From Branchiostoma floridae (Eukaryota > Chordata > Leptocardii > Amphioxiformes > Branchiostomatidae): a stretch of 64,000 nucleotides of DNA. Shown here in pieces: positions 1 to 64,000 of this stretch. Positions within the stretch are counted from its first letter, which is position 1. Each line of letters begins with the position of its first letter. The stretch is taken from NCBI RefSeq assembly GCF_000003815.2, contig NC_049995.1:13292062-13356061 (forward strand), in the 5' to 3' direction. Both the position numbers and the translations under genes were made by a program. Below the pieces are notes generated by a model, which had not been told where the DNA came from, made no database searches, and saw only the letters and a program-made list of their open reading frames with translations.

Positions 1-89
1 TATGCAATACTGATTTCAAGTACTTGAATTTGGTGGCTTAAGTTATGAAATGCGCGCTATACCTGTCATTGTATGTCTAAGAAACTTAC

Positions 90-188
90 CAAACGATTTG
101 AACAGAAATCCACCAATTGCTGCTGCGATGCTCATTACGGCTGCACCAGCAGATAATAAGACGATTGCGAGAAATCCCTGTTGACGTT
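90..188 (-). CDS. Gene B exon 5: third transmembrane helix
   Basis: The exon is 99 nt, phase 1 to 1, with acceptor CTATTTACAG and donor GTAAGTTT. The translation is a small-residue-rich hydrophobic segment (GFLAIVLLSAGAAVMSIAAA) ending FLFKSFG. Frame and phase continue exon 4 exactly. The next exon lies outside the window. Confidence 0.6.
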
Positions 189-3100
189 CTGTAAATAGAT
201 CAAGTAAACATTTTGAAGCAAATAATTGTATACTGATAAAGGTCATTCATCGTTAGCCCTGAGTTTCCAAAGAAAAGCTGAATGCATGACTGGACAAAAG
301 GAATTACATTGTATACATACAAGAAAATTATATTTCTCTTAGCAAGTAACGTCTTTTTGAACACAACAAGTGTGTGAGGAAAGAAAACAACAAAAAAAGT
401 TAACATTTGTAAGCAAGGCCAATCGTTGCAACTTCATTACTAATATTTTGCTCCTTTGGTGTAATGCATTTTGCCATCTTATGTCAACGTTGTCACAAAT
501 AGAGAAAAAAGTCCACCTTTCGCGTAACACCATTATAAATCAAAATGTAGTATGCTAGCAGACATGAAAACTTTTCTTACCATTTCCACCGTCAACAACA
601 GCCATTATGATCACAGCAATTGCCAACAAGACTCCAACCAGAGGTCCCATACATGCCAAGAGATTCATCGCCCCACATGTACATGTACATGTACAACAAC
701 AACAACATGTCTCTGTGCAAATACAACAAGTCCATGTACCTGTGGAAAAATGTCAGGAAGAAGATTATATACAGTCATATGCATAGCGACCACCTGGCCA
801 TTGCGGTCACTTTTTGTCTGTCCCTTGCATTTTTCCATCGACCTAAGCATTAAGAAATAGTCTATAGCAGGCACCTTTCCAACGTGACCACGGCCACACA
901 ACTTCCGGTCCCGCAGATACAGATACAGACCCAATGCCTATTGCGGCCACACAGCGGCCGTATGTCACCCTGCGTCGGGGTTATAATCGTAGATTGCGAG
1001 AATTTGGAGTTACCAATAGGGTCATTCTGACGGTAGCGGAAGGTACGAGACAGTGCATTAAACGTTAGAGCACACGTCTTTGTCGGCGAATTTACCAACA
1101 TTAGGCGTGCCAATATCACTCATTTCCGGTAGATTTAACTTTGGCAGGGTCAGTTGAATTTTTTGACGATCGAGACAATGCTACTTGGCGAGAAATATCA
1201 CTGGGTACAGATCATGTTTAAATTATTGCTTGTTGTCAATGGACCGATCCTGAAGCCCGTCCCCTGTTCGATCATATTCTGTTTCGAACACCTCCGGACA
1301 AAACTGGTCGCCGCCGCTATTTACCTGATACAAAACGACAGACTTCTGTTCAGCTTTTTGGGCCCTGAAATCATCTCAGACCGGGCCGAAAAAAATGCTG
1401 CCTTTTTTTATGAAGGCTACATCCACTGGGCCGGGTACATTCGTTTGGGGAGGGGGGCGGATAAATAGCTGCGGTAAGCTTAAGGGCGTTATAATTTCAG
1501 TCAAAGCGGAAGCAAGAGACACTCAATAGCATTGCAATGTTGGTGGGCAGGAGTGCCCGGTTTCTGACGCACGGTCGATGCACGTAAAAACCGGGGTACT
1601 TATTTCTGTGACGGGGCTTCTACTGCGTTTGTTCTATGCATAAAAGCTGCATGCGTGCTCATGACAAAAACAAAACTAAGAAAAAAGCAGTTCGGGCACT
1701 AGTGGAGAGGGGGCTTGTATTGCACGCCAACTAATAAGACCCTGCTACAAAGTATGCTATTGCAGAGTCCCGTGTCTTATACATGCCCTGCTCTACACGT
1801 GCACCCTGCCCACCAACAAAGTAATGCTATGTCTCTCCCTCCCAAAAAGCTATACTCAGTGGGTGTATTATTCAACAAAGAATAGCATAGCATGTCTCCT
1901 TTAGCTATTTCTGTCTCACTGGGGCTGTTTTTGACGGAGGTGTTCGAAATAGAATAAGGGGTTCTACCTGATTCTATTTGTTCGATATGGCGTTCGATCA
2001 GGATCGGTCCATTGATTGTCAAAGCATTTTCTCTGTAGTGGCCATCTGTCTATATTTCTCCAGTCGCTTAGGTGACAGGTTTGACCGTACATACATTCTT
2101 GCAGAAAAGCCACAAATTAACCAATTTCAATGCTTCATACACTCCTTTTGAGTTTTATTTAACTTTCACATTGGTGCTTTGTAAGAGTAGTTACGATTCA
2201 GATAGAGATTACCGCTTGGTCTGCAGTCATTGAATGGATGTGAATTGATATTACTAATTCATTTTCCTTTCCTGTTAGAACAATACACACATGTAGTACA
2301 TGTAAAGAGAATGTTAAATATACTTACATTTGCATATTTCTGCCATCAGACTGAGTATTGCTATTATCAAGATGGCGGCCCACAGCGCCTGGCACACAAA
2401 GACGATAACAACCCACCACCAGGGGGGCCTGTCTATGGCCAAAGAAGAAACAACAGGTAAGTTCACAATAAAAGAAACTTGCTCTCAAGACTCTAAAAGT
2501 CCGGAAAAAAGAAGTGAAACCGAACAAAGCAAAATTGTATCCCTGCTATTTTGTTCTGATAGCAATGAAGTCGTCTACATTAGTGGTTACAAAAGACAAG
2601 TTATGACTGGTTAATGACCGGTTTATTGAATTGAAACTCCTTGGAGCCAAAAGGGCTGAATTGCCAGATTCGCAATTACAATGTTTTACATACACTACAG
2701 GTAAACGGCATCAATCAACTAAAGACACATGTTCTCAGTTTACCACACATAATAGAATACAATACTAGTAATCATTATTCATCAATTCCAAATAAAACCT
2801 ATCTACTGCTGTTAAAGAGTTTGACAATATCAGGTATTGGACTTTTCACATGTTGGTATCTTCGTACTGATGCAGGGTCTATTTTGTTTGTTTGTCTTGT
2901 TTCCCTCCCTGTAACTTCACCTCTTCTGCTTGAGAGCTAAGTGTGGTAAAGTGTGGTACAGGTTTGACTTGGCTAGCTTCTTTTCAAGTTCCAGGCAAAG
3001 GTCTCTCTTCTCATACAGGCTCTGTAACTCCAGTGCTTTGCAAGACTGCTCGTATGAGAGGATATGTCCTAAGAGGATTCAAGTTGCTCGTCGTTGAATC

Positions 3101-6100
3101 ATTTCTATCTTCTTATGTCGTGTGTTTGTAAGGCCAGGGTGTCAGACTGGGGTAACGTATTCGGGGCAGATGAAGCAGGTGTATACAATGACCAGGTCTT
3201 CCACAGGTAGGTTAAATTGTCGGCGTTAACAGAGAAGGTACAGTCTCTGGCTTCCTTTCTTCGTTATGTCCATGACGTAGGTCTGATTGGATCGTCACTC
3301 CTGGGCACTTGGCAACACTTACCACTTCCAGCTGGTGTCATTGGATGGTGAGGGGGGCCTGTGGTGGCGGAGATGGTGTGCAGCTGAAACGGACATAAAT
3401 GGCCTTACTTTTGCCAGGATTCAATTTTATGCTGTTCATATCTGACTACGAAGACAGTTCATTGAGGTCATTCTGTACCTTGGATGTTTCAGAGAGAGAT
3501 TCAATGATGTTTAGGTCATCGACGAAGGCCCAGGGGATTGTATACTGTCTGTGTATGGGTGATGATTGGTCCTAGTTTGGTCCCCTGTGCCATTTCGCAC
3601 GTGAGTTGTTTTGTTTGTGACAGTACGCCGCGATATCTGGTATTCTGGCTGCGTCCCGAATGAAAGTTGGCAAGCCAAGGTATAAGTCCTGGTATGACGC
3701 CCATCTCAAGCGGATGTTTCATCGATGCGGTATGGTGTAGCTGTCGTTTGTAAGTACCCATGTGCTACAAAGTCTCAAGTCTCTCTTCGGTACTGTAGAG
3801 TCGGTCCGCTTGGCGTGAGGGCAAGACGTCAGCCATTGACAGCGAAGAGAGGACGCAGCGGGACCAGTGTGACTTCCTGAACACTACCCCCAATGTGCCG
3901 GATGCGTGACAATCCCGGACAGTAAAACTATATTCCAAACAATTTTACGTAGGGCGGGGCACTGATTTTGAAAGGGTTTTCCCCGCCACGCCCTGGTGCA
4001 TTTTGAGGCAGAGGTGAGGGGAAGGAGCGGTAAAAAAATCCTGGGTGCTACAATCCCCGACCTGTAACCTCTGCTTGGAGAATATTCTACAGGCACAACT
4101 CTTCAAACTGCAATGAATTTTTTGGAAGATACGAATGAAATTAGAGCACCGTGACAAAAAAGACTAATAGCAAAAGATAGTCTGGCCTGGGATCTGTTCG
4201 TTTCCGGATAAAAGTGAACTATGGATTATGCGATTTGACATTTGTGACACACACAATAAAAACCAGCTCCGTTCGAAGACTGCAATGGAGTCTATGTTTG
4301 GAACTTGTTTCCAGCTTTAGATGTCTCGTTGTCTGGCTTGACTCGTGCTTACCTTGGCAAGATCACATCACAAGTAGGTATGTTTTGCAATGGTGTTTCG
4401 GCCAAAGAACATATCATTGTCAATATAGAAAATTCCATGAACAATAATCTTGTGTTGCAACAGCTGCAGCATACCTGCGTTTTGAGGAGGGGGGTTGCCA
4501 GTAGGCGGCTTGGTCGTTCCTGTGTGAATAGTCCACGACTGTTATCATAATAATACACCATGCGAATAAAGGGAGTGCCAAATGTGACATGTATAAGGTA
4601 TTTTTTGTCAATCTGAGCAGCACAAAAACACAGCACAACACATTACTATTATAACAAGATTCTATAATATTATATAGTATAATTGTACTACTCGAATTCA
4701 TTTTAAACTAATTGAATCATTGAGTATTATGTCTGAAGGGGAATAAAGATAATTAGAACATGAATGTTAAAGAAATCAAACTCATTTGATTCAACAGACA
4801 TATAGAATCAAAAAAGTTTACATTTTAACAGAAAGAAATGAAATAAAAACAGTCAAAGCAAATGTGACCAAACTGGCAGGACAGTTTCCATTAAGATATA
4901 ATATCCTGTTTGACAGCCACTAATTTGACTCTTGGTCCGTGTTCAGACGATAAAAAAAGAACATGTCCACCTGAACCTGGAGGATCTGTCGCAGGACTAC
5001 TTGTAGGTGGAGTTGTTGTAGGCTCTAGAAAGATCAAATTTAACAGCATGAAAGTTGCTAGCAATAACAAGGAACATTATCATATGGCCAGGAATGAAAT
5101 AAAAACAGTCAAAGCAAATGTGACCAAACTGGCAGGACAGTTTCCATTAAGATATAATATCCTGTTTGACAGCCACTAATTTGACTCTTGGTCCGTGTTC
5201 AGACGATAAAAAAAAGAACATGTCCACCTGAACCTGGAGGATCTGTCGCAGGACTACTTGTAGGTGGAGTTGTTGTAGGCTCTGGAAAGATCAAATTTAA
5301 CAGCATGAAAGTTGCTAGCAATAACAAGGAACATTATCATATGGCCAGGCGCCGCGGACCAATCAGAAGGCCCCATTCTACGTTGGGTATGACACCGTAA
5401 CTGTCGCATCTACTTTTCGGCGGCTCCAGGAATCGTCCAAAAACCTTACGAAAACTAGATATCCAGGATTCGTACTTCCGGTGCCGTCAATCATGGTGAT
5501 TGACAGTACAGAAAACATTATTATGCACGCCCATGTTTCCATATATGGGTCGACCTCGTGAGACCTCGACAGACTCAAGTTGCGAGAGATTAAAACCCGG
5601 AAGTGACCGCTGCCCTCCCCATGATAGGACGTCATCTGAATGCTACTAACACGTAAATAGAATGTGATGCTACACGAAAAACAACTTCAAACACACAACA
5701 CATAATATAGTCGTGCGACTGTTATTGTCTATCGTTGTGGACAACGGTTGTCTTTAGACATGCGTTCAGAGTATTACGGGGCACCCGCAGTGCAGGATAC
5801 CATTGCGGTGCGTGCGTGACCCACAGTGACCGCTTGCTCGCAAATCAAAAATGGCGGGAGAATTCCTTATTTTCGTCAGGCGTTCAGGCCGTTTTCTGGA
5901 TATCCAGGAATCGTCCTCCTGTTCAGGCCGTTTTCTGGATATCCAGGATTCATCCTGAGTCTGTTCAAGCCGTTTTCTGGATATCCAGGATTCGTCCTGA
6001 GTCTGTTCAAGCCGTTTTCTGGATATCCAGGATTCGTCCTGAGCCTGTTCAAGCCGTTTTCTGGATATCCAGGAAGCGTCCTCGTGTTCAAGCCGTTTCC

Positions 6101-9100
6101 TGGATATCCAGGATGTGGACCAGGCCTTGTGTGAGAAAGAGACGCCATCTGGATGCTATTAACACGTTACCGTGAATGTGTCGCTATACGGAAAACAACA
6201 GTAACTTTATCCCATCTTGACTGCCATTTGTTAATTCATTACGCAAAAAGCATTTTGGGCCTGATACGTAAGTAACATGTAAACATCAAAGTATCATTAT
6301 CAACATTCGTTTAAGTTCTGTAACACCAGGATCAGCAGAATAAACTACACGATCTTCTTGCGGGGAGATACAAAGATGGCGGCTTTCTGACGAAAACAAC
6401 ATGCCCCCGCCCTCCGCATAGTCTCCTCCCTCGAAAACAGGAAGCTCCACCCCCACGTACACGTTCTGGATAAACACCGTCGTCTGTCCAGGAAACGTCC
6501 TGTTTGCGACGATTTCTGGATATCCAGGAATCGTCCTTCTGCTCAGGACGATTCCTGGATATCCAGGATTCGGCATATTACGAAAGTTAGATACTGACGA
6601 AAGTTGGATACAACAGTAACACATAGACTCCGGCCGGATTGGTGTGTATTTCTCGTTTGATCGGTCAGAATGAGTCGACACCGGCACCAGCGTCGATGCA
6701 AATCGTCACCGGTGCCAGTGTCGATTCATTCTGACCAATCAGAAGGAGCGATACACTCAATAAAGTAAGGTATATGTAGGCATTGGCCGATCAAAAGGAG
6801 CGAAACATATGCCAGAGCAGAGGGAATACGTACAGACTGCAAGGGGGGAATGGAGTCTTCTGTTAACATTGATAATGAGTTTTGTCGTTCTAAAAAGCCA
6901 AATACTGCAATGCTTCGAATATTTCCTGTGGAAAATTTGGTTTCAAAATGCAATCTGTAATGTCCTTACAAATGTATGTACCAAAGAACAAATGTGAATT
7001 TTCAGAAAGGAATTCACACGTTCATTACCAAGGAATCTATGCGTCATACAGGAGTTTGCAAGTTTGGGTAGGCTATATGATAATAACGTTAATGACCCGC
7101 CTGTTACTCGGTGTACATGGTGTTATACACGCCTGGTTATAGGCCAACTTGTCTTAAATACACTCACACAGACTGTACTGTTTTCTTGGGAACTTCGCTC
7201 ACTCGGTGGTTTTATTCGGTGATTATAGCAAAGGATCAGGCGTTATGACACCATATACACCTCGGGGCGGGCCATTAACCCTTAACTGATTCTGAAACAG
7301 CAGTTTCATATCAACAACAGAAAACGTTTTGGCTTCAATTAAAAAAAAACTCCTTGTATGAATACTAGTAAGTCTTGAAAGACAGTAGAAAGACAATGCA
7401 ATATATATAAGCTCTCAATCATGGTCTTTTTTGTACATGCTACAGCTCACAATACATTTGCTGTTATTAGTGTCAGGGTAATGTACTTGTCTAAGGTCAG
7501 CAACATTTACGTAAAGTGCCCTGTTTTAGGGCAAATATATTATATATTGAACCCATTTTGCCAACTTGTCTTAAATCTACACTCAGACTGTACTGCTATC
7601 TTGGGATATACATTTTGTAAAATTTTGCAAAATTGATTGCTTCAAATTAGAGTCCATTCTGAGTCACCGAGATGGTTTTGAAATAATATTTGCAGAAATT
7701 TTGAACTAGTAAAAAAATATTTTAGTCATTAAAGTTCTAAAAGTTTGAACTTGTTTGAACGTATCTAGATATGATGGAAACATTAGGAAAGTAATGGTAC
7801 ATATATCTCTTTGTTTAGAACAGTTTGGAAACACCAATGTGTTTTAGTCATTGTTGCAACATGTTCTCACATGTGCCAACAATATGTGTCATTTTCCCTC
7901 TATAAAAACCTTTGTTACCCCAATAAACCAAGCTGCTAAGCTGGGTCTTTTGTTTGGTCTTGTATTTCTAGATTTTCTTTAGTAGATACTGGTGGCTCTT
8001 TTGTTAGAAGCTATGAGACAGACATAATTTCCTCTACTTGGCAGGGATGTGTGAATTGCCCTCCATGAAATATTCTGATTATGCAAATGACTTGCACATC
8101 TGCATAATTTATGAATGGTTATATACACCTTTAAATAACTTACACAGGTCACAATGTTGACAATCCAATCATTTACTGCATGTACTTGAATTAGGGCATT
8201 TTTAAATTTACTATGCAGATTGGTATCTGCTTATCGTCCACCTGCCACAAATTACATATGCTACATGTATTTGAATAATGGAAAATACTGGTAATATAGA
8301 TTTTCTTCATTAAGGATACAAATTATTTCCAAATTTGCATAAATTGCACTTTATTATGTACATCTCTGCCAAACATACCTACATGCTAAATATCATAGAA
8401 ATTCATCGTTCCTATGTTCCGTTATGCTCCTTGGAAGATTTTGACAAAATTGTCCCTGAAGTTCCAAAGCAAGCCGCTAGGGGGGCCAAACTTATATACC
8501 CTCTTCCTTACGTCACAAGCTATCTGTCACCAAGAAATCAAGACCATAGCATGTTCATGTCATACGATACAAAAATTGAAGTTCTGCTGCAGTACCAAGG
8601 TCACACACCAGGGGGCCCAAAATAGACCTGTACCTTTGTCTTCTAAACACCTACCCTCATACCAATTATTATTTCAGCCAGAGGTTGTAAAGTTATGCTG
8701 ACCACAAATATCCGGACACACAGACAGACAGACACACATACACACACACAGACACACACATCAAAAACTGTACCTCCATTTTTCATGGAGGTAAATATTT
8801 AGAACATCATTAATTAAAATTTTATAAATAGTTCTAAACAGTTACTTCTTACAGTTAGAATGTTATAAAGATTCCCAAAATGTTTGAACAAAAGGCAAGA
8901 AATACCCTTTGATAATGTGGAATTGACTTGACTTTAACCTGTACAGTACAATTTGTTATTGTTGCTGCTTCAAATCAGAAAGTAATATAGAGAATCAATC
9001 ATTACCTGGCTCTCCAAGATCGGCACTATGCACCAATGATGTTCCATCACTTAGTGTCACTGTGCACTGATATGTTCCAAAATCTGACTGTTGGACATTG

Positions 9101-12100
9101 GTAAGATTGAGGCCAGCATTCGTACCACTTATTTCAAAAACCCGTCCACTATAACCAGCACTTGGTAGGAATGTTGACCCAATGAGCTGCGCAATAGTAG
9201 TTCCATCTTTCCTCCAGACAATCCCTGCAATGGTAAGTCCACCTGTGTCAGCATCCCATGGGAATTCTGCATCATCTCCAATATTGACAGACACATCATG
9301 TATGGCAGGAAGGGACTGAGCTGAAAGTAAACAAGAAAAGAGATTTTAAAAGTGGCAATGACATTGGCACAGTTTTCATATACTATTAGTACCACAAAGG
9401 AAGTTAAAGATTAAGCGACATTGATGCTCAGGGGTGTAGCAGTCTATAATCTAATTGAATTCTGAATATTGTACTGGGCATTTTGTTTATTTAATTGTTT
9501 GTTGAAGCTTCATGAGAACCTCATCACACTGCAGGCTGCTTTTCAATGAGGTCATTAAAAAATGTATCTTATAATAATCCATAAGAAAAAAAAGGAAAAA
9601 AAGTGTATATACTTATCGATGGTAATTTGTTCCAGGCATTATCATGTACTTCAGGAATCTTAATGAGTCATTTGAAGTAGTAGTAGTAGTAAGTAGTAGG
9701 CATCTTTCCATGTTTACAGATGATGGTAGCGCTCTGTGTGAAGTCACGGCGGAGTACAAAGTCAGAAATACAGTAGGTCATTTGTAGTAAGTAATGGCTG
9801 AACAGTGGAAAATGGGTCAATTATTATCAATGCTAACGAAACACACTTATGTCTACCCCCTGGCATAGCGAACGGAAAAAAAATACACGACACCTTAAAG
9901 ACTGTATTAAGTCAATATCTCGTGTTAACCTTGCTCCATACTAATCAAGGCTTCACTTACACATGACCTTATACTTTTGCCAAATGATATCTAATTTAGC
10001 TTTTTTAGAGTGAAGTATTCAATTACTTATGCAAATATTTATTTTGCATAAATTGTCTCAGTTCGTTTGTACCCAAATTTCACCTTCCTCAAGCTTTATA
10101 ATGCTGCAAGTATGATAAGCAAATTCCATCATTTCCTTATATGGAAATATAGTAATTTCTTATGCAAATAAGGTCTTTATTGCCATCAATTTCTCAGTTT
10201 CATTCCCCTCTTTCTCACTTACATAAGTGACAAGTTTGAGAGTCCTATGCCAAATGAAGTGACATATAAGTATTGCAACCTGTAATTGATTTACTGAGCG
10301 AAAAGTACGTTTAGCCAACGTGCATCTGCCGCAACCAAGAACACAATGTCACGATGACACGTACAAAACGGTTAACTGAAAGCATCAAAAGTCTCATGCT
10401 ATTATTGTGTCCTTAGTCTCTACACGAATATTTGAAAAACACTGCCATAACCTGATAAGTTTGCATGCCCTCAGCATGAGGTCTCATAACACAGATCTAG
10501 ATCAGACTTGTCTTGGGAGTTCGGAGCAGCTATGAACAACGGAGAGCTATTAGATGATACAACGTGCAAAAACAGTCGACCCTGTGTCCATTATAAATAC
10601 TGACTAAATGATGAATGATAAGATTTGAAAGATTCTGCAAATACTTTGGTATCCTCGAAAGACAGCTGCAGAAAGTTAAAAGCTGTTCCGGGATTGAATG
10701 ATGTTATTAAAGATTTACATTCTGCTGCTGGCGTACATTTTGAGTCCCTGTAAAAACTCTGCCGATAATCAGACGCACAAGTCCGAGGTGTTGTCTGCTT
10801 TAACACCTGTATTATTGTTTGATGACGGTATGCAAATCTCCGCACGGGAACTCGCTGACATCATCAAGGACTTGCCCAATGGCAAGGCTTGTGGGTCTGA
10901 TGGTATCAGTAATGAGCATTTGAAGAATGCTGGCCCAAGTCTGTATGTACATATTTCATTGTTATTCACCTCTGCCACTGTTCATGATTTAATTCCTGAT
11001 ACTTTGTTAGCCACGATTATTATTACTGTAGTGAAGAACAAGTCTGGCAATATCTCCAGTACCGACAATTACAGACCAATTGCGATCACATCGGCTCTAT
11101 CCAAAGTCCTCGAGGCGATCCTGCTGAACCGTCTAAAGTTTTTTATTCTGACGTCAGATTCTGAATTTGGCTTTAATCATGGAATAGACATGTGTGTTTT
11201 TATCTTAAAGCAAATTATAGAGCACTACAGATGGTTAGGGTCTCCTGTGTTTGTTTACTTAATGGACGCCTCTAAGGCCTTTGATCGCGTCAACCATTGG
11301 TCGTTGTTCAGCTAATTGATTGACAGAAGGGTTCCGCTGTACCTAGTTCGTTTTTACATGCTTGAAAAAAGCATGTACTGTTTCTGGTAGGGATCTTTGT
11401 GATTCCGGACCGATATCTCTAGAACCTCTGGATGGATTGCGATTTCCTTTGCTATGGGGATAGAGTGTGTGACCTATTGTGCTATTAAGTAGATTAGAAG
11501 TTTGCTGTTGTTTTGTGGTTCGTTTTTTAAAAAATATTTACACCCCTTTTCCTGATATGGAGTGATCTTGCCTCATTCCCTCTGTCTCAACCTCCTTGGG
11601 GACAGCTAGCAGCTGTAACATGTGTTTTGAGTTTTCAGTAGCATGGGAGTGTGTGGAAGGGTCGTTTCCAGTGCTATATCTCCAGAACAGAACGTGTGAT
11701 TTACCTCCATGAAAAATGGAGGTATAGTTTTTGGTGTGTCTGTGTGTGTGTCTGTTTGTGTTTCCACATATTTGTGGTCAGCATAACTTTAGAACCTGTT
11801 GATGGATTGTAATGATATTTGGTATTTGGGTAGGTGTTTGGAAGACGAAGGTCAAAGTCAATTTTGGATCCCTTGGTGTGTGACCTTGGTACTGCAACAG
11901 AACTTGGATTTTTGTATCTTTTGACATGGATATGCTATGGTCTTGATTTTTGGTGGCACATAGCTTGTGGTGTAAGGAAGAAGTGTTGTATGTTTGGGCC
12001 CTCTAGCAGCTTGCTCTAGAACTGCTGGGGCATTCTGGTCAAAATCTTCCAAGGAGCAAAAAAGAGCAACTGTGACCATCGCTGTCACCTCTGTATGGTG

Positions 12101-15100
12101 TGAACCATTATATACACATTGAGATACAATGTATGTGCCAGGTGCAGGTGTAACAATAGGAAATAAAAATGAAATGGTGAGGACACCAGAAAGGTGTAGT
12201 TTTGGATCTCACTGTTTACCATAGGTAGATATATAACTTAAGAACAATGATGGAATAATTTTGCCAAACGTCAAACCATATCAACCCCCACAACACACCA
12301 TACGCACCATCACAAAACAAAATATTTCAAGCAGGTTTGAGTTTTCAGACTCTTGTTTTTTTCTTCTGGTATAAGAACCAAAGGATGTGTGTGAGATGGG
12401 GGGCTATCCTGTCTCCCTATATTGAGGATTTGAATGTTTGGAATAGGATCTCCATTAGCGGTACCACCGCAGTGGTACAATGCCAAGGTCGGTTGCTATG
12501 TGGGCGGGTCCATAGCTAACCATATTCTTTATGCTGATGACTTTTGTCTTATATGTCTCAGTACTAAGTCTCTTCGGGGATAAGGATATGCGAAGAGGTT
12601 AGTCTTGAAAACGACATATTGTTTAATATTTAAAAAAAAAAAACATTTTCTATGTATTTTCCGTGCGCTCGTCTGTTATAGGACTTTCACACTGAAACCG
12701 AATTAGCAGGAATCAAGCAGAACCAGCCGGAATGAAGTATTTGCAAAATCCGTGCCACATTCGGAGCCATTATTGAGCACTACAGATGGTTAGGGCCTCC
12801 TGTGTTTGTTTACTTTATGGACGCCTCTAATGCCTTTGATCGCGTCAACCATTGGTCGTTGTTCAGCTAATTGATTGACAGAAGGGTCCCGCTGTACCTA
12901 GTTCGTTTTTTTTTCTTCTGGTATAAGAATCAAAGGATGTGTGTGAGATGGGGGGCTATCCTGTCTCCCTAGTTGTCCGTTACTAATGGAGTGCGACAGG
13001 GAAGCCTCCTTTCTCCATATTTGTTAAACGTGTATATTGAGGATTTGAATGTTTGGAATAGGATCTCCATTAGCGGTACCACCGCAGTGGTACAATGCCA
13101 AGGTCGGTTGCTATGTGGGCGGGTCCATAGCTAACCATATTCTTTATGCTGATGACTTTTGTCTTATATGTCTCAGTACTAAGTCTCTTCGGGGATAAGG
13201 ATATGCGAAGAGGTTAGTCTTGAAAACGACATATTGTTTAATATTTAAAAAAAAACATTTTCCATGTATTTTCCGTGCGCTCGTCTGTTATAGGACTTTC
13301 ACACTGAAACCGAATTAGCATGAATCAAGCAGAACCAGCCGGAATGAAGTATTTGCAAAATCCGTGCCACATTCGGGTGGGAATTCCAAATGGACCTTAC
13401 ATCCCCTTCACACGAGAAGGAATGAGCCAAAATGCCGTCAGAATGAATTTCTACTCCTGTGAATTCGTAGTGTATTTTAGATATTATCACTGCATTTCAG
13501 ATATTTTTTGGCCACATTCGGGCAGGATTTGAAGTGGCTTGCCGTTTCGGTTTTTCATCCAATGAGATAAGAATGTTTTGAATAATGTTGGAATGCCGTA
13601 GAATGCGGTCATACTTCAGCTAGAATAGTTAGAATACACTAAGAATACACTGTGAATGCCATTCGATATTTCTCCACTTCGAATGTACCTCGACAGTTTT
13701 TAACATGTCAAAGACTTTCGAGCCAGCCAAAAGAACGGGCACAAATAGCTGGAATGCAGTAAGAATTTCTGGAACACACTACGAATTGCCAGAAATCGTC
13801 AGGAATAAAAAAACATTTTCATTCCGACGGCATTCCGGCTGATTCTTGCTCTCGTGTGAAGGGGGCTTTACTTCAGTATCCACCACCACGTGTAAGACTC
13901 TATGGTGCGAATCTGAAGTTTGTGACCTCATTTGTTTATCTGGGTATACATCATAACCCTACGCTTAGCGATGACGACTGTGTACGTGCGAGGCTGAAGA
14001 GTCTGTATAGTCGTGCTAATTGTACAAATCGCACTTTCTCCCTTTGTTCTCCACCAGTTAAGAAAAACTTGTTTATGGCATAATGTGGCCAAATATTTGG
14101 CGCCCAATAATGGAACTCTGTCAGAGCTAATGTTCTTTCTAAGTGCCGGGTCGCATACAATAACTGTTTCCCGATTAGCATTATTATTTGCCTCAACGGT
14201 GTAGCGCCTGTACAATGTTTGTGTACCATTGGACTGACACTTTTGAATCAAGGCGAAGGAGGGTTTGTTATTCGTTCGTACAAAGATTAATATCCTCCAA
14301 TAATTCTATTATCAAGCACTTGTTGACATGTACTACAAAACACATTTTTTCTGCAACTGCTATGGAATATTGTACAGATAGATGCTTAAGGTATATGTAT
14401 ATATGTGTGATCTTTTGTGTGCCTATGGGTTTTTTTAAACCTGAAATAAAGAATAAAGATAAGGAGGTCTGAACAAGTCAATTGATCGCACCGAGCTCCA
14501 CGAAAACGAAGCTACGTTTTGGGGGTAACAAGACGGCTGAAAGAAATTCCAGCATTCTATGTGTAAATCTAGTGTAACTATTAACGTGACGATAGTAGCG
14601 ACCAATTTGGATTTATGAGCAGGGCTATAAGCTGATGGAATAAATATTAAACATTCTGTGTACTGATTCGCTAGGCAAGATTATTCCCCCTTTTGCCGAA
14701 TTCTACGACGAGAAATCTTGGTGTAAACTATTTTCTAATTTATTCTTCTCCTGGGCACGTATACAATTGCCATGCATGCAACAAACGCAGTGGACAACCA
14801 GTCACAGATACAAGTACCCAACTTTACACCTACATCGACCTCATGTCAGAAACCGGGCACTCCTGCCCACCAACAAAGTAATGCTATTGAGTGCCTCTTT
14901 CTTCCGCTTTCATTAAAATTCTGACGCCCTTAGTGAAACTATATCCACCCCCTTATCAAAGGACTGTACCCAGTGGATGTAGGCTTTTACAAAGATTAGG
15001 CAGAGGAGAGGATTTCAGGGCCCAAATAGCTACACTGAAGTCAGTCCGTATTATCAGCTTAATAGCGGCGGCGTTTTTGACCGAGGTGCTCAAAATAGAA

Positions 15101-15493
15101 CGAACATAGAATGATGTTCGGTTGGAACGGTCCATTGCAATTCTTTCACTTTCTGCAAGGAGGGTACAGCTTCGCAGAAAAGGTCGGATCGTCTTTTTCC
15201 AGGCTGGACATGTCTTTCCGATTCCCCGCCAACCTAAATACATGATAAGCAACCAAGGATATAACCAAGGAAACTACTTGGTGCAACCTTTTACTTGTAC
15301 GTTGAGTGATCACTTAAACTCTCTGGGACAGATGACTTCTGTAGGTGCTTCCCTTCGCAATATTGACTGAAGCGCCCTGTCATGAGCAACAACAAAAAAA
15401 CTTACCTTGGCTCACCAGCCACACATCTGGTCCACCCGGAAATGAAAGAACAATCTGCGCCACCAGAAGACGTAAAATCGTTGTCTTGGCCAT
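90..15493 (-). CDS. Gene B: V-like Ig domain plus multi-pass membrane protein, 3' incomplete
   Basis: Five exons read leftward: 15493-15406 (signal peptide), 9320-9006 (V-like Ig), 2432-2328 (helix 1), 739-581 (Cys-rich loop and helix 2), 188-90 (helix 3). Every junction is phase 1, every exon has GT and AG borders, and the joined frame stays open for 255 codons; the donor at 88-89 shows the gene continues off the left edge. Predicted topology is a secreted-side Ig domain followed by at least three membrane segments. It is not a standard single-pass Ig receptor. An Ig V domain before a multi-pass bundle recalls vertebrate CD47 in layout only; no sequence homology is claimed. It starts head-to-head with gene A. 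Introns are long and filled with transposon debris. Linking the Ig exon to the helix exons is inference; a missed exon or two adjacent genes remain possible. Confidence 0.6.
581..739 (-). CDS. Gene B exon 4: cysteine-rich loop and second transmembrane helix
   Basis: The exon is 159 nt, phase 1 to 1, with acceptor CATTTTCCACAG and donor GTAAGAAAAG. The first third encodes alternating Cys and Thr (12 Cys within 22 residues, including a run of four), and the rest is a helix containing GPLVGVLLAIAVIIMAVV. Twelve cysteines next to a helix on the presumed cytosolic side would suit multiple palmitoylation. Alternatively the internal ATG at 668 could start a separate leader; the in-frame acceptor upstream argues for an internal exon. 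Confidence 0.6.
740..2327. repeat. Gene B intron with two facing copies of a dispersed repeat
   Basis: No exon seen. About 1235-1565 (minus) and 1795-2025 (plus) are diverged copies of one repeat, recognised by the shared stretch CACTCCTGCCCACCAACA and by a second block around TGACCGAGGTG. A third copy lies at about 14860-15140. The copies are 75-85% alike by eye. No coding capacity is apparent. Confidence 0.5.
2328..2432 (-). CDS. Gene B exon 3: first transmembrane helix
   Basis: The exon is 105 nt, phase 1 to 1. The acceptor is pyrimidine-rich (TTTCTTCTTTGGCCATAG) and the donor is GTAAGTAT. The translation begins RPPWWWVVIVFVCQALW and goes on as a strongly hydrophobic segment ending LMAEICK. 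A Pro-Pro-Trp cap before a ~25-residue helix is typical of a membrane entry point. The opposite strand also has splice-like borders here, but this frame is much more protein-like. Confidence 0.65.
4837..5349. repeat. Two tandem copies of a 256-bp unit
   Basis: Copy 1 begins near 4837 and copy 2 near 5093, giving a period of 256 bp. They differ by one base substitution and one extra A in a poly-A run by eye, so the duplication is recent. Each unit has an open stretch reading CPPEPGGSVAGLLVGGVVVG, a hydrophobic glycine-rich segment, preceded by a splice-acceptor-like TTGGTCCGTGTTCAG. No donor or neighbouring exon supports a gene, so this is annotated as a repeat. Confidence 0.7.
5336..5400. repeat. 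End of a dispersed repeat (CCAATCAGAAG...CCCCATT)
   Basis: The block around CCAATCAGAAGGCCCC followed by GGGTATGACACCGTAAC recurs inverted at about 38070-38150 and in part at 24070-24105. Its two translated traces (HMARRRGPIRRPH here, [13 protein letters not shown] there) are echoes of the repeat and not a gene. Confidence 0.5.
5876..6117. repeat. Minisatellite of six units carrying a CTGGATATCCAG palindrome
   Basis: The 12-bp palindrome CTGGATATCCAG occurs at 5896, 5935, 5977, 6019, 6061 and 6100, so the period is 39, 42, 42, 42 and 39 bp. Units end in GTCCTGAGTCTGTTCAAGCC variants. Two more units sit at 6516 and 6555 and a degenerate one near 5458. The array is flanked by a direct repeat (about 5627-5693 and 6139-6205). 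The long open frames across it are a consequence of the repeat length being a multiple of three. Confidence 0.85.
7089..7278. mobile_element. MITE with TTAA-flanked terminal inverted repeats
   Basis: The ends read TTAATGACCCGCC and GGCGGGCCATTAA, with inverted agreement continuing inward through GGTGTAYATGGTGT and ACGCCTG. A second copy with the same ends lies at 24607-24763 in a gene A intron. TTAA target use is typical of piggyBac-type elements; the family assignment is inference. Confidence 0.6.
8335..8795. repeat. Dispersed repeat ending in TTTTCATGGAGGTA
   Basis: The unit includes CTTGGAAGATTTTGACAAAA, a (CA)n tract and a terminal hairpin TACCTCCATTTTTCATGGAGGTA. Related copies occur at 11700-12075 (inverted), 38945-39070, 39770-40050 and 47512-48615. 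The long open frame across it recurs in the 11.7-kb copy but with many changes, so it is repeat sequence and not a conserved gene. Confidence 0.65.
9006..9320 (-). CDS. Gene B exon 2: V-like Ig domain lacking the B-strand cysteine
   Basis: The exon is 315 nt, phase 1 to phase 1, with acceptor TTACTTTCAG and donor GTAATG. The translation shows an Ig V-type fold: a C-strand tryptophan (GIVWRKDG), an L-x-N-V-x-x-S-D-F-G-x-Y-Q-C F-strand signature, and a G-strand ending near HSADLG. The place normally held by the first cysteine reads AEFPWDAD, so the canonical intradomain disulfide cannot form. The same FPW replacement occurs in gene C, and a W is found at the matching place in gene A. Confidence 0.8.
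10698..11320 (+). pseudogene. Non-LTR retrotransposon reverse transcriptase, N-terminal half, decayed
   Basis: An open stretch of about 205 codons reads like the start of a CR1/Jockey-type reverse transcriptase: PNGKACGSDGISNEHLK, then DNYRPIAITSALSK, then FVYLMDASKAFDRVNHW with the first catalytic aspartate region. It ends in a stop directly after NHWSLFS, before the YADD box. The remaining RT pieces are downstream in rearranged form. Endonuclease and 5' end are absent. Confidence 0.75.
11700..12075. repeat. Inverted copy of the CATGGAGGTA repeat
   Basis: Starts with TACCTCCATGAAAAATGGAG, continues through a (TG)n tract and a block containing TTTGGTATTTGGGTAGGTGT, and ends at CAAAATCTTCCAAGGAGC, the reverse complement of the 8.4-kb copy. 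Confidence 0.65.
12352..13376 (+). pseudogene. Duplicated middle part of the LINE reverse transcriptase
   Basis: Two direct copies (about 12352-12768 and 12905-13376) of the RT palm region. The second keeps the block for GVRQGSLLSPYLLNVY, about 62 bp, which is deleted in the first. Both keep ILYADDFCLICLSTKS, the YADD catalytic box, though frames are broken. Between them 12769-12880 repeats the DASKAFDRVNHW block of 11220-11330. Both copies end in a segment beginning TTTCACACTGAAACCGAATT that resembles a MITE end. Confidence 0.7.
13403..13865. mobile_element. TIR element of about 460 bp inserted in the LINE
   Basis: The left end CCCCTTCACACGAGAAGGAA is mirrored at the right end (CTCGTGTGAAGGGGGC at 13851-13866), and inverted agreement extends about 45 bp inward through AATGCCGTC and GGAATG. 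The interior has several AGAATGC blocks and no ORF. It separates the RT palm from the thumb region of the LINE. Confidence 0.6.
13866..14466 (+). pseudogene. LINE reverse transcriptase thumb region and 3' end
   Basis: Immediately right of the TIR element the RT frame resumes as PRVRLYGANLKFVTSFVYLG, with the YLGI thumb motif, then VRARLKSLYSRAN, and then decays. The tail has AATAAAGAATAAAGATAAGG at about 14445, a plausible LINE 3' terminus with short A-rich repeats. Confidence 0.65.
15406..15493 (-). CDS. Gene B exon 1: signal peptide
   Basis: The ATG at 15493 opens a 29-codon leader starting MAKTTILRLLVAQIVLSF, with a basic start and hydrophobic core, ending in a strong donor (CAAG then GTAAGT). 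The exon ends in phase 1, which matches the V-like Ig exon at 9320. It faces the signal-peptide exon of gene A across about 590 bp. Confidence 0.7.
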
Positions 15494-16080
15494 AGTCAAA
15501 GTTTACTGATCTTAATCCCCAAAAATGTCAGTGAACGTAACCCTCACATCAGCACTCTAATCAGTTGCATTTGTTTCCTGCTACAAAATCACTATGAAAA
15601 AACAGTCCGCCCCTAGGTTACAGTTTCAAAGTCACCGTGAGTGCGCCGACACTGTGCCGTCGTGCCACTACATGGACCCATATCCATCCGCCTTAAGTAA
15701 TCGCAGATTAAGCGATTTTGTGTCACCTGATGGATGACTGAACTGAACACTGAAGCGATTTTGTCGTTCAATTGTTCGGATATTAGGCGACTCCACCAAC
15801 ATGTTTGTTCATAACATGATTTTTACTGACTATAAGGAAATTTCTTGTCTTCGTGAACTTAATTTTTACTTCCGTCCAGACTGCTACGCGGACTAATAGA
15901 ACATCATTTCGGTGTGACTAGTCCACCTGGAAGTTAAATGCATGCTAATTGTCAGTACAGAAATGGCAGTAGCTGTGACCGCCAAGGGACCTTCTTGGTT
16001 CCTGAAGTAACCTTTTTCATCTTATTACACAACTCAGTTTAAAAAGAACCAGGTTTGGTGATTGAAAACTTGACCCCAGC
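15494..16080. promoter_or_regulatory. Shared upstream region of divergent genes A and B
   Basis: The 587 bp between the two start codons must hold the 5' UTRs and promoters of both genes if the first exons are right. I see no clear TATA box within 40 bp of a plausible start. A 12-bp direct repeat, AAGCGATTTTGT, occurs twice (about 15712 and 15754). The bidirectional-promoter role is inference from layout. Confidence 0.4.
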
Positions 16081-16910
16081 ATGGATTTTTTGCCTTGGAC
16101 ATCGGGGCAACGACAGAAACGAGTTTTGTGCTCGTTGGCATTCCCAGTTGTTTTGATCCTTCTATTCCCTGGTGGAGGTAAGCAGCAATTTTCAGCCATT
16201 TGAGTCATGTGTTAACGCTTCTTTAACTTTCTAGCATTTTCTTCATCAGCATTTTAATAGTATCTGGCGTGACTTTGAGCGTTACTTGAAAAAAATATTT
16301 AAAAAAATTGCAAATCGTGAATATATTACTAATTTGATGATATTACTGATAATACTTTCAATTTGTCTAATATTATTAGAAACATTTAATTGGTAATGTT
16401 AACGTTAACATTAAGTTACCGCCTACATTAATCATAATTTGGTTAAGATACAAAATCACTTGACATATTAAAAGTGCAACTGATGTGATGAGAGCCAAAA
16501 TCATATACAACATACATTTTCTCAGAGCAATGTAGATTATAGAAAGATCTTTATATGTTTTGCAGTACACTGTTCCGTCACTTCACCTGAGTTCACAGCA
16601 GCCCAGATTGGTCAGGACGTGACAGCTACATGGACCTACTCTCCTCCTGAGGGGAACCCTCCGTTGTTACTCATCAGAGCAGTGAAAGGAGCATCACAAC
16701 AAGTGTTTCAGCATTATGTGCAGACTGGAACAACGTTACTAGAACCAGTTTATGATGGTCGGGTTGAGGTTGTTGTAACAGACTCACAGGTAGACTGTAC
16801 ACTGAAAAACTTTACTGCCACTGATGAGGGATCTTACGAAGCTGAATTTACCTATAGTGGTACTGGAATATGGATTTCTGAAAACAGCTTCACATTTATT
16901 GCTGTCACTG
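16081..16910 (+). CDS. Gene A exons 1-2: signal peptide and V-like Ig domain
   Basis: Exon 1 (16081-16177) encodes a 32-residue leader with basic stretch QRQKR and core LAFPVVLILLFPGGG, ending at GTAAGC in phase 1. Exon 2 (16566-16910) encodes a V-like domain: TATWTYSPPEGN in the B-to-C strands and FTATDEGSYEAEFTYSG in E-to-F. Both canonical cysteines are missing (W and E/A at the corresponding places), although the D-x-G-x-Y signature is kept. The domain boundaries match the first domain of gene C. Confidence 0.8.
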
Positions 16911-19228
16911 GTGAGTAAGCAGTAAGGAATTGTAGGTCTCTTCAGAAGACTAAGATTTTGCAACATTAGTGGGATGAGGAGGTTTTTTTAAGGACACAAG
17001 GCTGTTCTAAATTCTCTTTCAGAATACATTGTGTGAATTATGTAGTGCTATATGAATCGCATTAAAGGTGTTGTGTATCTCTTAGCATATTGGTAATGTT
17101 ATATTCCGGATTCATTCATGTGCTTTATGGAAACCTTGTCAGCCATCAATAAACATCAAATGTTTAAAAAAACTGAGGAAAACATCATGAATTTTAATTC
17201 ATCCAGTTCGTAGGTCTGTTCAAAATTAGTGGAGAAGGGCACACTTTATTTGGGTTTTTCCATTTTACCTTTCAGTCCCACAGGTCTGTCTAAGACTTGC
17301 CCAAATCAGGGATGCGTATTTTAATTGGAGTGCTTTGAGTTAAAGCACCCCAATTAACTCTATTTGAGAAAACACGGTAGATTATTCTGTGCCAAAACAA
17401 CCCGCAAGTTGGGTACCATCAAAACATACTGTATTTCAATAGATTTCACCCTCCTTCAGGTGTTTTGCTGTGATTTCCGGTATTTAGGCTGACCGGACAA
17501 TAGCAGTTACTACTAAAGTAATGTGTTGTTCTTTCCCTAGAAAATCATTATAAATAGGGTGATAAGCCTCTTGGTGCTAACCACTTTATAAAAATAAACG
17601 ATTACCAAGATTTAAAAAAACACCCCCAGACACCATAGGAATAGCATATACTCTGTCACTTGTCACTTTCAGGATAATTTATGTTGCCACTTCCTCCAAT
17701 GTACGTTTTCGTATCATTTAAGGTAGGGTATTTTAGTGAGCATAAACATTCCTCATGATTTAAACCTTTCTTCCCTAACCCATCTATCAATAGTTATAGC
17801 TCCAGTGTGTCATCAGAACAGTCTCCCCTGTTTGATTCCTTTCTTTTATACATATCAATGTTAGTTCAGAATGATCAGTGGCTTCCATCATTTCTTCACA
17901 GTTCCCCCCGACCCCATCCTCACCATCAGCTTCTACACCACCAGCGTGTCGGAAGGACAGTCCGTCCCACTGACCTGCACGTCCACCCAGGGGAAACCTC
18001 CCTCCCAGGTCACGTGGTGGAAGGGTGATGTGGAGCAGCAACAAGCCGTCTACAACAGCACTCCTAATGCTAGTACTTACCAAGGAGACGCCATGAGTGT
18101 GCTGACTCTATCTGTCCAACCTGCCAACAACCAGGAGACGTACCAGTGTAGGGTCAGTCAGCTGGGGAAGGAGCTGGAGCGGCGGGATTTGCAGCTCAAT
18201 GTCAGATGTAAGTACAGTAAAAAACTGACCGAATAACGTTGCTTACTTTGACAGGTAACGTATTGCAACTGAGATTTTTTTATCATAGCTCTAACCCAAC
18301 ATGTACTGTACTGCAGTCATGACCGATCCCCCTGTCCTGACCGGCTACTCTAGCCCCATCTCCAGCGGAGGTTCCCTGAACCTGACTTGTACCTCGGGTA
18401 ACAGCTACCCTCCAGCCAACATCACATGGACCCGGGTGGGAGTGGGGACAGTGGCTGGAACTGACCAACCACAGACAGACGGACAACATGGCGGAAAAAT
18501 CACGTCACAACAGATCAGTCTTACCAACCTGCAGGCTCGGGACAACGGAGCTCAGTTCAGGTGTACAGCTTCAAACAGTTATCTGGGACAGAATTCCAGT
18601 CTGAGCAGCTCCGCTGTCTCGATGGATGTTAGATGTGAGTACAATTAGAAGTATGAACTTGTACATCATGTGGCTATATCATTATATCTAATGGTCGATA
18701 GTTCGAAAACATGCTTTAAGCATTGACTGTCTGCTACCCATAGTGTCTTGATCTTAGTTTTGAAACTTATTTGTCTCTAAAACGCTAATTCCCTTTCTAC
18801 TAGTTTACCTTGAAGGAATCAACATTACTGGCCACACCAATCCCGTGCCAAGCGGAGGTTCCCTGACCCTGACCTGTACCTCGGGTAACAGCAACCCTCC
18901 TGCCACCATCACATGGACCCGGGTGGGAGGGGTGTCACCAACTGGAACTGACCAACCACAGACAGATGGACAATATGGCGGGAAAATCACGTCACAACAG
19001 ATCAGTCTTACCAACCTGCAGGCTCGGGACAACGGAGCTCAGTTCAAGTGTACAGTCAATAACTCTGCTGTCAGCCAGAGTGAGGAGAAGACTGTTACTA
19101 TTGATGTACAATGTAAGTCATTGATCAACATTCTCTGATTCTAAAGCTTTATGATATAAGTATTGCAATAACAGAATTGTTATGTTGCAAAAGTTTTTTA
19201 TATGTTTAAACCTAATTGATCCTACGGG

Positions 19229-19270
<42 letters not shown>

Positions 19271-22200
19271 GTTTGTGTGTGTTTATGTATTTATATATTT
19301 AGATTTTTAGATATATACATGTAGTTGTCGTGTTTCATTTTAGATGCACCGGCCAACATCCAAGTGACCTGCAACCTCATTGGCCTGAGTGACCTGAGGG
19401 AGGGTGACACCCTTGTGTGTACCTGTACAGCTGATAGTAACCCAGCCGCCCAGTACAACTGGACAAAGGACAGCACAACTGGTCCCCTTCCTGCAGGTGC
19501 AGTAGTGAACGAAACAGCAGGGACTGTCACCTTCAGCACCCTAGACAGGGCACACAGCGGGGAGTATAGGTGTGCAGCTAACAACGGTATCAGTCCTGAG
19601 GCAACAAATAGCAGCATCACAGTAGATGTCAACTGTAAGTAGAAGTTTTACCTAAAACAATCTTTAGAGACTTTTTGTGCATTTTCCTAAATGACAATTG
19701 TTGCGAAGCTTGATTTGGCGTTACTATCGTCAATATCGGTTTTCCTGGTGCTTGTCAAATACACAAAATGTGAGAAGATAAAAGTTACATGTAAATCTTT
19801 GTCATGACCAACAGGTCCCTTGTGATTCTGCTTTTTAGTGTCTTTAAAGCTCAAATCTAGTGTCTTGATGTTGGAGTTGATCCCACCTAAATAATTATGT
19901 ACATGTAATGTAATGTACCCACCTCTTGTATACTTAACAGTTAAACACATCACACATTTTTTTGTCAAAACAGGCAATACTTCAACAGCTGCATGTATAA
20001 TGTTAAATGTAGAGCATAGAATATTTGATATTGTTCTGCTGTTCCTCAGACCCCACCAGTATCACCTTCATCACTCCCCCTGTGACTGTTGATGAGTATG
20101 ATGACGTCAACCTGACCTGTACAGCTGACAGCAATCCTGAACCTGAACCAGGCAGCTTCAGCTGGGCCTACATAGACGGTACAACTCTAGCGGGCACTGC
20201 AAGTGAGGATGGGTTCAGCTTTACCACAAACATTGCAGTCATCACTTACCAACAGGCGGGGACGTACACATGTACAGCTGGCAACGGGATTGGTGCTGCC
20301 GCTTCTGCAGGGACTAATGTTACTGTGGAATGTGAGTTTGCCATTTTTCCAAAGTAAATTCCATGCAGTTTATTTGAGATTTAAGCAGTTGATTTGCACA
20401 GAAATAAATTATTCTGAGTCATTTACTTAATTGGTAGTGCCTTATTATCATTCTCATCTCAGATTGCTTGAACAAGATTTCCTCATAAGCTCTTCTAAAT
20501 TTCAGACCCTCCCAAGTTCTACCCTTCCACTGGCCCCTACCCAGCAGCTGTTGGTGCAGACGTCTCCATGGAGTGTTCTGCCTTCGCTGTGCCCAACAAT
20601 ATCATCTTCAGCTGGTCCAAGAATGGAACAACTCTGACAAACTCCAGCCGACTCACCATCCAGTCTTCATGGGAAAAAGTGATCCTCACGATCAGCAATG
20701 TGACGGAAGGGGACTACGGGACGTACAACTGTACAGCAGACAATGCAAAAGGGCCAGCAACAACTACCAGAAATCTGTATAAAATAGGTAATTTTTAATA
20801 TTGCATAATACATAATTTACATGTACGTTAGATTCTACTGTTCACAATTTTTTATTGTTATTTTTTTTTAATTTATCTTATGTTTCGTATTAGATTAGTA
20901 TTTAGTTAAGTGGAGGAGGGCACTTTACAAACCTTTTAGGCTTCTCCCCTCCCTGGCACTTTTATTTACTTGTGGTATACTTGTTATTGTTAATAATATA
21001 TTATATTATATAGTATGATTATATTTGTTATTGTTTTTGCCATGTGCGAAATAGATAAACAACAAATATTTAATCGGATATATTTGAAAGCTTAAAAATA
21101 CTTTAGAGGGTCTTAATATCTTATTGTTATCAATGTTTTATGTATTTCTCCCAGGACCACCGAGCAGTCCCAGTGAATTCAGACTCTTGTCCAAGAATAC
21201 CAAGTTCGTTGTTAATATCACCTGGACAGCAGGTTCTCATGGCGAACTGAACACAACTCACACAGTACAGCTGAAAAAAGCAGGGACAGATCAGTGGGAA
21301 GTTGTGGGTAGCCTTGAACAAACTACAGCCCAGCAGCAGCAGCGTACGTTCAACATTGCACTCGACCTGAAGGCACAGCAGGCTGGGGACTATCAGATCA
21401 GAATAAATGCCAGGAACACACAGGGAGAGGCATGGTCTGAGTCTGTGGATCTGAAACTGGAAGGTACATGGAATACATGGAAAACATTTTGTGTCAACCT
21501 TTTATTTACAAGAGGAAAATATACAATGATCTTATCGAGTACGAGGGCTCTATTTTGTTTCTGCATTTTACATTATCATTGACTATAAAAGATGTCAATT
21601 TGAAAGCATTGTAACATTCGACGCGATCAAACTGCGATATAAAGTCAAGTTGGTTGTTTCTTACAGCAAGCCATCGCCTGTCTGGAAGGATGACAACGAA
21701 TGAAAACTGGGTGGAGGCCTTGAAAGACAGCGAGTCAACTGAATTCCGACTAAAGGCAGCTTTGTGGGAGAGAAATGTGAGTCAAAATGCTGAAACTTAA
21801 GAAAGTTTGTTATGTAGTTTTTGTTTTGCTCCTTCATTATTTGATTCTTTATTTTGTATCATTTTAAAAAGGCCTTTAAGAGTTGTCTCAATATTGAAAT
21901 AATGTTACATGTATCTCTGGTTTTGTTTTTCTTGTTGTCTATAATGGATATTTACATAATGTATACACTATACATATTGAGGATTCTGTCAACGTACAAT
22001 GTTCAAACATGTATTAGAAGCTAGTTAAATGATATATCATGCATGTTATCGGGGGAAGAACATAATAATGATGATGTTCTTTTTCTTTCTTTCAACAGTT
22101 GGACACAGTTTTTAGTTCTTTAATCGGATATGAGGGTGCGACCATAACACAGTTCAGGTAAGCCAGTAATCTTGCATTCACTTCTTTCTAGATTAGATCT

Positions 22201-25200
22201 TAAAACTTTCCTTAAAATATCATTGAATCTATGATGACCTGGGTCCCAATTCCGATTCACAGCCAGGGCAGTGTTGTAGGGGACTTTCAAGCAGTGGTGG
22301 CCGAGTCAGAAACACAGGCAGCTATAGAAGCTTTCGAGACACAAGTCAACGCAGGCAGTGTGGGCGATCTTACTGTGGTCAAGGAGAGCTCACAAATTTC
22401 TGTCACAAGGCCTCCTGGTAAGCTTAATGGTATTTTTCCACTTAACTAAAAGAGAAAGGAAGTAAAAAATATATATCTGATAGTTTTGAGGTTGGTCTTG
22501 TGTATAGAAATATATTCCTGCCATCGGTATGCTCATAATGTGTGCTTGTGTAGCATAATTATGTTTTTGTGACATTCATTCTGATGTTCAACTTTTCTTC
22601 TTTTGCAACCTTCATTATAAATCTTTTTAATTACCTCCTAAGTCATTGACTTTTTGTATTTGAATATTTTGATAATCATTGTAAACTATCATATCAATCA
22701 GTTTGCTTTTTTCATTCACATTTTGGCGTCCTGCATGTTTTTGATCACAGATTGTGGCAAGATTGTTCCAAACACTGATTTTAAAGTAAAAACAAAATGT
22801 CTACAACGGGTCATTGCCTTTGATGCACTTTACGTGTGAACACCTATGATCAAATTGTTATACTAAGTCGCCAAGCATTTTAGCTTGAGATCAATCTCAT
22901 CTTAGGATTATGAAGTAGATTTACTCTAAAGTATTTTTGAGAAACATGATAAGAAATAAAATAGGTCGGTGTCACGTCGGTGTGTTACGCCGAACGGCGG
23001 TTATACCGGCTATATAGATACGGATACAGATACGTTTTGACTCAGACTGCAATTTCCTTATTCTAAGCATTTGGACCCAATAGTCAATTCCATTTATATC
23101 CTTTTCCGTCAATAATAAATGTTGAACAGGAATACCTTTGCCATGGTGTGTTTTGGGAAATTACAAAGTGTGTCTGCGTCGTTGGCAGTATTTTCGTGTA
23201 ACCTGTGTTGAATCCTACACGGTCTGCTGCAAGTTTTAAAAAATGTGTCCTATGCAGGCTGCTACCATTGTCTTAACATTACGGTTTTTGTGTTCACGGA
23301 ATGTCTGCAAGCCAAAGTCTCTGATTACTCCCCTTCCCCCTCAATGGGCATGTTTTTCGGATTTTACTTCCTTGTCTTAATTTGACTCTGCGTTGCCTTG
23401 GGAGGTTGGTAGTATCTTAACACTTGTAATTATCGTCGTTACTTTTAACCCCGCAATACCGATTCGTGTCTTTGCCCTTGGGCCATGCTGAAATGATTTC
23501 CATTCTACTATTGTTCTGTATACAACACATCTATTTTGAAAAACATACAATAAAGATCTTTTGCACTGTCAATGCCACAAAAAATTGTTTGTTGTAACAA
23601 ACACAAGTATGATGTAAATGAGCTGATTTTCAGATTGCTGCTTTAGTATGCAGCTTTTTGTAACATAGTTTTCACCCATGTTTCGTACACCAGATGGAGG
23701 AGTTAACATCACTTCTACCACCATCATCATCATAGCTGCAGTATGTGGAGTTGTGGTTGCAGTTGTCGTTGTTTCTGTGTGCGTGTGCGTTTGTAGGAAG
23801 TCAGCAAATGGTGAGTGTGAAACATGCATTCATTTATTGAATTGTTCCGTCCACATCTCATTTTGTAATTCAAGATTATCAAACACTTTTAGAGGCACAT
23901 CACAAGAAGCACTGTATAAAAAAACGTAAAATTGCACTCACAAGTTTGCTCACTTTTTTGTTGGCATAAGATATTTACTTTGCTTTTCTTTTAGGCAAGA
24001 AAGGCGGAGCGCCTGAAGAAGGCCTAGGGTTGGTTTACTTATCTTTTATTTCTAATCAGCTGGGGAGCCAGAATGCCCCATTTCATGTTGGTTATGACGC
24101 CGTAACACGTGGAAAATCATTAAAATTACCGGTTATATGAATAGTTCAATAACAGATTGTTAATTGATAAGAAGAACGCTGCCTCAAAAGTACTTTCACC
24201 TCTGCCCAGAAAGTGGAATGAGTACACACATTGCAGGGGGTGGGGTGGCTACTTCTGTTTACTTTGGTTGTGCGTTTCTTTGTTCAAAGACAAAGGTTTA
24301 ATGTCTTAGAATACGGATAGATGATACGCGTGACCGTTTGCAGTCCATGTCGTAACAGGTGTTTGGGGGCCAAGTCCACTTACGAGAACCTGTCATATTC
24401 AACTTTCAGTAACATAATCAGTAAAATTTGTTAATATTCAAATACTTGGAACTGAAATACCCTTCATGTTAGAGTTAAAGGTTATATGTTGTTCAAAGTC
24501 AATGTTCAAATTTATTGAATATGTATAACATAGTATTGAATAAAGTATGAATGTGTTAGAAATGAATTTTTCTATGGTATTAATATGAATGAATATGATA
24601 CTAACTTTAATGACTCCACTGGTCCTAGGTGTATATGGTGTCAGAACGCCTGGTCCTTTGCGATAACCTGGTCCTTTGTACACTCTGCGTTTTTATTCGG
24701 TGGTTATAGCAAAGCACCAGGCGTTGACACCATATAAACCTCGGGCGGGTCATCATTCCTTAATTAGCTTAACTGTCAATTGTGTCATACATGTTACGTT
24801 GAAATCTTAATCGAAAATTATTTTAGAAGGTTAGAAATCCAGGTAATAAGAAAAGGTACACTGTCAACCTTGTCCATTCTATAAAGCAGCCGGCATATAA
24901 CTTTGAGATTTTATAATGAAACTCTGCATTTGCCGGTGCTATAGACTCACTTCTGCTGATAGACCAACGTCAATGAATGGCCTCACAAACCACGGGTTGG
25001 ACCAAAGCACGGAAAACATCCCCGGTGGGGAAGGTAAACACAACAGCTTGTTGTTGTATAGTTTTTTTGTTGTTCGTGCATCTAACGTAGGAATCTCAAA
25101 CCCTTGGGTATCGTTCGAGCTTACGTCCCTGTGCCCAACCCACCCTAGCAAATATAGAGGACGATGAAATCGGGGATCCCCTGTACCACAGTGCTGCATT

Positions 25201-28200
25201 TTCAACATATGTACCTGTTTGTCAGTTTCATTTTTTTTTTTTTTTATTCTAGAGGATGTTGTAGTTAGAGGGGGTATCTAAATATCAAAGAGAGAATATG
25301 ATGTGGTATAGATTGGGAATTTTAAACATGATTATATTACAACAAGCATGTCAACTTATGGCTCAAAGTCAAAGTGTTACGGAAATAAAGAATAGTGTTT
25401 GTTTTTTTCAATTTTGTTACTTACTATTATAATTACAATTGCCGGTATTGTATAAAGATAAACCTAGACATACTGACATGCTCTTGTTTTCTACCTCTGG
25501 CCACGGCCTACGATTAGTTCAATTGTCTACTATGAACATTTACAACGATGTGCAAAGTGACCAAGACGAGGGGACAGGGGCCGTTGCCATGGCAACAGCT
25601 GGGCCTATAGACCCCAACGTGCAGTATTCAACTGTCAACAAGAACGGTGAATGTTTGTTTGCATGATTAATGTTAGCAGAATATGCAATAACACCGTAAA
25701 AAATCGGTTGTTCTGTAGAACTAGAAAATAGAATGTACCCATTGACTGCCACAAAGCAAATGTCTATTCTTCATTTCATTTTACATATGGTTGTTTGCAA
25801 TATATTTTACGCACACGTATGCTATGCTCCCAATTTACTATTACAAGTTATGTTCAAAACTCGCCCAAAGAATCATTTTGTTTCTCTCCCTATTGTTCCC
25901 CTGTTGCATTGGTCTCTGTCATTTTAGTAAAATTACTTGCACTTCGATGTTGGGGCTCCGATAATATATATTAAAGACGAAATTCTTGTAAACACACGTT
26001 GTTGACACCCACATACTAAATTAATGGAATTTCTACATGCATCACTTTACAATAATTTAGGTTGAGACTTTTTGTATATAATGCTACCTTGGGCATGGAA
26101 AGTGTTGGTCACAGATTGGTCATTTTTGTATCAAAGAGACCATATTGGTTGTTATTCTTTCTGATCGATCTTGAAAGGAGTGTTGCAAGAGTAGCCGACA
26201 CATACTGACATGCTCCTTAACATTAGCTTCTTGGTTTCTGCTGCGTTTAGTTCAAATACCGACTGGGAACCCTTACGATGACGTCCATTTTGAGCGGGAC
26301 GAGAACATGGGAGCAGTGGACGGGGAAGCAGCAGGACCTGTAAACCCAACCGTGCAATATGCTACTGTCAGCAAGAACAGTGAGAAGTTTCAGTAGTCTT
26401 ACTATTTTGTCTAATTTTTATTTGCTAGGAAGACAATGTTGAACAGTTTTTGTCAGATTTAGTTACATCATGGCCATGAGTATTTAACGTGTTGCTAGCG
26501 CTCTTCCAAGTAATGACCCGCAATGTTTTTAGCTACCGGCCCCAAACTGTAATCTCATCAGTACACAGTTTCTGTGGCGAATATGCTCCACACCTGTCAG
26601 AAACAACAAACCCACATTTTTTCCAAAACATGGGGACCAGCCAAGTTCATATGGCCTCGTTTTAACACACAGCCAGCAAGCTGAGTCCACGGTCTCCCTT
26701 TTCTGGTACGAAGCCAAAACGCGACACGGCTGTGAACACCTGTGCCTATGATATCCAAAGAATGTTTACACACAGTAGGATTGCGTGAACCCTAGAACGC
26801 CTGACGGCTCAATCATGTATAACGACTGGTGACAACAAGACAGGAAAGTGTCAGTACTGGGAAAAGAGGAGTCCGGTTTTTCCTTGAGAAAACTTATCTA
26901 ATTCCGTGAGGGGACACAGAAAAGTTCCTGATGAATTTTTCGCTATCTACTTCCCCTTTGAAAAGGAAAAATAGGAACTAAAATAGGTGAATGGATGTTT
27001 TTGATCAATGCATGCCAAACTTTATGTATCAATTGACCTGTAATCAAATTGTACTAGTAATAAGAGATGTTACTCAGTTTCTTCTAGATACATTTCTTAG
27101 AAGTAAGCAGGATTTTATAGTATGTATCAAATAAGATAATTCATTAAATTTTAAAGGTAGGTTTATACTAGAAAAAAGCTGATTGTATACCATGGCCCCG
27201 AAAGGCCCAAGCATTTAGAATATAATTTTCCCCTTTTTATTGTATTAAAAAAATCTCTTCCTATGAACAATTAAAAGAAAAAATTAAAAGAAAACATAAG
27301 TTTCATCTCTCACGATGAAAGCTGTCTTGGTGTAAGCAATGCCATGTTCTAATGTATACATTACCGAAAACGACAACATTGTCAGAACCACAGTCAAAAC
27401 CAGATTTCAAATTCATGCTGCAAGTGCTGTCTTTTTTACAAAAGAAACATAACAATTGCTTACTTGCATCAACCCAATAGTATGAAAAAAGAAAGATAGA
27501 AAACAAATTGTGGACTGAATTTTTAAATGCCAGGACAAAATGATCATGTGTCTTTTGATACACACCTGGAAATATCGGCATGTCACACTAAAAATCTTAA
27601 GATTCTTAATATCCTATTTCTACTTTTAGTTCAAATAGCGACTGGAAACCCTTATGATGACGTCAACTTTGAACGTGATGAGAAGACAGGATTCGTTGCC
27701 GGGGCAACAGCAAAGCCTCTAGACCCAACCGCGCAGTATGCTACTGTCAACAAGAACAGTGAGTTCTTGGGTTGTGTTTTCTTTATTCATTTGTTTCTTG
27801 GGTGGCAGAATAGTGAATAGCTTTGTCAAAAATGGGATATCAAGCTTAAAGATATAGTTGATAGGTTGTTCTTCGAAGTTAATAGAATGAAGATTTTGAT
27901 GCTACATTATTCATGTCCATGTGAGATATATATATTGAATGTTTAGTTTGTCTAAGATTTCATCCAAGTGATGAACGGAAACTGAGTCAGCAGTCTAAGA
28001 GTCAAAATGAATGTAAGGACACCATGTGGTTCACAGAAAGCTTCCTATCAGGCATCTTTAGATTAGAATATACTGCACACCAGTCATAAATAGCTTCCAA
28101 ATCCTTAACAATCGCAAACTTACATACAAGCGTTTCCTGAAGCAACGAGACAACAACAATTTGTTTGAAATACGTTAGGAGGCAAAAATGATATCATATA

Positions 28201-31200
28201 GAAGAGAAAATATCATCTAGATAATAGTGTACCAATCTTTGTTGTTCTTATTACACTGCTTTAGGGGATTTTTCAAGAATTAACAGTTTCTATCTAAAAA
28301 CAAGATAAGAGAATATAATGTAGGATTTCAAACGTATAGGTGTTGATTGTGGAGACGCCCCCCCCCCCCCCCCCCCCAATAAAAAGCTGCTTAACAGACA
28401 AAAACACCCATCACGAGCACACACATTGCAGTAAAAGCTATCTTGTTGCGGGGAGGGGGGTTAGGTTATCATGTCTTACGATAACAACTGATGTCACAGC
28501 CCAAACGGATCTGTAAACACTTCGTGTTTGTCTGTATTATAACTTGCGGTAGTGTTTTGAATTTTTGCCAATTTATAGTGCAGCTGTGGAAAAAACACTA
28601 CGTGCAAGCTGATACACTGTCGCACACCTGTCTAAAATTTCCTAAGAAAGCTTGGAGGTCGAGCTCCGGTCATACAGCCTCGTTTTCGCTCACAGTCAGC
28701 AAGCTCGTTCCACGGTCCCCCTTTTCTGGCTGGAAGCCTAAACGCGACACGCTCGTGAATACCTGTGCCCGTCGGAGCCAGACAGTGTTTACTGTCATCG
28801 AAGAGTTGCGTGCACAAGACGGTTCAGCTATGCATAAAGACCGATAACAATCACACAGGGAAATGTTAGTTCTGGGAAAAAGTGAAGGCCGTTTCCTCAT
28901 GGACTTATGATTCATGATCTAATTTTAAAGATGGACAGCAACCTAATGTCCCGACAACTGTCTTTTATTCCTGCATTTGTTCTAAGTAGAGGTTATTAAA
29001 AATATTTCGTGGGGACTGTGATACATTCAATATTTGAGGGTAAAATTATTTGAGATCAAATTATACTATAATGATTTTACTACCACTTTCTTCTTGATTG
29101 CAATTCCTTTCTATGGTTTTTATTTTTGACATGAAATAAGTATTAAATGTTCATATTCCTGAGTGTATGACATAGCCCTGAAAAGCACTGAAAGTTTGCA
29201 ATACTTTTGCTAATTTTCTTCGTATAAACAATTAGACTTTTATAAGTCGTGATATTTGTAATAACAATACCAAGTCAGGCAATTTTTCATGTTTACAGTA
29301 CATAAAGCTACATTTAGGAATTCAGCGTTGAAATATTGATGAGCCGAAATACGAGCAGTCTATGAAATATTTAAGATGTTTTGCTGCAGATTTACCATAC
29401 ACATGTCGATCACTGCTTGATGATGATTAATAAAAAAAAAAGCGTAGCACCCCTTCGATGATACACCCAAAACCAAAGAACCGCAATTTTTAGATATGTT
29501 TAAAATGAGGCGGTTTCTAGTCAAAACTTTGTGAACCTTTCTTGCTGTAATTAATGTACCACGAAACACCTTGCTTTATCATAATGTTACTACAAGTTCT
29601 CAATAAGATAAAAATTGACATATCTGTAATTATTCCTCTCTCCAGCAGAAGGCAATGGCGCAACAAACCCAAACACAGTCTACGCTCAAGTCAACAAGGA
29701 CAAAAAGAAGAGAGGTATAAAAATTATTATGTACATCAGAGGACATTGAGTTTCTTCTCTAAGACTGTGTAACTTTAATGTCTGAGATGCTATTGTCATT
29801 AATATCTGAGATGCTATTGAAAGTAATCGTATAATAATTAATCAAGAAATACTCTCCTATCATTTCTCTAATTAGACAAGGAAAAGCCAACGCTGGTGGT
29901 TGACCCAAGCTCCGAGTATGCCACAATTGACAAGTCCAAGAAGAAAAAGAAAGGTGAAGAACTGCCCTTAGTCACATCTACGAAAAATATAAAGCATATA
30001 AAGCTAGTGCACATGTGATAATTCAGTTGTTATGGCACCTCTTTGGCATCTTAGTGTTGTTCTGACATATGTATCTTATGGATTTGTATACTTGGTAGTA
30101 TGTGTGTATCAAAGATATCAATCTGTAATCCTTTGTATGGTCATATTGAAAATAATTTGAACAAATTGAAGGTGAAAATTATCGTAATTAAATCATCATT
30201 ATTATTCAAATACAAATCAACCTCTACAACTGGATAAAACTTTTTGAAAGTGGAAAAAACTTTTTATCGAGTTTGAATTTACCTGGATGTCTAACCTTCA
30301 TAAACGAATCGTTGTTATTGTTATTCTGCACACAGACATGTCCTCACCTCCTGAAGATCCCAGTGCTCAATACTCAGAAGTCAAGAAGGGCAAGAAAAAG
30401 GACAAGGACAAGAAAGGTAGGAGATCTTAGATTCGATCTTGCTTTAGCTTACTAGTACTGCAAACCCTTGTTATAAACGCACCCCGAAATAACATTATGT
30501 CTTTCGAAGTTGCCATATCCCAACATTATTATTAAAAATAATTTTTGCCAGACGGAGAAAATGAAGTTTTTAACTGTAGCTACAAGCAAAAATATTCGTT
30601 ATAAACGTACCCAAAAATGACATTATTTCTCTCGCAGTTTCCATATCACGACATGATTTTTGAATAAACAATGATTTTACTACACACAGAAAATGAAGTA
30701 AGCAATTTGTACTGTATCTACCAGCAAAAATATTTCCTTTGATTCACATCATTTAGTGTCAGTGGGCATACTTCTCTTTTATGTACATTGTTTTCAAAAC
30801 AAACTTTGCGAGACTGAAAACATTGTAACGTGATAGTTCTATTTGTTGATAGAAACTGCTCCCACAAAAACAAGCCTGAAAAGCAGACATGGCGGCTTTG
30901 TTATGTTCTGAATGATGTGCTAGTTTCAGTGTCACCTCCTGCAGCTAAGGTCAAAGTTGAGAAAAAGTAGTTCGGGTTTGTTGACAATCTTGTTTTGTTG
31001 GTGTTCGTGTGGAGAGCTTGACTGAAAATTGATTGGACAAGCCGTAAAAATTTCACTGCACAATTGAGGTGCTATCTCCAGCAAATAACATGGGAGAGTG
31101 ACCAAAAGTAATTTTTTATAATTTATAGGGCAAACTCTATTCATTCATGGCCATCGGATTAAATCAGGGTGTATATTTATTTTTTATTCATCTCAAAACA

Positions 31201-34200
31201 GCCCCTTCAACTGATACAAAACTAGTTTGTGAAAAACGGAATGATAGTATCATAGTATCAAGGAGCAAATACCAGTAGAAATGGCACATGTTTGATGATG
31301 AAGATGTTTTCAACAACATTGCCAACTAATCCCTCTCCAAGCACACCCAACGGATAACCCAATATCTTGTTATTGCTTGCATAGATGATCGTTAAGACGT
31401 CTGACGCACGGTTGTCATGACAACAGCACGCCACATAACATCTGCATGAGTCATGCTGACATTTCCTCAAAATGCCAGGTTCAGGTCGAGAAGGTAACCC
31501 TAAACAGGTGTACCCAGGTACCAATAACAAAGTCTGCTGTAAACACAGGCTTGATTTTTAGGCTGAGTATGCAACATACTGTATATGATTAGGTAGGTAG
31601 GTAGTAGGTATATGATGAAATGAACTTTTTTTCTTTATGAAAGTTTTCTTCCCTTAATTGGATCTTAAAAGCAAACTGCCACTCATAGAAAGATTATCTG
31701 TCTGAAAAAAACAAAGTTGACTGATGTGTATCTAGAAAAAAAAAACATATTTCAGCCGTAAAGCTGGACCATATATATGGAAGCTTCAGGTGTAAACTAC
31801 ATGTAAAAGAACCCAACATAATTATTGGGAGGAGTAAGGGTAACCATGTATGCTTGGCTGAAAACACTGACCGTAGCGCGAGCGAGGATGTATCGCATTA
31901 CTAGCTACTTGAAAAAACATCATGCTTCACCTCAATTGAATAATGACTTCTTCACCTTTTGAACTTCATCGGCCTGTTCTCACCAGCTATATTGTACGGG
32001 TGTTTGTCGACGTTCCGTGATTTACAAAACAATCACAGTCATTCATGTTGAAAACAGGGTCGCCTTGTAAGTGGGAACATTACTGGTGCTCAACTGGGCA
32101 GAACTTACTTCCTCAAGTAGTCAGAGATTATTCTAAAATTAGTAGTCTTGTTTTCAGAAGACTAATCGACTAGTAACACAAGACAAAATTTCCTCATTCC
32201 TACCTGTTAAGAAAATGCCTGGCATTGTAATATGTTTTGTAAGAATAGTACCACTTGTTCTGTAAAGCATACATTTTGAGACTTGAATAAATCACAAAAC
32301 ATTGTCCTAGCAGTTACATAGCTACTATCAGTTTTTCAGAAACTATATTTGTATCAAATCTGGTGAATTTAAGCATTAAGGAAAAACGCATCAAAGGGTA
32401 TCCAAAGTACAGCTTGTACTGATAGTAGGTTGATAGAGATAGTCAATATATGACAAAGGTAAATGTTTCACGGGTGGTTTATTCGGTGATTCGGTTTCCA
32501 TAGGAACTGACCATGTTCTATATGTCCTAGGAGAATACATCATTAATGTTTATGGCACTGTGTATCTTAGGGCATGTAATTAAACATAGCTTAGAAGTGG
32601 TCGTCTCTGGTTAGGAAACACCAATTAATCACTTGATAGATGTAACAGACTTTTCATCCTTCAGGTGCAAGAATGGTTTTGGTAATATACGTGCATATAG
32701 ATAAAAATTAGAATATTTTGAGAAACTGAAGCATAATCAGCTAAACATAGTTGCATTTGTCGGAAATATGCACTGATGTCATGCTAAATGTATTCAACAA
32801 GTGCATTTTATATATAGCTATGAAATAAGACAAGTACAGATGCAGTTCAAACATAGGGGGCTCTTCTGCACAACCTTCTTTGTTGCATGACCCGAAACGA
32901 ACCTTTTACTCAGCAAGGTAAACAACTGACAAGTCTAAAATGGAGCCTGGCAAACTGGTGTAATTGATACTGTACACAAAAGGCACTCCAGGTGTACATT
33001 CATATAGACCAATTTTGACAGTTTTAGCGGCTAACAACATAATCTGGGGCAGGTAAAATGTGCAATGACTATCTGCCATCCATGCAGCAGTCTTCTTTGT
33101 GTCTTCTTGCCCTCTGTAGGCTAAAACTTCTAACAGTCATGGGAATTTTCTGTCATCCACTGAAAAATCAGAAGACATGTTTTTATTTTTTCTAAAGCTG
33201 AACAACTTTCGAGACTTACTAAAGCTGAACTACTTTCGAAACCTACTAAATGCGACTGCACCTACCTTGAAATAGATGCACCTATAATCCATGTACTTGT
33301 TCCCACAGCCCAACAAGGTTGGTTACATATCAACAAAGAGGATGAAGTAGATCAATGTGAAGCTGTAAGGGGGATTCTGGAGGGGTAGGGTTTCAAGGTC
33401 AAACAAACCTGTACGTTAGCTAAAGTGTGTTTAAATGTATTGTTTTGGTGCACTAGAATTCCAGATAAAAGACATAGACTAAACTGTATGATCTTACCTT
33501 GGATACCATTTCTGAGAAAATTTTTATCATCTAATGGTATCAAATTTTTTGTCTAAATAACGCAATTTAGGGCAGGTAAACTGTGCAGGGGCCTATCAGT
33601 GTAAAGGTTAAGGGGAAAGAATGCTGGTGGGGTTATTTTCAAGGCCGTGAAAGCATGATGTGACATGATATGGGGAGGCATTCCTTTCAAAACCAGTGGT
33701 GCGTGGTCTTGCAGTTTGTACACCCATCACCAGGAGGCAGTCCTGCACTGAGCTACATGGTGTTTTGTAAAACATACACAAATGTGTTTTATTGTTAAAA
33801 GTAGTTAGCAAATTAACAAAATAGGCAGCTATTGTAAATCACTAAAGGATTTATCAAACTTAGAGTAAAAGTTATGCTTGAGAATGTGTCCTTGATATAT
33901 ATGACTGAGCAGACCTATTTTTGCCTGTTACATGTCGTCCGGAGAGTTTGGTTATTGTGTTCGTCGGCGTTCCTCGCGCAGACATTCGTAGACAGTCTGT
34001 AAATGGCTTGGTGCTGCTTCTAGTGTATAGGTGTAGCGTTAGTGTTCTTAGTATCACTCTCACAGCCCTCACCGCTAGAGATTCTCGTAGACACTTCGAC
34101 AAAAAAGATACGGAATGCGCAAGTCTCTCCTTCCAATACACAAACTTTTCGCATCACCCCTCAAGAAGTTGAAGCGCCTCCTCGTGGCTAAACAGTTAAA

Positions 34201-35100
34201 CTGCAGGGAGACTGAAGGAGGTCTGACACCCAGACTAGCTAGTTTGTGGACACGCCTTGACGTCCATGGACCAGGCAGATACACAGAGACATACAACCAC
34301 AAACACACTCACACATTTGGGCAAACCTACACACAGAAGGACAAGCAAAAACACTTCTCTCCCATAGGCTGCAAAGATTTACCATACCCATGTATTACTG
34401 CATAGTAACTTTGACTGTTTCCTTCTTCCTAGCATCACCTGTTCCAGAAGTCATCTACACAGAAGTGAAGAAAGACAAGAAGGACAAGAAGGATAAAAAG
34501 AAACCACCAGCTGCCAAGAAACCCAATGTCAAGAATGCACAGGTCAGTGACAGGCCTGCTCAATGTGCATGACACTTTTCGTGTGATTCAACATTGATAT
34601 ATTATGATGACTCATGATTTATGTATTACGATTGTACTTGTACCTATTTGCAAGTCTGTGTATAAGAAAAAATTGAACAAGGAAATGTAAGCTTTCTTAA
34701 TTCCATATTAATATGTCAAACTCAATTTGTACTGTCTTTGCCAGCAGGGAAAGCCCTATGTAATAGCCTCGATCGAGTTGGGTAGCCCTGACTGTACTTG
34801 CTGAGCACAGCCAAACCAAGAAATAAATAAGGAAAGTATCATGCATCGTATCTTTGACATCTTTTGAATTGCTTTTTTCTCTGATAGGAATCAAAGAAGA
34901 ACCCACAAGGACTGATCTATGCAGAGCTTAGCGACTTCCAACTGAAACCGCCACCTAAAAAGCCGACCAAAGCCGTTCCACCCAAACCTCGTTACGAGGA
35001 CGCACCCACGGAGTACGCCTCGATCAACTGGAACGCTTCGAGACGAAAGGCACAGGAGCAGCCACAGAGCGGGAGTGACTCCGACGTTGAAACGATATGA
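16081..35100 (+). CDS. Gene A: Ig/FN3/SEA single-pass receptor with multi-ITIM cytoplasmic tail
   Basis: Exons: 16081-16177, 16566-16910, 17902-18207, 18317-18634, 18804-19112, 19344-19634, 20050-20331, 20506-20787, 21155-21463, 21667-21776, 22099-22157, 22263-22417, 23694-23810, 23995-24028, 24945-25033, 25518-25646, 26251-26379, 27630-27758, 29646-29714, 29876-29953, 30336-30416, 34433-34542, 34888-35100. They sum to 4041 nt, 1346 codons plus TGA, with continuous phase. Order: leader, V-like Ig, six Ig, FN3, SEA, TM (~955-993), tail. The tail has ITIM/ITSM-type tyrosines near residues 1071, 1114, 1157, 1176, 1201, 1225, 1248, 1287 and 1319, which in known receptors recruit SH2 phosphatases when phosphorylated. 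It is an inhibitory-type receptor by architecture; ligand unknown. Weakest point is the 34-nt exon 14 with a poor donor. Confidence 0.8.
17902..20787 (+). CDS. Gene A exons 3-8: six C2-type Ig domains
   Basis: Six exons of 306, 318, 309, 291, 282 and 282 nt, all phase 1 to 1, one Ig domain each. Every domain has a B-strand Cys (VPLTCTS, LNLTCTS, LTLTCTS, LVCTCTA, VNLTCTA, VSMECSA), a C-strand Trp and a D-x-G/A-x-Y-x-C F strand. Exons 4 and 5 are close paralogs sharing ITWTRVG and GGKITSQQISLTNLQARDNG, which points to internal duplication. Domains carry several N-x-T/S sites. One domain per symmetric exon is classic exon-shuffled Ig architecture. Confidence 0.9.
21155..21463 (+). CDS. Gene A exon 9: fibronectin type III domain
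   Basis: The exon is 309 nt, phase 1 to 1. The sequence opens GPPSSPSEF, has VNITWTAGS for the B strand and YQIRINARNTQGE for the F strand, the usual FN3 landmarks (P-rich start, W, Y/N-x-G). It resembles the FN3 exon of gene C (43279-43578), which has [10 protein letters not shown] and [12 protein letters not shown]. Confidence 0.85.
21667..22417 (+). CDS. Gene A exons 10-12: SEA domain
   Basis: Three exons (110, 59 and 155 nt; phases 1-0, 0-2, 2-1) encode about 108 residues. The third exon begins SQGSVVGDFQAVVAESE, matching the G-S-V-x-x-D-F core of SEA domains, which lie just outside the membrane and often self-cleave at a G-SVV-type site. The same three-exon phase pattern, with an identical 59-nt middle exon, is found in gene C (95, 59, 170 nt). 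The domain predicts a membrane-proximal, possibly autoproteolytic stalk. Confidence 0.8.
22418..23693. other. Gene A intron 12: nothing recognised
   Basis: A 1276-bp intron between the SEA and TM exons, AT-rich, with no open frame, repeat copy or motif that I can name. Confidence 0.4.
23694..24028 (+). CDS. Gene A exons 13-14: transmembrane helix and membrane-proximal tail
   Basis: Exon 13 (23694-23810) begins [20 protein letters not shown] and continues hydrophobic to VCVCVCRKSANG; its shape matches exon 15 of gene C ([15 protein letters not shown]). Exon 14 (23995-24028) is a micro-exon for KKGGAPEEGLG. Its donor (AGG then GTTGGT) is weak, but the resulting phase 2 matches the next exon. 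If it is not used, read-through gives a tail of about 47 residues without any ITIM before a TGA. Confidence 0.75.
24607..24763. mobile_element. Second copy of the TTAA-flanked MITE, in gene A intron 14
   Basis: Shares the ends TTAATGACTCC and GGCGGGTCAT and the inner GGTGTATATGGTGTCA/TGACACCATATAAACC inverted pair with the element at 7089-7278. Confidence 0.55.
24945..25033 (+). CDS. Gene A exon 15: cytoplasmic linker
   Basis: 89 nt, phase 2 to 1, acceptor GGTGCTATAG and donor GTAAAC. Encodes a Ser/Thr/Asn-rich linker (LTSADRPTSMNGLTNHGLDQ then STENIPGGE) without tyrosine. It joins the micro-exon to the first tyrosine-motif exon. Confidence 0.65.
25518..27758 (+). CDS. Gene A exons 16-18: three homologous 129-nt tyrosine-motif exons
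   Basis: Exons 25518-25646, 26251-26379 and 27630-27758 are each 129 nt, phase 1 to 1, and clearly duplicated: all begin VQ, have an (I/P)Y(N/D)DV box at position 9, a D-E-x-x-G stretch, and end in QY(S/A)TV(N/S)KN. The terminal boxes VQYSTV and VQYATV fit the ITIM consensus (S/I/V/L-x-Y-x-x-I/V/L); AQYATV in the third has Ala at -2 and is a near match. Intron sequence after exons 17 and 18 is also homologous (about 26620-26900 and 28640-28915), so exon plus intron were duplicated together. Confidence 0.8.
27759..29645. other. Gene A intron 18
   Basis: A 1.9-kb intron. The part 28640-28915 is homologous to 26620-26900 in the preceding intron, recognised by CCTCGTTTT, CCCTTTTCTGG and ACGCGACACG blocks. 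The rest contains the poly-C run and nothing that I recognise as coding. Confidence 0.5.
28358..28377. repeat. Poly-C run of 20
   Basis: A homopolymer of 20 C in gene A intron 18, flanked by GGAGACG and AATAAAAAGC. Its length is likely polymorphic or imprecise in the assembly. Confidence 0.9.
29646..30416 (+). CDS. Gene A exons 19-21: three short ITIM/ITSM exons
   Basis: Exons 29646-29714 (69 nt), 29876-29953 (78 nt) and 30336-30416 (81 nt), all phase 1 to 1. They encode NTVYAQVNKDKKK (T-x-Y-x-x-V, ITSM type), SSEYATIDKSKKKKK (S-x-Y-x-x-I, ITIM) and SAQYSEVKKGKKKDK (Ala at -2, near match). Each box is followed by a lysine-rich run, so the design is one motif plus one basic spacer per exon. 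Exon 19 has a CAGCAG acceptor that allows a one-residue choice of start (29646 or 29649). Divisibility by three lets each exon be skipped without a frame change. Confidence 0.8.
30930..30970 (+). CDS. Candidate alternative last exon of gene A
   Basis: After an acceptor CTAGTTTCAG, a phase-1 entry reads VSPPAAKVKVEKK and then TAG. The content resembles the lysine-rich spacers of the regular tail and keeps the frame of exon 21. If used it would end the protein before the last three tyrosine motifs (VIYTEV, LIYAEL, TEYASI). There is no direct evidence of use, and a short match by chance is possible. Confidence 0.35.
30971..34432. other. Gene A intron 21: nothing recognised
   Basis: About 3.5 kb of mostly AT-rich sequence without a convincing exon. 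The longer open frames (for example around 33870-34300) have no splice context in phase with gene A and no recognisable domain. Confidence 0.4.
34433..35100 (+). CDS. Gene A exons 22-23: terminal ITIMs, SH3-ligand prolines and stop
   Basis: Exon 22 (34433-34542, phase 1 to 0) encodes SPVPEVIYTEVKKDKKDKKD, with the ITIM VIYTEV and a long Lys/Asp run. Exon 23 (34888-35100) encodes GLIYAELSDF (LIYAEL, a textbook ITIM), the proline stretch LKPPPKKPTKAVPPKPRY with PxxP motifs suited to SH3 domains, and APTEYASINW (TEYASI, ITSM type), ending SDSDVETI and TGA. A paired ITIM then ITSM at the C terminus is the arrangement seen in many vertebrate inhibitory receptors. Confidence 0.85.
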
Positions 35101-37503
35101 TATACGATACCTCCTGTGTGTGCCATGTATCAAGATGCTTTGGAAAATAGATGCCCTGTCATCTTTGGACAAGACCAACACTATTTCACAAAGAACAGAA
35201 GCTGAAAAACATGTAACATACATTCTCATAATTCCACCAGGTGCCATTATACCGCCACCTCAAAAAACGTTGTTATAGAGGCCTTGCCAAGATTGTTCAT
35301 GACCTAAATATCTGAATTGTATTACATTTAGGATATTTAACATTCGGTGTTCAAGAAAATCTTGGGAAGATCTCTATACTAAGGTTTTTTGTTGAAGGTG
35401 GCGGTATTGTGGCACCTGGTAGAATTATGGTAGTTGATGTTACTGATATAATTACACCATGTTTACACCCTGCCATGTGATATCATTAACCCCTTTATGG
35501 GTGGGAAAGTACAAATTGTAACCTCCTCGAATTTCAAGAACAATATTAAAGAGAACTACTCAAGAATGTACTGAACACCAGGATGTATAAAGTGTGAAAA
35601 TTTTGAGGATTAGCTAATGCTGTATTAGTAGATTTCTTTCAAGTCAATCCTCCATCGGGTCATGAGACCAATTGTGTGTCACCATAAGTAAAGTGATGAG
35701 CTTAAAAGCATTTTTACATAGCAACAGCAGAATTAATTCAACAGACCAAAAATGGTGCACTACTCACTTAAGCTATATGAATGAAATTTATTACATTGGA
35801 ATATTTGATATTACTCAGAAGTCAAATTTACAACCATTAAAGACATAAAGCAATCATGTTTTTGTATGTAAATTGCTATTATTTCAATTATGATAAAAAA
35901 ATATAAGATTTCATTTTAATTTTGCTTTGATAATGACATGTATCCGGTGCAATTTTACAAGTGAATTACTCTAGTTGAACTTGTGACCTGTCATGTAAAT
36001 ACTAGATTTGGAAAGGGTGCAGGTCAACAACAATGAACTACATGTAGGTTTTCTACATTATAAAGTGATTTATAGTATCTGTGCTCATTTGTACACCGCA
36101 TTACATATGCCCTCTATCATATTCATACGTAGGCATATATATGGGAATATATGGACCACTAATGCAAATGCAATAATAATTATTATCGCAATCTTCCAGT
36201 TTGCAATTTTTGTACCATTCTGTCGACTTAAAGTGGCATAGCATAAGGTGAACCATCAAAATTAGAAATTAAACAAGGTACAAATAAAAAACTATAGAAT
36301 AAAATACGAGTTGAACAAAACCATACATATCAGTGTGTACGAAATGGACTCCATGTACCTAAAGTATTCTCAACATTGCCTTTTCTTGTGCCAATATATA
36401 AGACTTTAAAAAGTTATTATTCGGTAAATGGTAATCATGTATAACTATGCAAAGGATGCAAGTACTGCCATCGTTGAAAAAATATCACACATGCCTAAAT
36501 GATCCTTTTGTACTCACATCTGTTGCTTTCAATTTATTAAAATGAGCTGCAATTTATGAGAAACCAGTGATATCTGTAGTAAGAGCAGATGTTATAGATT
36601 TTATACTTTTGAAGAGATAATGCAATCTAATTTTCTATTTTTTTATCATGCACACAAGATAATAATGTCTAACTATTTGTGTACCACTAAATGAACATTG
36701 TTAACGATGTTCACATTGAAGTGCCTCAAGGACACGATGATACGAAACTGTTGTATGCAATAATGTCTAACAGAGAAATATATTATTCAGGAAGGAATAT
36801 CGATTCTGTCATTGATATGGCACGATGTCTTTTTACTTAGTTGTGTAGTTAACATTGGTGACGTAATTAGACATGTCATGAGGATGCCCTTTTCTACATA
36901 CCTCTCATCTTAAATTTGTTTTCTAAAGAGAACATGTGCATTTAAAGCGCAGTTTTCTTTTCCGTCAGATTTCTTCTGTTTTGGTGTGTAACGATACTCT
37001 ATAGCCTTCGATTATACACATTTAAACTAGGATTATTCTAAGAATAGTGTAATTCCAAAAATAACTGTCATATGGACTGAACTTTAACACAGTAAAGATA
37101 TTTGATTTGCAATTAGTGACAAAGTTGTGACTTATTATATAGTTTGATTGGTTGATATATAGTGAGTCAGTCACTACGTTTCATCGTTACCCTCTGAAAT
37201 AAGATCATTATGCAAGGTAACATTAAAAAATTGAATATTAAGCTTGTATTCAAAATAGTAAAACATGAACAGTAAAACACACATTGACTTCAAACCGTTC
37301 ACATTTTTCAGAATGAATGTTTCAACCACCAAAATACAACATGCCAGCACTTAGATTTGTCTAAAAAAACTTTGCTTTAAAAACTTTGGAACTCCACCAC
37401 TCAAACAACCAACTGAACAGTAAAGCAAACAAGGAACTAGACAAATGTTTGGAAAAACCAAAAGCTCCAAAGCTGAGGTGCCGAGGCCATCCTAGTTGTA
37501 TAC
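35101..37503. other. Tail-to-tail 3' regions of genes A and C
   Basis: 2.4 kb of AT-rich DNA between the stop codons of gene A (plus) and gene C (minus). AATAAA hexamers sit at 36283-36288 for gene A and, on the minus strand, at 36533-36538 for gene C. These are candidates only, since such hexamers are common in AT-rich DNA. If they are used, the 3' ends would nearly meet. No other gene seen. Confidence 0.35.
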
Positions 37504-40500
37504 TTAGTACTTCTCGTCCGAGGCGGTTTGCAGACTTGTATAGGTGTTCTCATCCAGCGTCGCCAAGTTGATGTAGTCCTGGGTGTTAAGAAAGGAAATG
37601 TCACCCAAAACACGATAAAATGTATAATCATTGACGTACATCTAAATAATGAAATTGACTTACTTTCAAACTGCACATTTAACTATTGGATTTTTCAAAA
37701 CTTGTTGATGTCATTTCATTTCTTTGTATGCTGCTTTCCAGATATTATCCTGTACCACATTATGCAGCTAATTAACTTCGAGATAGTCATCAGCATTCTA
37801 AGTTAGTATTATTGCTACACTGAATAGTCTATATCTCTTTGTACCCGGAGGCGCCTTTAGTGGGCCATTTGGTTACTGTAACTGTGCGAAAAGAGTTTGC
37901 ACTCACATGTTCAGTCTCCATGAGTGAATCCAAAGTCCGCTGTATCTTCCGGAACTCCGGTCTCCGGGCGGGGTCAACTTCCCAGCAGCTCTGCATCAGG
38001 TTGTAGCTAAAATGATGTGATTTATTAAGTAATTTTGACCCTTCTGACTCCCCAATAATTTCAAAAAATATAACGGCGTTACAACCGTTGTAAAATGGGG
38101 ACTTCTGATTGGTCGGTGACGTCTGGCTACGTGATAATGGGCCATAGTATGCACCTTTGTAAAGACCACCATTGTAAAGTCACTCAACGATGAATTGGAT
38201 TTGAATACCTAGAACTTGTTGAACCTCGCTTTCGAACATTCCCGTTTTTGTATAATTATTAGCTAAAGGAGAGCCCATGTCCCATTTTAAGGTCTTCGGT
38301 ATTAGAAGACTCACAGTTTCGCATCGCAGTGTTTTGGTTTGTCCATCCTGTATCCCTGCTGCACTCCGTCCATCACTTCTCGTTTGGACATACCGGGGTA
38401 CGGGGTAGCACCTGGTGGCGAAAATTTTACCGTTTCAGAAGTTAAATCAATAGTATAAAATTTCGTCTATGTTGGTATGATTTAGATCATCAGCATCAGC
38501 CTCACTACAATAACGATAAACGTACCCAGAGTGACGATCTCCCAGAGCAGCACTCCGAAGGCCCAGACGTCCGTCTTGGTGGTGTACTTCCGGTGGAACA
38601 GCGACTCGGGGGCCATCCAGCGGATAGGCAAGCGGGTCTAAAATGGAGAGGATACATTTTGCATTTATGAAGATCTCTATGAAATCTAATTGACAAGCGA
38701 AAGGATTCAAATCAGATTTTTTGTTAGTAAATTCTAAATTAACAGTTGGATGATAGCTACCTTTGTGGTCCTCTCGTACTCATCTCCCTCCCGTGAGAAG
38801 CCGAAGTCAGACACCTTACAGGTCCGGTCTGCAGACACAAGCACGTTCCGAGAAGCCAGGTCACGATGGATGATCTGAAATGTCAATGTTGGATTTGATC
38901 TTTATCATTGGTATTATGAGCTGAGTTCGATGTAAGTATTCATGTTAAACTAGAGTTCGGGGACCTCATACCTCCATGAAATATTTATTGCTTTTTGGGG
39001 ATGGTATGTATGTTTATAGTCGGTTGTATTTGAGAGTAATGGTTATATAATATAAATGTTATGGGAAAGTAGTGGTGTATTTATTTAATGACACAGAGGA
39101 TGTCCATCTGATTAGTAATTATCAAAATGTGACACTTGATTGTGTAATGTGCGTTTAAGAGGTCGACGGCATATGGTAGCGTGGTGTTCCTTAAGCTTGA
39201 TGTTTGGCATTTAAACTGTCTAAGGTTGTCAGCATTATTGAGGTTCGACTATGTACCTCAGAGCTGTGTGGTGGGAGGAAGTTGAGAAACTCAGAAAGAA
39301 GAAGGGATGTGGCCAACTTTAGTCAGATGGTGATTTGATTTTCCACCAATATGTCATAACATCAGCTGTTCACACGGTACAAAAACGAGATGCACACTTT
39401 CCTCTGACAGCCCTACACCAACTGTAAGATGAATACTTGGCGCCAACCCCGTCTGCTAAAAAACAAGTACCATTGGCTACGAAAGAGACAACTAACAACT
39501 GTCCCTTATCGTAACAAAATCAGAACATCTGTATTGCCCATAAAACTTCTGACACCCAACACAGATGAGAGGACCTAATGGCATTTTAATCACCATGTCA
39601 CTCAAATCAGCAGTACAGTATGTGAGACATCCATACCTGTTAAGCATTATCTTTAAATGTACCTCAACTTCTTACAATTATACTTACGCTTCACATCTCC
39701 ATGATATCCTAAGCAGACATAAATAAAACTAATTATCATAATAAAAAAACTCGGGGTTCCCCAAACAGCTGTCACCTCACCATCTGCTTTGAGCTAAGCC
39801 CATTAACAAACACATAAAGCACGATGCCTGTACCAATATATCTCAAATATAGGGGTGATTTCTGATACTATTACATCGATTATAACGACAGATACGGCTC
39901 CCAAAATCTCATCGATTCGAGCTTTCATCACACCCCACCAACACAACAAGTATGAAACCAATCTATTTAGCCGTTCTTGAGTAATCATCTACACAGAGAC
40001 ACATAACAGAAAATATAACCTCCATTCCATGACATTTCATGGAGGTAATGAATCCTTACAATACACATGCATGAACACATACTGTGACTTAAGCTTTTTA
40101 CCTTCTTAGACGACAGAAAGGTCATGCCCTTGGCCACGTCCCATGCGAACTTGGTGAGGTCACGTGATGAGAGGGACTTGCTGCCGCCGTGTAAGTTCCC
40201 GTATGTTTGCTGGGTGCGGCTGGTGCGGAGGTTGGACTGGAGACTTCCTCCGGACACGTACTCAAGCAGCAGGTAGAACGGCTCTGGGAACAGAAATATA
40301 ATGATCATTATTATTATAAATACAATCGCAGACCATATTGTTAACGTTTTAAAGAGAGAGACAAGGAACCAAGAGTTTCTTCTACCAAACGGAGAATGGA
40401 AGTTTGACTTAATCTCGAACTTACATGATTTGTCTCATAGAGTGAGTGAGTGCGTGAGTGAGTGAGTGAGTGAGATAGTGAGAGTGAGTGAGTGAATGAG

Positions 40501-41020
40501 TAAGAGTGAGTGAGTGAGTGAGTGAGTAAGTGAGTGAGTGAGTGAGTGAGTGAGTGAGAGTGTGTTGTGTCTTAAGTGATGGCAGTCATCCTTTTGCACA
40601 AACCTGCATCCGTGCAGCATCCGAGAAACGACACAACGTTGGGATGAGTCCCAAGTAGCTTCAGTACTGTCAACTCTTTGAAGAAAGCAGTCGAGGCAGT
40701 GGGACTCGACATACCTAAATATCAAATAATGATAGATGTAGATAATACCGCTAGAAGACATGAAATCTTAACTGAAACAAGAAATGTAGATTTCAGATCA
40801 ACTTGGTTCATTCAGACTGCTTTTTAATTTTGAACTACCTTTTACCTTTCAATTCCTTGACAGCCACAGTTTTCACACCTTCGCCTCCCGAAATTTTCCA
40901 GGCTTCGGCCTTGTAGACACTCCCGAACTCCCCTTGTCCAAGCTTCTCTTTGATGTTCAGTTGATTCCTCGGGAATTCTGAGGATGGTTTTACATCTTCA
41001 TAAGCGACATCTGGTGTATC
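37504..41020 (-). CDS. Gene C exons 19-26: protein tyrosine kinase domain and C-tail
   Basis: Eight exons of 175, 111, 182, 114, 112, 97, 100 and 75 nt. In order: [13 protein letters not shown] and VAVKELK (lobe N), [19 protein letters not shown] (helix C), [18 protein letters not shown] (hinge), [65 protein letters not shown] and [12 protein letters not shown]. The HRDLASRN loop and the P-I-R-W-M-A-P-E activation segment mark a tyrosine kinase of the FGFR/VEGFR/Tie-like group. The kinase insert is short. The tail DYINL fits a YxN (Grb2-type) site, and NTYTSL is a second tyrosine. Confidence 0.92.
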
Positions 41021-44000
41021 CTAATATATAAGTGGTAAAAAATAGTGATCAGAAAATGCGAAAACGAAGTACCAGTGATGATTATCATAAACCCATCATG
41101 AAAATTGTAGAATTACCTCCGTTTTACTGCTTGCCATCAAACCTTGATACGTGTGGTCGGACTGTGGAAACAGAAAGAGCTTTAGAAATTTAATAACTTT
41201 GTAAAACCTTTGTATTTTTTGAAATGCTGAATTATTGAAAGTAACTTTTTTTTAGCACGTGACTCTCAATCAAGACTTATACTTGAAAGTTCATTATATT
41301 GAGCATTTGTTTTCCAAGAAATTCTTCTAAGCAAAGTCAAGCACAATAAGGATATGACATATCAGATGTACCTTCTGTCTGCGAGGCATTCTCAGACTCT
41401 GATATCCGTCGTCCGAATTACCTGCCTTAAAAATACAATTAGCATGTTGTGACATTAAAAATCAGTAAATCATTTGTAGACACTAAGGGACTGTGCTGTA
41501 AAAGAGATGGTATACTTAAAGACTTCCTTCCATATAATCTATGTGTACTTTGCACTCTCAAAAAATTCTGAGTAATCGATGACTTACTACATTAGGTTCC
41601 AATTCCATGCTACTAGACGCTTTTTTCGGCGGCTTATCTGAAATATTCAGAATCAATGTTTCATACAAAATTGACAGAAGACGTAGGTGATTGCAACAAA
41701 ATGTACGTGATTAAACGATATTACATTCATGTTCATATGTGTCTCATAGGCTGACCAGTCAAGAACAGTTTTACGGGGAGCTTTTATTGAAAGGATAAGG
41801 AAAACTTGCAAAGATATGATAATTGTGTATCTCCGTAATCATTTACTCACCACGAGCGGCATGTCTTCTCATGAGGAATATGGCAACAACAACCACAGCT
41901 ATCAGCCCCACAACACCGACCACTGCGGCTATGATGATTATAGTGGTTGAAACTCCACCGCTCACTGTAAAGACAAAATAACTGTCAGTTTTTGCATGAG
42001 CTACTATTTTATATTATACGTTAATTGATAATTGATATAAATCTTCGGGTGGGGACCAAAGTAGAATCAAAGACAACACTATCAAGGGTTACAAAAAACA
42101 TTACCTACTTTTTATCATAAGCAACTATTTCCTGGCTACCAGATCAAGCAGGTAAGCATACAGCATATGTACAACAACTTTTTTATTCATTACAAGAATT
42201 AATAAACTAACCCGCAGGTTCAGCTTCACTTATCCTGCTGTTCTCAGGATCCACCGTGAATCCGTTCTCATCAGGATCCCCCAGCTGTCCATCTACCAGG
42301 GCATCAGTGTACGTAGCCTGGGCTGCAGCCGACTCAGACTGGGCCACAGTAGCCAGGAAATCAGCAAGGACGCTCCCGGACCTGGCAATAGAAGTTGGCA
42401 TTCAGTATCTATGACCGTCTCTTTGTGGGAACTAGGAAAGTTAAAAATCACAACTCTCCTTTAGTGACTGCAAACATAAATTTTAAATCTTCTTAAAGTA
42501 ATCATACTGAAAACTGACATAATTCTTGAAAACAAAGTCAAAAGGAAATACGTATTATTATCAAATAAATACAATGTATAGAAATTGTTAATGCCAACCT
42601 GCAGCCTGTCACATCTGCCTCTTCATAGCCTTTGTATTGCTCAAATATAGCTCCCAGCTAGAAATAGAAAAACATGAAGAGCAACTTACTGAGCAAATTA
42701 AAATCTTGCATCATTTTTTCAATGTGTGACATCATAATATATAATGTGCTTTGATCAAGCTACACAGTTACTAAGTTAAGTCAGCTAAACATTAGATTTA
42801 ACAGATGAAGGAGTTCAAAGTTTCACCTACATGTGTTACTATCCTGGTAGAAAGCTCTCCATCACAAATCCCCTTGGTGTACTCAATACTGGTGATGGCG
42901 AGGGTTCCATACAGGATCTGATTATCTGGGGAAGAAACATGACAACCAGAAACCTTAGCTTTTTTATATATATAATGACAAACACCTTGAAAGCATTGTA
43001 CATTGAAAATTTCATTGAATGTGTTAATCAATGGACCGACAACTGTGAGAATGTGTGTCATTGATTATTATGTTTATTATCATCATGATTATCGTTATGT
43101 GGAAAGAAGAAAATGAAAAGTCTTTTAACTCTAATATAGTACACACTAAAGTCTTCATTACAAATAGTTTGGAGAAATACCTATGAATAAATTACCCTTG
43201 GAGAAATAGTTACAACTGTTATTTTGATTCAATTTAATACAGTTTGGCCAAGATTGGTTAATTATACATGTAATGTACCTTCTATTTCAACCTGGATGAC
43301 GTTAGAGTACACAGCCCCCTGACTGTTCTCTGCCTGGATGCGGATCTCGTACTGTCCTTTTCCATGGAGTTTCACATTCTCAGTGAACTCAGGTCTGTTC
43401 TTGGAAGCTTCTTCGGGGACTTGTTTGACAATGACCCAGTCTGTAGTCTCCTCCAGCCTGTACTGTACGGTGTGATTTGTCTCCAGACCACCGTTAAACT
43501 CAGCTGTCCATGCCAGGGTGACATCCCCCGCAGCTGTCTTCTTGGTGTAGTCAAGGTTGGTGGAAGGTTCTGGTTTGGCTGGGTTTGAATAAACAGAAAA
43601 TTAGAATTTTGTTAGCTACACATGTACATCCACCCGATACTGACAGTTTATTGTAACTTGTAGTTATAACAAAAAATATCAATGAAGAAAAGAACGCAAA
43701 AAAGTATTAAACTTGTGGTTGCTTCTATTCAAGCAGTTTTGTTACAAAAAGATGAAAATGGTAAATATAGCCCAGTTGTTTACACTTACTTTCAGCCACA
43801 AGTTGGATGACTGTTGACCGTTGTCCATACCCATTGGTGGCGGTACATGTGTAGTCCCCATAGTGCTCCCTCTGCACATCTGCTATGTACAGTGTGCTGA
43901 CTCCGTCGTGACTGGTAGCATTACCACTGATGTCATATCCACCCTTCATCCATGTGTAGACTACCTGTGGTGGGTAGGCGAAGGCAGAACACTCCAGTGT

Positions 44001-47000
44001 GACCGGCTGGGACCTGCCTACAGCGTACCTGTCTCTGGTGTGGTTAAAGAGCGGGATAACTGGGGAAAACAATGAGAAAAGGAAAGAAATACCAGTAAAG
44101 AAATTATGGTATAGTATTATTAGTTTCATGTATGCATGTCCTCACAGGAATTTGATTCAAAACTACAAGTATTTATTTATGTATTTTGCATAATCAAAAA
44201 TCCTTACTTTGCACCTAAGTTGAAAAATCACTGTAATTAGACTATTAAAAAATTATTACAAACTTTAATCGTAGACAAATATTCAATGATAACAATGACG
44301 CACTTACAGTTGACATTAAGTATGAGGTCCTTGCTCACAGGTGACCCCGTTACACCATTATCAGCTGTACACCTGTAGATGCCTGCATTTTCATGACCAA
44401 CAGAACTGTTTGTGTAGGTGAGAGAGTTTCCTGTAGTCTGCTGCAGAAGAGTTTCTCCTGTCTCCACAAACATCCACGTCATGGAGGTGACGTCAGGGAC
44501 ACTGTCTGCCTCACAGGTCAGGCTGACGGACTGGGCCTCGTTCACGGGGTTGGGAGTAGCGGTCACTGTCAGCTCGGGGGGATCTGGGGGGAGAGAATAA
44601 TCTTTTTTTGGACTGCCATTCAATGTAGGTGAAATCTTGGTCCAACATTTAAAAGAACTAACATGTAAATAAAAAAATAGAAAATGCAATGATGAACTGT
44701 GATGAGAAGTCGTCAACCAAGAAAGAGCCTCGTGGCATCTGTAGGCTCTATAATACTGTTAACTCTAAGGGGGAAGAATCATTTTTTGTAGGACCTCTGT
44801 TGCAGTAGTCCAACATTTCAGTACCAACATGTAAGATTTAAAATAGAACATGCACTCAAGAACTGTGATGAGAAGTCAGCACCAAGAAAGGCTGCCTCTG
44901 TCAGGACATTTGTGGACAGGAACATACACGTAAATGTGTACAGTATGTAAATTAATCCAAACATTGTGTATTGAAGGAAACAATACAAGCCAGGAAAGAC
45001 AGTTCATGGATGTACTTATATGTAGGCAGTAATTACATAGATTGATGCACCATGCTTATCAGCATGAATGTTATACAGGACAGACACTTTTGCCTAGTCT
45101 TACAGTATTAGTTATCTACAGTCTACAAAAACAAGTGCTTTTAAAAAAGCTGGCATTTTGCCAATGTTTGCGTATGTGAACGTTTTTTTCTAGTTATTAG
45201 AATGTCATATAAATAGAACAGAGTAACTAAACCTGATATTGGCGCATGGAGAGATTCACATATGTGCCTGAACTGCAGCAGATCTAGACGCCACCTGTTA
45301 AAATTTGCGTGAACTGCAGCAAATTTCACTACATTTTTTTCATTGCCTGTTTTTGAGTGAGCTCTGTTGCCGGGCATTTTTAAGTTGTTTTTTTTTTATT
45401 TTTATTTCTACTCGGCAAAAAAACGAAGCGGTGAATCCGTTAACCAAAGAAATAAATTGGTGTAGCCAAATGGATGTAAAAATTAGTATTTTAATGGATG
45501 TAAAAAAGAAAGAAAAAAGTTGAAAAAAAATCTACCTCCCCGGATTCGAACCGGGTGCATTGGTTTAGAATGCGTAAACTTTACCACTGCGCTAGTGCGA
45601 ACATGTTCAAGAAATGCCTGTTTTAACAGGTATACAAATGTTTGGCATGGATTGAACAGGTCCGTTCATCTCAACATCACAACATCACAACGGCGACTAC
45701 ACTGGCCAGAAGGCATTTTGCGACTGCAAGTCGCAAAATGCAAAAAAAGTCAGAAACCAGGTCATGAAAGTTTCAAGACTTCAACTTCAGTCAATAAAGA
45801 AAAAGGCTGAGGTGACAGCTGATGACAAATAACACACCATGATTGTATACAAATGTGCAAGTATACATTGTACGTATGCCAGGACTTTGACTTCCCATTG
45901 ACCTTCATGGCAAGAAACAAATTAAAGGAATCTTAGAGGCAAATCATTAACATTGTGGACAATTTGTCAGAAGCTGATGACTCAGTTATTCACATAAGCA
46001 GGACATACTGTTCAGTCTTTTAGTATACTGTCAAGAAGTATAGTTTTGGGAGCATTTGTGCAGCGCGAAGACTCATGCGGCAGGCTTGTCTGTGTGCGGT
46101 AAACTGTCAAAGCTTACAATTCACGATGATCTCCAGCGTTACAGTTTTAGTCTCAGTTGTGCCCTTTTGATTGTTGAAAGCTTCACAGATGTAGGTTCCA
46201 GCATCACTGCGGTCTACTTGTTGGAAAGTCAAGACGTTGCTGTTCCATTCATCAGAACTGTTCTGTTTGGTCCACTTGTAACCAGCGGTAGGATTGGCAA
46301 CAGCTGAACACATGATGTTGACAGAGTCTCTCTCTAACACGGTCACAGGTGAGGTTTGGTTCAGTGTTGGTGTGTCCAGACCTGAGCAGGTTTGTAGATA
46401 CCGTTGATGTTATTATCATTTGATTATGACATTTACCTTAGAATTTCACATTTAAAGCTTACAATTTGACTCAAACTAAGACTGATGTTCGTCAAATAAC
46501 TTACACAGCACATCCACAGTGCTTGTAGCTGAGTCAGATTGTCCTATGCCGTTGTCAACTGTACAGGTATATGTGCCTGCGTCATTTCTATGGAGACTTG
46601 TGATCTGTGTAGTGTCGTTGTTGGCAATGCCTGCTGGGATAGGTCCTGGGTCCTTGCTCCATGTAAAGGTTGGTTCAGGGTTCCCGTCAGCCGTACATGT
46701 GAGAGTGAGAGGGTCTTCTTCTTTCTCTTCTGCAATACTCGGTGTGACGGTGGTTCCTGTTAGTTCATCTATTACAAGGTCCAACTTGTGAACGGTCTGG
46801 ATTATTAATATAGGCTAGGAGAGAAACACTCTTGGACTAATAAAAACTTTCCTGGTGTGGCTGAAAAATTCCTTATGTACATGTACATAACATGAAGTAT
46901 CACTTGGGCATCCAAGCTTATTGATATAGTTATAGACACAACAGAAATGTAGCAAACAGTTACTACATTATCAAAAATAATGTTTAACTAGATAAAGGTA

Positions 47001-50000
47001 CAAACACTCACAATTCACCACCAGTCCCACAGGACCACTCTCCTGTGACGTCCCCACCACGTTAGTAGCCGTGCACCTGTACTGTCCAGCCTCACCACGC
47101 TGTACATTGTTGATGGTCAGGGTTCCTCCACTGTGGGAGACAGACTGTCCATCTCGTGTCCAGGAGTAGGAGGTAGGAGCTGGAACGGAGCTGGCAGAGC
47201 TGCACGTCAGGGTCACAGTTTGGTCCTCTACTACTGGGTTTGGGGTGATCTCAACAGTTGGCTGGGACGGCTTGTCTGTGAAACACATGCCATGTATATC
47301 AAGGTAAGATTACGTTAAGGCCATAGAAAATAAATTTTATGGATGGCATCCCCTTAAGACCCCAAATCTTATGCAAAATTGCAAAATAATATTAGGAAAA
47401 AAGCAAAAAATGTAGTTGGCATATTACACTAAAGAGCTGAATTATAACTGTTGCATTTCCTTTTTTTGCAGTATTTATTGTTCATATGTATCAGTAATTT
47501 TAGTGTAATTACCTCCATGAAATGTAATGGAATGGAGGTTATATTTTACCCTGTGTTTGTGTGTGTGTGTGTCTGTGTGTGTTTAAACAAAATAACTCAA
47601 GAACGGTTGGGTGGATTGGTTTCATACTTGGTGTGTTGGTAGGGTGTGATGAAAGCTGGAAATGATTAGATTTTGGGTCCCCTAGTGGCTCCCCTTGGTA
47701 CTGCAGCGCAACTTCCGGTTTTGCTATTTTGGTGTTCTGAACATGCTATGGTCACGATTTTTGAGTATTAGATAGCTCTTGTGCTCAGGAAGAAGTGACA
47801 TAAGTTTGGGCCCCCTAGCGTCTAGTTTTGGGATAGCAGGGGCATTTTTGTCAAAAACTTCTGAAGAGGATAACTCAAGAAGGGAACAACGGATTTTCAT
47901 GATTTTTGATATGTAGGTACCTCAGACAATGTTGTACAAAATGAAATACTAATTATGCAAAATAGGAGCAAATTTGCATAATTAATGACAACATTGACAC
48001 AAAGCAGTTTTTTCTATGTATCTCTTGTTTTGGACGTGATATGGTCTTGAAATTTAGGTGGTAGATATCTTTTAGTGTCATGACAAAGTGAGGCAAGTTT
48101 CAGCCCCCTAACATTTAATTTGGGAACTGCAGGGGCGTTTTTGTCAAGACACTCCAAAGAGGATAACTGCAGAAAGGATTGACGGATTGGCATCATATTA
48201 GGCATTCGGGTACCTTAGGCAAAGATGTTCATAATGATATACGTGTTATGCAAATGAGGACTTAATTTGCATAATTAATGAGGAAATTGTATAATTCCAT
48301 TGTTTGCAATAACTGGACTTCAATAAATGTAACACATGTTAATTATAATAGGTGGAATATAAGCAGATACCAAATATGGTAATGAGGAACTTATTTGCAT
48401 AATTTAAGTAAAAATTGCAAAACCGCTTTATGATNNNNNNNNNNNNNNNNNNNNNNNNNNNNNNNNNNNNNNNNNNNNNNNNNNNNNNNNNNNNNNNNNN
48501 NNNNNNNNNNNNNNNNNNNNNNNNNNNNNNNNNNATTATGTTATGTCTTAGTCAATTGCATGAAATTTACGAAAGCTCTAAATTTTCATGGAGGTATGAG
48601 GTCGCCGAACTCTAGTTTTTAAACTCTTTCTGTCATGTCCGTTATGTGATATTGTATTGATGAGCAATGAATTTCATGTGTTGGTCCATAGGACAAATAA
48701 TTAACAGAACTGTCAAACTGTTGATCTAAATAACGTTAAAGTCAAAGCCTCAAGTTGACTTGTGTCTCTTAATAAAGCAGCATTAATGGAGAAGCAAGAA
48801 ATGATGTACAGTCATGTAGAAAACTTAAGAATCTCCATTAGAATCTTAATGCACAATACAAACCGTACTCACAATTCACGACCAGTCCCACAGGACCACT
48901 CTCCTGTGACGTCCCCACCACGTTAGTAGCCGTGCACCTGTACTGTCCAGCCTCACCACGCTGTACATTGTTGATGGTCAGAGTTCCTCCACTGTGGGAG
49001 ACAGACTGTCCATCTCGTGTCCAGGAGTAGGAGGTAGGAGCTGGAACGGAGCTGGCAGAGCTGCACGTCAGGGTCACAGTCTGGTCCTCTACTACTGGGT
49101 TTGGGGTGATGTCAACAGTTGGCTGGGACGGCTTGTCTGTGGAACATATGGAGAGGTCGGGCAAATTAGGATTGAACAGATGAAACCTTGCGAGCCTGTA
49201 GTGAAACAACCAAAAGCATATATTGTAGTGATTGGGTCACAAAATTTATTGCAGGGCAGGTAAAAATAAAGGACTGGAATAAAATCAGAGGACCTACATA
49301 TTCATTGATTAGAAATGTAAGGTAGTTGCATGGTGGCCACTCATACAAAACTGATCGATGTGTATATACATAGAAGTCATGTGCTGAATGACAAAGTACA
49401 GTACACTTACACTGCACTGTGACGACAGTGTTTGCTGTCCCAGTTCCAGTGCTGCCATCATGGAAAGTGTTCGTTGCTGTACACACGTACGTGCCAGCTG
49501 CTGTCCGCTGTATGTTTGGGATGGCCAGCTGTGCTGTAGAGGAGACAGCTGTGGTGCTGCCCTGTTTCTTCCACTCCACACTGGCAGCAGGCCTGGCAGA
49601 CACAGTACACTCCACAGTCAGGGTGTCATCTTCATTCACAGTGTCCTCAGATGGGGCTGATACCTCAGGGGCATCTGGGTAGAAAAAAACAACATCATGA
49701 AACCACGTCGGCCTTAACGTTGCATTCTATGCCATTGGTTACGGTTTCGACAGTAAAAATACTAAATGCAATAGATTGATGCTTTTATGAAATGATATTT
49801 ACTGAAATATGGTATTAGAAGGTCTCTTAGTGGGTTCATAACAATGATACAATTGTCAAAAGGAAAAAAATACATATTATTAAACCTTTCTGATATCCGA
49901 AACTTAAAGGTTACACCTAACAATATATTTTACAACTTAAGAAGTTTTGCTGATACTTTCAGCTTACATTCCACACTGAGAACAGTTGATGCCGTATCAG

Positions 50001-52197
50001 GTGTGGTTCCCATATTGTTGGTCACCTCACAGGTGTAGGTTATGTCATGTAGGTTTCTTGGGGCATTGCTGATGGCGAGAACACCGTTATTCTCGCTGTA
50101 GCGGTCCTCTGTACCGGGGTCAATGACCCTGGTGCCTTCCTTCCATGTGTAGCTGAAGGTGTCAGGGGTTCCCTCAGCAGGACAGCTGATTGTGGCGGAC
50201 TCGCCTTCTTTCACACGGGTTGTACCGGGTGGGGGTGTGGTGATGCTGGCTGGGACTGGACAGAAGGGAAACATCAGATTCTGATTCACTTCATCTTCAT
50301 TTTCATTTTACTCAAACATCATTCATACCACATTAGTCATGCTGTACGGAGGTTTGGGCTATTAGTAAATTATTAATTTGCCTTATCAGTTACATATTAA
50401 GCTTTATGCTTGAGACGAAAACAATGCGTAATCACTATTATAACAGATATTAAAATGTTGTTTTTTTATTGCATAAAAAGATATCTCGCAATGCCAGGTT
50501 CAGAACTAACCGTCACTTCATTATATCTGGCGTCAGAGTATGCTTTGATTTGTAAGATTCGATATTCAATAACACCAGAAGGGTGTATATTTGTACGCGT
50601 GTCTGTGTTAGTTGAGCAATGCTTACCATGGTACAATATCATATCAGGAACCGTTGTACAGTTCAGTGTCATCATATTGGTATTGATGCTAATCAGGCTT
50701 TTACCATGCATTTTTTCACACCGACTTTCTATTGAGGGAAGAAATGATTGTCTACTTTGAAGTAGTTGAATATTTTAGATGTAGACGGAGATTGAAAACT
50801 GTGCCTTACAGCAATATCAGGTACAATTTCAGATGAAGGTCGTTGACATTTCTATGCAGTGATTGGACTTGAGTGGCCATTATCAACTGAAAAAAGGAAA
50901 AGAACTCCAGTCACCTGCCAGTATGAGCTGTGCACTTTCCTCAGGTGAAGCGCCACCGTCAACTAAAAGAGAGCACCTGTAGACCCCAACATCTGCAGAC
51001 GTGACCCCGGTCAGCTGAAGACTGGCCTCACCATTGGTGCTTGTCCCTGTTGTTGAAGCTCGGCTGGCATAAACAGAGTAGATGTAGGGCCCACTTCTGT
51101 CTATTTCCAAAATGTCATCCACTGGGTCTACACTTGTTTTTCTCCATACTAATCTAATGAAGGATTCCCCAGATCCCAGTGTATATCGCCATGGAAACAA
51201 GACTGTTCCTCCTTCAACCACATAGTAGGTCGGCTCGTTGTTGGTGATGGTTGCTCCTGATGATAGGAGGTGATTAGTCTATTCACTCATTTATTCGTAT
51301 TTTCGTACTTTCAATATATCATGTTTTAGCCTAGGGAAAGGATAGTAGATACGCACTTTCACTGTCCCGAGCACGCATGTGCAGTGACAGGAATTGTGGA
51401 TAATATGCCAAAGGATAAGACACAGACTTGTAAACAGTACTCGCCATGACCATTGTCTCGATTTGCATAACATTATTCAGGCGTACTTTTTTATGTCTCA
51501 GGGACTTTGACACATCACCCATAAATTCGTTGCTGCACATTGAGTGTTCACCAGCTTCCCTGGCACTCTATGGTGTCACATCGAACAACCAATCACTCCA
51601 CACCTGTACGATCTAACTCTGAGGCTATCTCGTAAAGACGCCACTATCATATGTAATGACTACATGTTACATACAATCAGATCGCGATGATTCGGGCTAA
51701 CGTTGGCACAGCAGTATAGTGGTAGGTAAAAAGTAGGTGACCAGATAAGTTAAGAAATTGCATGTCTATGAGTAATGTAATCTGCTGATTAAGACAACCT
51801 TGTTCTCGAACATAACACAACTCACCAGAAATGATTGTTGAACACATCGATCTAGAGATTTATACCGGGCATTTAAGGCTATTGAGAACAATAATTTACT
51901 ATAATAGTTAGCCAGTCATGACTGCACGGCTTCAAAGGCACAATAATATTTCTAAGGTTTATCTTTGGTCTGCCTCAGGTAAAACAGATTATGATTGCAA
52001 CAACTTATACCTTTACCACACAATGCCGGGCGGAGAACTTACCTTGATGTGCACATCACAACATTACGTGCGTGACCCTACAATTATAACGTTACCATAC
52101 AAAATTTGAACATGCTTTACAGTCAGGGTCGGTACATACCTAACACGGTCGTTTGCTCACTCAGAAAGAATATGCTTAAAAATATCAGTATGAACAT
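37504..52197 (-). CDS. Gene C: Ig/FN3/SEA receptor tyrosine kinase
   Basis: Exons from the 5' end: 52197-52140, 51256-50915, 50255-49968, 49674-49411, 49136-48873, 47275-47012, 46768-46505, 46381-46118, 44583-44308, 44059-43790, 43578-43279, 42925-42831, 42657-42599, 42381-42212, 41964-41851, 41637-41588, 41425-41372, 41161-41117, 41020-40846, 40714-40604, 40283-40102, 38874-38761, 38637-38526, 38411-38315, 38006-37907, 37578-37504. Sum 4407 nt, 1468 codons plus TAA, phase continuous throughout. Order: leader, V-like Ig, eight Ig, FN3, SEA, TM (~1060-1097), juxtamembrane tyrosines, kinase (~1170-1440), short tail. Kinase residues are intact: G-loop GQGEFGSV, Lys ~1202, HRD Asp ~1308, DFG Asp ~1326. 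Ligand-driven dimerisation and autophosphorylation are expected from the family. The 100-N gap in one intron could hide further Ig exons. Confidence 0.85.
38875..40101. repeat. Kinase intron with two CATGGAGGTA-family fragments
   Basis: Fragments at about 38945-39070 (ACTAGAGTTCGG then CTCATACCTCCATGAAA) and about 39770-40050 (ending ACATTTCATGGAGGTAA) belong to the same repeat as at 8.4 kb. The DNA between them holds no feature that I can name. Confidence 0.5.
40440..40563. repeat. (GAGT)n microsatellite in a kinase intron
   Basis: An interrupted GAGT/GTGA tract next to the hinge-region exon. A shorter related tract lies at 57818-57893 in the equivalent intron of gene D, so it predates or was copied with the gene duplication. 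Confidence 0.85.
41117..41964 (-). CDS. Gene C exons 15-18: transmembrane helix and juxtamembrane tyrosine segment
   Basis: Exon 41964-41851 is the helix ([19 protein letters not shown] onward, stop-transfer RRHAARG). The small exons 41637-41588 ([17 protein letters not shown]), 41425-41372 ([18 protein letters not shown]) and 41161-41117 ([15 protein letters not shown]) follow. The last two are symmetric phase-0 exons of 54 and 45 nt, and together give YQSL and YQGL separated by 11 residues, with acidic residues before the first. That resembles an ITAM with a long spacer. Both exons could be skipped in frame. Confidence 0.75.
42212..43578 (-). CDS. Gene C exons 11-14: FN3 and SEA domains
   Basis: Exon 43578-43279 (300 nt) is FN3, with [10 protein letters not shown] and [14 protein letters not shown]. 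The next three exons (95, 59, 170 nt; phases 1-0, 0-2, 2-1) form a SEA domain: [15 protein letters not shown], then [17 protein letters not shown], then [16 protein letters not shown] with the G-S-V-x-x-D-F core. Phases and the 59-nt middle exon are the same as in gene A. Confidence 0.85.
43790..50255 (-). CDS. Gene C exons 3-10: eight C2-type Ig domains
   Basis: Eight exons of 288, 264, 264, 264, 264, 264, 276 and 270 nt, all phase 1 to 1, one domain each. Each shows a B-strand Cys (ATISCPA, LTVECTV, VTLTCSS twice, [28 protein letters not shown]), a C-strand Trp and a D/A-x-G-x-Y-x-C F strand. Five consecutive exons have the same length of 264 nt, evidence of tandem exon duplication. Two of them (49136-48873 and 47275-47012) are almost identical. 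Exon 46768-46505 was placed at the acceptor TTGTAATAG because this keeps phase. Confidence 0.9.
44584..46117. other. Gene C intron with a tRNA-like sequence
   Basis: A 1.5-kb intron between Ig exons. Besides the tRNA-like segment at 45532-45603, a local duplication is visible: about 44585-44715 and 44770-44885 share blocks such as GTAGTCCAACATTT, AACATGTAA and GAACTGTGATGAGAAGTC. Confidence 0.5.
45532..45603 (-). tRNA. tRNA-like sequence, probably a pseudogene or SINE head
   Basis: Read on the minus strand there is an A box TAGCGCAGTGG, a 5-bp anticodon stem GCATT/AATGC with a 7-base loop, and a T arm with B box GGTTCGAATCC and a perfect CCCGG/CCGGG stem. The two acceptor strands do not pair and the base after the anticodon is C, so it is unlikely to be a working tRNA. 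The A-rich and T-rich flanks suit a tRNA-derived SINE remnant. Confidence 0.5.
47512..48615. repeat. CATGGAGGTA-family element broken by an assembly gap
   Basis: It begins TACCTCCATGAAATGTAATG, includes TAACTCAAGAACGGTTGGGT and several CAAAAACTTC/CAAGACACTCC blocks, and ends TTTTCATGGAGGTATGAGGT with the GCCGAACTCTAG end motif. This is the longest copy in the window. It contains 100 N at 48435-48534. Confidence 0.65.
48435..48534. other. Assembly gap of 100 N
   Basis: A run of exactly 100 N is a conventional placeholder of unknown true length. It lies between the two nearly identical Ig exons of gene C and inside a dispersed repeat, so the number of Ig exons here is uncertain. Confidence 0.98.
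50915..51256 (-). CDS. Gene C exon 2: V-like Ig domain lacking the B-strand cysteine
   Basis: 342 nt, phase 1 to 1. Key landmarks are [16 protein letters not shown] in place of the usual B-strand Cys, FIRLVWRKT for the C strand, [20 protein letters not shown] for E and F strands. One cysteine only. The FPW triplet recurs in the Ig exon of gene B. Confidence 0.85.
52140..52197 (-). CDS. Gene C exon 1: signal peptide
   Basis: A 19-codon leader, [19 protein letters not shown], ends at a donor GTATGTAC in phase 1, matching the V-like exon at 51256. It was preferred over a hydrophobic frame starting at 51473, whose donor leaves the wrong phase. Confidence 0.7.
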
Positions 52198-54486
52198 AAT
52201 TTCTTGTGGCAAGTTAGCTTAATCGTTAGCACTGAATCAGATACGTTACCAACTTGATGTTACTTCCTGGTCGAATATTCGTAAACTCCGATTACCATTA
52301 GCGTAAATCGTAGCGTAAAAGTAGTAGAAAATTCGCAACTGATAGAATTTTAATTCTCATATTGTTTCACTATAATCTAGTATCAAGATTCATTAACTGA
52401 AATAAAAGTATTTTCATGAATGTCACAAAATAGCTTATGATGCATCACATAATGCATTAATAGGTAACTGAGATGAAAATCTGTAAGGTTAAAGGTGGAT
52501 ATGTGTTGACTTAACCCCCGGTTACATAGCCTCCCAGGCTGACTATTGTTAGCTAAGGATAGATTCGGGAGCTAAGTCGGGTGTAGTCGGCTGTAGTCGG
52601 CTCGCGTTCAGCTTATATATAGTCGGATGGCGTTTGTCATCCGGCTGTAAACGGCAGGTCTGGAATAGGTAACTGGCTGATGGTCGGCTGCGGTTCGGCG
52701 CCGTTTGGTTAGTATTCGGCTAGTGTCCGGGAGTAAGTCAGCAGTCAAATCGAAATCAACCACGCCGTAGCCACTGCTGGCTTACTTTTAACTAGGTTCC
52801 AATTTTCCAATGACCGACAACGTAGAAAAATCTTTGCTAAGTCAGCCCCAACCAAAGTGGCTAAAACAAGAACGTTGACAAATCACCCCGACCTTCACAC
52901 GACCAACACACAGCCAAAAACATAGAAAACTGCACGAATGATAACTTTAGGTACATGTTAATTCTTTTTGATAAGTAGCGCCATTGAGCTACTTGTAATA
53001 TGCAAGACCTAACCTGCACACAAAATGCGATTTTGATTGATATCATTGCAGACACTTTATCAATTGCATATTTCAAGATATAATTAGCACCTCTAATGCG
53101 ATTTCCAATTAATATACTGTAAATGCAGAAATGTTCGTGGTGGTTTAATGTTCGAGGTTTTCGCGGTAGCCACTTCACTGCGAATTTAAAACCACCGTTA
53201 ACATTTTTCCTTGGCAGTAAGAGACTACAGTCCATGGTGGTACCGCGAGCTTAAAATCACGGCTAAAAGTCCCTTTCCCGCTAGAGCGAAATTAAATACT
53301 CCATTGGTTATATGTTGCAAGCTTATATGAGAAGGTTATAAGACAGACGCGATTTGCTTTAGTTTTAGCATACTACTAAGTTAAACGGTATATATCACTA
53401 CGTTTGTTATTGCAAATTATGCACTCGTTAGTAAAACGACTGCTAAGAAAAAGGCCACCAGTCGGCACTGTAGGAGCAAAACTGTACTGAAAGGACATTT
53501 CAATACCATGTATAATAACAACGAGGGTATTGAGGGTTAGTGTATGATGAAATAATTACTAAACAACGCCACATGCTCATAGACCATAGATTGTTTAAAT
53601 ATTTCTCTTGAACTCTGTTCTGTTAATGTGCAGTTTTGATATATAGCATGTGAAAACGTGCTTACAAATACAAAACTAGAATATGTGCATAGTCATTAAG
53701 ACTGTTTCGGTACCATCATTTGCATCAAATTGTTTTCTGAGAGTCTAATGCAGAATTCGAAAATACAGGGATCAAAATGCTTTGCTAAAATTATACCAAC
53801 ATAATCATACGTCAATTGATATTGAACGAGTTTGCTAGTATATCCAAAACAAGTTTTACTTTTTTTTAGATTTTAATCGCTGATGATATCGCTGAACTTG
53901 TGACTTAGTTTTAAAAATGCCATGTGATGACATGTTTAAGATATACATAAAGGTTATACTATACTATAAATATACTATAAAAGACTGCTTTAGTGACATC
54001 TGAATTGAATTTAAGAATTCAGAATGATAACACACGCCCGTTCAAAATGTTTATACTGTCTGTTGATATATATATCATAAGTGTTTGTGTCGGGAACAAC
54101 ATGTGGGGATTTCAAGAAAAGCTTGAAGCTCAGACGCTGCTTGCTGGAACTATTACTTTACCTTAGTGGTGAGATTTCATGTGGCCAGCATCGAAAGCTT
54201 GACATAGAGTACATTTCTAAGGTCTACATGGGCAGACAACTGCCAAAATACAGTTGTTTCACAAAAATGTTGTTATGACACTGACAATCAGACAGACAGA
54301 CAACATCATCTTAATAGTGCATACAAAATGTATATAGTTGGCTGTTTGCACCACCAGCACAAGTGGCACAAACTGAGACCGAGGACAGATGTGATGCTGT
54401 CAATCATCACATGGCAACACAATACAGTCCATAGCAACCAAAAGCCAGGCTATGGTGGGCTCATGTCAATTACATACATTATCCAT
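52198..54486. other. Region upstream of gene C: no gene seen
   Basis: AT-rich DNA with no convincing exon on either strand. About 52560-52720 is GC-richer with repeated GTCGGCT/CGGCTG words and might belong to the gene C promoter region or be a decayed repeat. Confidence 0.4.
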
Positions 54487-55703
54487 TGGCTGATCATATT
54501 TCCGTTGTTTCTGCATCAATTTTGATGTGTTATATATCAATAGAAAGCGTGTGTGATTTCCTTTCATATGGTATCAAACTCCTTATGGCTATAAATTCTT
54601 GGAACGAGCACCAGGGCTACTTACGTCAGTGGGTCACGAAAAAAAAGTGCCCAAATTTCAATTTTTGTGTTCAACTCTGTATCATCCTGCTGGTATGGGT
54701 GTGGGTGTCAACGATTCAATTTACCCTTTTTTTCACGTAATCTTTGGTATACAGAGCATCCAAGTTCATCTTTAACATTTGAGAAGAGTATATGTGCCCT
54801 TTTAGCTGTTGATGACCTAATCGAGGTGTGGAGGCGGCAAGGAGAATGCCACGCTGACAGCGCACGGATAGAGCGTAACAGCGCGTAGCGCTTGGTGGAG
54901 GCAGTGTCATGGTGTGGTGTATGTATGGCTGCCACAGGAAAAACGAAGTTCACCTTCATCCCAGACAAGACAACCTCAATGCTGTGAGATACAGGGACAC
55001 CATTCTCCATGCAGTCGCAATGTCATACCTCGTCAGCGTGTGTGGGGGACCAAATGCAATTTTGCATGTGTTAGACTACAACGCCCGTCACACAGAGCAA
55101 GGATCAATGCAAACTGTGTGCGTGGACGGTGTAATCTTACAGAATGTCATTCGACCCCATATTGAAGGGGTAAGACATTGCGACTGAATACTGAATGGAG
55201 AATGGTGTCCCTGTATCTCACAGTATTGAGGTTGTCTTGTCTGGGATGATAGCGAACCTTGTTTTTCCTGTGGCAGCCATACATACACCACAACAAGCGC
55301 TACGCGCTGTTACGCTCTATCCGTGCGACAGTCGGCGTGGCATTCTCCTTGCCGCATCCACACTTCGAATCGGTCATCCAACACCCAAAATACACATATA
55401 CTCTCCTCAAATGTTGAAGATAAACTTGGATGTTCTGTATACCAAAGATTACGTGAAAAAAGGATAGATTGAATCCTTGACACCCACACCGATACAAGCA
55501 GGATGATACAGAGTTGAACACAAAAATTGAAATTTGGGCACATTTTTTTCGTGACCCACTGACGTAAGTAACCCTGGTGCTCTTTTCACGAATTTAAAAT
55601 CATGAGGAGTTTGATACCATATAAAAGGAAATCACACACGCTTTCTATTGATACATAACACATTAAAATTGATGCAAAAACAACGGAAATATGATCAGCC
55701 AAA
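54487..55703. mobile_element. Inverted pair of decayed Tc1/mariner-type transposase copies
   Basis: Arms of about 530 bp (54487 to ~55020 and, inverted, 55703 to ~55180) flank a centre of about 150 bp. In both arms the translated order is VWRRQGECHAD, ARIER, a GGSVMVW-like stretch, NAVRYRDTIL, and in the left arm GGPNAILHVLDYNARH, matching the middle of Tc1 transposases (the N-A-x-R-Y and D-N-A-R-x-H blocks). Frames are broken by stops and shifts; the catalytic set is incomplete. The right arm lacks about 17 bp near GTGGAGGCAGTG. Confidence 0.65.
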
Positions 55704-55882
55704 GTTCATATTCCAAACTTTTTGTGCCGAGTTTATATGGAAAACCCAGTTCCCCTGACTTGCCCTGAGGGCACTTTTCCATCAAGCTTCCAGGAGGTCG
55801 GCGGATGTTTGGCGGGCTGCTATAGGCGAGATTTAATCAGGCTATAAAAAACACAGATGATAAAGTCACCCAATGTGTCTAT

Positions 55883-58518
55883 TTAGTACTTCTCGTCCGA
55901 GGCGGTTTGCAAACTTGTGTAGGTGTTCTCATCCAGACTAGCCAGGTTGATGTAGTCCTGGGAAAGAGGAAAAGGGAAACAGAAAGATGGCTGAGGCAAA
56001 TGAAACACGAACGAATTAAGAAAGCTTATTATGGCAGTGCATCACATTCACGATATTGAATTATAACAAAAAGCAAATATTTTCATATATAACAATTTTC
56101 ATAATGATTGTCATTGGCTAAATTTCATTCTGTGTGGACTATAAGGTCACATACTGCCAATAGAGATTACTATTCCTGCCGTAAAACACTTCTATCAAAC
56201 CATTTCATTGTAATAAAGAAAGCTAGCCTTTTCGATGTGGACAATCGATTACTGTTGAAGGCACCGGGCATGAATGAGAGGTTGTACTCACATGTTCAGT
56301 CCCCATGAGTGCATCTAGTGTGCACTGGATCTTCCGGAACTCTGGTCTCCGGGCTGGGTCAGCATCCCAACAGTTCAGCATCAGGGTGTAGCTGTAGTAT
56401 TTCCATAAATAGTCAGATAGCGTTGTTTTATTGTGCCATCCATTAAGAGATATGCTTATGCAAATGTTAATGGAGTGCACGTACTTTCTTAATTAAATAA
56501 TCGACTAAAATAGTGAGCACCCAGAAAGATGATCGAGCAACAACCTTATGTCCTTAATTCCCACTGTATTATTCATGAAGAAACAATAAAACATATCATT
56601 GATGGAGGGATGCTAAATGTTTAAACGTTTCAACGATTTATGTTATTTCTGATCATAAAATAATCAAGATATTATCAAGAAGAAAACCCCGTTTCATGTT
56701 ATAGTTTTAGTATATAAAGCAGTTCGACTCACAGTTTCTCATCGCAGTGTTTTGTTTTGCCCATCCTGTATCCCTGCTGCACTCCGTTCATCACTTCCCG
56801 TTTGGACATGCCGGGGTACGGGGTAGCACCTGGTGGGAACAAACATCATGAGCTGCTGTCTCTTCTTTAACTTGCTTTTGCAAAGGGTAATACCATAATT
56901 TATCAACAAAGACATCATTAATTTATTTAAAGATTGTAGATGTTAAGCAAGTTATTTTGTGATTATGCTTTGTATGAGCAGTAATGATCGATTAAGTCAT
57001 ATAAATCTCTGTAAGGTTGATTTTAATTGAATAAAGAAAGAAAGAAAGAAACCCACCGAGAGTGACGATCTCCCAGAGCAGCACTCCGAAGGCCCAGACG
57101 TCCGTCTTGGTGGTGTACTTCCGGTGGAACAGCGACTCTGGGGCCATCCAACGGATAGGCAGGCGGGTCTGGGGATAATTTTCCGGGAAGAAAACATATC
57201 ATTCAAATTTCAGTTGATGGGAAGTCCAAAACAAAAACGAAATGTAAGTTTAACGAACGTGACTAAGATTCTGCCATAATGGTGAATGATACTTACCTTA
57301 GTAGTCCTCTCATATTCATCTCCTTCTCGCGAAAAGCCAAAGTCGGACACCTTGCAGGTTTTGTCTGCAGCAACCAGCACATTTCGGGTCGCAAGGTCAC
57401 GGTGAAGGATCTGCAATGAGAACCGCTGTTGTTGGACTTAACATTAATTGTTGGCTTGAGACAATGATACATTGTGTACACATGTGTCTATGATAGAATG
57501 CAGATCTAACAGAGGATGCTTCACCTTTTTGGAAGCCAGAAAGGTCATGCCCTTGGCTACGTCCCAGGCGAACTTGGTGAGGTCATGTGACGATAGGGAC
57601 TTGCTGCCGCCGTGTAAGTTCCCGTATGTTTGCTGAGTGCGGCTGGTGCGGAGGTTGGACTGGAGACTTCCTCCGGACACGTACTCAAGCAGCAGGTAGA
57701 ACGGGTCTGGAAACAGGAGATGAAGTCAGAGAGAGAGAGAGACGAGGAACCAATGGTTTCTTTCACTAGATGGAGGATAGAAGTTTGACCTAATCTCGAT
57801 TTACAGGACGTGTCTGAGGGAGTGAGCGATTGTGTGAGTGCTAGTGAGCGAGTGAGTAAGTGAGGGTGAGTGTGGTGTGGTGTATCTTCAGTGAGGGTAG
57901 ACATCCTGTACAAACCTGCATCTGTGCAGCAGCCCAGAAACGACACAACATTAGGATGACTCCCGAGGAGCTTCAGCACTGTCAGCTCCTTGAAGAATGC
58001 AGTTGAAGCAGTTGCACTTGTCATACCTAAATGGTAAATCATCATCGAGAAGAAGAAGTAAATCAGCGAAGTACATCGTCATCGCGCAAAGAAATGTAAA
58101 TCGGAAGACTTGTATTTTGTGATTCCATACCCACATGCTTTATACATGTTGTGTATTAAAAAAAAACGATCTAAATGAATGTTTCACTGCACCTTTCAAC
58201 TCCTTCACGGCCAGAATTGTCACACTTTCGTTTTCCAATTTTTTCAAGGCTTCAGCCTTGTAGACACTCCCGAACTCCCCTTTGCCAAGTTCCTCTTTGA
58301 TGTTCAGTTGATTTCGCGGGAATTCTGAGGATGGTTTTACATCTTCATATGCAGCTTCTGGTGTTTCCTAATAGAAAAGTGGTAAAACATATTGGTGAGT
58401 AAATGCAATGCAATGCAAACGAAAAGAACCGATAAAGATTCTAATAAATTCATAATGAAATTTGTAGAATTACCTCCTTATTACTGCGTGCCAGCAAACC
58501 TTGATACGTGTGGTTAGA
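55883..58518 (-). CDS. Gene D: second copy of the receptor tyrosine kinase half, 5' incomplete
   Basis: Exons 58518-58474, 58367-58193, 58026-57916, 57706-57525, 57410-57297, 57168-57057, 56829-56733, 56391-56292 and 55957-55883 match gene C exons 18-26 one by one in length (45, 175, 111, 182, 114, 112, 97, 100, 75 nt) and phase; 336 codons plus TAA. The kinase is intact by motif: [51 protein letters not shown], tail [16 protein letters not shown]. No exon for the TM, SEA or Ig part is seen up to 64000; retroelement DNA starts about 600 bp upstream. Either the ectodomain lies beyond the window or the gene is a 5'-truncated duplicate. Lack of stops favours a working gene. Confidence 0.8.
57818..57893. 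repeat. GAGT-rich microsatellite in a gene D intron
   Basis: Short interrupted GAGTGAG tract in the intron matching the one that holds 40440-40563 in gene C. Confidence 0.7.
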
Positions 58519-59198
58519 CTGTGGAAAAAGAAAGAGCAGTTTGCGAGCTCAGTGCGACCTATTTGAAATAAAGTAAATCTTTAGTAACCCTTAAACATAT
58601 AAAGCTTACTGTGACGGAGTCACTGCAATAGTTTTAGGCATGCCCAAGGCTAACTGCGCATGAGCAGGGAGAAGGGGATAAGGAGACGAAACTTCGGCAG
58701 TGTGAAGTCCTGCTATGTAGATTTAGAGGTTTCATGGATTAAAAGAGCAACATCGGAACAACAGCGTCGGTCTATCTTGTGACAAGTGGAAATTCACGGA
58801 AGGTCTACGACCGGTAAGTGAGACCCTTAGCCTACGGAACTTCCCGAACGGAACTTTTCATGCAGTAGAGGCGAACGAGAGTGGCCATTAGCCAAGCCGT
58901 GAATAGAAAGTTTGGAAGGCTGTCCGACTGGCCAAGTTGTTGATGTATCCTACTGCTGAGGAAGGGAAGGGTAAAGACTTTCAACCATACTTTCAGTGAT
59001 GCTTTCTTAATTGGATGCATATGGAACCAATTCGTATGGTAACAAACATATTCTTTGTGTGTGCATGATATCAAGCCAGCGGAATAGAACGTCAGCCTCA
59101 GACGGGCTAAAACAAATCACTAAACAATAGAGCGTCACCCCAGACGGGCCAAAACAAATCAGTAAACTGTAGAGCGTAAAATAAGAAAAAAAGGGAAG
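58519..59198. repeat. Leader region of the Gag ORF
   Basis: No exon of gene D is visible here. A tandem repeat with a period of about 43 bp (two units, 59087-59172, each with CAGACGGGCYAAAACAAATC) ends 27 bp before the Gag start codon. A sequence beginning TGTGACGGAGTCACTG near 58610 could be an LTR start, but no second LTR is present in the window to test this. Confidence 0.4.
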
Positions 59199-61307
59199 AT
59201 GGAAGAATATATCGAGGCAGGTTCGAAATTAAGCCTGAAGGAGGAGGCTTTGCAAACGTATGTGCAGCAGGCACTGGAGAGGGAGGAGAGAGCCAAGGAA
59301 AGAGAAATGCAAAAGTTGAAGTTAGAAGCCGAAAAGAGAGAGAAGGAACGACAGGTAGAGATGGAGAAACTGAAGTTAGAAGCTGAGAAGCTCAAGTTAG
59401 AAGCTGAAGAGAAAGAGAAGGAACGGCAGGTCGAGATAGAGAAGCAGAAGTTAGAAGCTGAAGAGAAAGAGAAGGAACGGCAGGTCGAGATAGAGAAGCA
59501 GAAGTTAGAAGCTGAAGAGAAAGAGAAGGAACGGCAGGTAGAGATAGAGAAGCTGAAGCTACAAGCTGAGGAAAAAGAGAGAGAAAGGCAGGAGAAGGAA
59601 GCGGAACGGCGACATCAGCTGGAGATGAGACAGCTGGGGCCGGAGGGGGGTGCAGCCGCAGAAACGGAAAGTGTTCGGGCTAAGATACCCAAGCTTCCAG
59701 CCTTCGAGGATGGCAAGGACGACCTCGATGCCTTTCTACAGAGGTTCGCAACCTCCAACGGCTGGAAGGAGACAACGTGGGCCTCCACCTTAAGTGCTTT
59801 GCTCACTGGAACGGCACTGCAAGTATATTCTCGGCTTAGCGACCATGAAGCCCGGGATTATAACAAGGTGAAGGAGGCACATATGAAGCGCTACAATCTT
59901 ACAGAAGATGGATTTCGCGCCAAGTTTCGTCACAACCAACCAGAAAAGGGGGAGAGTCCGGAACAGTTTCTGGTGCGACTGACCAAGTACCTTGACCGAT
60001 GGGTAGATTTGTCCAAGACAACCAGGGACTATGAGTCCATCCAGGACATGTTCGTCAGGGAACAATTCATGGAGGCATGTCCCACGGACTTGGCCACTCA
60101 CCTACGAGAGCGAGCCCCGCAGTCCATGAAAGAGATGGCAGAGATGGCGCAGCACTTCCTAGAGGCTCATAGGCGGGAACTGGCAACCCGGGTGGACATG
60201 GTGGAAGTTCAAAATCCCGGAGATGCCCGCGTTGTCAAGAGGTGTTACAACTGCAACAGCCCGGAGCACTTGGCCAGGGCCTGCCCGCAAGTGAGACAAC
60301 TGATGGAGCCGTCCCAAGGGACCTCATTATACGCCAACAACGGAAAAGTGACAGGGTACGAGTATGAAGGGGAAGTCGAGGGAACACCCGTGACTATGTT
60401 GTTAGACACGGGAAGTACGCAGACATTTGTCCACAATGACTTGGTCCACCCTATGAAGATCAATGCAGATGCTCAGGGCGGGATAAAGTGCATCCTTGGG
60501 GATATACAAAACTATCCGACCGCAAAAGTCGCTATCAAGGTGGGGAATACAACCTATGCGGTAAAGGCCAAAGTGAGCCAAAACCTGCCAAGACCTGTCA
60601 TCCTCGGACGTGACATCCCGAACTTGGCCAAGCTGGTACAGACAGCTCCAACGCATAAGTTCGGTCAGGGACCCACCTCCGCAGGAGACGGGAGGATAGC
60701 CTCCAATAACGGACCAGCATTCGGTCGCCATGGTGACGGAGGAGGTCGCGGTGGTTACAGACGTGACGGGGACTACGACAGGAGCAACCGTGGATTCAGA
60801 TCGAGCCAGTACAGTTACGATGGTCGTGGCAGATCGTATGGGGAGAGCCAGCGTGGCTTTGGCCCAGGGTATCGCGACATCCACAACCATGGAGGCGGCC
60901 AGGGGCCGAAGAGCAGGAAAAGATATGGCCCGCCTGTCCGCACTAACTACCGTCTGATTGTGGAGAACTTGTCCAGTCGCTGTAGCTGGCAGAACTTGAA
61001 GGATTACATGCGGCAAGCTGGAGAAGTCACCTTTGCTGATGTGCACAAGCAGAACAGGAATGAGGGGATTGTGGAATTCACCACCTACCGAGACATGGAG
61101 AATGCCCGGCGTAAGCTTGACGGGACTGAAATCTATGGTTGTGAGATCAAACTGGTGGAGTCTAAGCCTGCATGGAGCACTACCGATATATTGAAAGACC
61201 TTTATTGTACATTCATGCCTCGACGGGCTAGGTACAGGTCACTGATAACAGACATGACTGATAACAGACATAACAAACATATGCAAAAAACAACAAGATA
61301 CAATTAA
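59199..61307 (+). CDS. Gag-protease ORF fused to an SR-protein RRM
   Basis: 702 codons without interruption. Residues ~1-160: highly charged coiled coil with three near-perfect 18-residue repeats ([18 protein letters not shown]). ~165-335: retrotransposon Gag core, starting [19 protein letters not shown] and including [13 protein letters not shown] and [17 protein letters not shown]. ~349-362: CCHC knuckle [14 protein letters not shown]. ~400-475: retropepsin, with catalytic [11 protein letters not shown] (Asp ~403) and PVILGRDI. ~510-575: Gly/Arg/Tyr-rich linker. ~580-655: RRM with [20 protein letters not shown], the SWQ-LKD signature of the second RRM of SRSF4/5/6-type splicing factors. No RT, RNase H or integrase follows. 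The last ~40 residues are probably read from an abutting LINE 3' end. Whether it is a retroelement that took up host cDNA or a domesticated gene cannot be told here. Confidence 0.85.
61190..61303 (-). repeat. 3' UTR and poly-A signal of the LINE
   Basis: Left of the LINE stop codon the minus strand carries a short UTR with a tandem TGTCTGTTATCAG/TCATGTCTGTTATCAG pair and AATAAA (complement at 61201-61206). The element probably ends near 61190, and its insertion there would have cut the Gag-RRM ORF and supplied its last codons. Confidence 0.5.
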
Positions 61308-64000
61308 CTAGCTGAAGGTACTAAGCTAACAGGATGGTCGACATCTTCTCGCTTCTTTGTACAGGTGTAGATATAGGAACAGATAATGTTTGATATACAG
61401 GGTTTGTCTAGGCGCATCAAAAATAGAAATTTATCCGTTGCATTAAGGTGTTCAAAATATGGGAACTCTTTTCTTATATATTCATAAAGCACAATCCGTT
61501 CATTATGGTACAGTTTACAGTGTAAAATAAAATGCTGTTCATCTTCTACTTGTTGCAAATCACAAAATTGGCAGACTCTATGCTGCAGAGGGGTGCGGTT
61601 GTGCCTACCAGTTTCGATATGTAACTTGTGGCAACTAATCCGGAGTTTAGTGACAGCCACTCTGTGTTGTATGTTTTTCACCATCAGATATTCTTCTTCT
61701 TTATAAATAGTCTTGAATAATCTATAGGTTCGTAATTTGTTACCGAAAGATTTGTCCCGGTTGTCATTGTGTATTTCAGCTTTAAATGTTTGAATATAAA
61801 TATCCTTTAATCGTTGGCTGATGGCGTTGGTTATAGGTAATAGGTTTGTTCCTAGAGATATCTGAGATCTCCATATGTAGGCAAAACCGCATTCCTCCAG
61901 TATCTTACGAACGCCGGACGCCCAGCACTTGTTTCCATTTGCATCTAGTTGTAATTGACAAGATAGGGCGTCGGCTTGTAGACTGTCAGCTGGCACGTTT
62001 TGACGGATTCTTAGAAAGTGTTTGATAGCGTTCAGGGAGGCTTCCAGTTGAATGGGGTACCTCCCTAATTCCGCTCTTGTGGCAAGGTTAGATGCTGGTC
62101 TGGGGATATTTAGTGCTTGTTTGCAGAATTTAAGGTGAACAGATTCAATGGGACAGGTTTTAGGGCTTTTTAATGCGCCCCAGATTTCTGAGCCATAAAG
62201 TAGAATAGGTTTGACACATGCATCGAAAAGTTTGTTTCTAACTGGTAATGAGGCGGTGGCTTTATCTAAAGATTGTTTTATTCCGAATAAAGCCTTCAGA
62301 CCTTTGCCACTCAGGTATTTGTTGTTAGCTTTAAACGTGCCAGCTGCACTCACAATAATACCGAGATAAGTATAACAAGTTACAATTTCTATTTCACGAT
62401 TATCAAACAGGAGAGAACAGTTTTTAGGTAGACTGCCACCCTTTTTAAATACAATAATTTTTGTTTTCCTAAGATTTACTTTTAATTTCCAAAGTGCACA
62501 ATAATTTTCCAGATTGTTCAAGGAATGCTGTAATCCCTGTTTGGACTCGGAAAAAATTACCAAGTCGTCAGCATACAACAAGCAAGGGACAGTTTTGTTG
62601 TACATAAATGGAGGATTACAGGGAGCACCGTCAAATTGGGACACAATATCGCTAAGAAAAAGGTTAAATAATGTAGGGCTTAAATTACACCCTTGTCTCA
62701 CACCACAATTAGTAACAAAAGTTTCAGTCAATCCATTTTTAGATTTAACGCAGTTTATAGTCTTTGAATACATGCCTTCTATTACTTTTAGAAATTTACC
62801 ACCAATACCGAGCTTACTCAATTTAAACAAGAGGCCGTTTCTCCAAACAGAATCAAATGCTTTGCTAAAATCAATGAAGCAAGCGTAAAGTTGACGGTTT
62901 TTGTTTAGATATTTGCTAACTAGTGTACTTAAAACAAACAGATTATCGGTAGTTCTAAAGTTTTGTCTGAAGCCTGCTTGGTGTGGCTGGAAGAGGTTAT
63001 TGTGTTCTGCGTATTTGACAAGGCGTGAATTTAGAATGGAGGAAAATAATTTCCCTAAACAGCTGATTATAGAAATCCCTCTGTAGTTATCTGGCAGGGA
63101 GGTGTCTCCTGACTTGTGGATAGGAACAATATGACTTACTGACCATTCTTGCGGAAAATGACCATTTTGTAAGCAAGTGTTAAACAAGTGGAGTATAGGT
63201 TCTTTAAGCAACATTTTACCAGATTTTAGCATTTCATTCAAAATTCTGTCATTGCCGCTTGACTTACTGTTTTTTAGTTTTAAAACTGCGGTGTCCAATT
63301 CTTCTGGAGTAATTGCGGAATCTAGTTCTGACGAGTTTGGTGGGGTGTTCGAAAAGTCTGTTTGAACGTTTTCACTGGGAAGGTCGTTGTCTGTAGAGCT
63401 ATCAGGAAATTTGTCAAGATTCTTGAAGTGATTTACCCATTCCTCCTCTGTAATCTGGTTATCGTCATTTGGCTTTCCTGGTTTCAGTTTATTTATCAAG
63501 TTCCAGAATGCACTCGGGTTTCTTTCCTTTAGTGAAGACAATTGATCCATGATTTGTTGGTGGAAATCTCGTTTTTTCTTTTTTAACAATTTCTTATATT
63601 CTTTTTTACTTTTGAAGAATCTACCCCTTATGTCTGGATTCGAAGGATTTTTTTCCAGTAAAGATGCTATGTTTTTCACTTCCCTTTTCATTTCCATGCA
63701 GGTTTTGTCAAACCATTTCTTGTTTTGTCTTTTACGTGGGCGTTTCCTTACCCTTTTCAAACATAGCGACTGATCACCTGCTTCTCTCAGAATGGAACCA
63801 AACTCAGACACATAATCATCGATTTCCGAAGTGCTGTTTATGTTGTTTGGAACATTAGAACAAAGTAAACGTAGTCTGTCGACGAAATGAGACTGGCCGA
63901 GAGAAGAAAGAAACTTCTGGGCTGATTTATCGTTCCATTTATATTGTTTGGGGAGAGGTTTTGCATTTGATATTTTCCGGCTTTCTTGATAGGAGTGATT
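61304..64000 (-). CDS. Non-LTR (LINE) retrotransposon ORF2, 5' end outside the window
   Basis: An uninterrupted frame of about 899 codons from the right edge to TAA at 61304. Order: basic region [19 protein letters not shown] fingers [16 protein letters not shown] and [30 protein letters not shown] (first catalytic Asp), [32 protein letters not shown] (YADD), YTYLGIIVS (thumb), and a C-terminal [19 protein letters not shown] zinc-knuckle-like block. This is the usual layout of CR1/Jockey/I-group LINEs after the endonuclease. Intact frame suggests a recently active copy. It ends tail-to-tail with the Gag fusion ORF, overlapping it by 4 bp. Confidence 0.9.

What the first reader, a model, noticed from the sequence alone, without database searches (positions are those of the whole stretch)
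16081..52197. Convergent sister receptors: one with an ITIM tail, one with a tyrosine kinase tail
Genes A and C share the same ectodomain order (leader, noncanonical V-like Ig, Ig array, FN3, three-exon SEA, TM), the same SEA exon phases and an identical 59-nt middle SEA exon. They differ only inside the cell: gene A has many ITIM/ITSM-type tyrosines, gene C a receptor tyrosine kinase. Vertebrate paired receptors usually couple activation through ITAM adaptors. Here the activating partner would carry its own kinase, and could even phosphorylate the inhibitory tail. The pairing is inferred from architecture and adjacency.
Basis: partly seen in the sequence, partly recalled or inferred. Interest (0 to 1): 0.88.

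Follow-up and report, generated by a model that had tools for sequence, protein, structure and literature searches.

The report
Amphioxus inhibitory and kinase receptor siblings
In amphioxus, a family of cell-surface receptors with largely interchangeable outer parts carries either a braking (ITIM) tail or a built-in tyrosine kinase that itself ends in an activation (ITAM-type) motif, which looks like an unusual invertebrate form of the paired on/off receptors of vertebrate immune cells.

Summary
Two complete genes lie tail to tail. Gene A (+, 23 exons, 1,346 aa): leader-V-6 Ig-FN3-SEA-TM, 13 tail tyrosines (5 ITIM, 2 ITSM). Gene C (-, 26 exons, 1,468 aa): leader-V-8 Ig-FN3-SEA-TM-complete tyrosine kinase. 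New: C ends in [16 protein letters not shown], textbook ITAM spacing; both half-sites are invariant in 6 of 6 genes that keep this end. A and C are not sisters: SEA domains lie in different clades (p-AU 5e-41), V domains show no clear relation, the 'identical' 59-nt exon shares only length (28/59 nt). But the broader idea gains support. Gene A's Ig1-SEA is 76% identical to a B. floridae kinase receptor, against 60% to the one ITIM receptor whose tail it shares (83%). Two Ig1-3 classes each hold one ITIM-tailed and at least one kinase-tailed receptor. Best reading: a paired-receptor family, seen so far only in Branchiostoma, whose activating members are ITAM-bearing receptor kinases. Against it: gene A's outermost V domain matched no kinase-tailed relative, a close ITIM/kinase pair within one genome is not shown, and relatives are automatic gene models. 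Signalling, ligand and immune role are inferred.

The parts
16081..16177 (+). Gene A exon 1: leader, phase 0-1
16566..16910 (+). Gene A V-like Ig exon (no canonical B/F-strand cysteines; predicted IgV fold, mean pLDDT 73.7)
   Evidence: (V-set 18.5 bits, under the cut-off of 26)
17902..20787 (+). Gene A six Ig exons (17902-18207, 18317-18634, 18804-19112, 19344-19634, 20050-20331, 20506-20787), all phase 1-1
21155..21463 (+). Gene A FN3 exon
   Evidence: fn3 19.8 bits, cut-off 25
21667..22417 (+). Gene A SEA domain in three exons (21667-21776, 22099-22157, 22263-22417), GSVVGDF at the expected self-cleavage site (site recalled)
   Evidence: (SEA 22.3 bits, cut-off 26.4)
23694..23810 (+). Gene A transmembrane exon
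23995..25033 (+). Gene A juxtamembrane exons 23995-24028 and 24945-25033 (least certain part of the model: weak donor at 24028)
25518..27758 (+). Gene A three repeated 129-nt tail exons (25518-25646, 26251-26379, 27630-27758): NxYxDV plus VQYSTV / VQYATV / AQYATV
29646..30416 (+). Gene A three further tail exons (29646-29714 TVYAQV, 29876-29953 SEYATI, 30336-30416 AQYSEV), found by matching P0006
34433..35100 (+). Gene A last two exons (34433-34542 VIYTEV; 34888-35100 LIYAEL, RYEDAP, TEYASI), stop 35098-35100
52140..52197 (-). Gene C leader exon
50915..51256 (-). Gene C V-like Ig exon (B-strand Cys missing, F-strand Cys present; predicted Ig fold, mean pLDDT 62.6)
   Evidence: (V-set 24.5 bits, cut-off 26)
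43790..50255 (-). Gene C eight Ig exons (50255-49968, 49674-49411, 49136-48873, 47275-47012, 46768-46505, 46381-46118, 44583-44308, 44059-43790)
43279..43578 (-). Gene C FN3 exon
   Evidence: fn3 23.9 bits, cut-off 25
42212..42925 (-). Gene C SEA domain in three exons (42925-42831, 42657-42599, 42381-42212), GSVLADF
   Evidence: SEA 19.5 bits, cut-off 26.4; not listed in the whole-protein scan
41851..41964 (-). Gene C transmembrane exon
41117..41637 (-). Gene C juxtamembrane exons (41637-41588, 41425-41372 with DDGYQSL, 41161-41117 with TYQGL)
37907..41020 (-). Gene C tyrosine kinase domain, seven exons, catalytic motifs intact
37504..37578 (-). Gene C last exon: [28 protein letters not shown] spacing YxxLx7YxxL
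55883..58518 (-). Gene D: nine exons of a second receptor kinase of the family (TYQGL, kinase, ITAM end); no ectodomain exons found upstream in the window

Best explanation
Genes A and C are two members of a family of Ig-FN3-SEA receptors, seen so far only in Branchiostoma, that works as a paired inhibitory/activating system. One arm (gene A) carries a tandem of ITIM/ITSM exons that, once phosphorylated, would recruit SH2 phosphatases. The other arm (genes C, D and relatives) is a receptor tyrosine kinase that carries its own activation module: YxxL tyrosines next to the membrane and a C-terminal ITAM. Ligand-driven clustering would let the kinase phosphorylate its own YxxL/ITAM tyrosines (docking tandem-SH2 kinases and adaptors) and, when co-engaged, the ITIM tail of the sister receptor, which then switches the signal off. 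Exchange of ectodomain exons between the two tail types, possible because the ectodomain and TM exons meet at phase-1 introns, would keep their outer parts alike. Shown by sequence: gene structures, motifs, their conservation, and discordance between tail and ectodomain kinship. Inferred: phosphorylation, SH2 binding, shared ligands, immune role. A and C themselves are probably not partners; A's partner would be a kinase member with an A-like ectodomain outside this window.
For: Open 23- and 26-exon models. Intact kinase; purifying selection on the kinase half between C and D, dN 0.060 against dS 0.418. ITAM half-sites invariant in 6 of 6 genes with this exon (C and D in the window, three of B. 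belcheri, one of B. lanceolatum); one gene has YIDL, so a Grb2-type YxN site is not what is strictly kept. Chance of an ITAM in shuffled C-terminal exons 0.8%. ITIM tail conserved in P0006, 131/158 over the last four exons. Discordance: A Ig1-SEA 612/802 to kinase receptor P0005 against 475/797 to ITIM receptor P0006. SEA tree pairs A with kinase receptor P0005 (98/92) and ITIM receptor P0006 with kinase receptor P0003 (86/98); ITIM-only clade rejected, p-AU 1.2e-4. Ig1-3 tree: two classes at 100/100, each with an ITIM tail and kinase tails; ITIM clade rejected, p-AU 3e-8. Identity of A to P0005 is 90-95% in the six 40-residue windows covering residues 801-940 and falls to 21-32% in the tail.
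Against: The outermost V domain of gene A, the likeliest ligand-binding part, matched only P0006 and P0012 (38% and 37%) and none of the kinase-tailed relatives; most of those models lack an N-terminus, but P0002 has one. The relatives are automatic gene predictions; a fused model could fake an A-type ectodomain on a kinase tail. A close ITIM/kinase pair within one genome is not shown: the window's species is unknown, P0006 comes from a hybrid record whose parental genome is not given, and A and C in one genome are 33% identical. In Ig1-3 gene A's nearest row is P0007 (81%; 602/798 over Ig1-SEA), a truncated model whose tail is unknown and might be ITIM. Only two ITIM-tailed members are known; a tail-only search found none among 2,445 candidates of about 343-1,090 residues, but it used my first tail model, without three exons. 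No expression, ligand, phosphorylation or cell-type evidence. The ITAM was noticed after looking, so its shuffle value is only indicative.
Confidence: 0.48

Rival explanations
1. Independent receptors: a lineage-specific growth-factor or adhesion receptor kinase family and an ITIM-tailed adhesion receptor that share ectodomain exons merely through duplication and exon shuffling, with no paired signalling. The YxxL/ITAM-like tyrosines would be ordinary docking sites (for example Grb2-type).
For: Kinase domain is closest to FGFR and RET in the PDB, apart from one EGFR-labelled chain; sources call members RET, FGFR2-like, nephrin-like. YINL also fits a Grb2 site in 5 of 6 genes. A and C are distant, and gene A's V domain is not matched by kinase-tailed relatives.
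Against: ITAM spacing and both YxxL are invariant while the Asn is not; both Ig1-3 classes carry both tails; SEA domains of ITIM receptors pair with those of kinase receptors, not with each other.
Confidence: 0.35
2. The shared ectodomains of kinase-tailed and ITIM-tailed proteins in the databases are gene-prediction artefacts made by fusing neighbouring genes in a cluster.
For: Relatives seem to sit several to a contig (equal contig lengths) and the SEA-TM junctions seen here are phase 1; some models are truncated (P0001, P0007, P0012) or end inside the kinase (P0005, P0011).
Against: A-type SEA followed by a kinase tail occurs in four separate records (P0003, P0005, P0008, P0011). In the window no kinase exons were found on gene A's strand, and A's own tail is matched in the same order by P0006.
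Confidence: 0.12
3. One reading: A and C are sister genes that form the receptor pair.
For: Same domain order, same SEA exon phases, similar TM (z 9.7), FN3 (z 17.6) and SEA (z 13.0); tail-to-tail neighbours.
Against: SEA sisterhood rejected (p-AU 5e-41); V z 2.0; Ig1-SEA 240/723 identical; no DNA match between the loci.
Confidence: 0.05

Closest known systems
Vertebrate paired receptors (KIR, LILR, SIRP, FcRL, CD300, CEACAM) (recalled; related titles in the listings)
   Same: Clustered Ig receptors; inhibitory ITIM tail and activating members with similar ectodomains.
   Different: Activating vertebrate members signal through separate ITAM adaptors or ITAM tails and borrow cytosolic kinases (recalled); here the activating member is itself a receptor tyrosine kinase and also holds an ITAM-type motif, and the ectodomain ends in a SEA domain.
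Botryllus fester / fester co-receptor (FcoR) family (PMC12065747, passages read)
   Same: Invertebrate chordate multigene family with V-type Ig and long tails bearing ITIM, hemITAM and YxxI/L/V motifs; some loci swap ITIM and hemITAM by splicing. The same passages mention ITAM and ITIM on candidate allorecognition genes of Hydractinia.
   Different: FcoRs have a sushi domain and, in the passages seen, no kinase; pairing there is receptor plus co-receptor.
Amphioxus ITIM receptor BbLcLRR with BbLck (PMC8211107, passages read)
   Same: Reports amphioxus ITIM-type tyrosines (DDYATV, HDYSEV); BbLcLRR associated with SHIP1 and, to a lesser extent, SHP1/2.
   Different: LRR receptor, tested in Jurkat T cells, no kinase sister.
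Ig-domain receptor tyrosine kinases: FGFR and RET kinase domains; sponge Geodia Ig-RTK (one passage in PMC12018476)
   Same: Receptor kinase, for FGFR and Geodia with Ig ectodomain; relatives of gene C are annotated RET or FGFR2-like.
   Different: No V-Ig-FN3-SEA architecture, no C-terminal ITAM and no ITIM-tailed sibling that I know of (recalled).
SIRP-alpha as a brake on receptor tyrosine kinases (recalled, no call)
   Same: ITIM Ig receptor phosphorylated by receptor kinases, recruits SHP phosphatases; its tail also has a TEYASI-type site.
   Different: SIRP and the kinases it brakes do not share ectodomains.

Membership tests
Paired inhibitory/activating receptors | Family members with opposite tails and closely similar ectodomains | tested here: met
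   A to P0005 612/802 (ITIM vs kinase); P0006 to P0003 329/401 over Ig5-SEA; trees. Gene A's V domain is an exception.
Paired inhibitory/activating receptors | Such a close pair within one genome | tested here: inconclusive
   A with C 240/723; species of the window and parental genome of P0006 unknown; own genome not answered (ten calls)
Paired inhibitory/activating receptors | Inhibitory tail with ITIMs | tested here: met
   5 ITIM, 2 ITSM; 0 of 20,000 shuffles reach 5 ITIM; P0006 has 4 ITIM and 2 ITSM
Paired inhibitory/activating receptors | Activating member with ITAM or ITAM adaptor | tested here: met
   YxxLx7YxxL in 6 of 6 genes with the last exon; by sequence motif only
Paired inhibitory/activating receptors | Opposite signalling on the same cell | not testable with these tools
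   needs cells
Receptor tyrosine kinases | Signal peptide, TM, complete catalytic kinase domain | tested here: met
   PF07714 profile positions 1-258 of 258; [15 protein letters not shown]; leader and TM judged by eye
FGFR or RET family | Family-type ectodomain (FGFR: three Ig; RET: cadherin-like and Cys-rich; recalled) | tested here: not met
   V-8 Ig-FN3-SEA ectodomain; only the kinase domain resembles FGFR/RET
SEA domain proteins | SEA domain with G-S-V self-cleavage motif before TM | tested here: inconclusive
   Motif in the 13 proteins with a SEA region, of 15 looked at (pattern drawn from these proteins); Pfam SEA 22.3 and 19.5 bits, under the cut-off of 26.4

The most novel reading that the evidence does not exclude
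A one-molecule activating immune receptor: a receptor tyrosine kinase that contains its own ITAM, matched by ITIM-tailed siblings with exchangeable ectodomains, so that the kinase is both the trigger and the enzyme that arms the brake. It would be a second design for balanced activating/inhibitory recognition, found in the sister lineage of vertebrates plus tunicates.
Probability: 0.33. Interest if true: 0.9.

Novelty: new variant of a known kind. Interest (0 to 1): 0.72.

Why it matters
Paired receptors are thought of as an ITIM receptor against a receptor that borrows ITAM adaptors and cytosolic Src/Syk kinases. Here the activating sibling appears to carry kinase and ITAM in one chain. If functional, it gives a simple testable model for how balanced recognition began in chordates, and it names precise genes, tyrosines and species in which to test it.

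Tried and rejected
Rejected: A and C as sisters. Rejected: 'identical' 59-nt exon (28/59). My first gene A model (1,270 aa) missed three tail exons; corrected after P0006 matched them. A first P0006-to-window script part printed nothing (end). That search found none of 2,445 candidates at E 0.001. I first labelled P0006/P0012 'belcheri' and P0007/P0011 'japonicum' (row names); the records are hybrids (floridae x belcheri, floridae x japonicum) and do not say which parent, so I withdrew the claim that SEA domains group by species, and on rereading also weighed the unmatched V domain. Rows dropped: P0012 and gene D have no SEA region and are not in the SEA tree; C, P0001, P0004, P0011 were left out of the Ig1-3 tree, and gene D has no such part. 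The nearest PDB row for the kinase is listed as EGFR (9p9u); I did not look into it. The V-domain models are modest (pLDDT 62.6 and 73.7) and match generic IgV domains, so they do not suggest a ligand. The amphioxus tyrosine-kinase survey (D'Aniello 2008) is not held, so I cannot say whether it lists these genes. No paper describing such a family was seen in the listings; subscription papers are mostly absent from that library. Passages only were read of PMC12065747, PMC8211107, PMC8662651, PMC11999971 and PMC12018476.
Full report
What is there. I rebuilt both genes by hand from splice sites and reading frames. Gene A on the + strand has 23 exons from 16081 to 35100 and gives 1,346 residues without a stop. 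Gene C on the - strand has 26 exons from 52197 to 37504 and gives 1,468 residues without a stop. Gene A reads leader, V-like Ig, six Ig, FN3, three-exon SEA, TM, long tail. Gene C reads leader, V-like Ig, eight Ig, FN3, three-exon SEA, TM, kinase. The SEA exon phases are 1-0, 0-2, 2-1 in both. Pfam supports Ig domains and the kinase strongly (PF07714 E 2.8e-91). SEA, FN3 and V-set matches are below the curated cut-offs but sit in the right places.

The tail of gene A. It holds 13 tyrosines, 12 of them with V, L or I at +3: five ITIMs (VQYSTV, VQYATV, SEYATI, VIYTEV, LIYAEL), two ITSM-type (TVYAQV, TEYASI), two AxYxxV, three NxYxDV and one other. None of 20,000 shuffles of the tail reached five ITIMs, and none reached twelve YxxV/L/I. 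Six of the tail exons are symmetric 1-1 cassettes. Three of them (29646-30416) I found only through P0006, one at 96% over 26 residues. The two exons just after TM are the least certain part of the model.

The tail of gene C. The kinase is complete, with [12 protein letters not shown] and DFG; among the 60 PDB rows shown of 829 it is closest to FGFR and RET, apart from one EGFR-labelled chain at the top. The last exon, not mentioned in the finding, reads [24 protein letters not shown], that is YxxL-x7-YxxL with an acidic residue before it, the ITAM pattern (motif definition recalled). Shuffling this exon gives an ITAM in 0.8% of cases (noticed after looking). Near the membrane there are DDGYQSL and TYQGL. 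The two YxxL of the last exon are invariant in 6 of 6 genes that reach the end (C, D, P0002, P0003, P0004, P0008; P0010 taken as an isoform of P0008; P0005 and P0011 end before it), whereas the Asn of a possible Grb2 site is Asp in one of the six. GYQSL is kept in C and in all 7 kinase-tailed relatives; 5 of 7 genes fit DGYxxL, counting P0008 and P0010 as one gene, with gene D's exon not found. A second kinase half, gene D (58518-55883), has the same end; C and D differ with dN 0.060 and dS 0.418 over 1,008 nt.

Relatives. Two searches gave 12 distinct proteins, all named as Branchiostoma: seven kinase-tailed (P0002, P0003, P0004, P0005, P0008, P0010, P0011), one ITIM-tailed (P0006, LOC144907751 of a B. 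floridae x B. belcheri hybrid record), one with a short tail without such motifs (P0009) and three truncated (P0001, P0007, P0012). A third search with the ITIM tail of my first model found nothing in 2,445 candidates of about 343 to 1,090 residues. The window's own species, and the parent genome of the hybrid records, could not be fixed.

Are A and C sisters? No. In a SEA tree of 13 rows, C falls with P0001, P0002 and P0004 (100/100) and A with the others; forcing A with C is rejected (p-AU 5e-41). A and C are 240/723 identical over Ig1-SEA, their V domains show no clear relation (z 2.0), and their DNA does not match. The shared middle exon is equal in length only, 28/59. So the named pair is not a pair by descent.

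Is there a family with both tails on like ectodomains? By sequence, yes, with one gap. Gene A's Ig1-SEA is 612/802 identical to the B. floridae kinase receptor P0005, 602/798 to the truncated P0007 (tail unknown) and 475/797 to the ITIM receptor P0006, while its last four tail exons match P0006 at 131/158. In the SEA tree A pairs with P0005 (98/92) and the ITIM receptor P0006 with the B. belcheri kinase receptor P0003 (86/98); an ITIM clade is rejected (p-AU 1.2e-4). For Ig1-3, a tree of 10 rows shows two classes (100/100): A with kinase receptors P0002, P0003, P0005 and with P0007, and P0006 with kinase receptor P0008 (and P0009, P0010, P0012); an ITIM clade is again rejected (p-AU 3e-8). A's nearest row there is P0007, 81%. 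Against P0005, gene A is 90-95% identical in the six 40-residue windows covering residues 801-940, 87% in the next, and 21-32% in the tail. So outer parts have moved between tails, or been homogenised. The gap: gene A's V domain matched only P0006 and P0012 (38% and 37%) and none of the kinase-tailed relatives; most of these models lack their N-terminus, but P0002 has one.

How it may work (inference). Clustering of a kinase member would phosphorylate its ITAM and membrane-near YxxL sites and recruit SH2 kinases and adaptors. If an ITIM member with a like ectodomain is drawn into the same cluster, the kinase, or an Src-type kinase, would phosphorylate the ITIMs, which recruit phosphatases and end the signal. 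That amphioxus has such an ITIM pathway is supported by work on BbLck and BbLcLRR, tested in Jurkat cells (PMC8211107, passages). Invertebrate chordate families with ITIM and hemITAM tails exist in Botryllus, in the passages seen without a kinase in the receptor (PMC12065747, passages).

Limits. The relatives are automatic gene models. The window's genome could not be searched, so a close ITIM/kinase pair in one genome is not shown. No cDNA, ligand or cell data. The library holds few subscription papers, so novelty in print is only as good as the searches named in Tried and rejected.

Noticed in passing
window 55883-58518 (-): Gene D: kinase half of a further family member with intact frame and ITAM end. 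Retroelement frames start about 650 bases upstream of its first found exon, and tblastn with the family set found no ectodomain exon from there to the window end.
   Followed up: partly
window 59166-61307 (+) and 61304-64000 (-): Long retroelement frames: a gag-like frame with SCAN, zinc knuckle, aspartyl protease and an RRM match, and a reverse transcriptase frame on the other strand.
   Followed up: no
window 8995-9345 (-): Isolated V-like Ig exon with FPW at the B strand and IVWRK, like the gene C V domain; may belong to another receptor gene in the locus.
   Followed up: partly
window 25089-25145 (+): Stretch 63% alike to a P0006 tail segment (19 residues) that runs into an in-frame stop: a decayed exon or a short-tail isoform of gene A.
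   Followed up: partly
window 49136-48873 and 47275-47012 (-): Two gene C Ig exons are 260/264 nt identical, with a 100-base run of N between them: a recent exon duplication or an assembly artefact.
   Followed up: no
P0009 (B. lanceolatum): Ectodomain nearly identical to kinase receptor P0008 in Ig1-3 but with a third, short tail lacking ITIM or ITAM motifs.
   Followed up: partly
P0008 and P0010 (B. lanceolatum): Apparent isoforms that differ, among other stretches, by the TYQGL exon type (absent from P0008, present in P0010), suggesting splicing of a membrane-near tyrosine.
   Followed up: no
gene C and gene D kinase exons: DNA identity varies sharply by exon (77% to 96%), which may reflect gene conversion among kinase tails.
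   Followed up: no
P0002 and P0007, first 130-150 residues: Their N-terminal domains resemble each other to the eye but scored no match to the V domain of A or C: perhaps a further type of outermost domain in the family.
   Followed up: no
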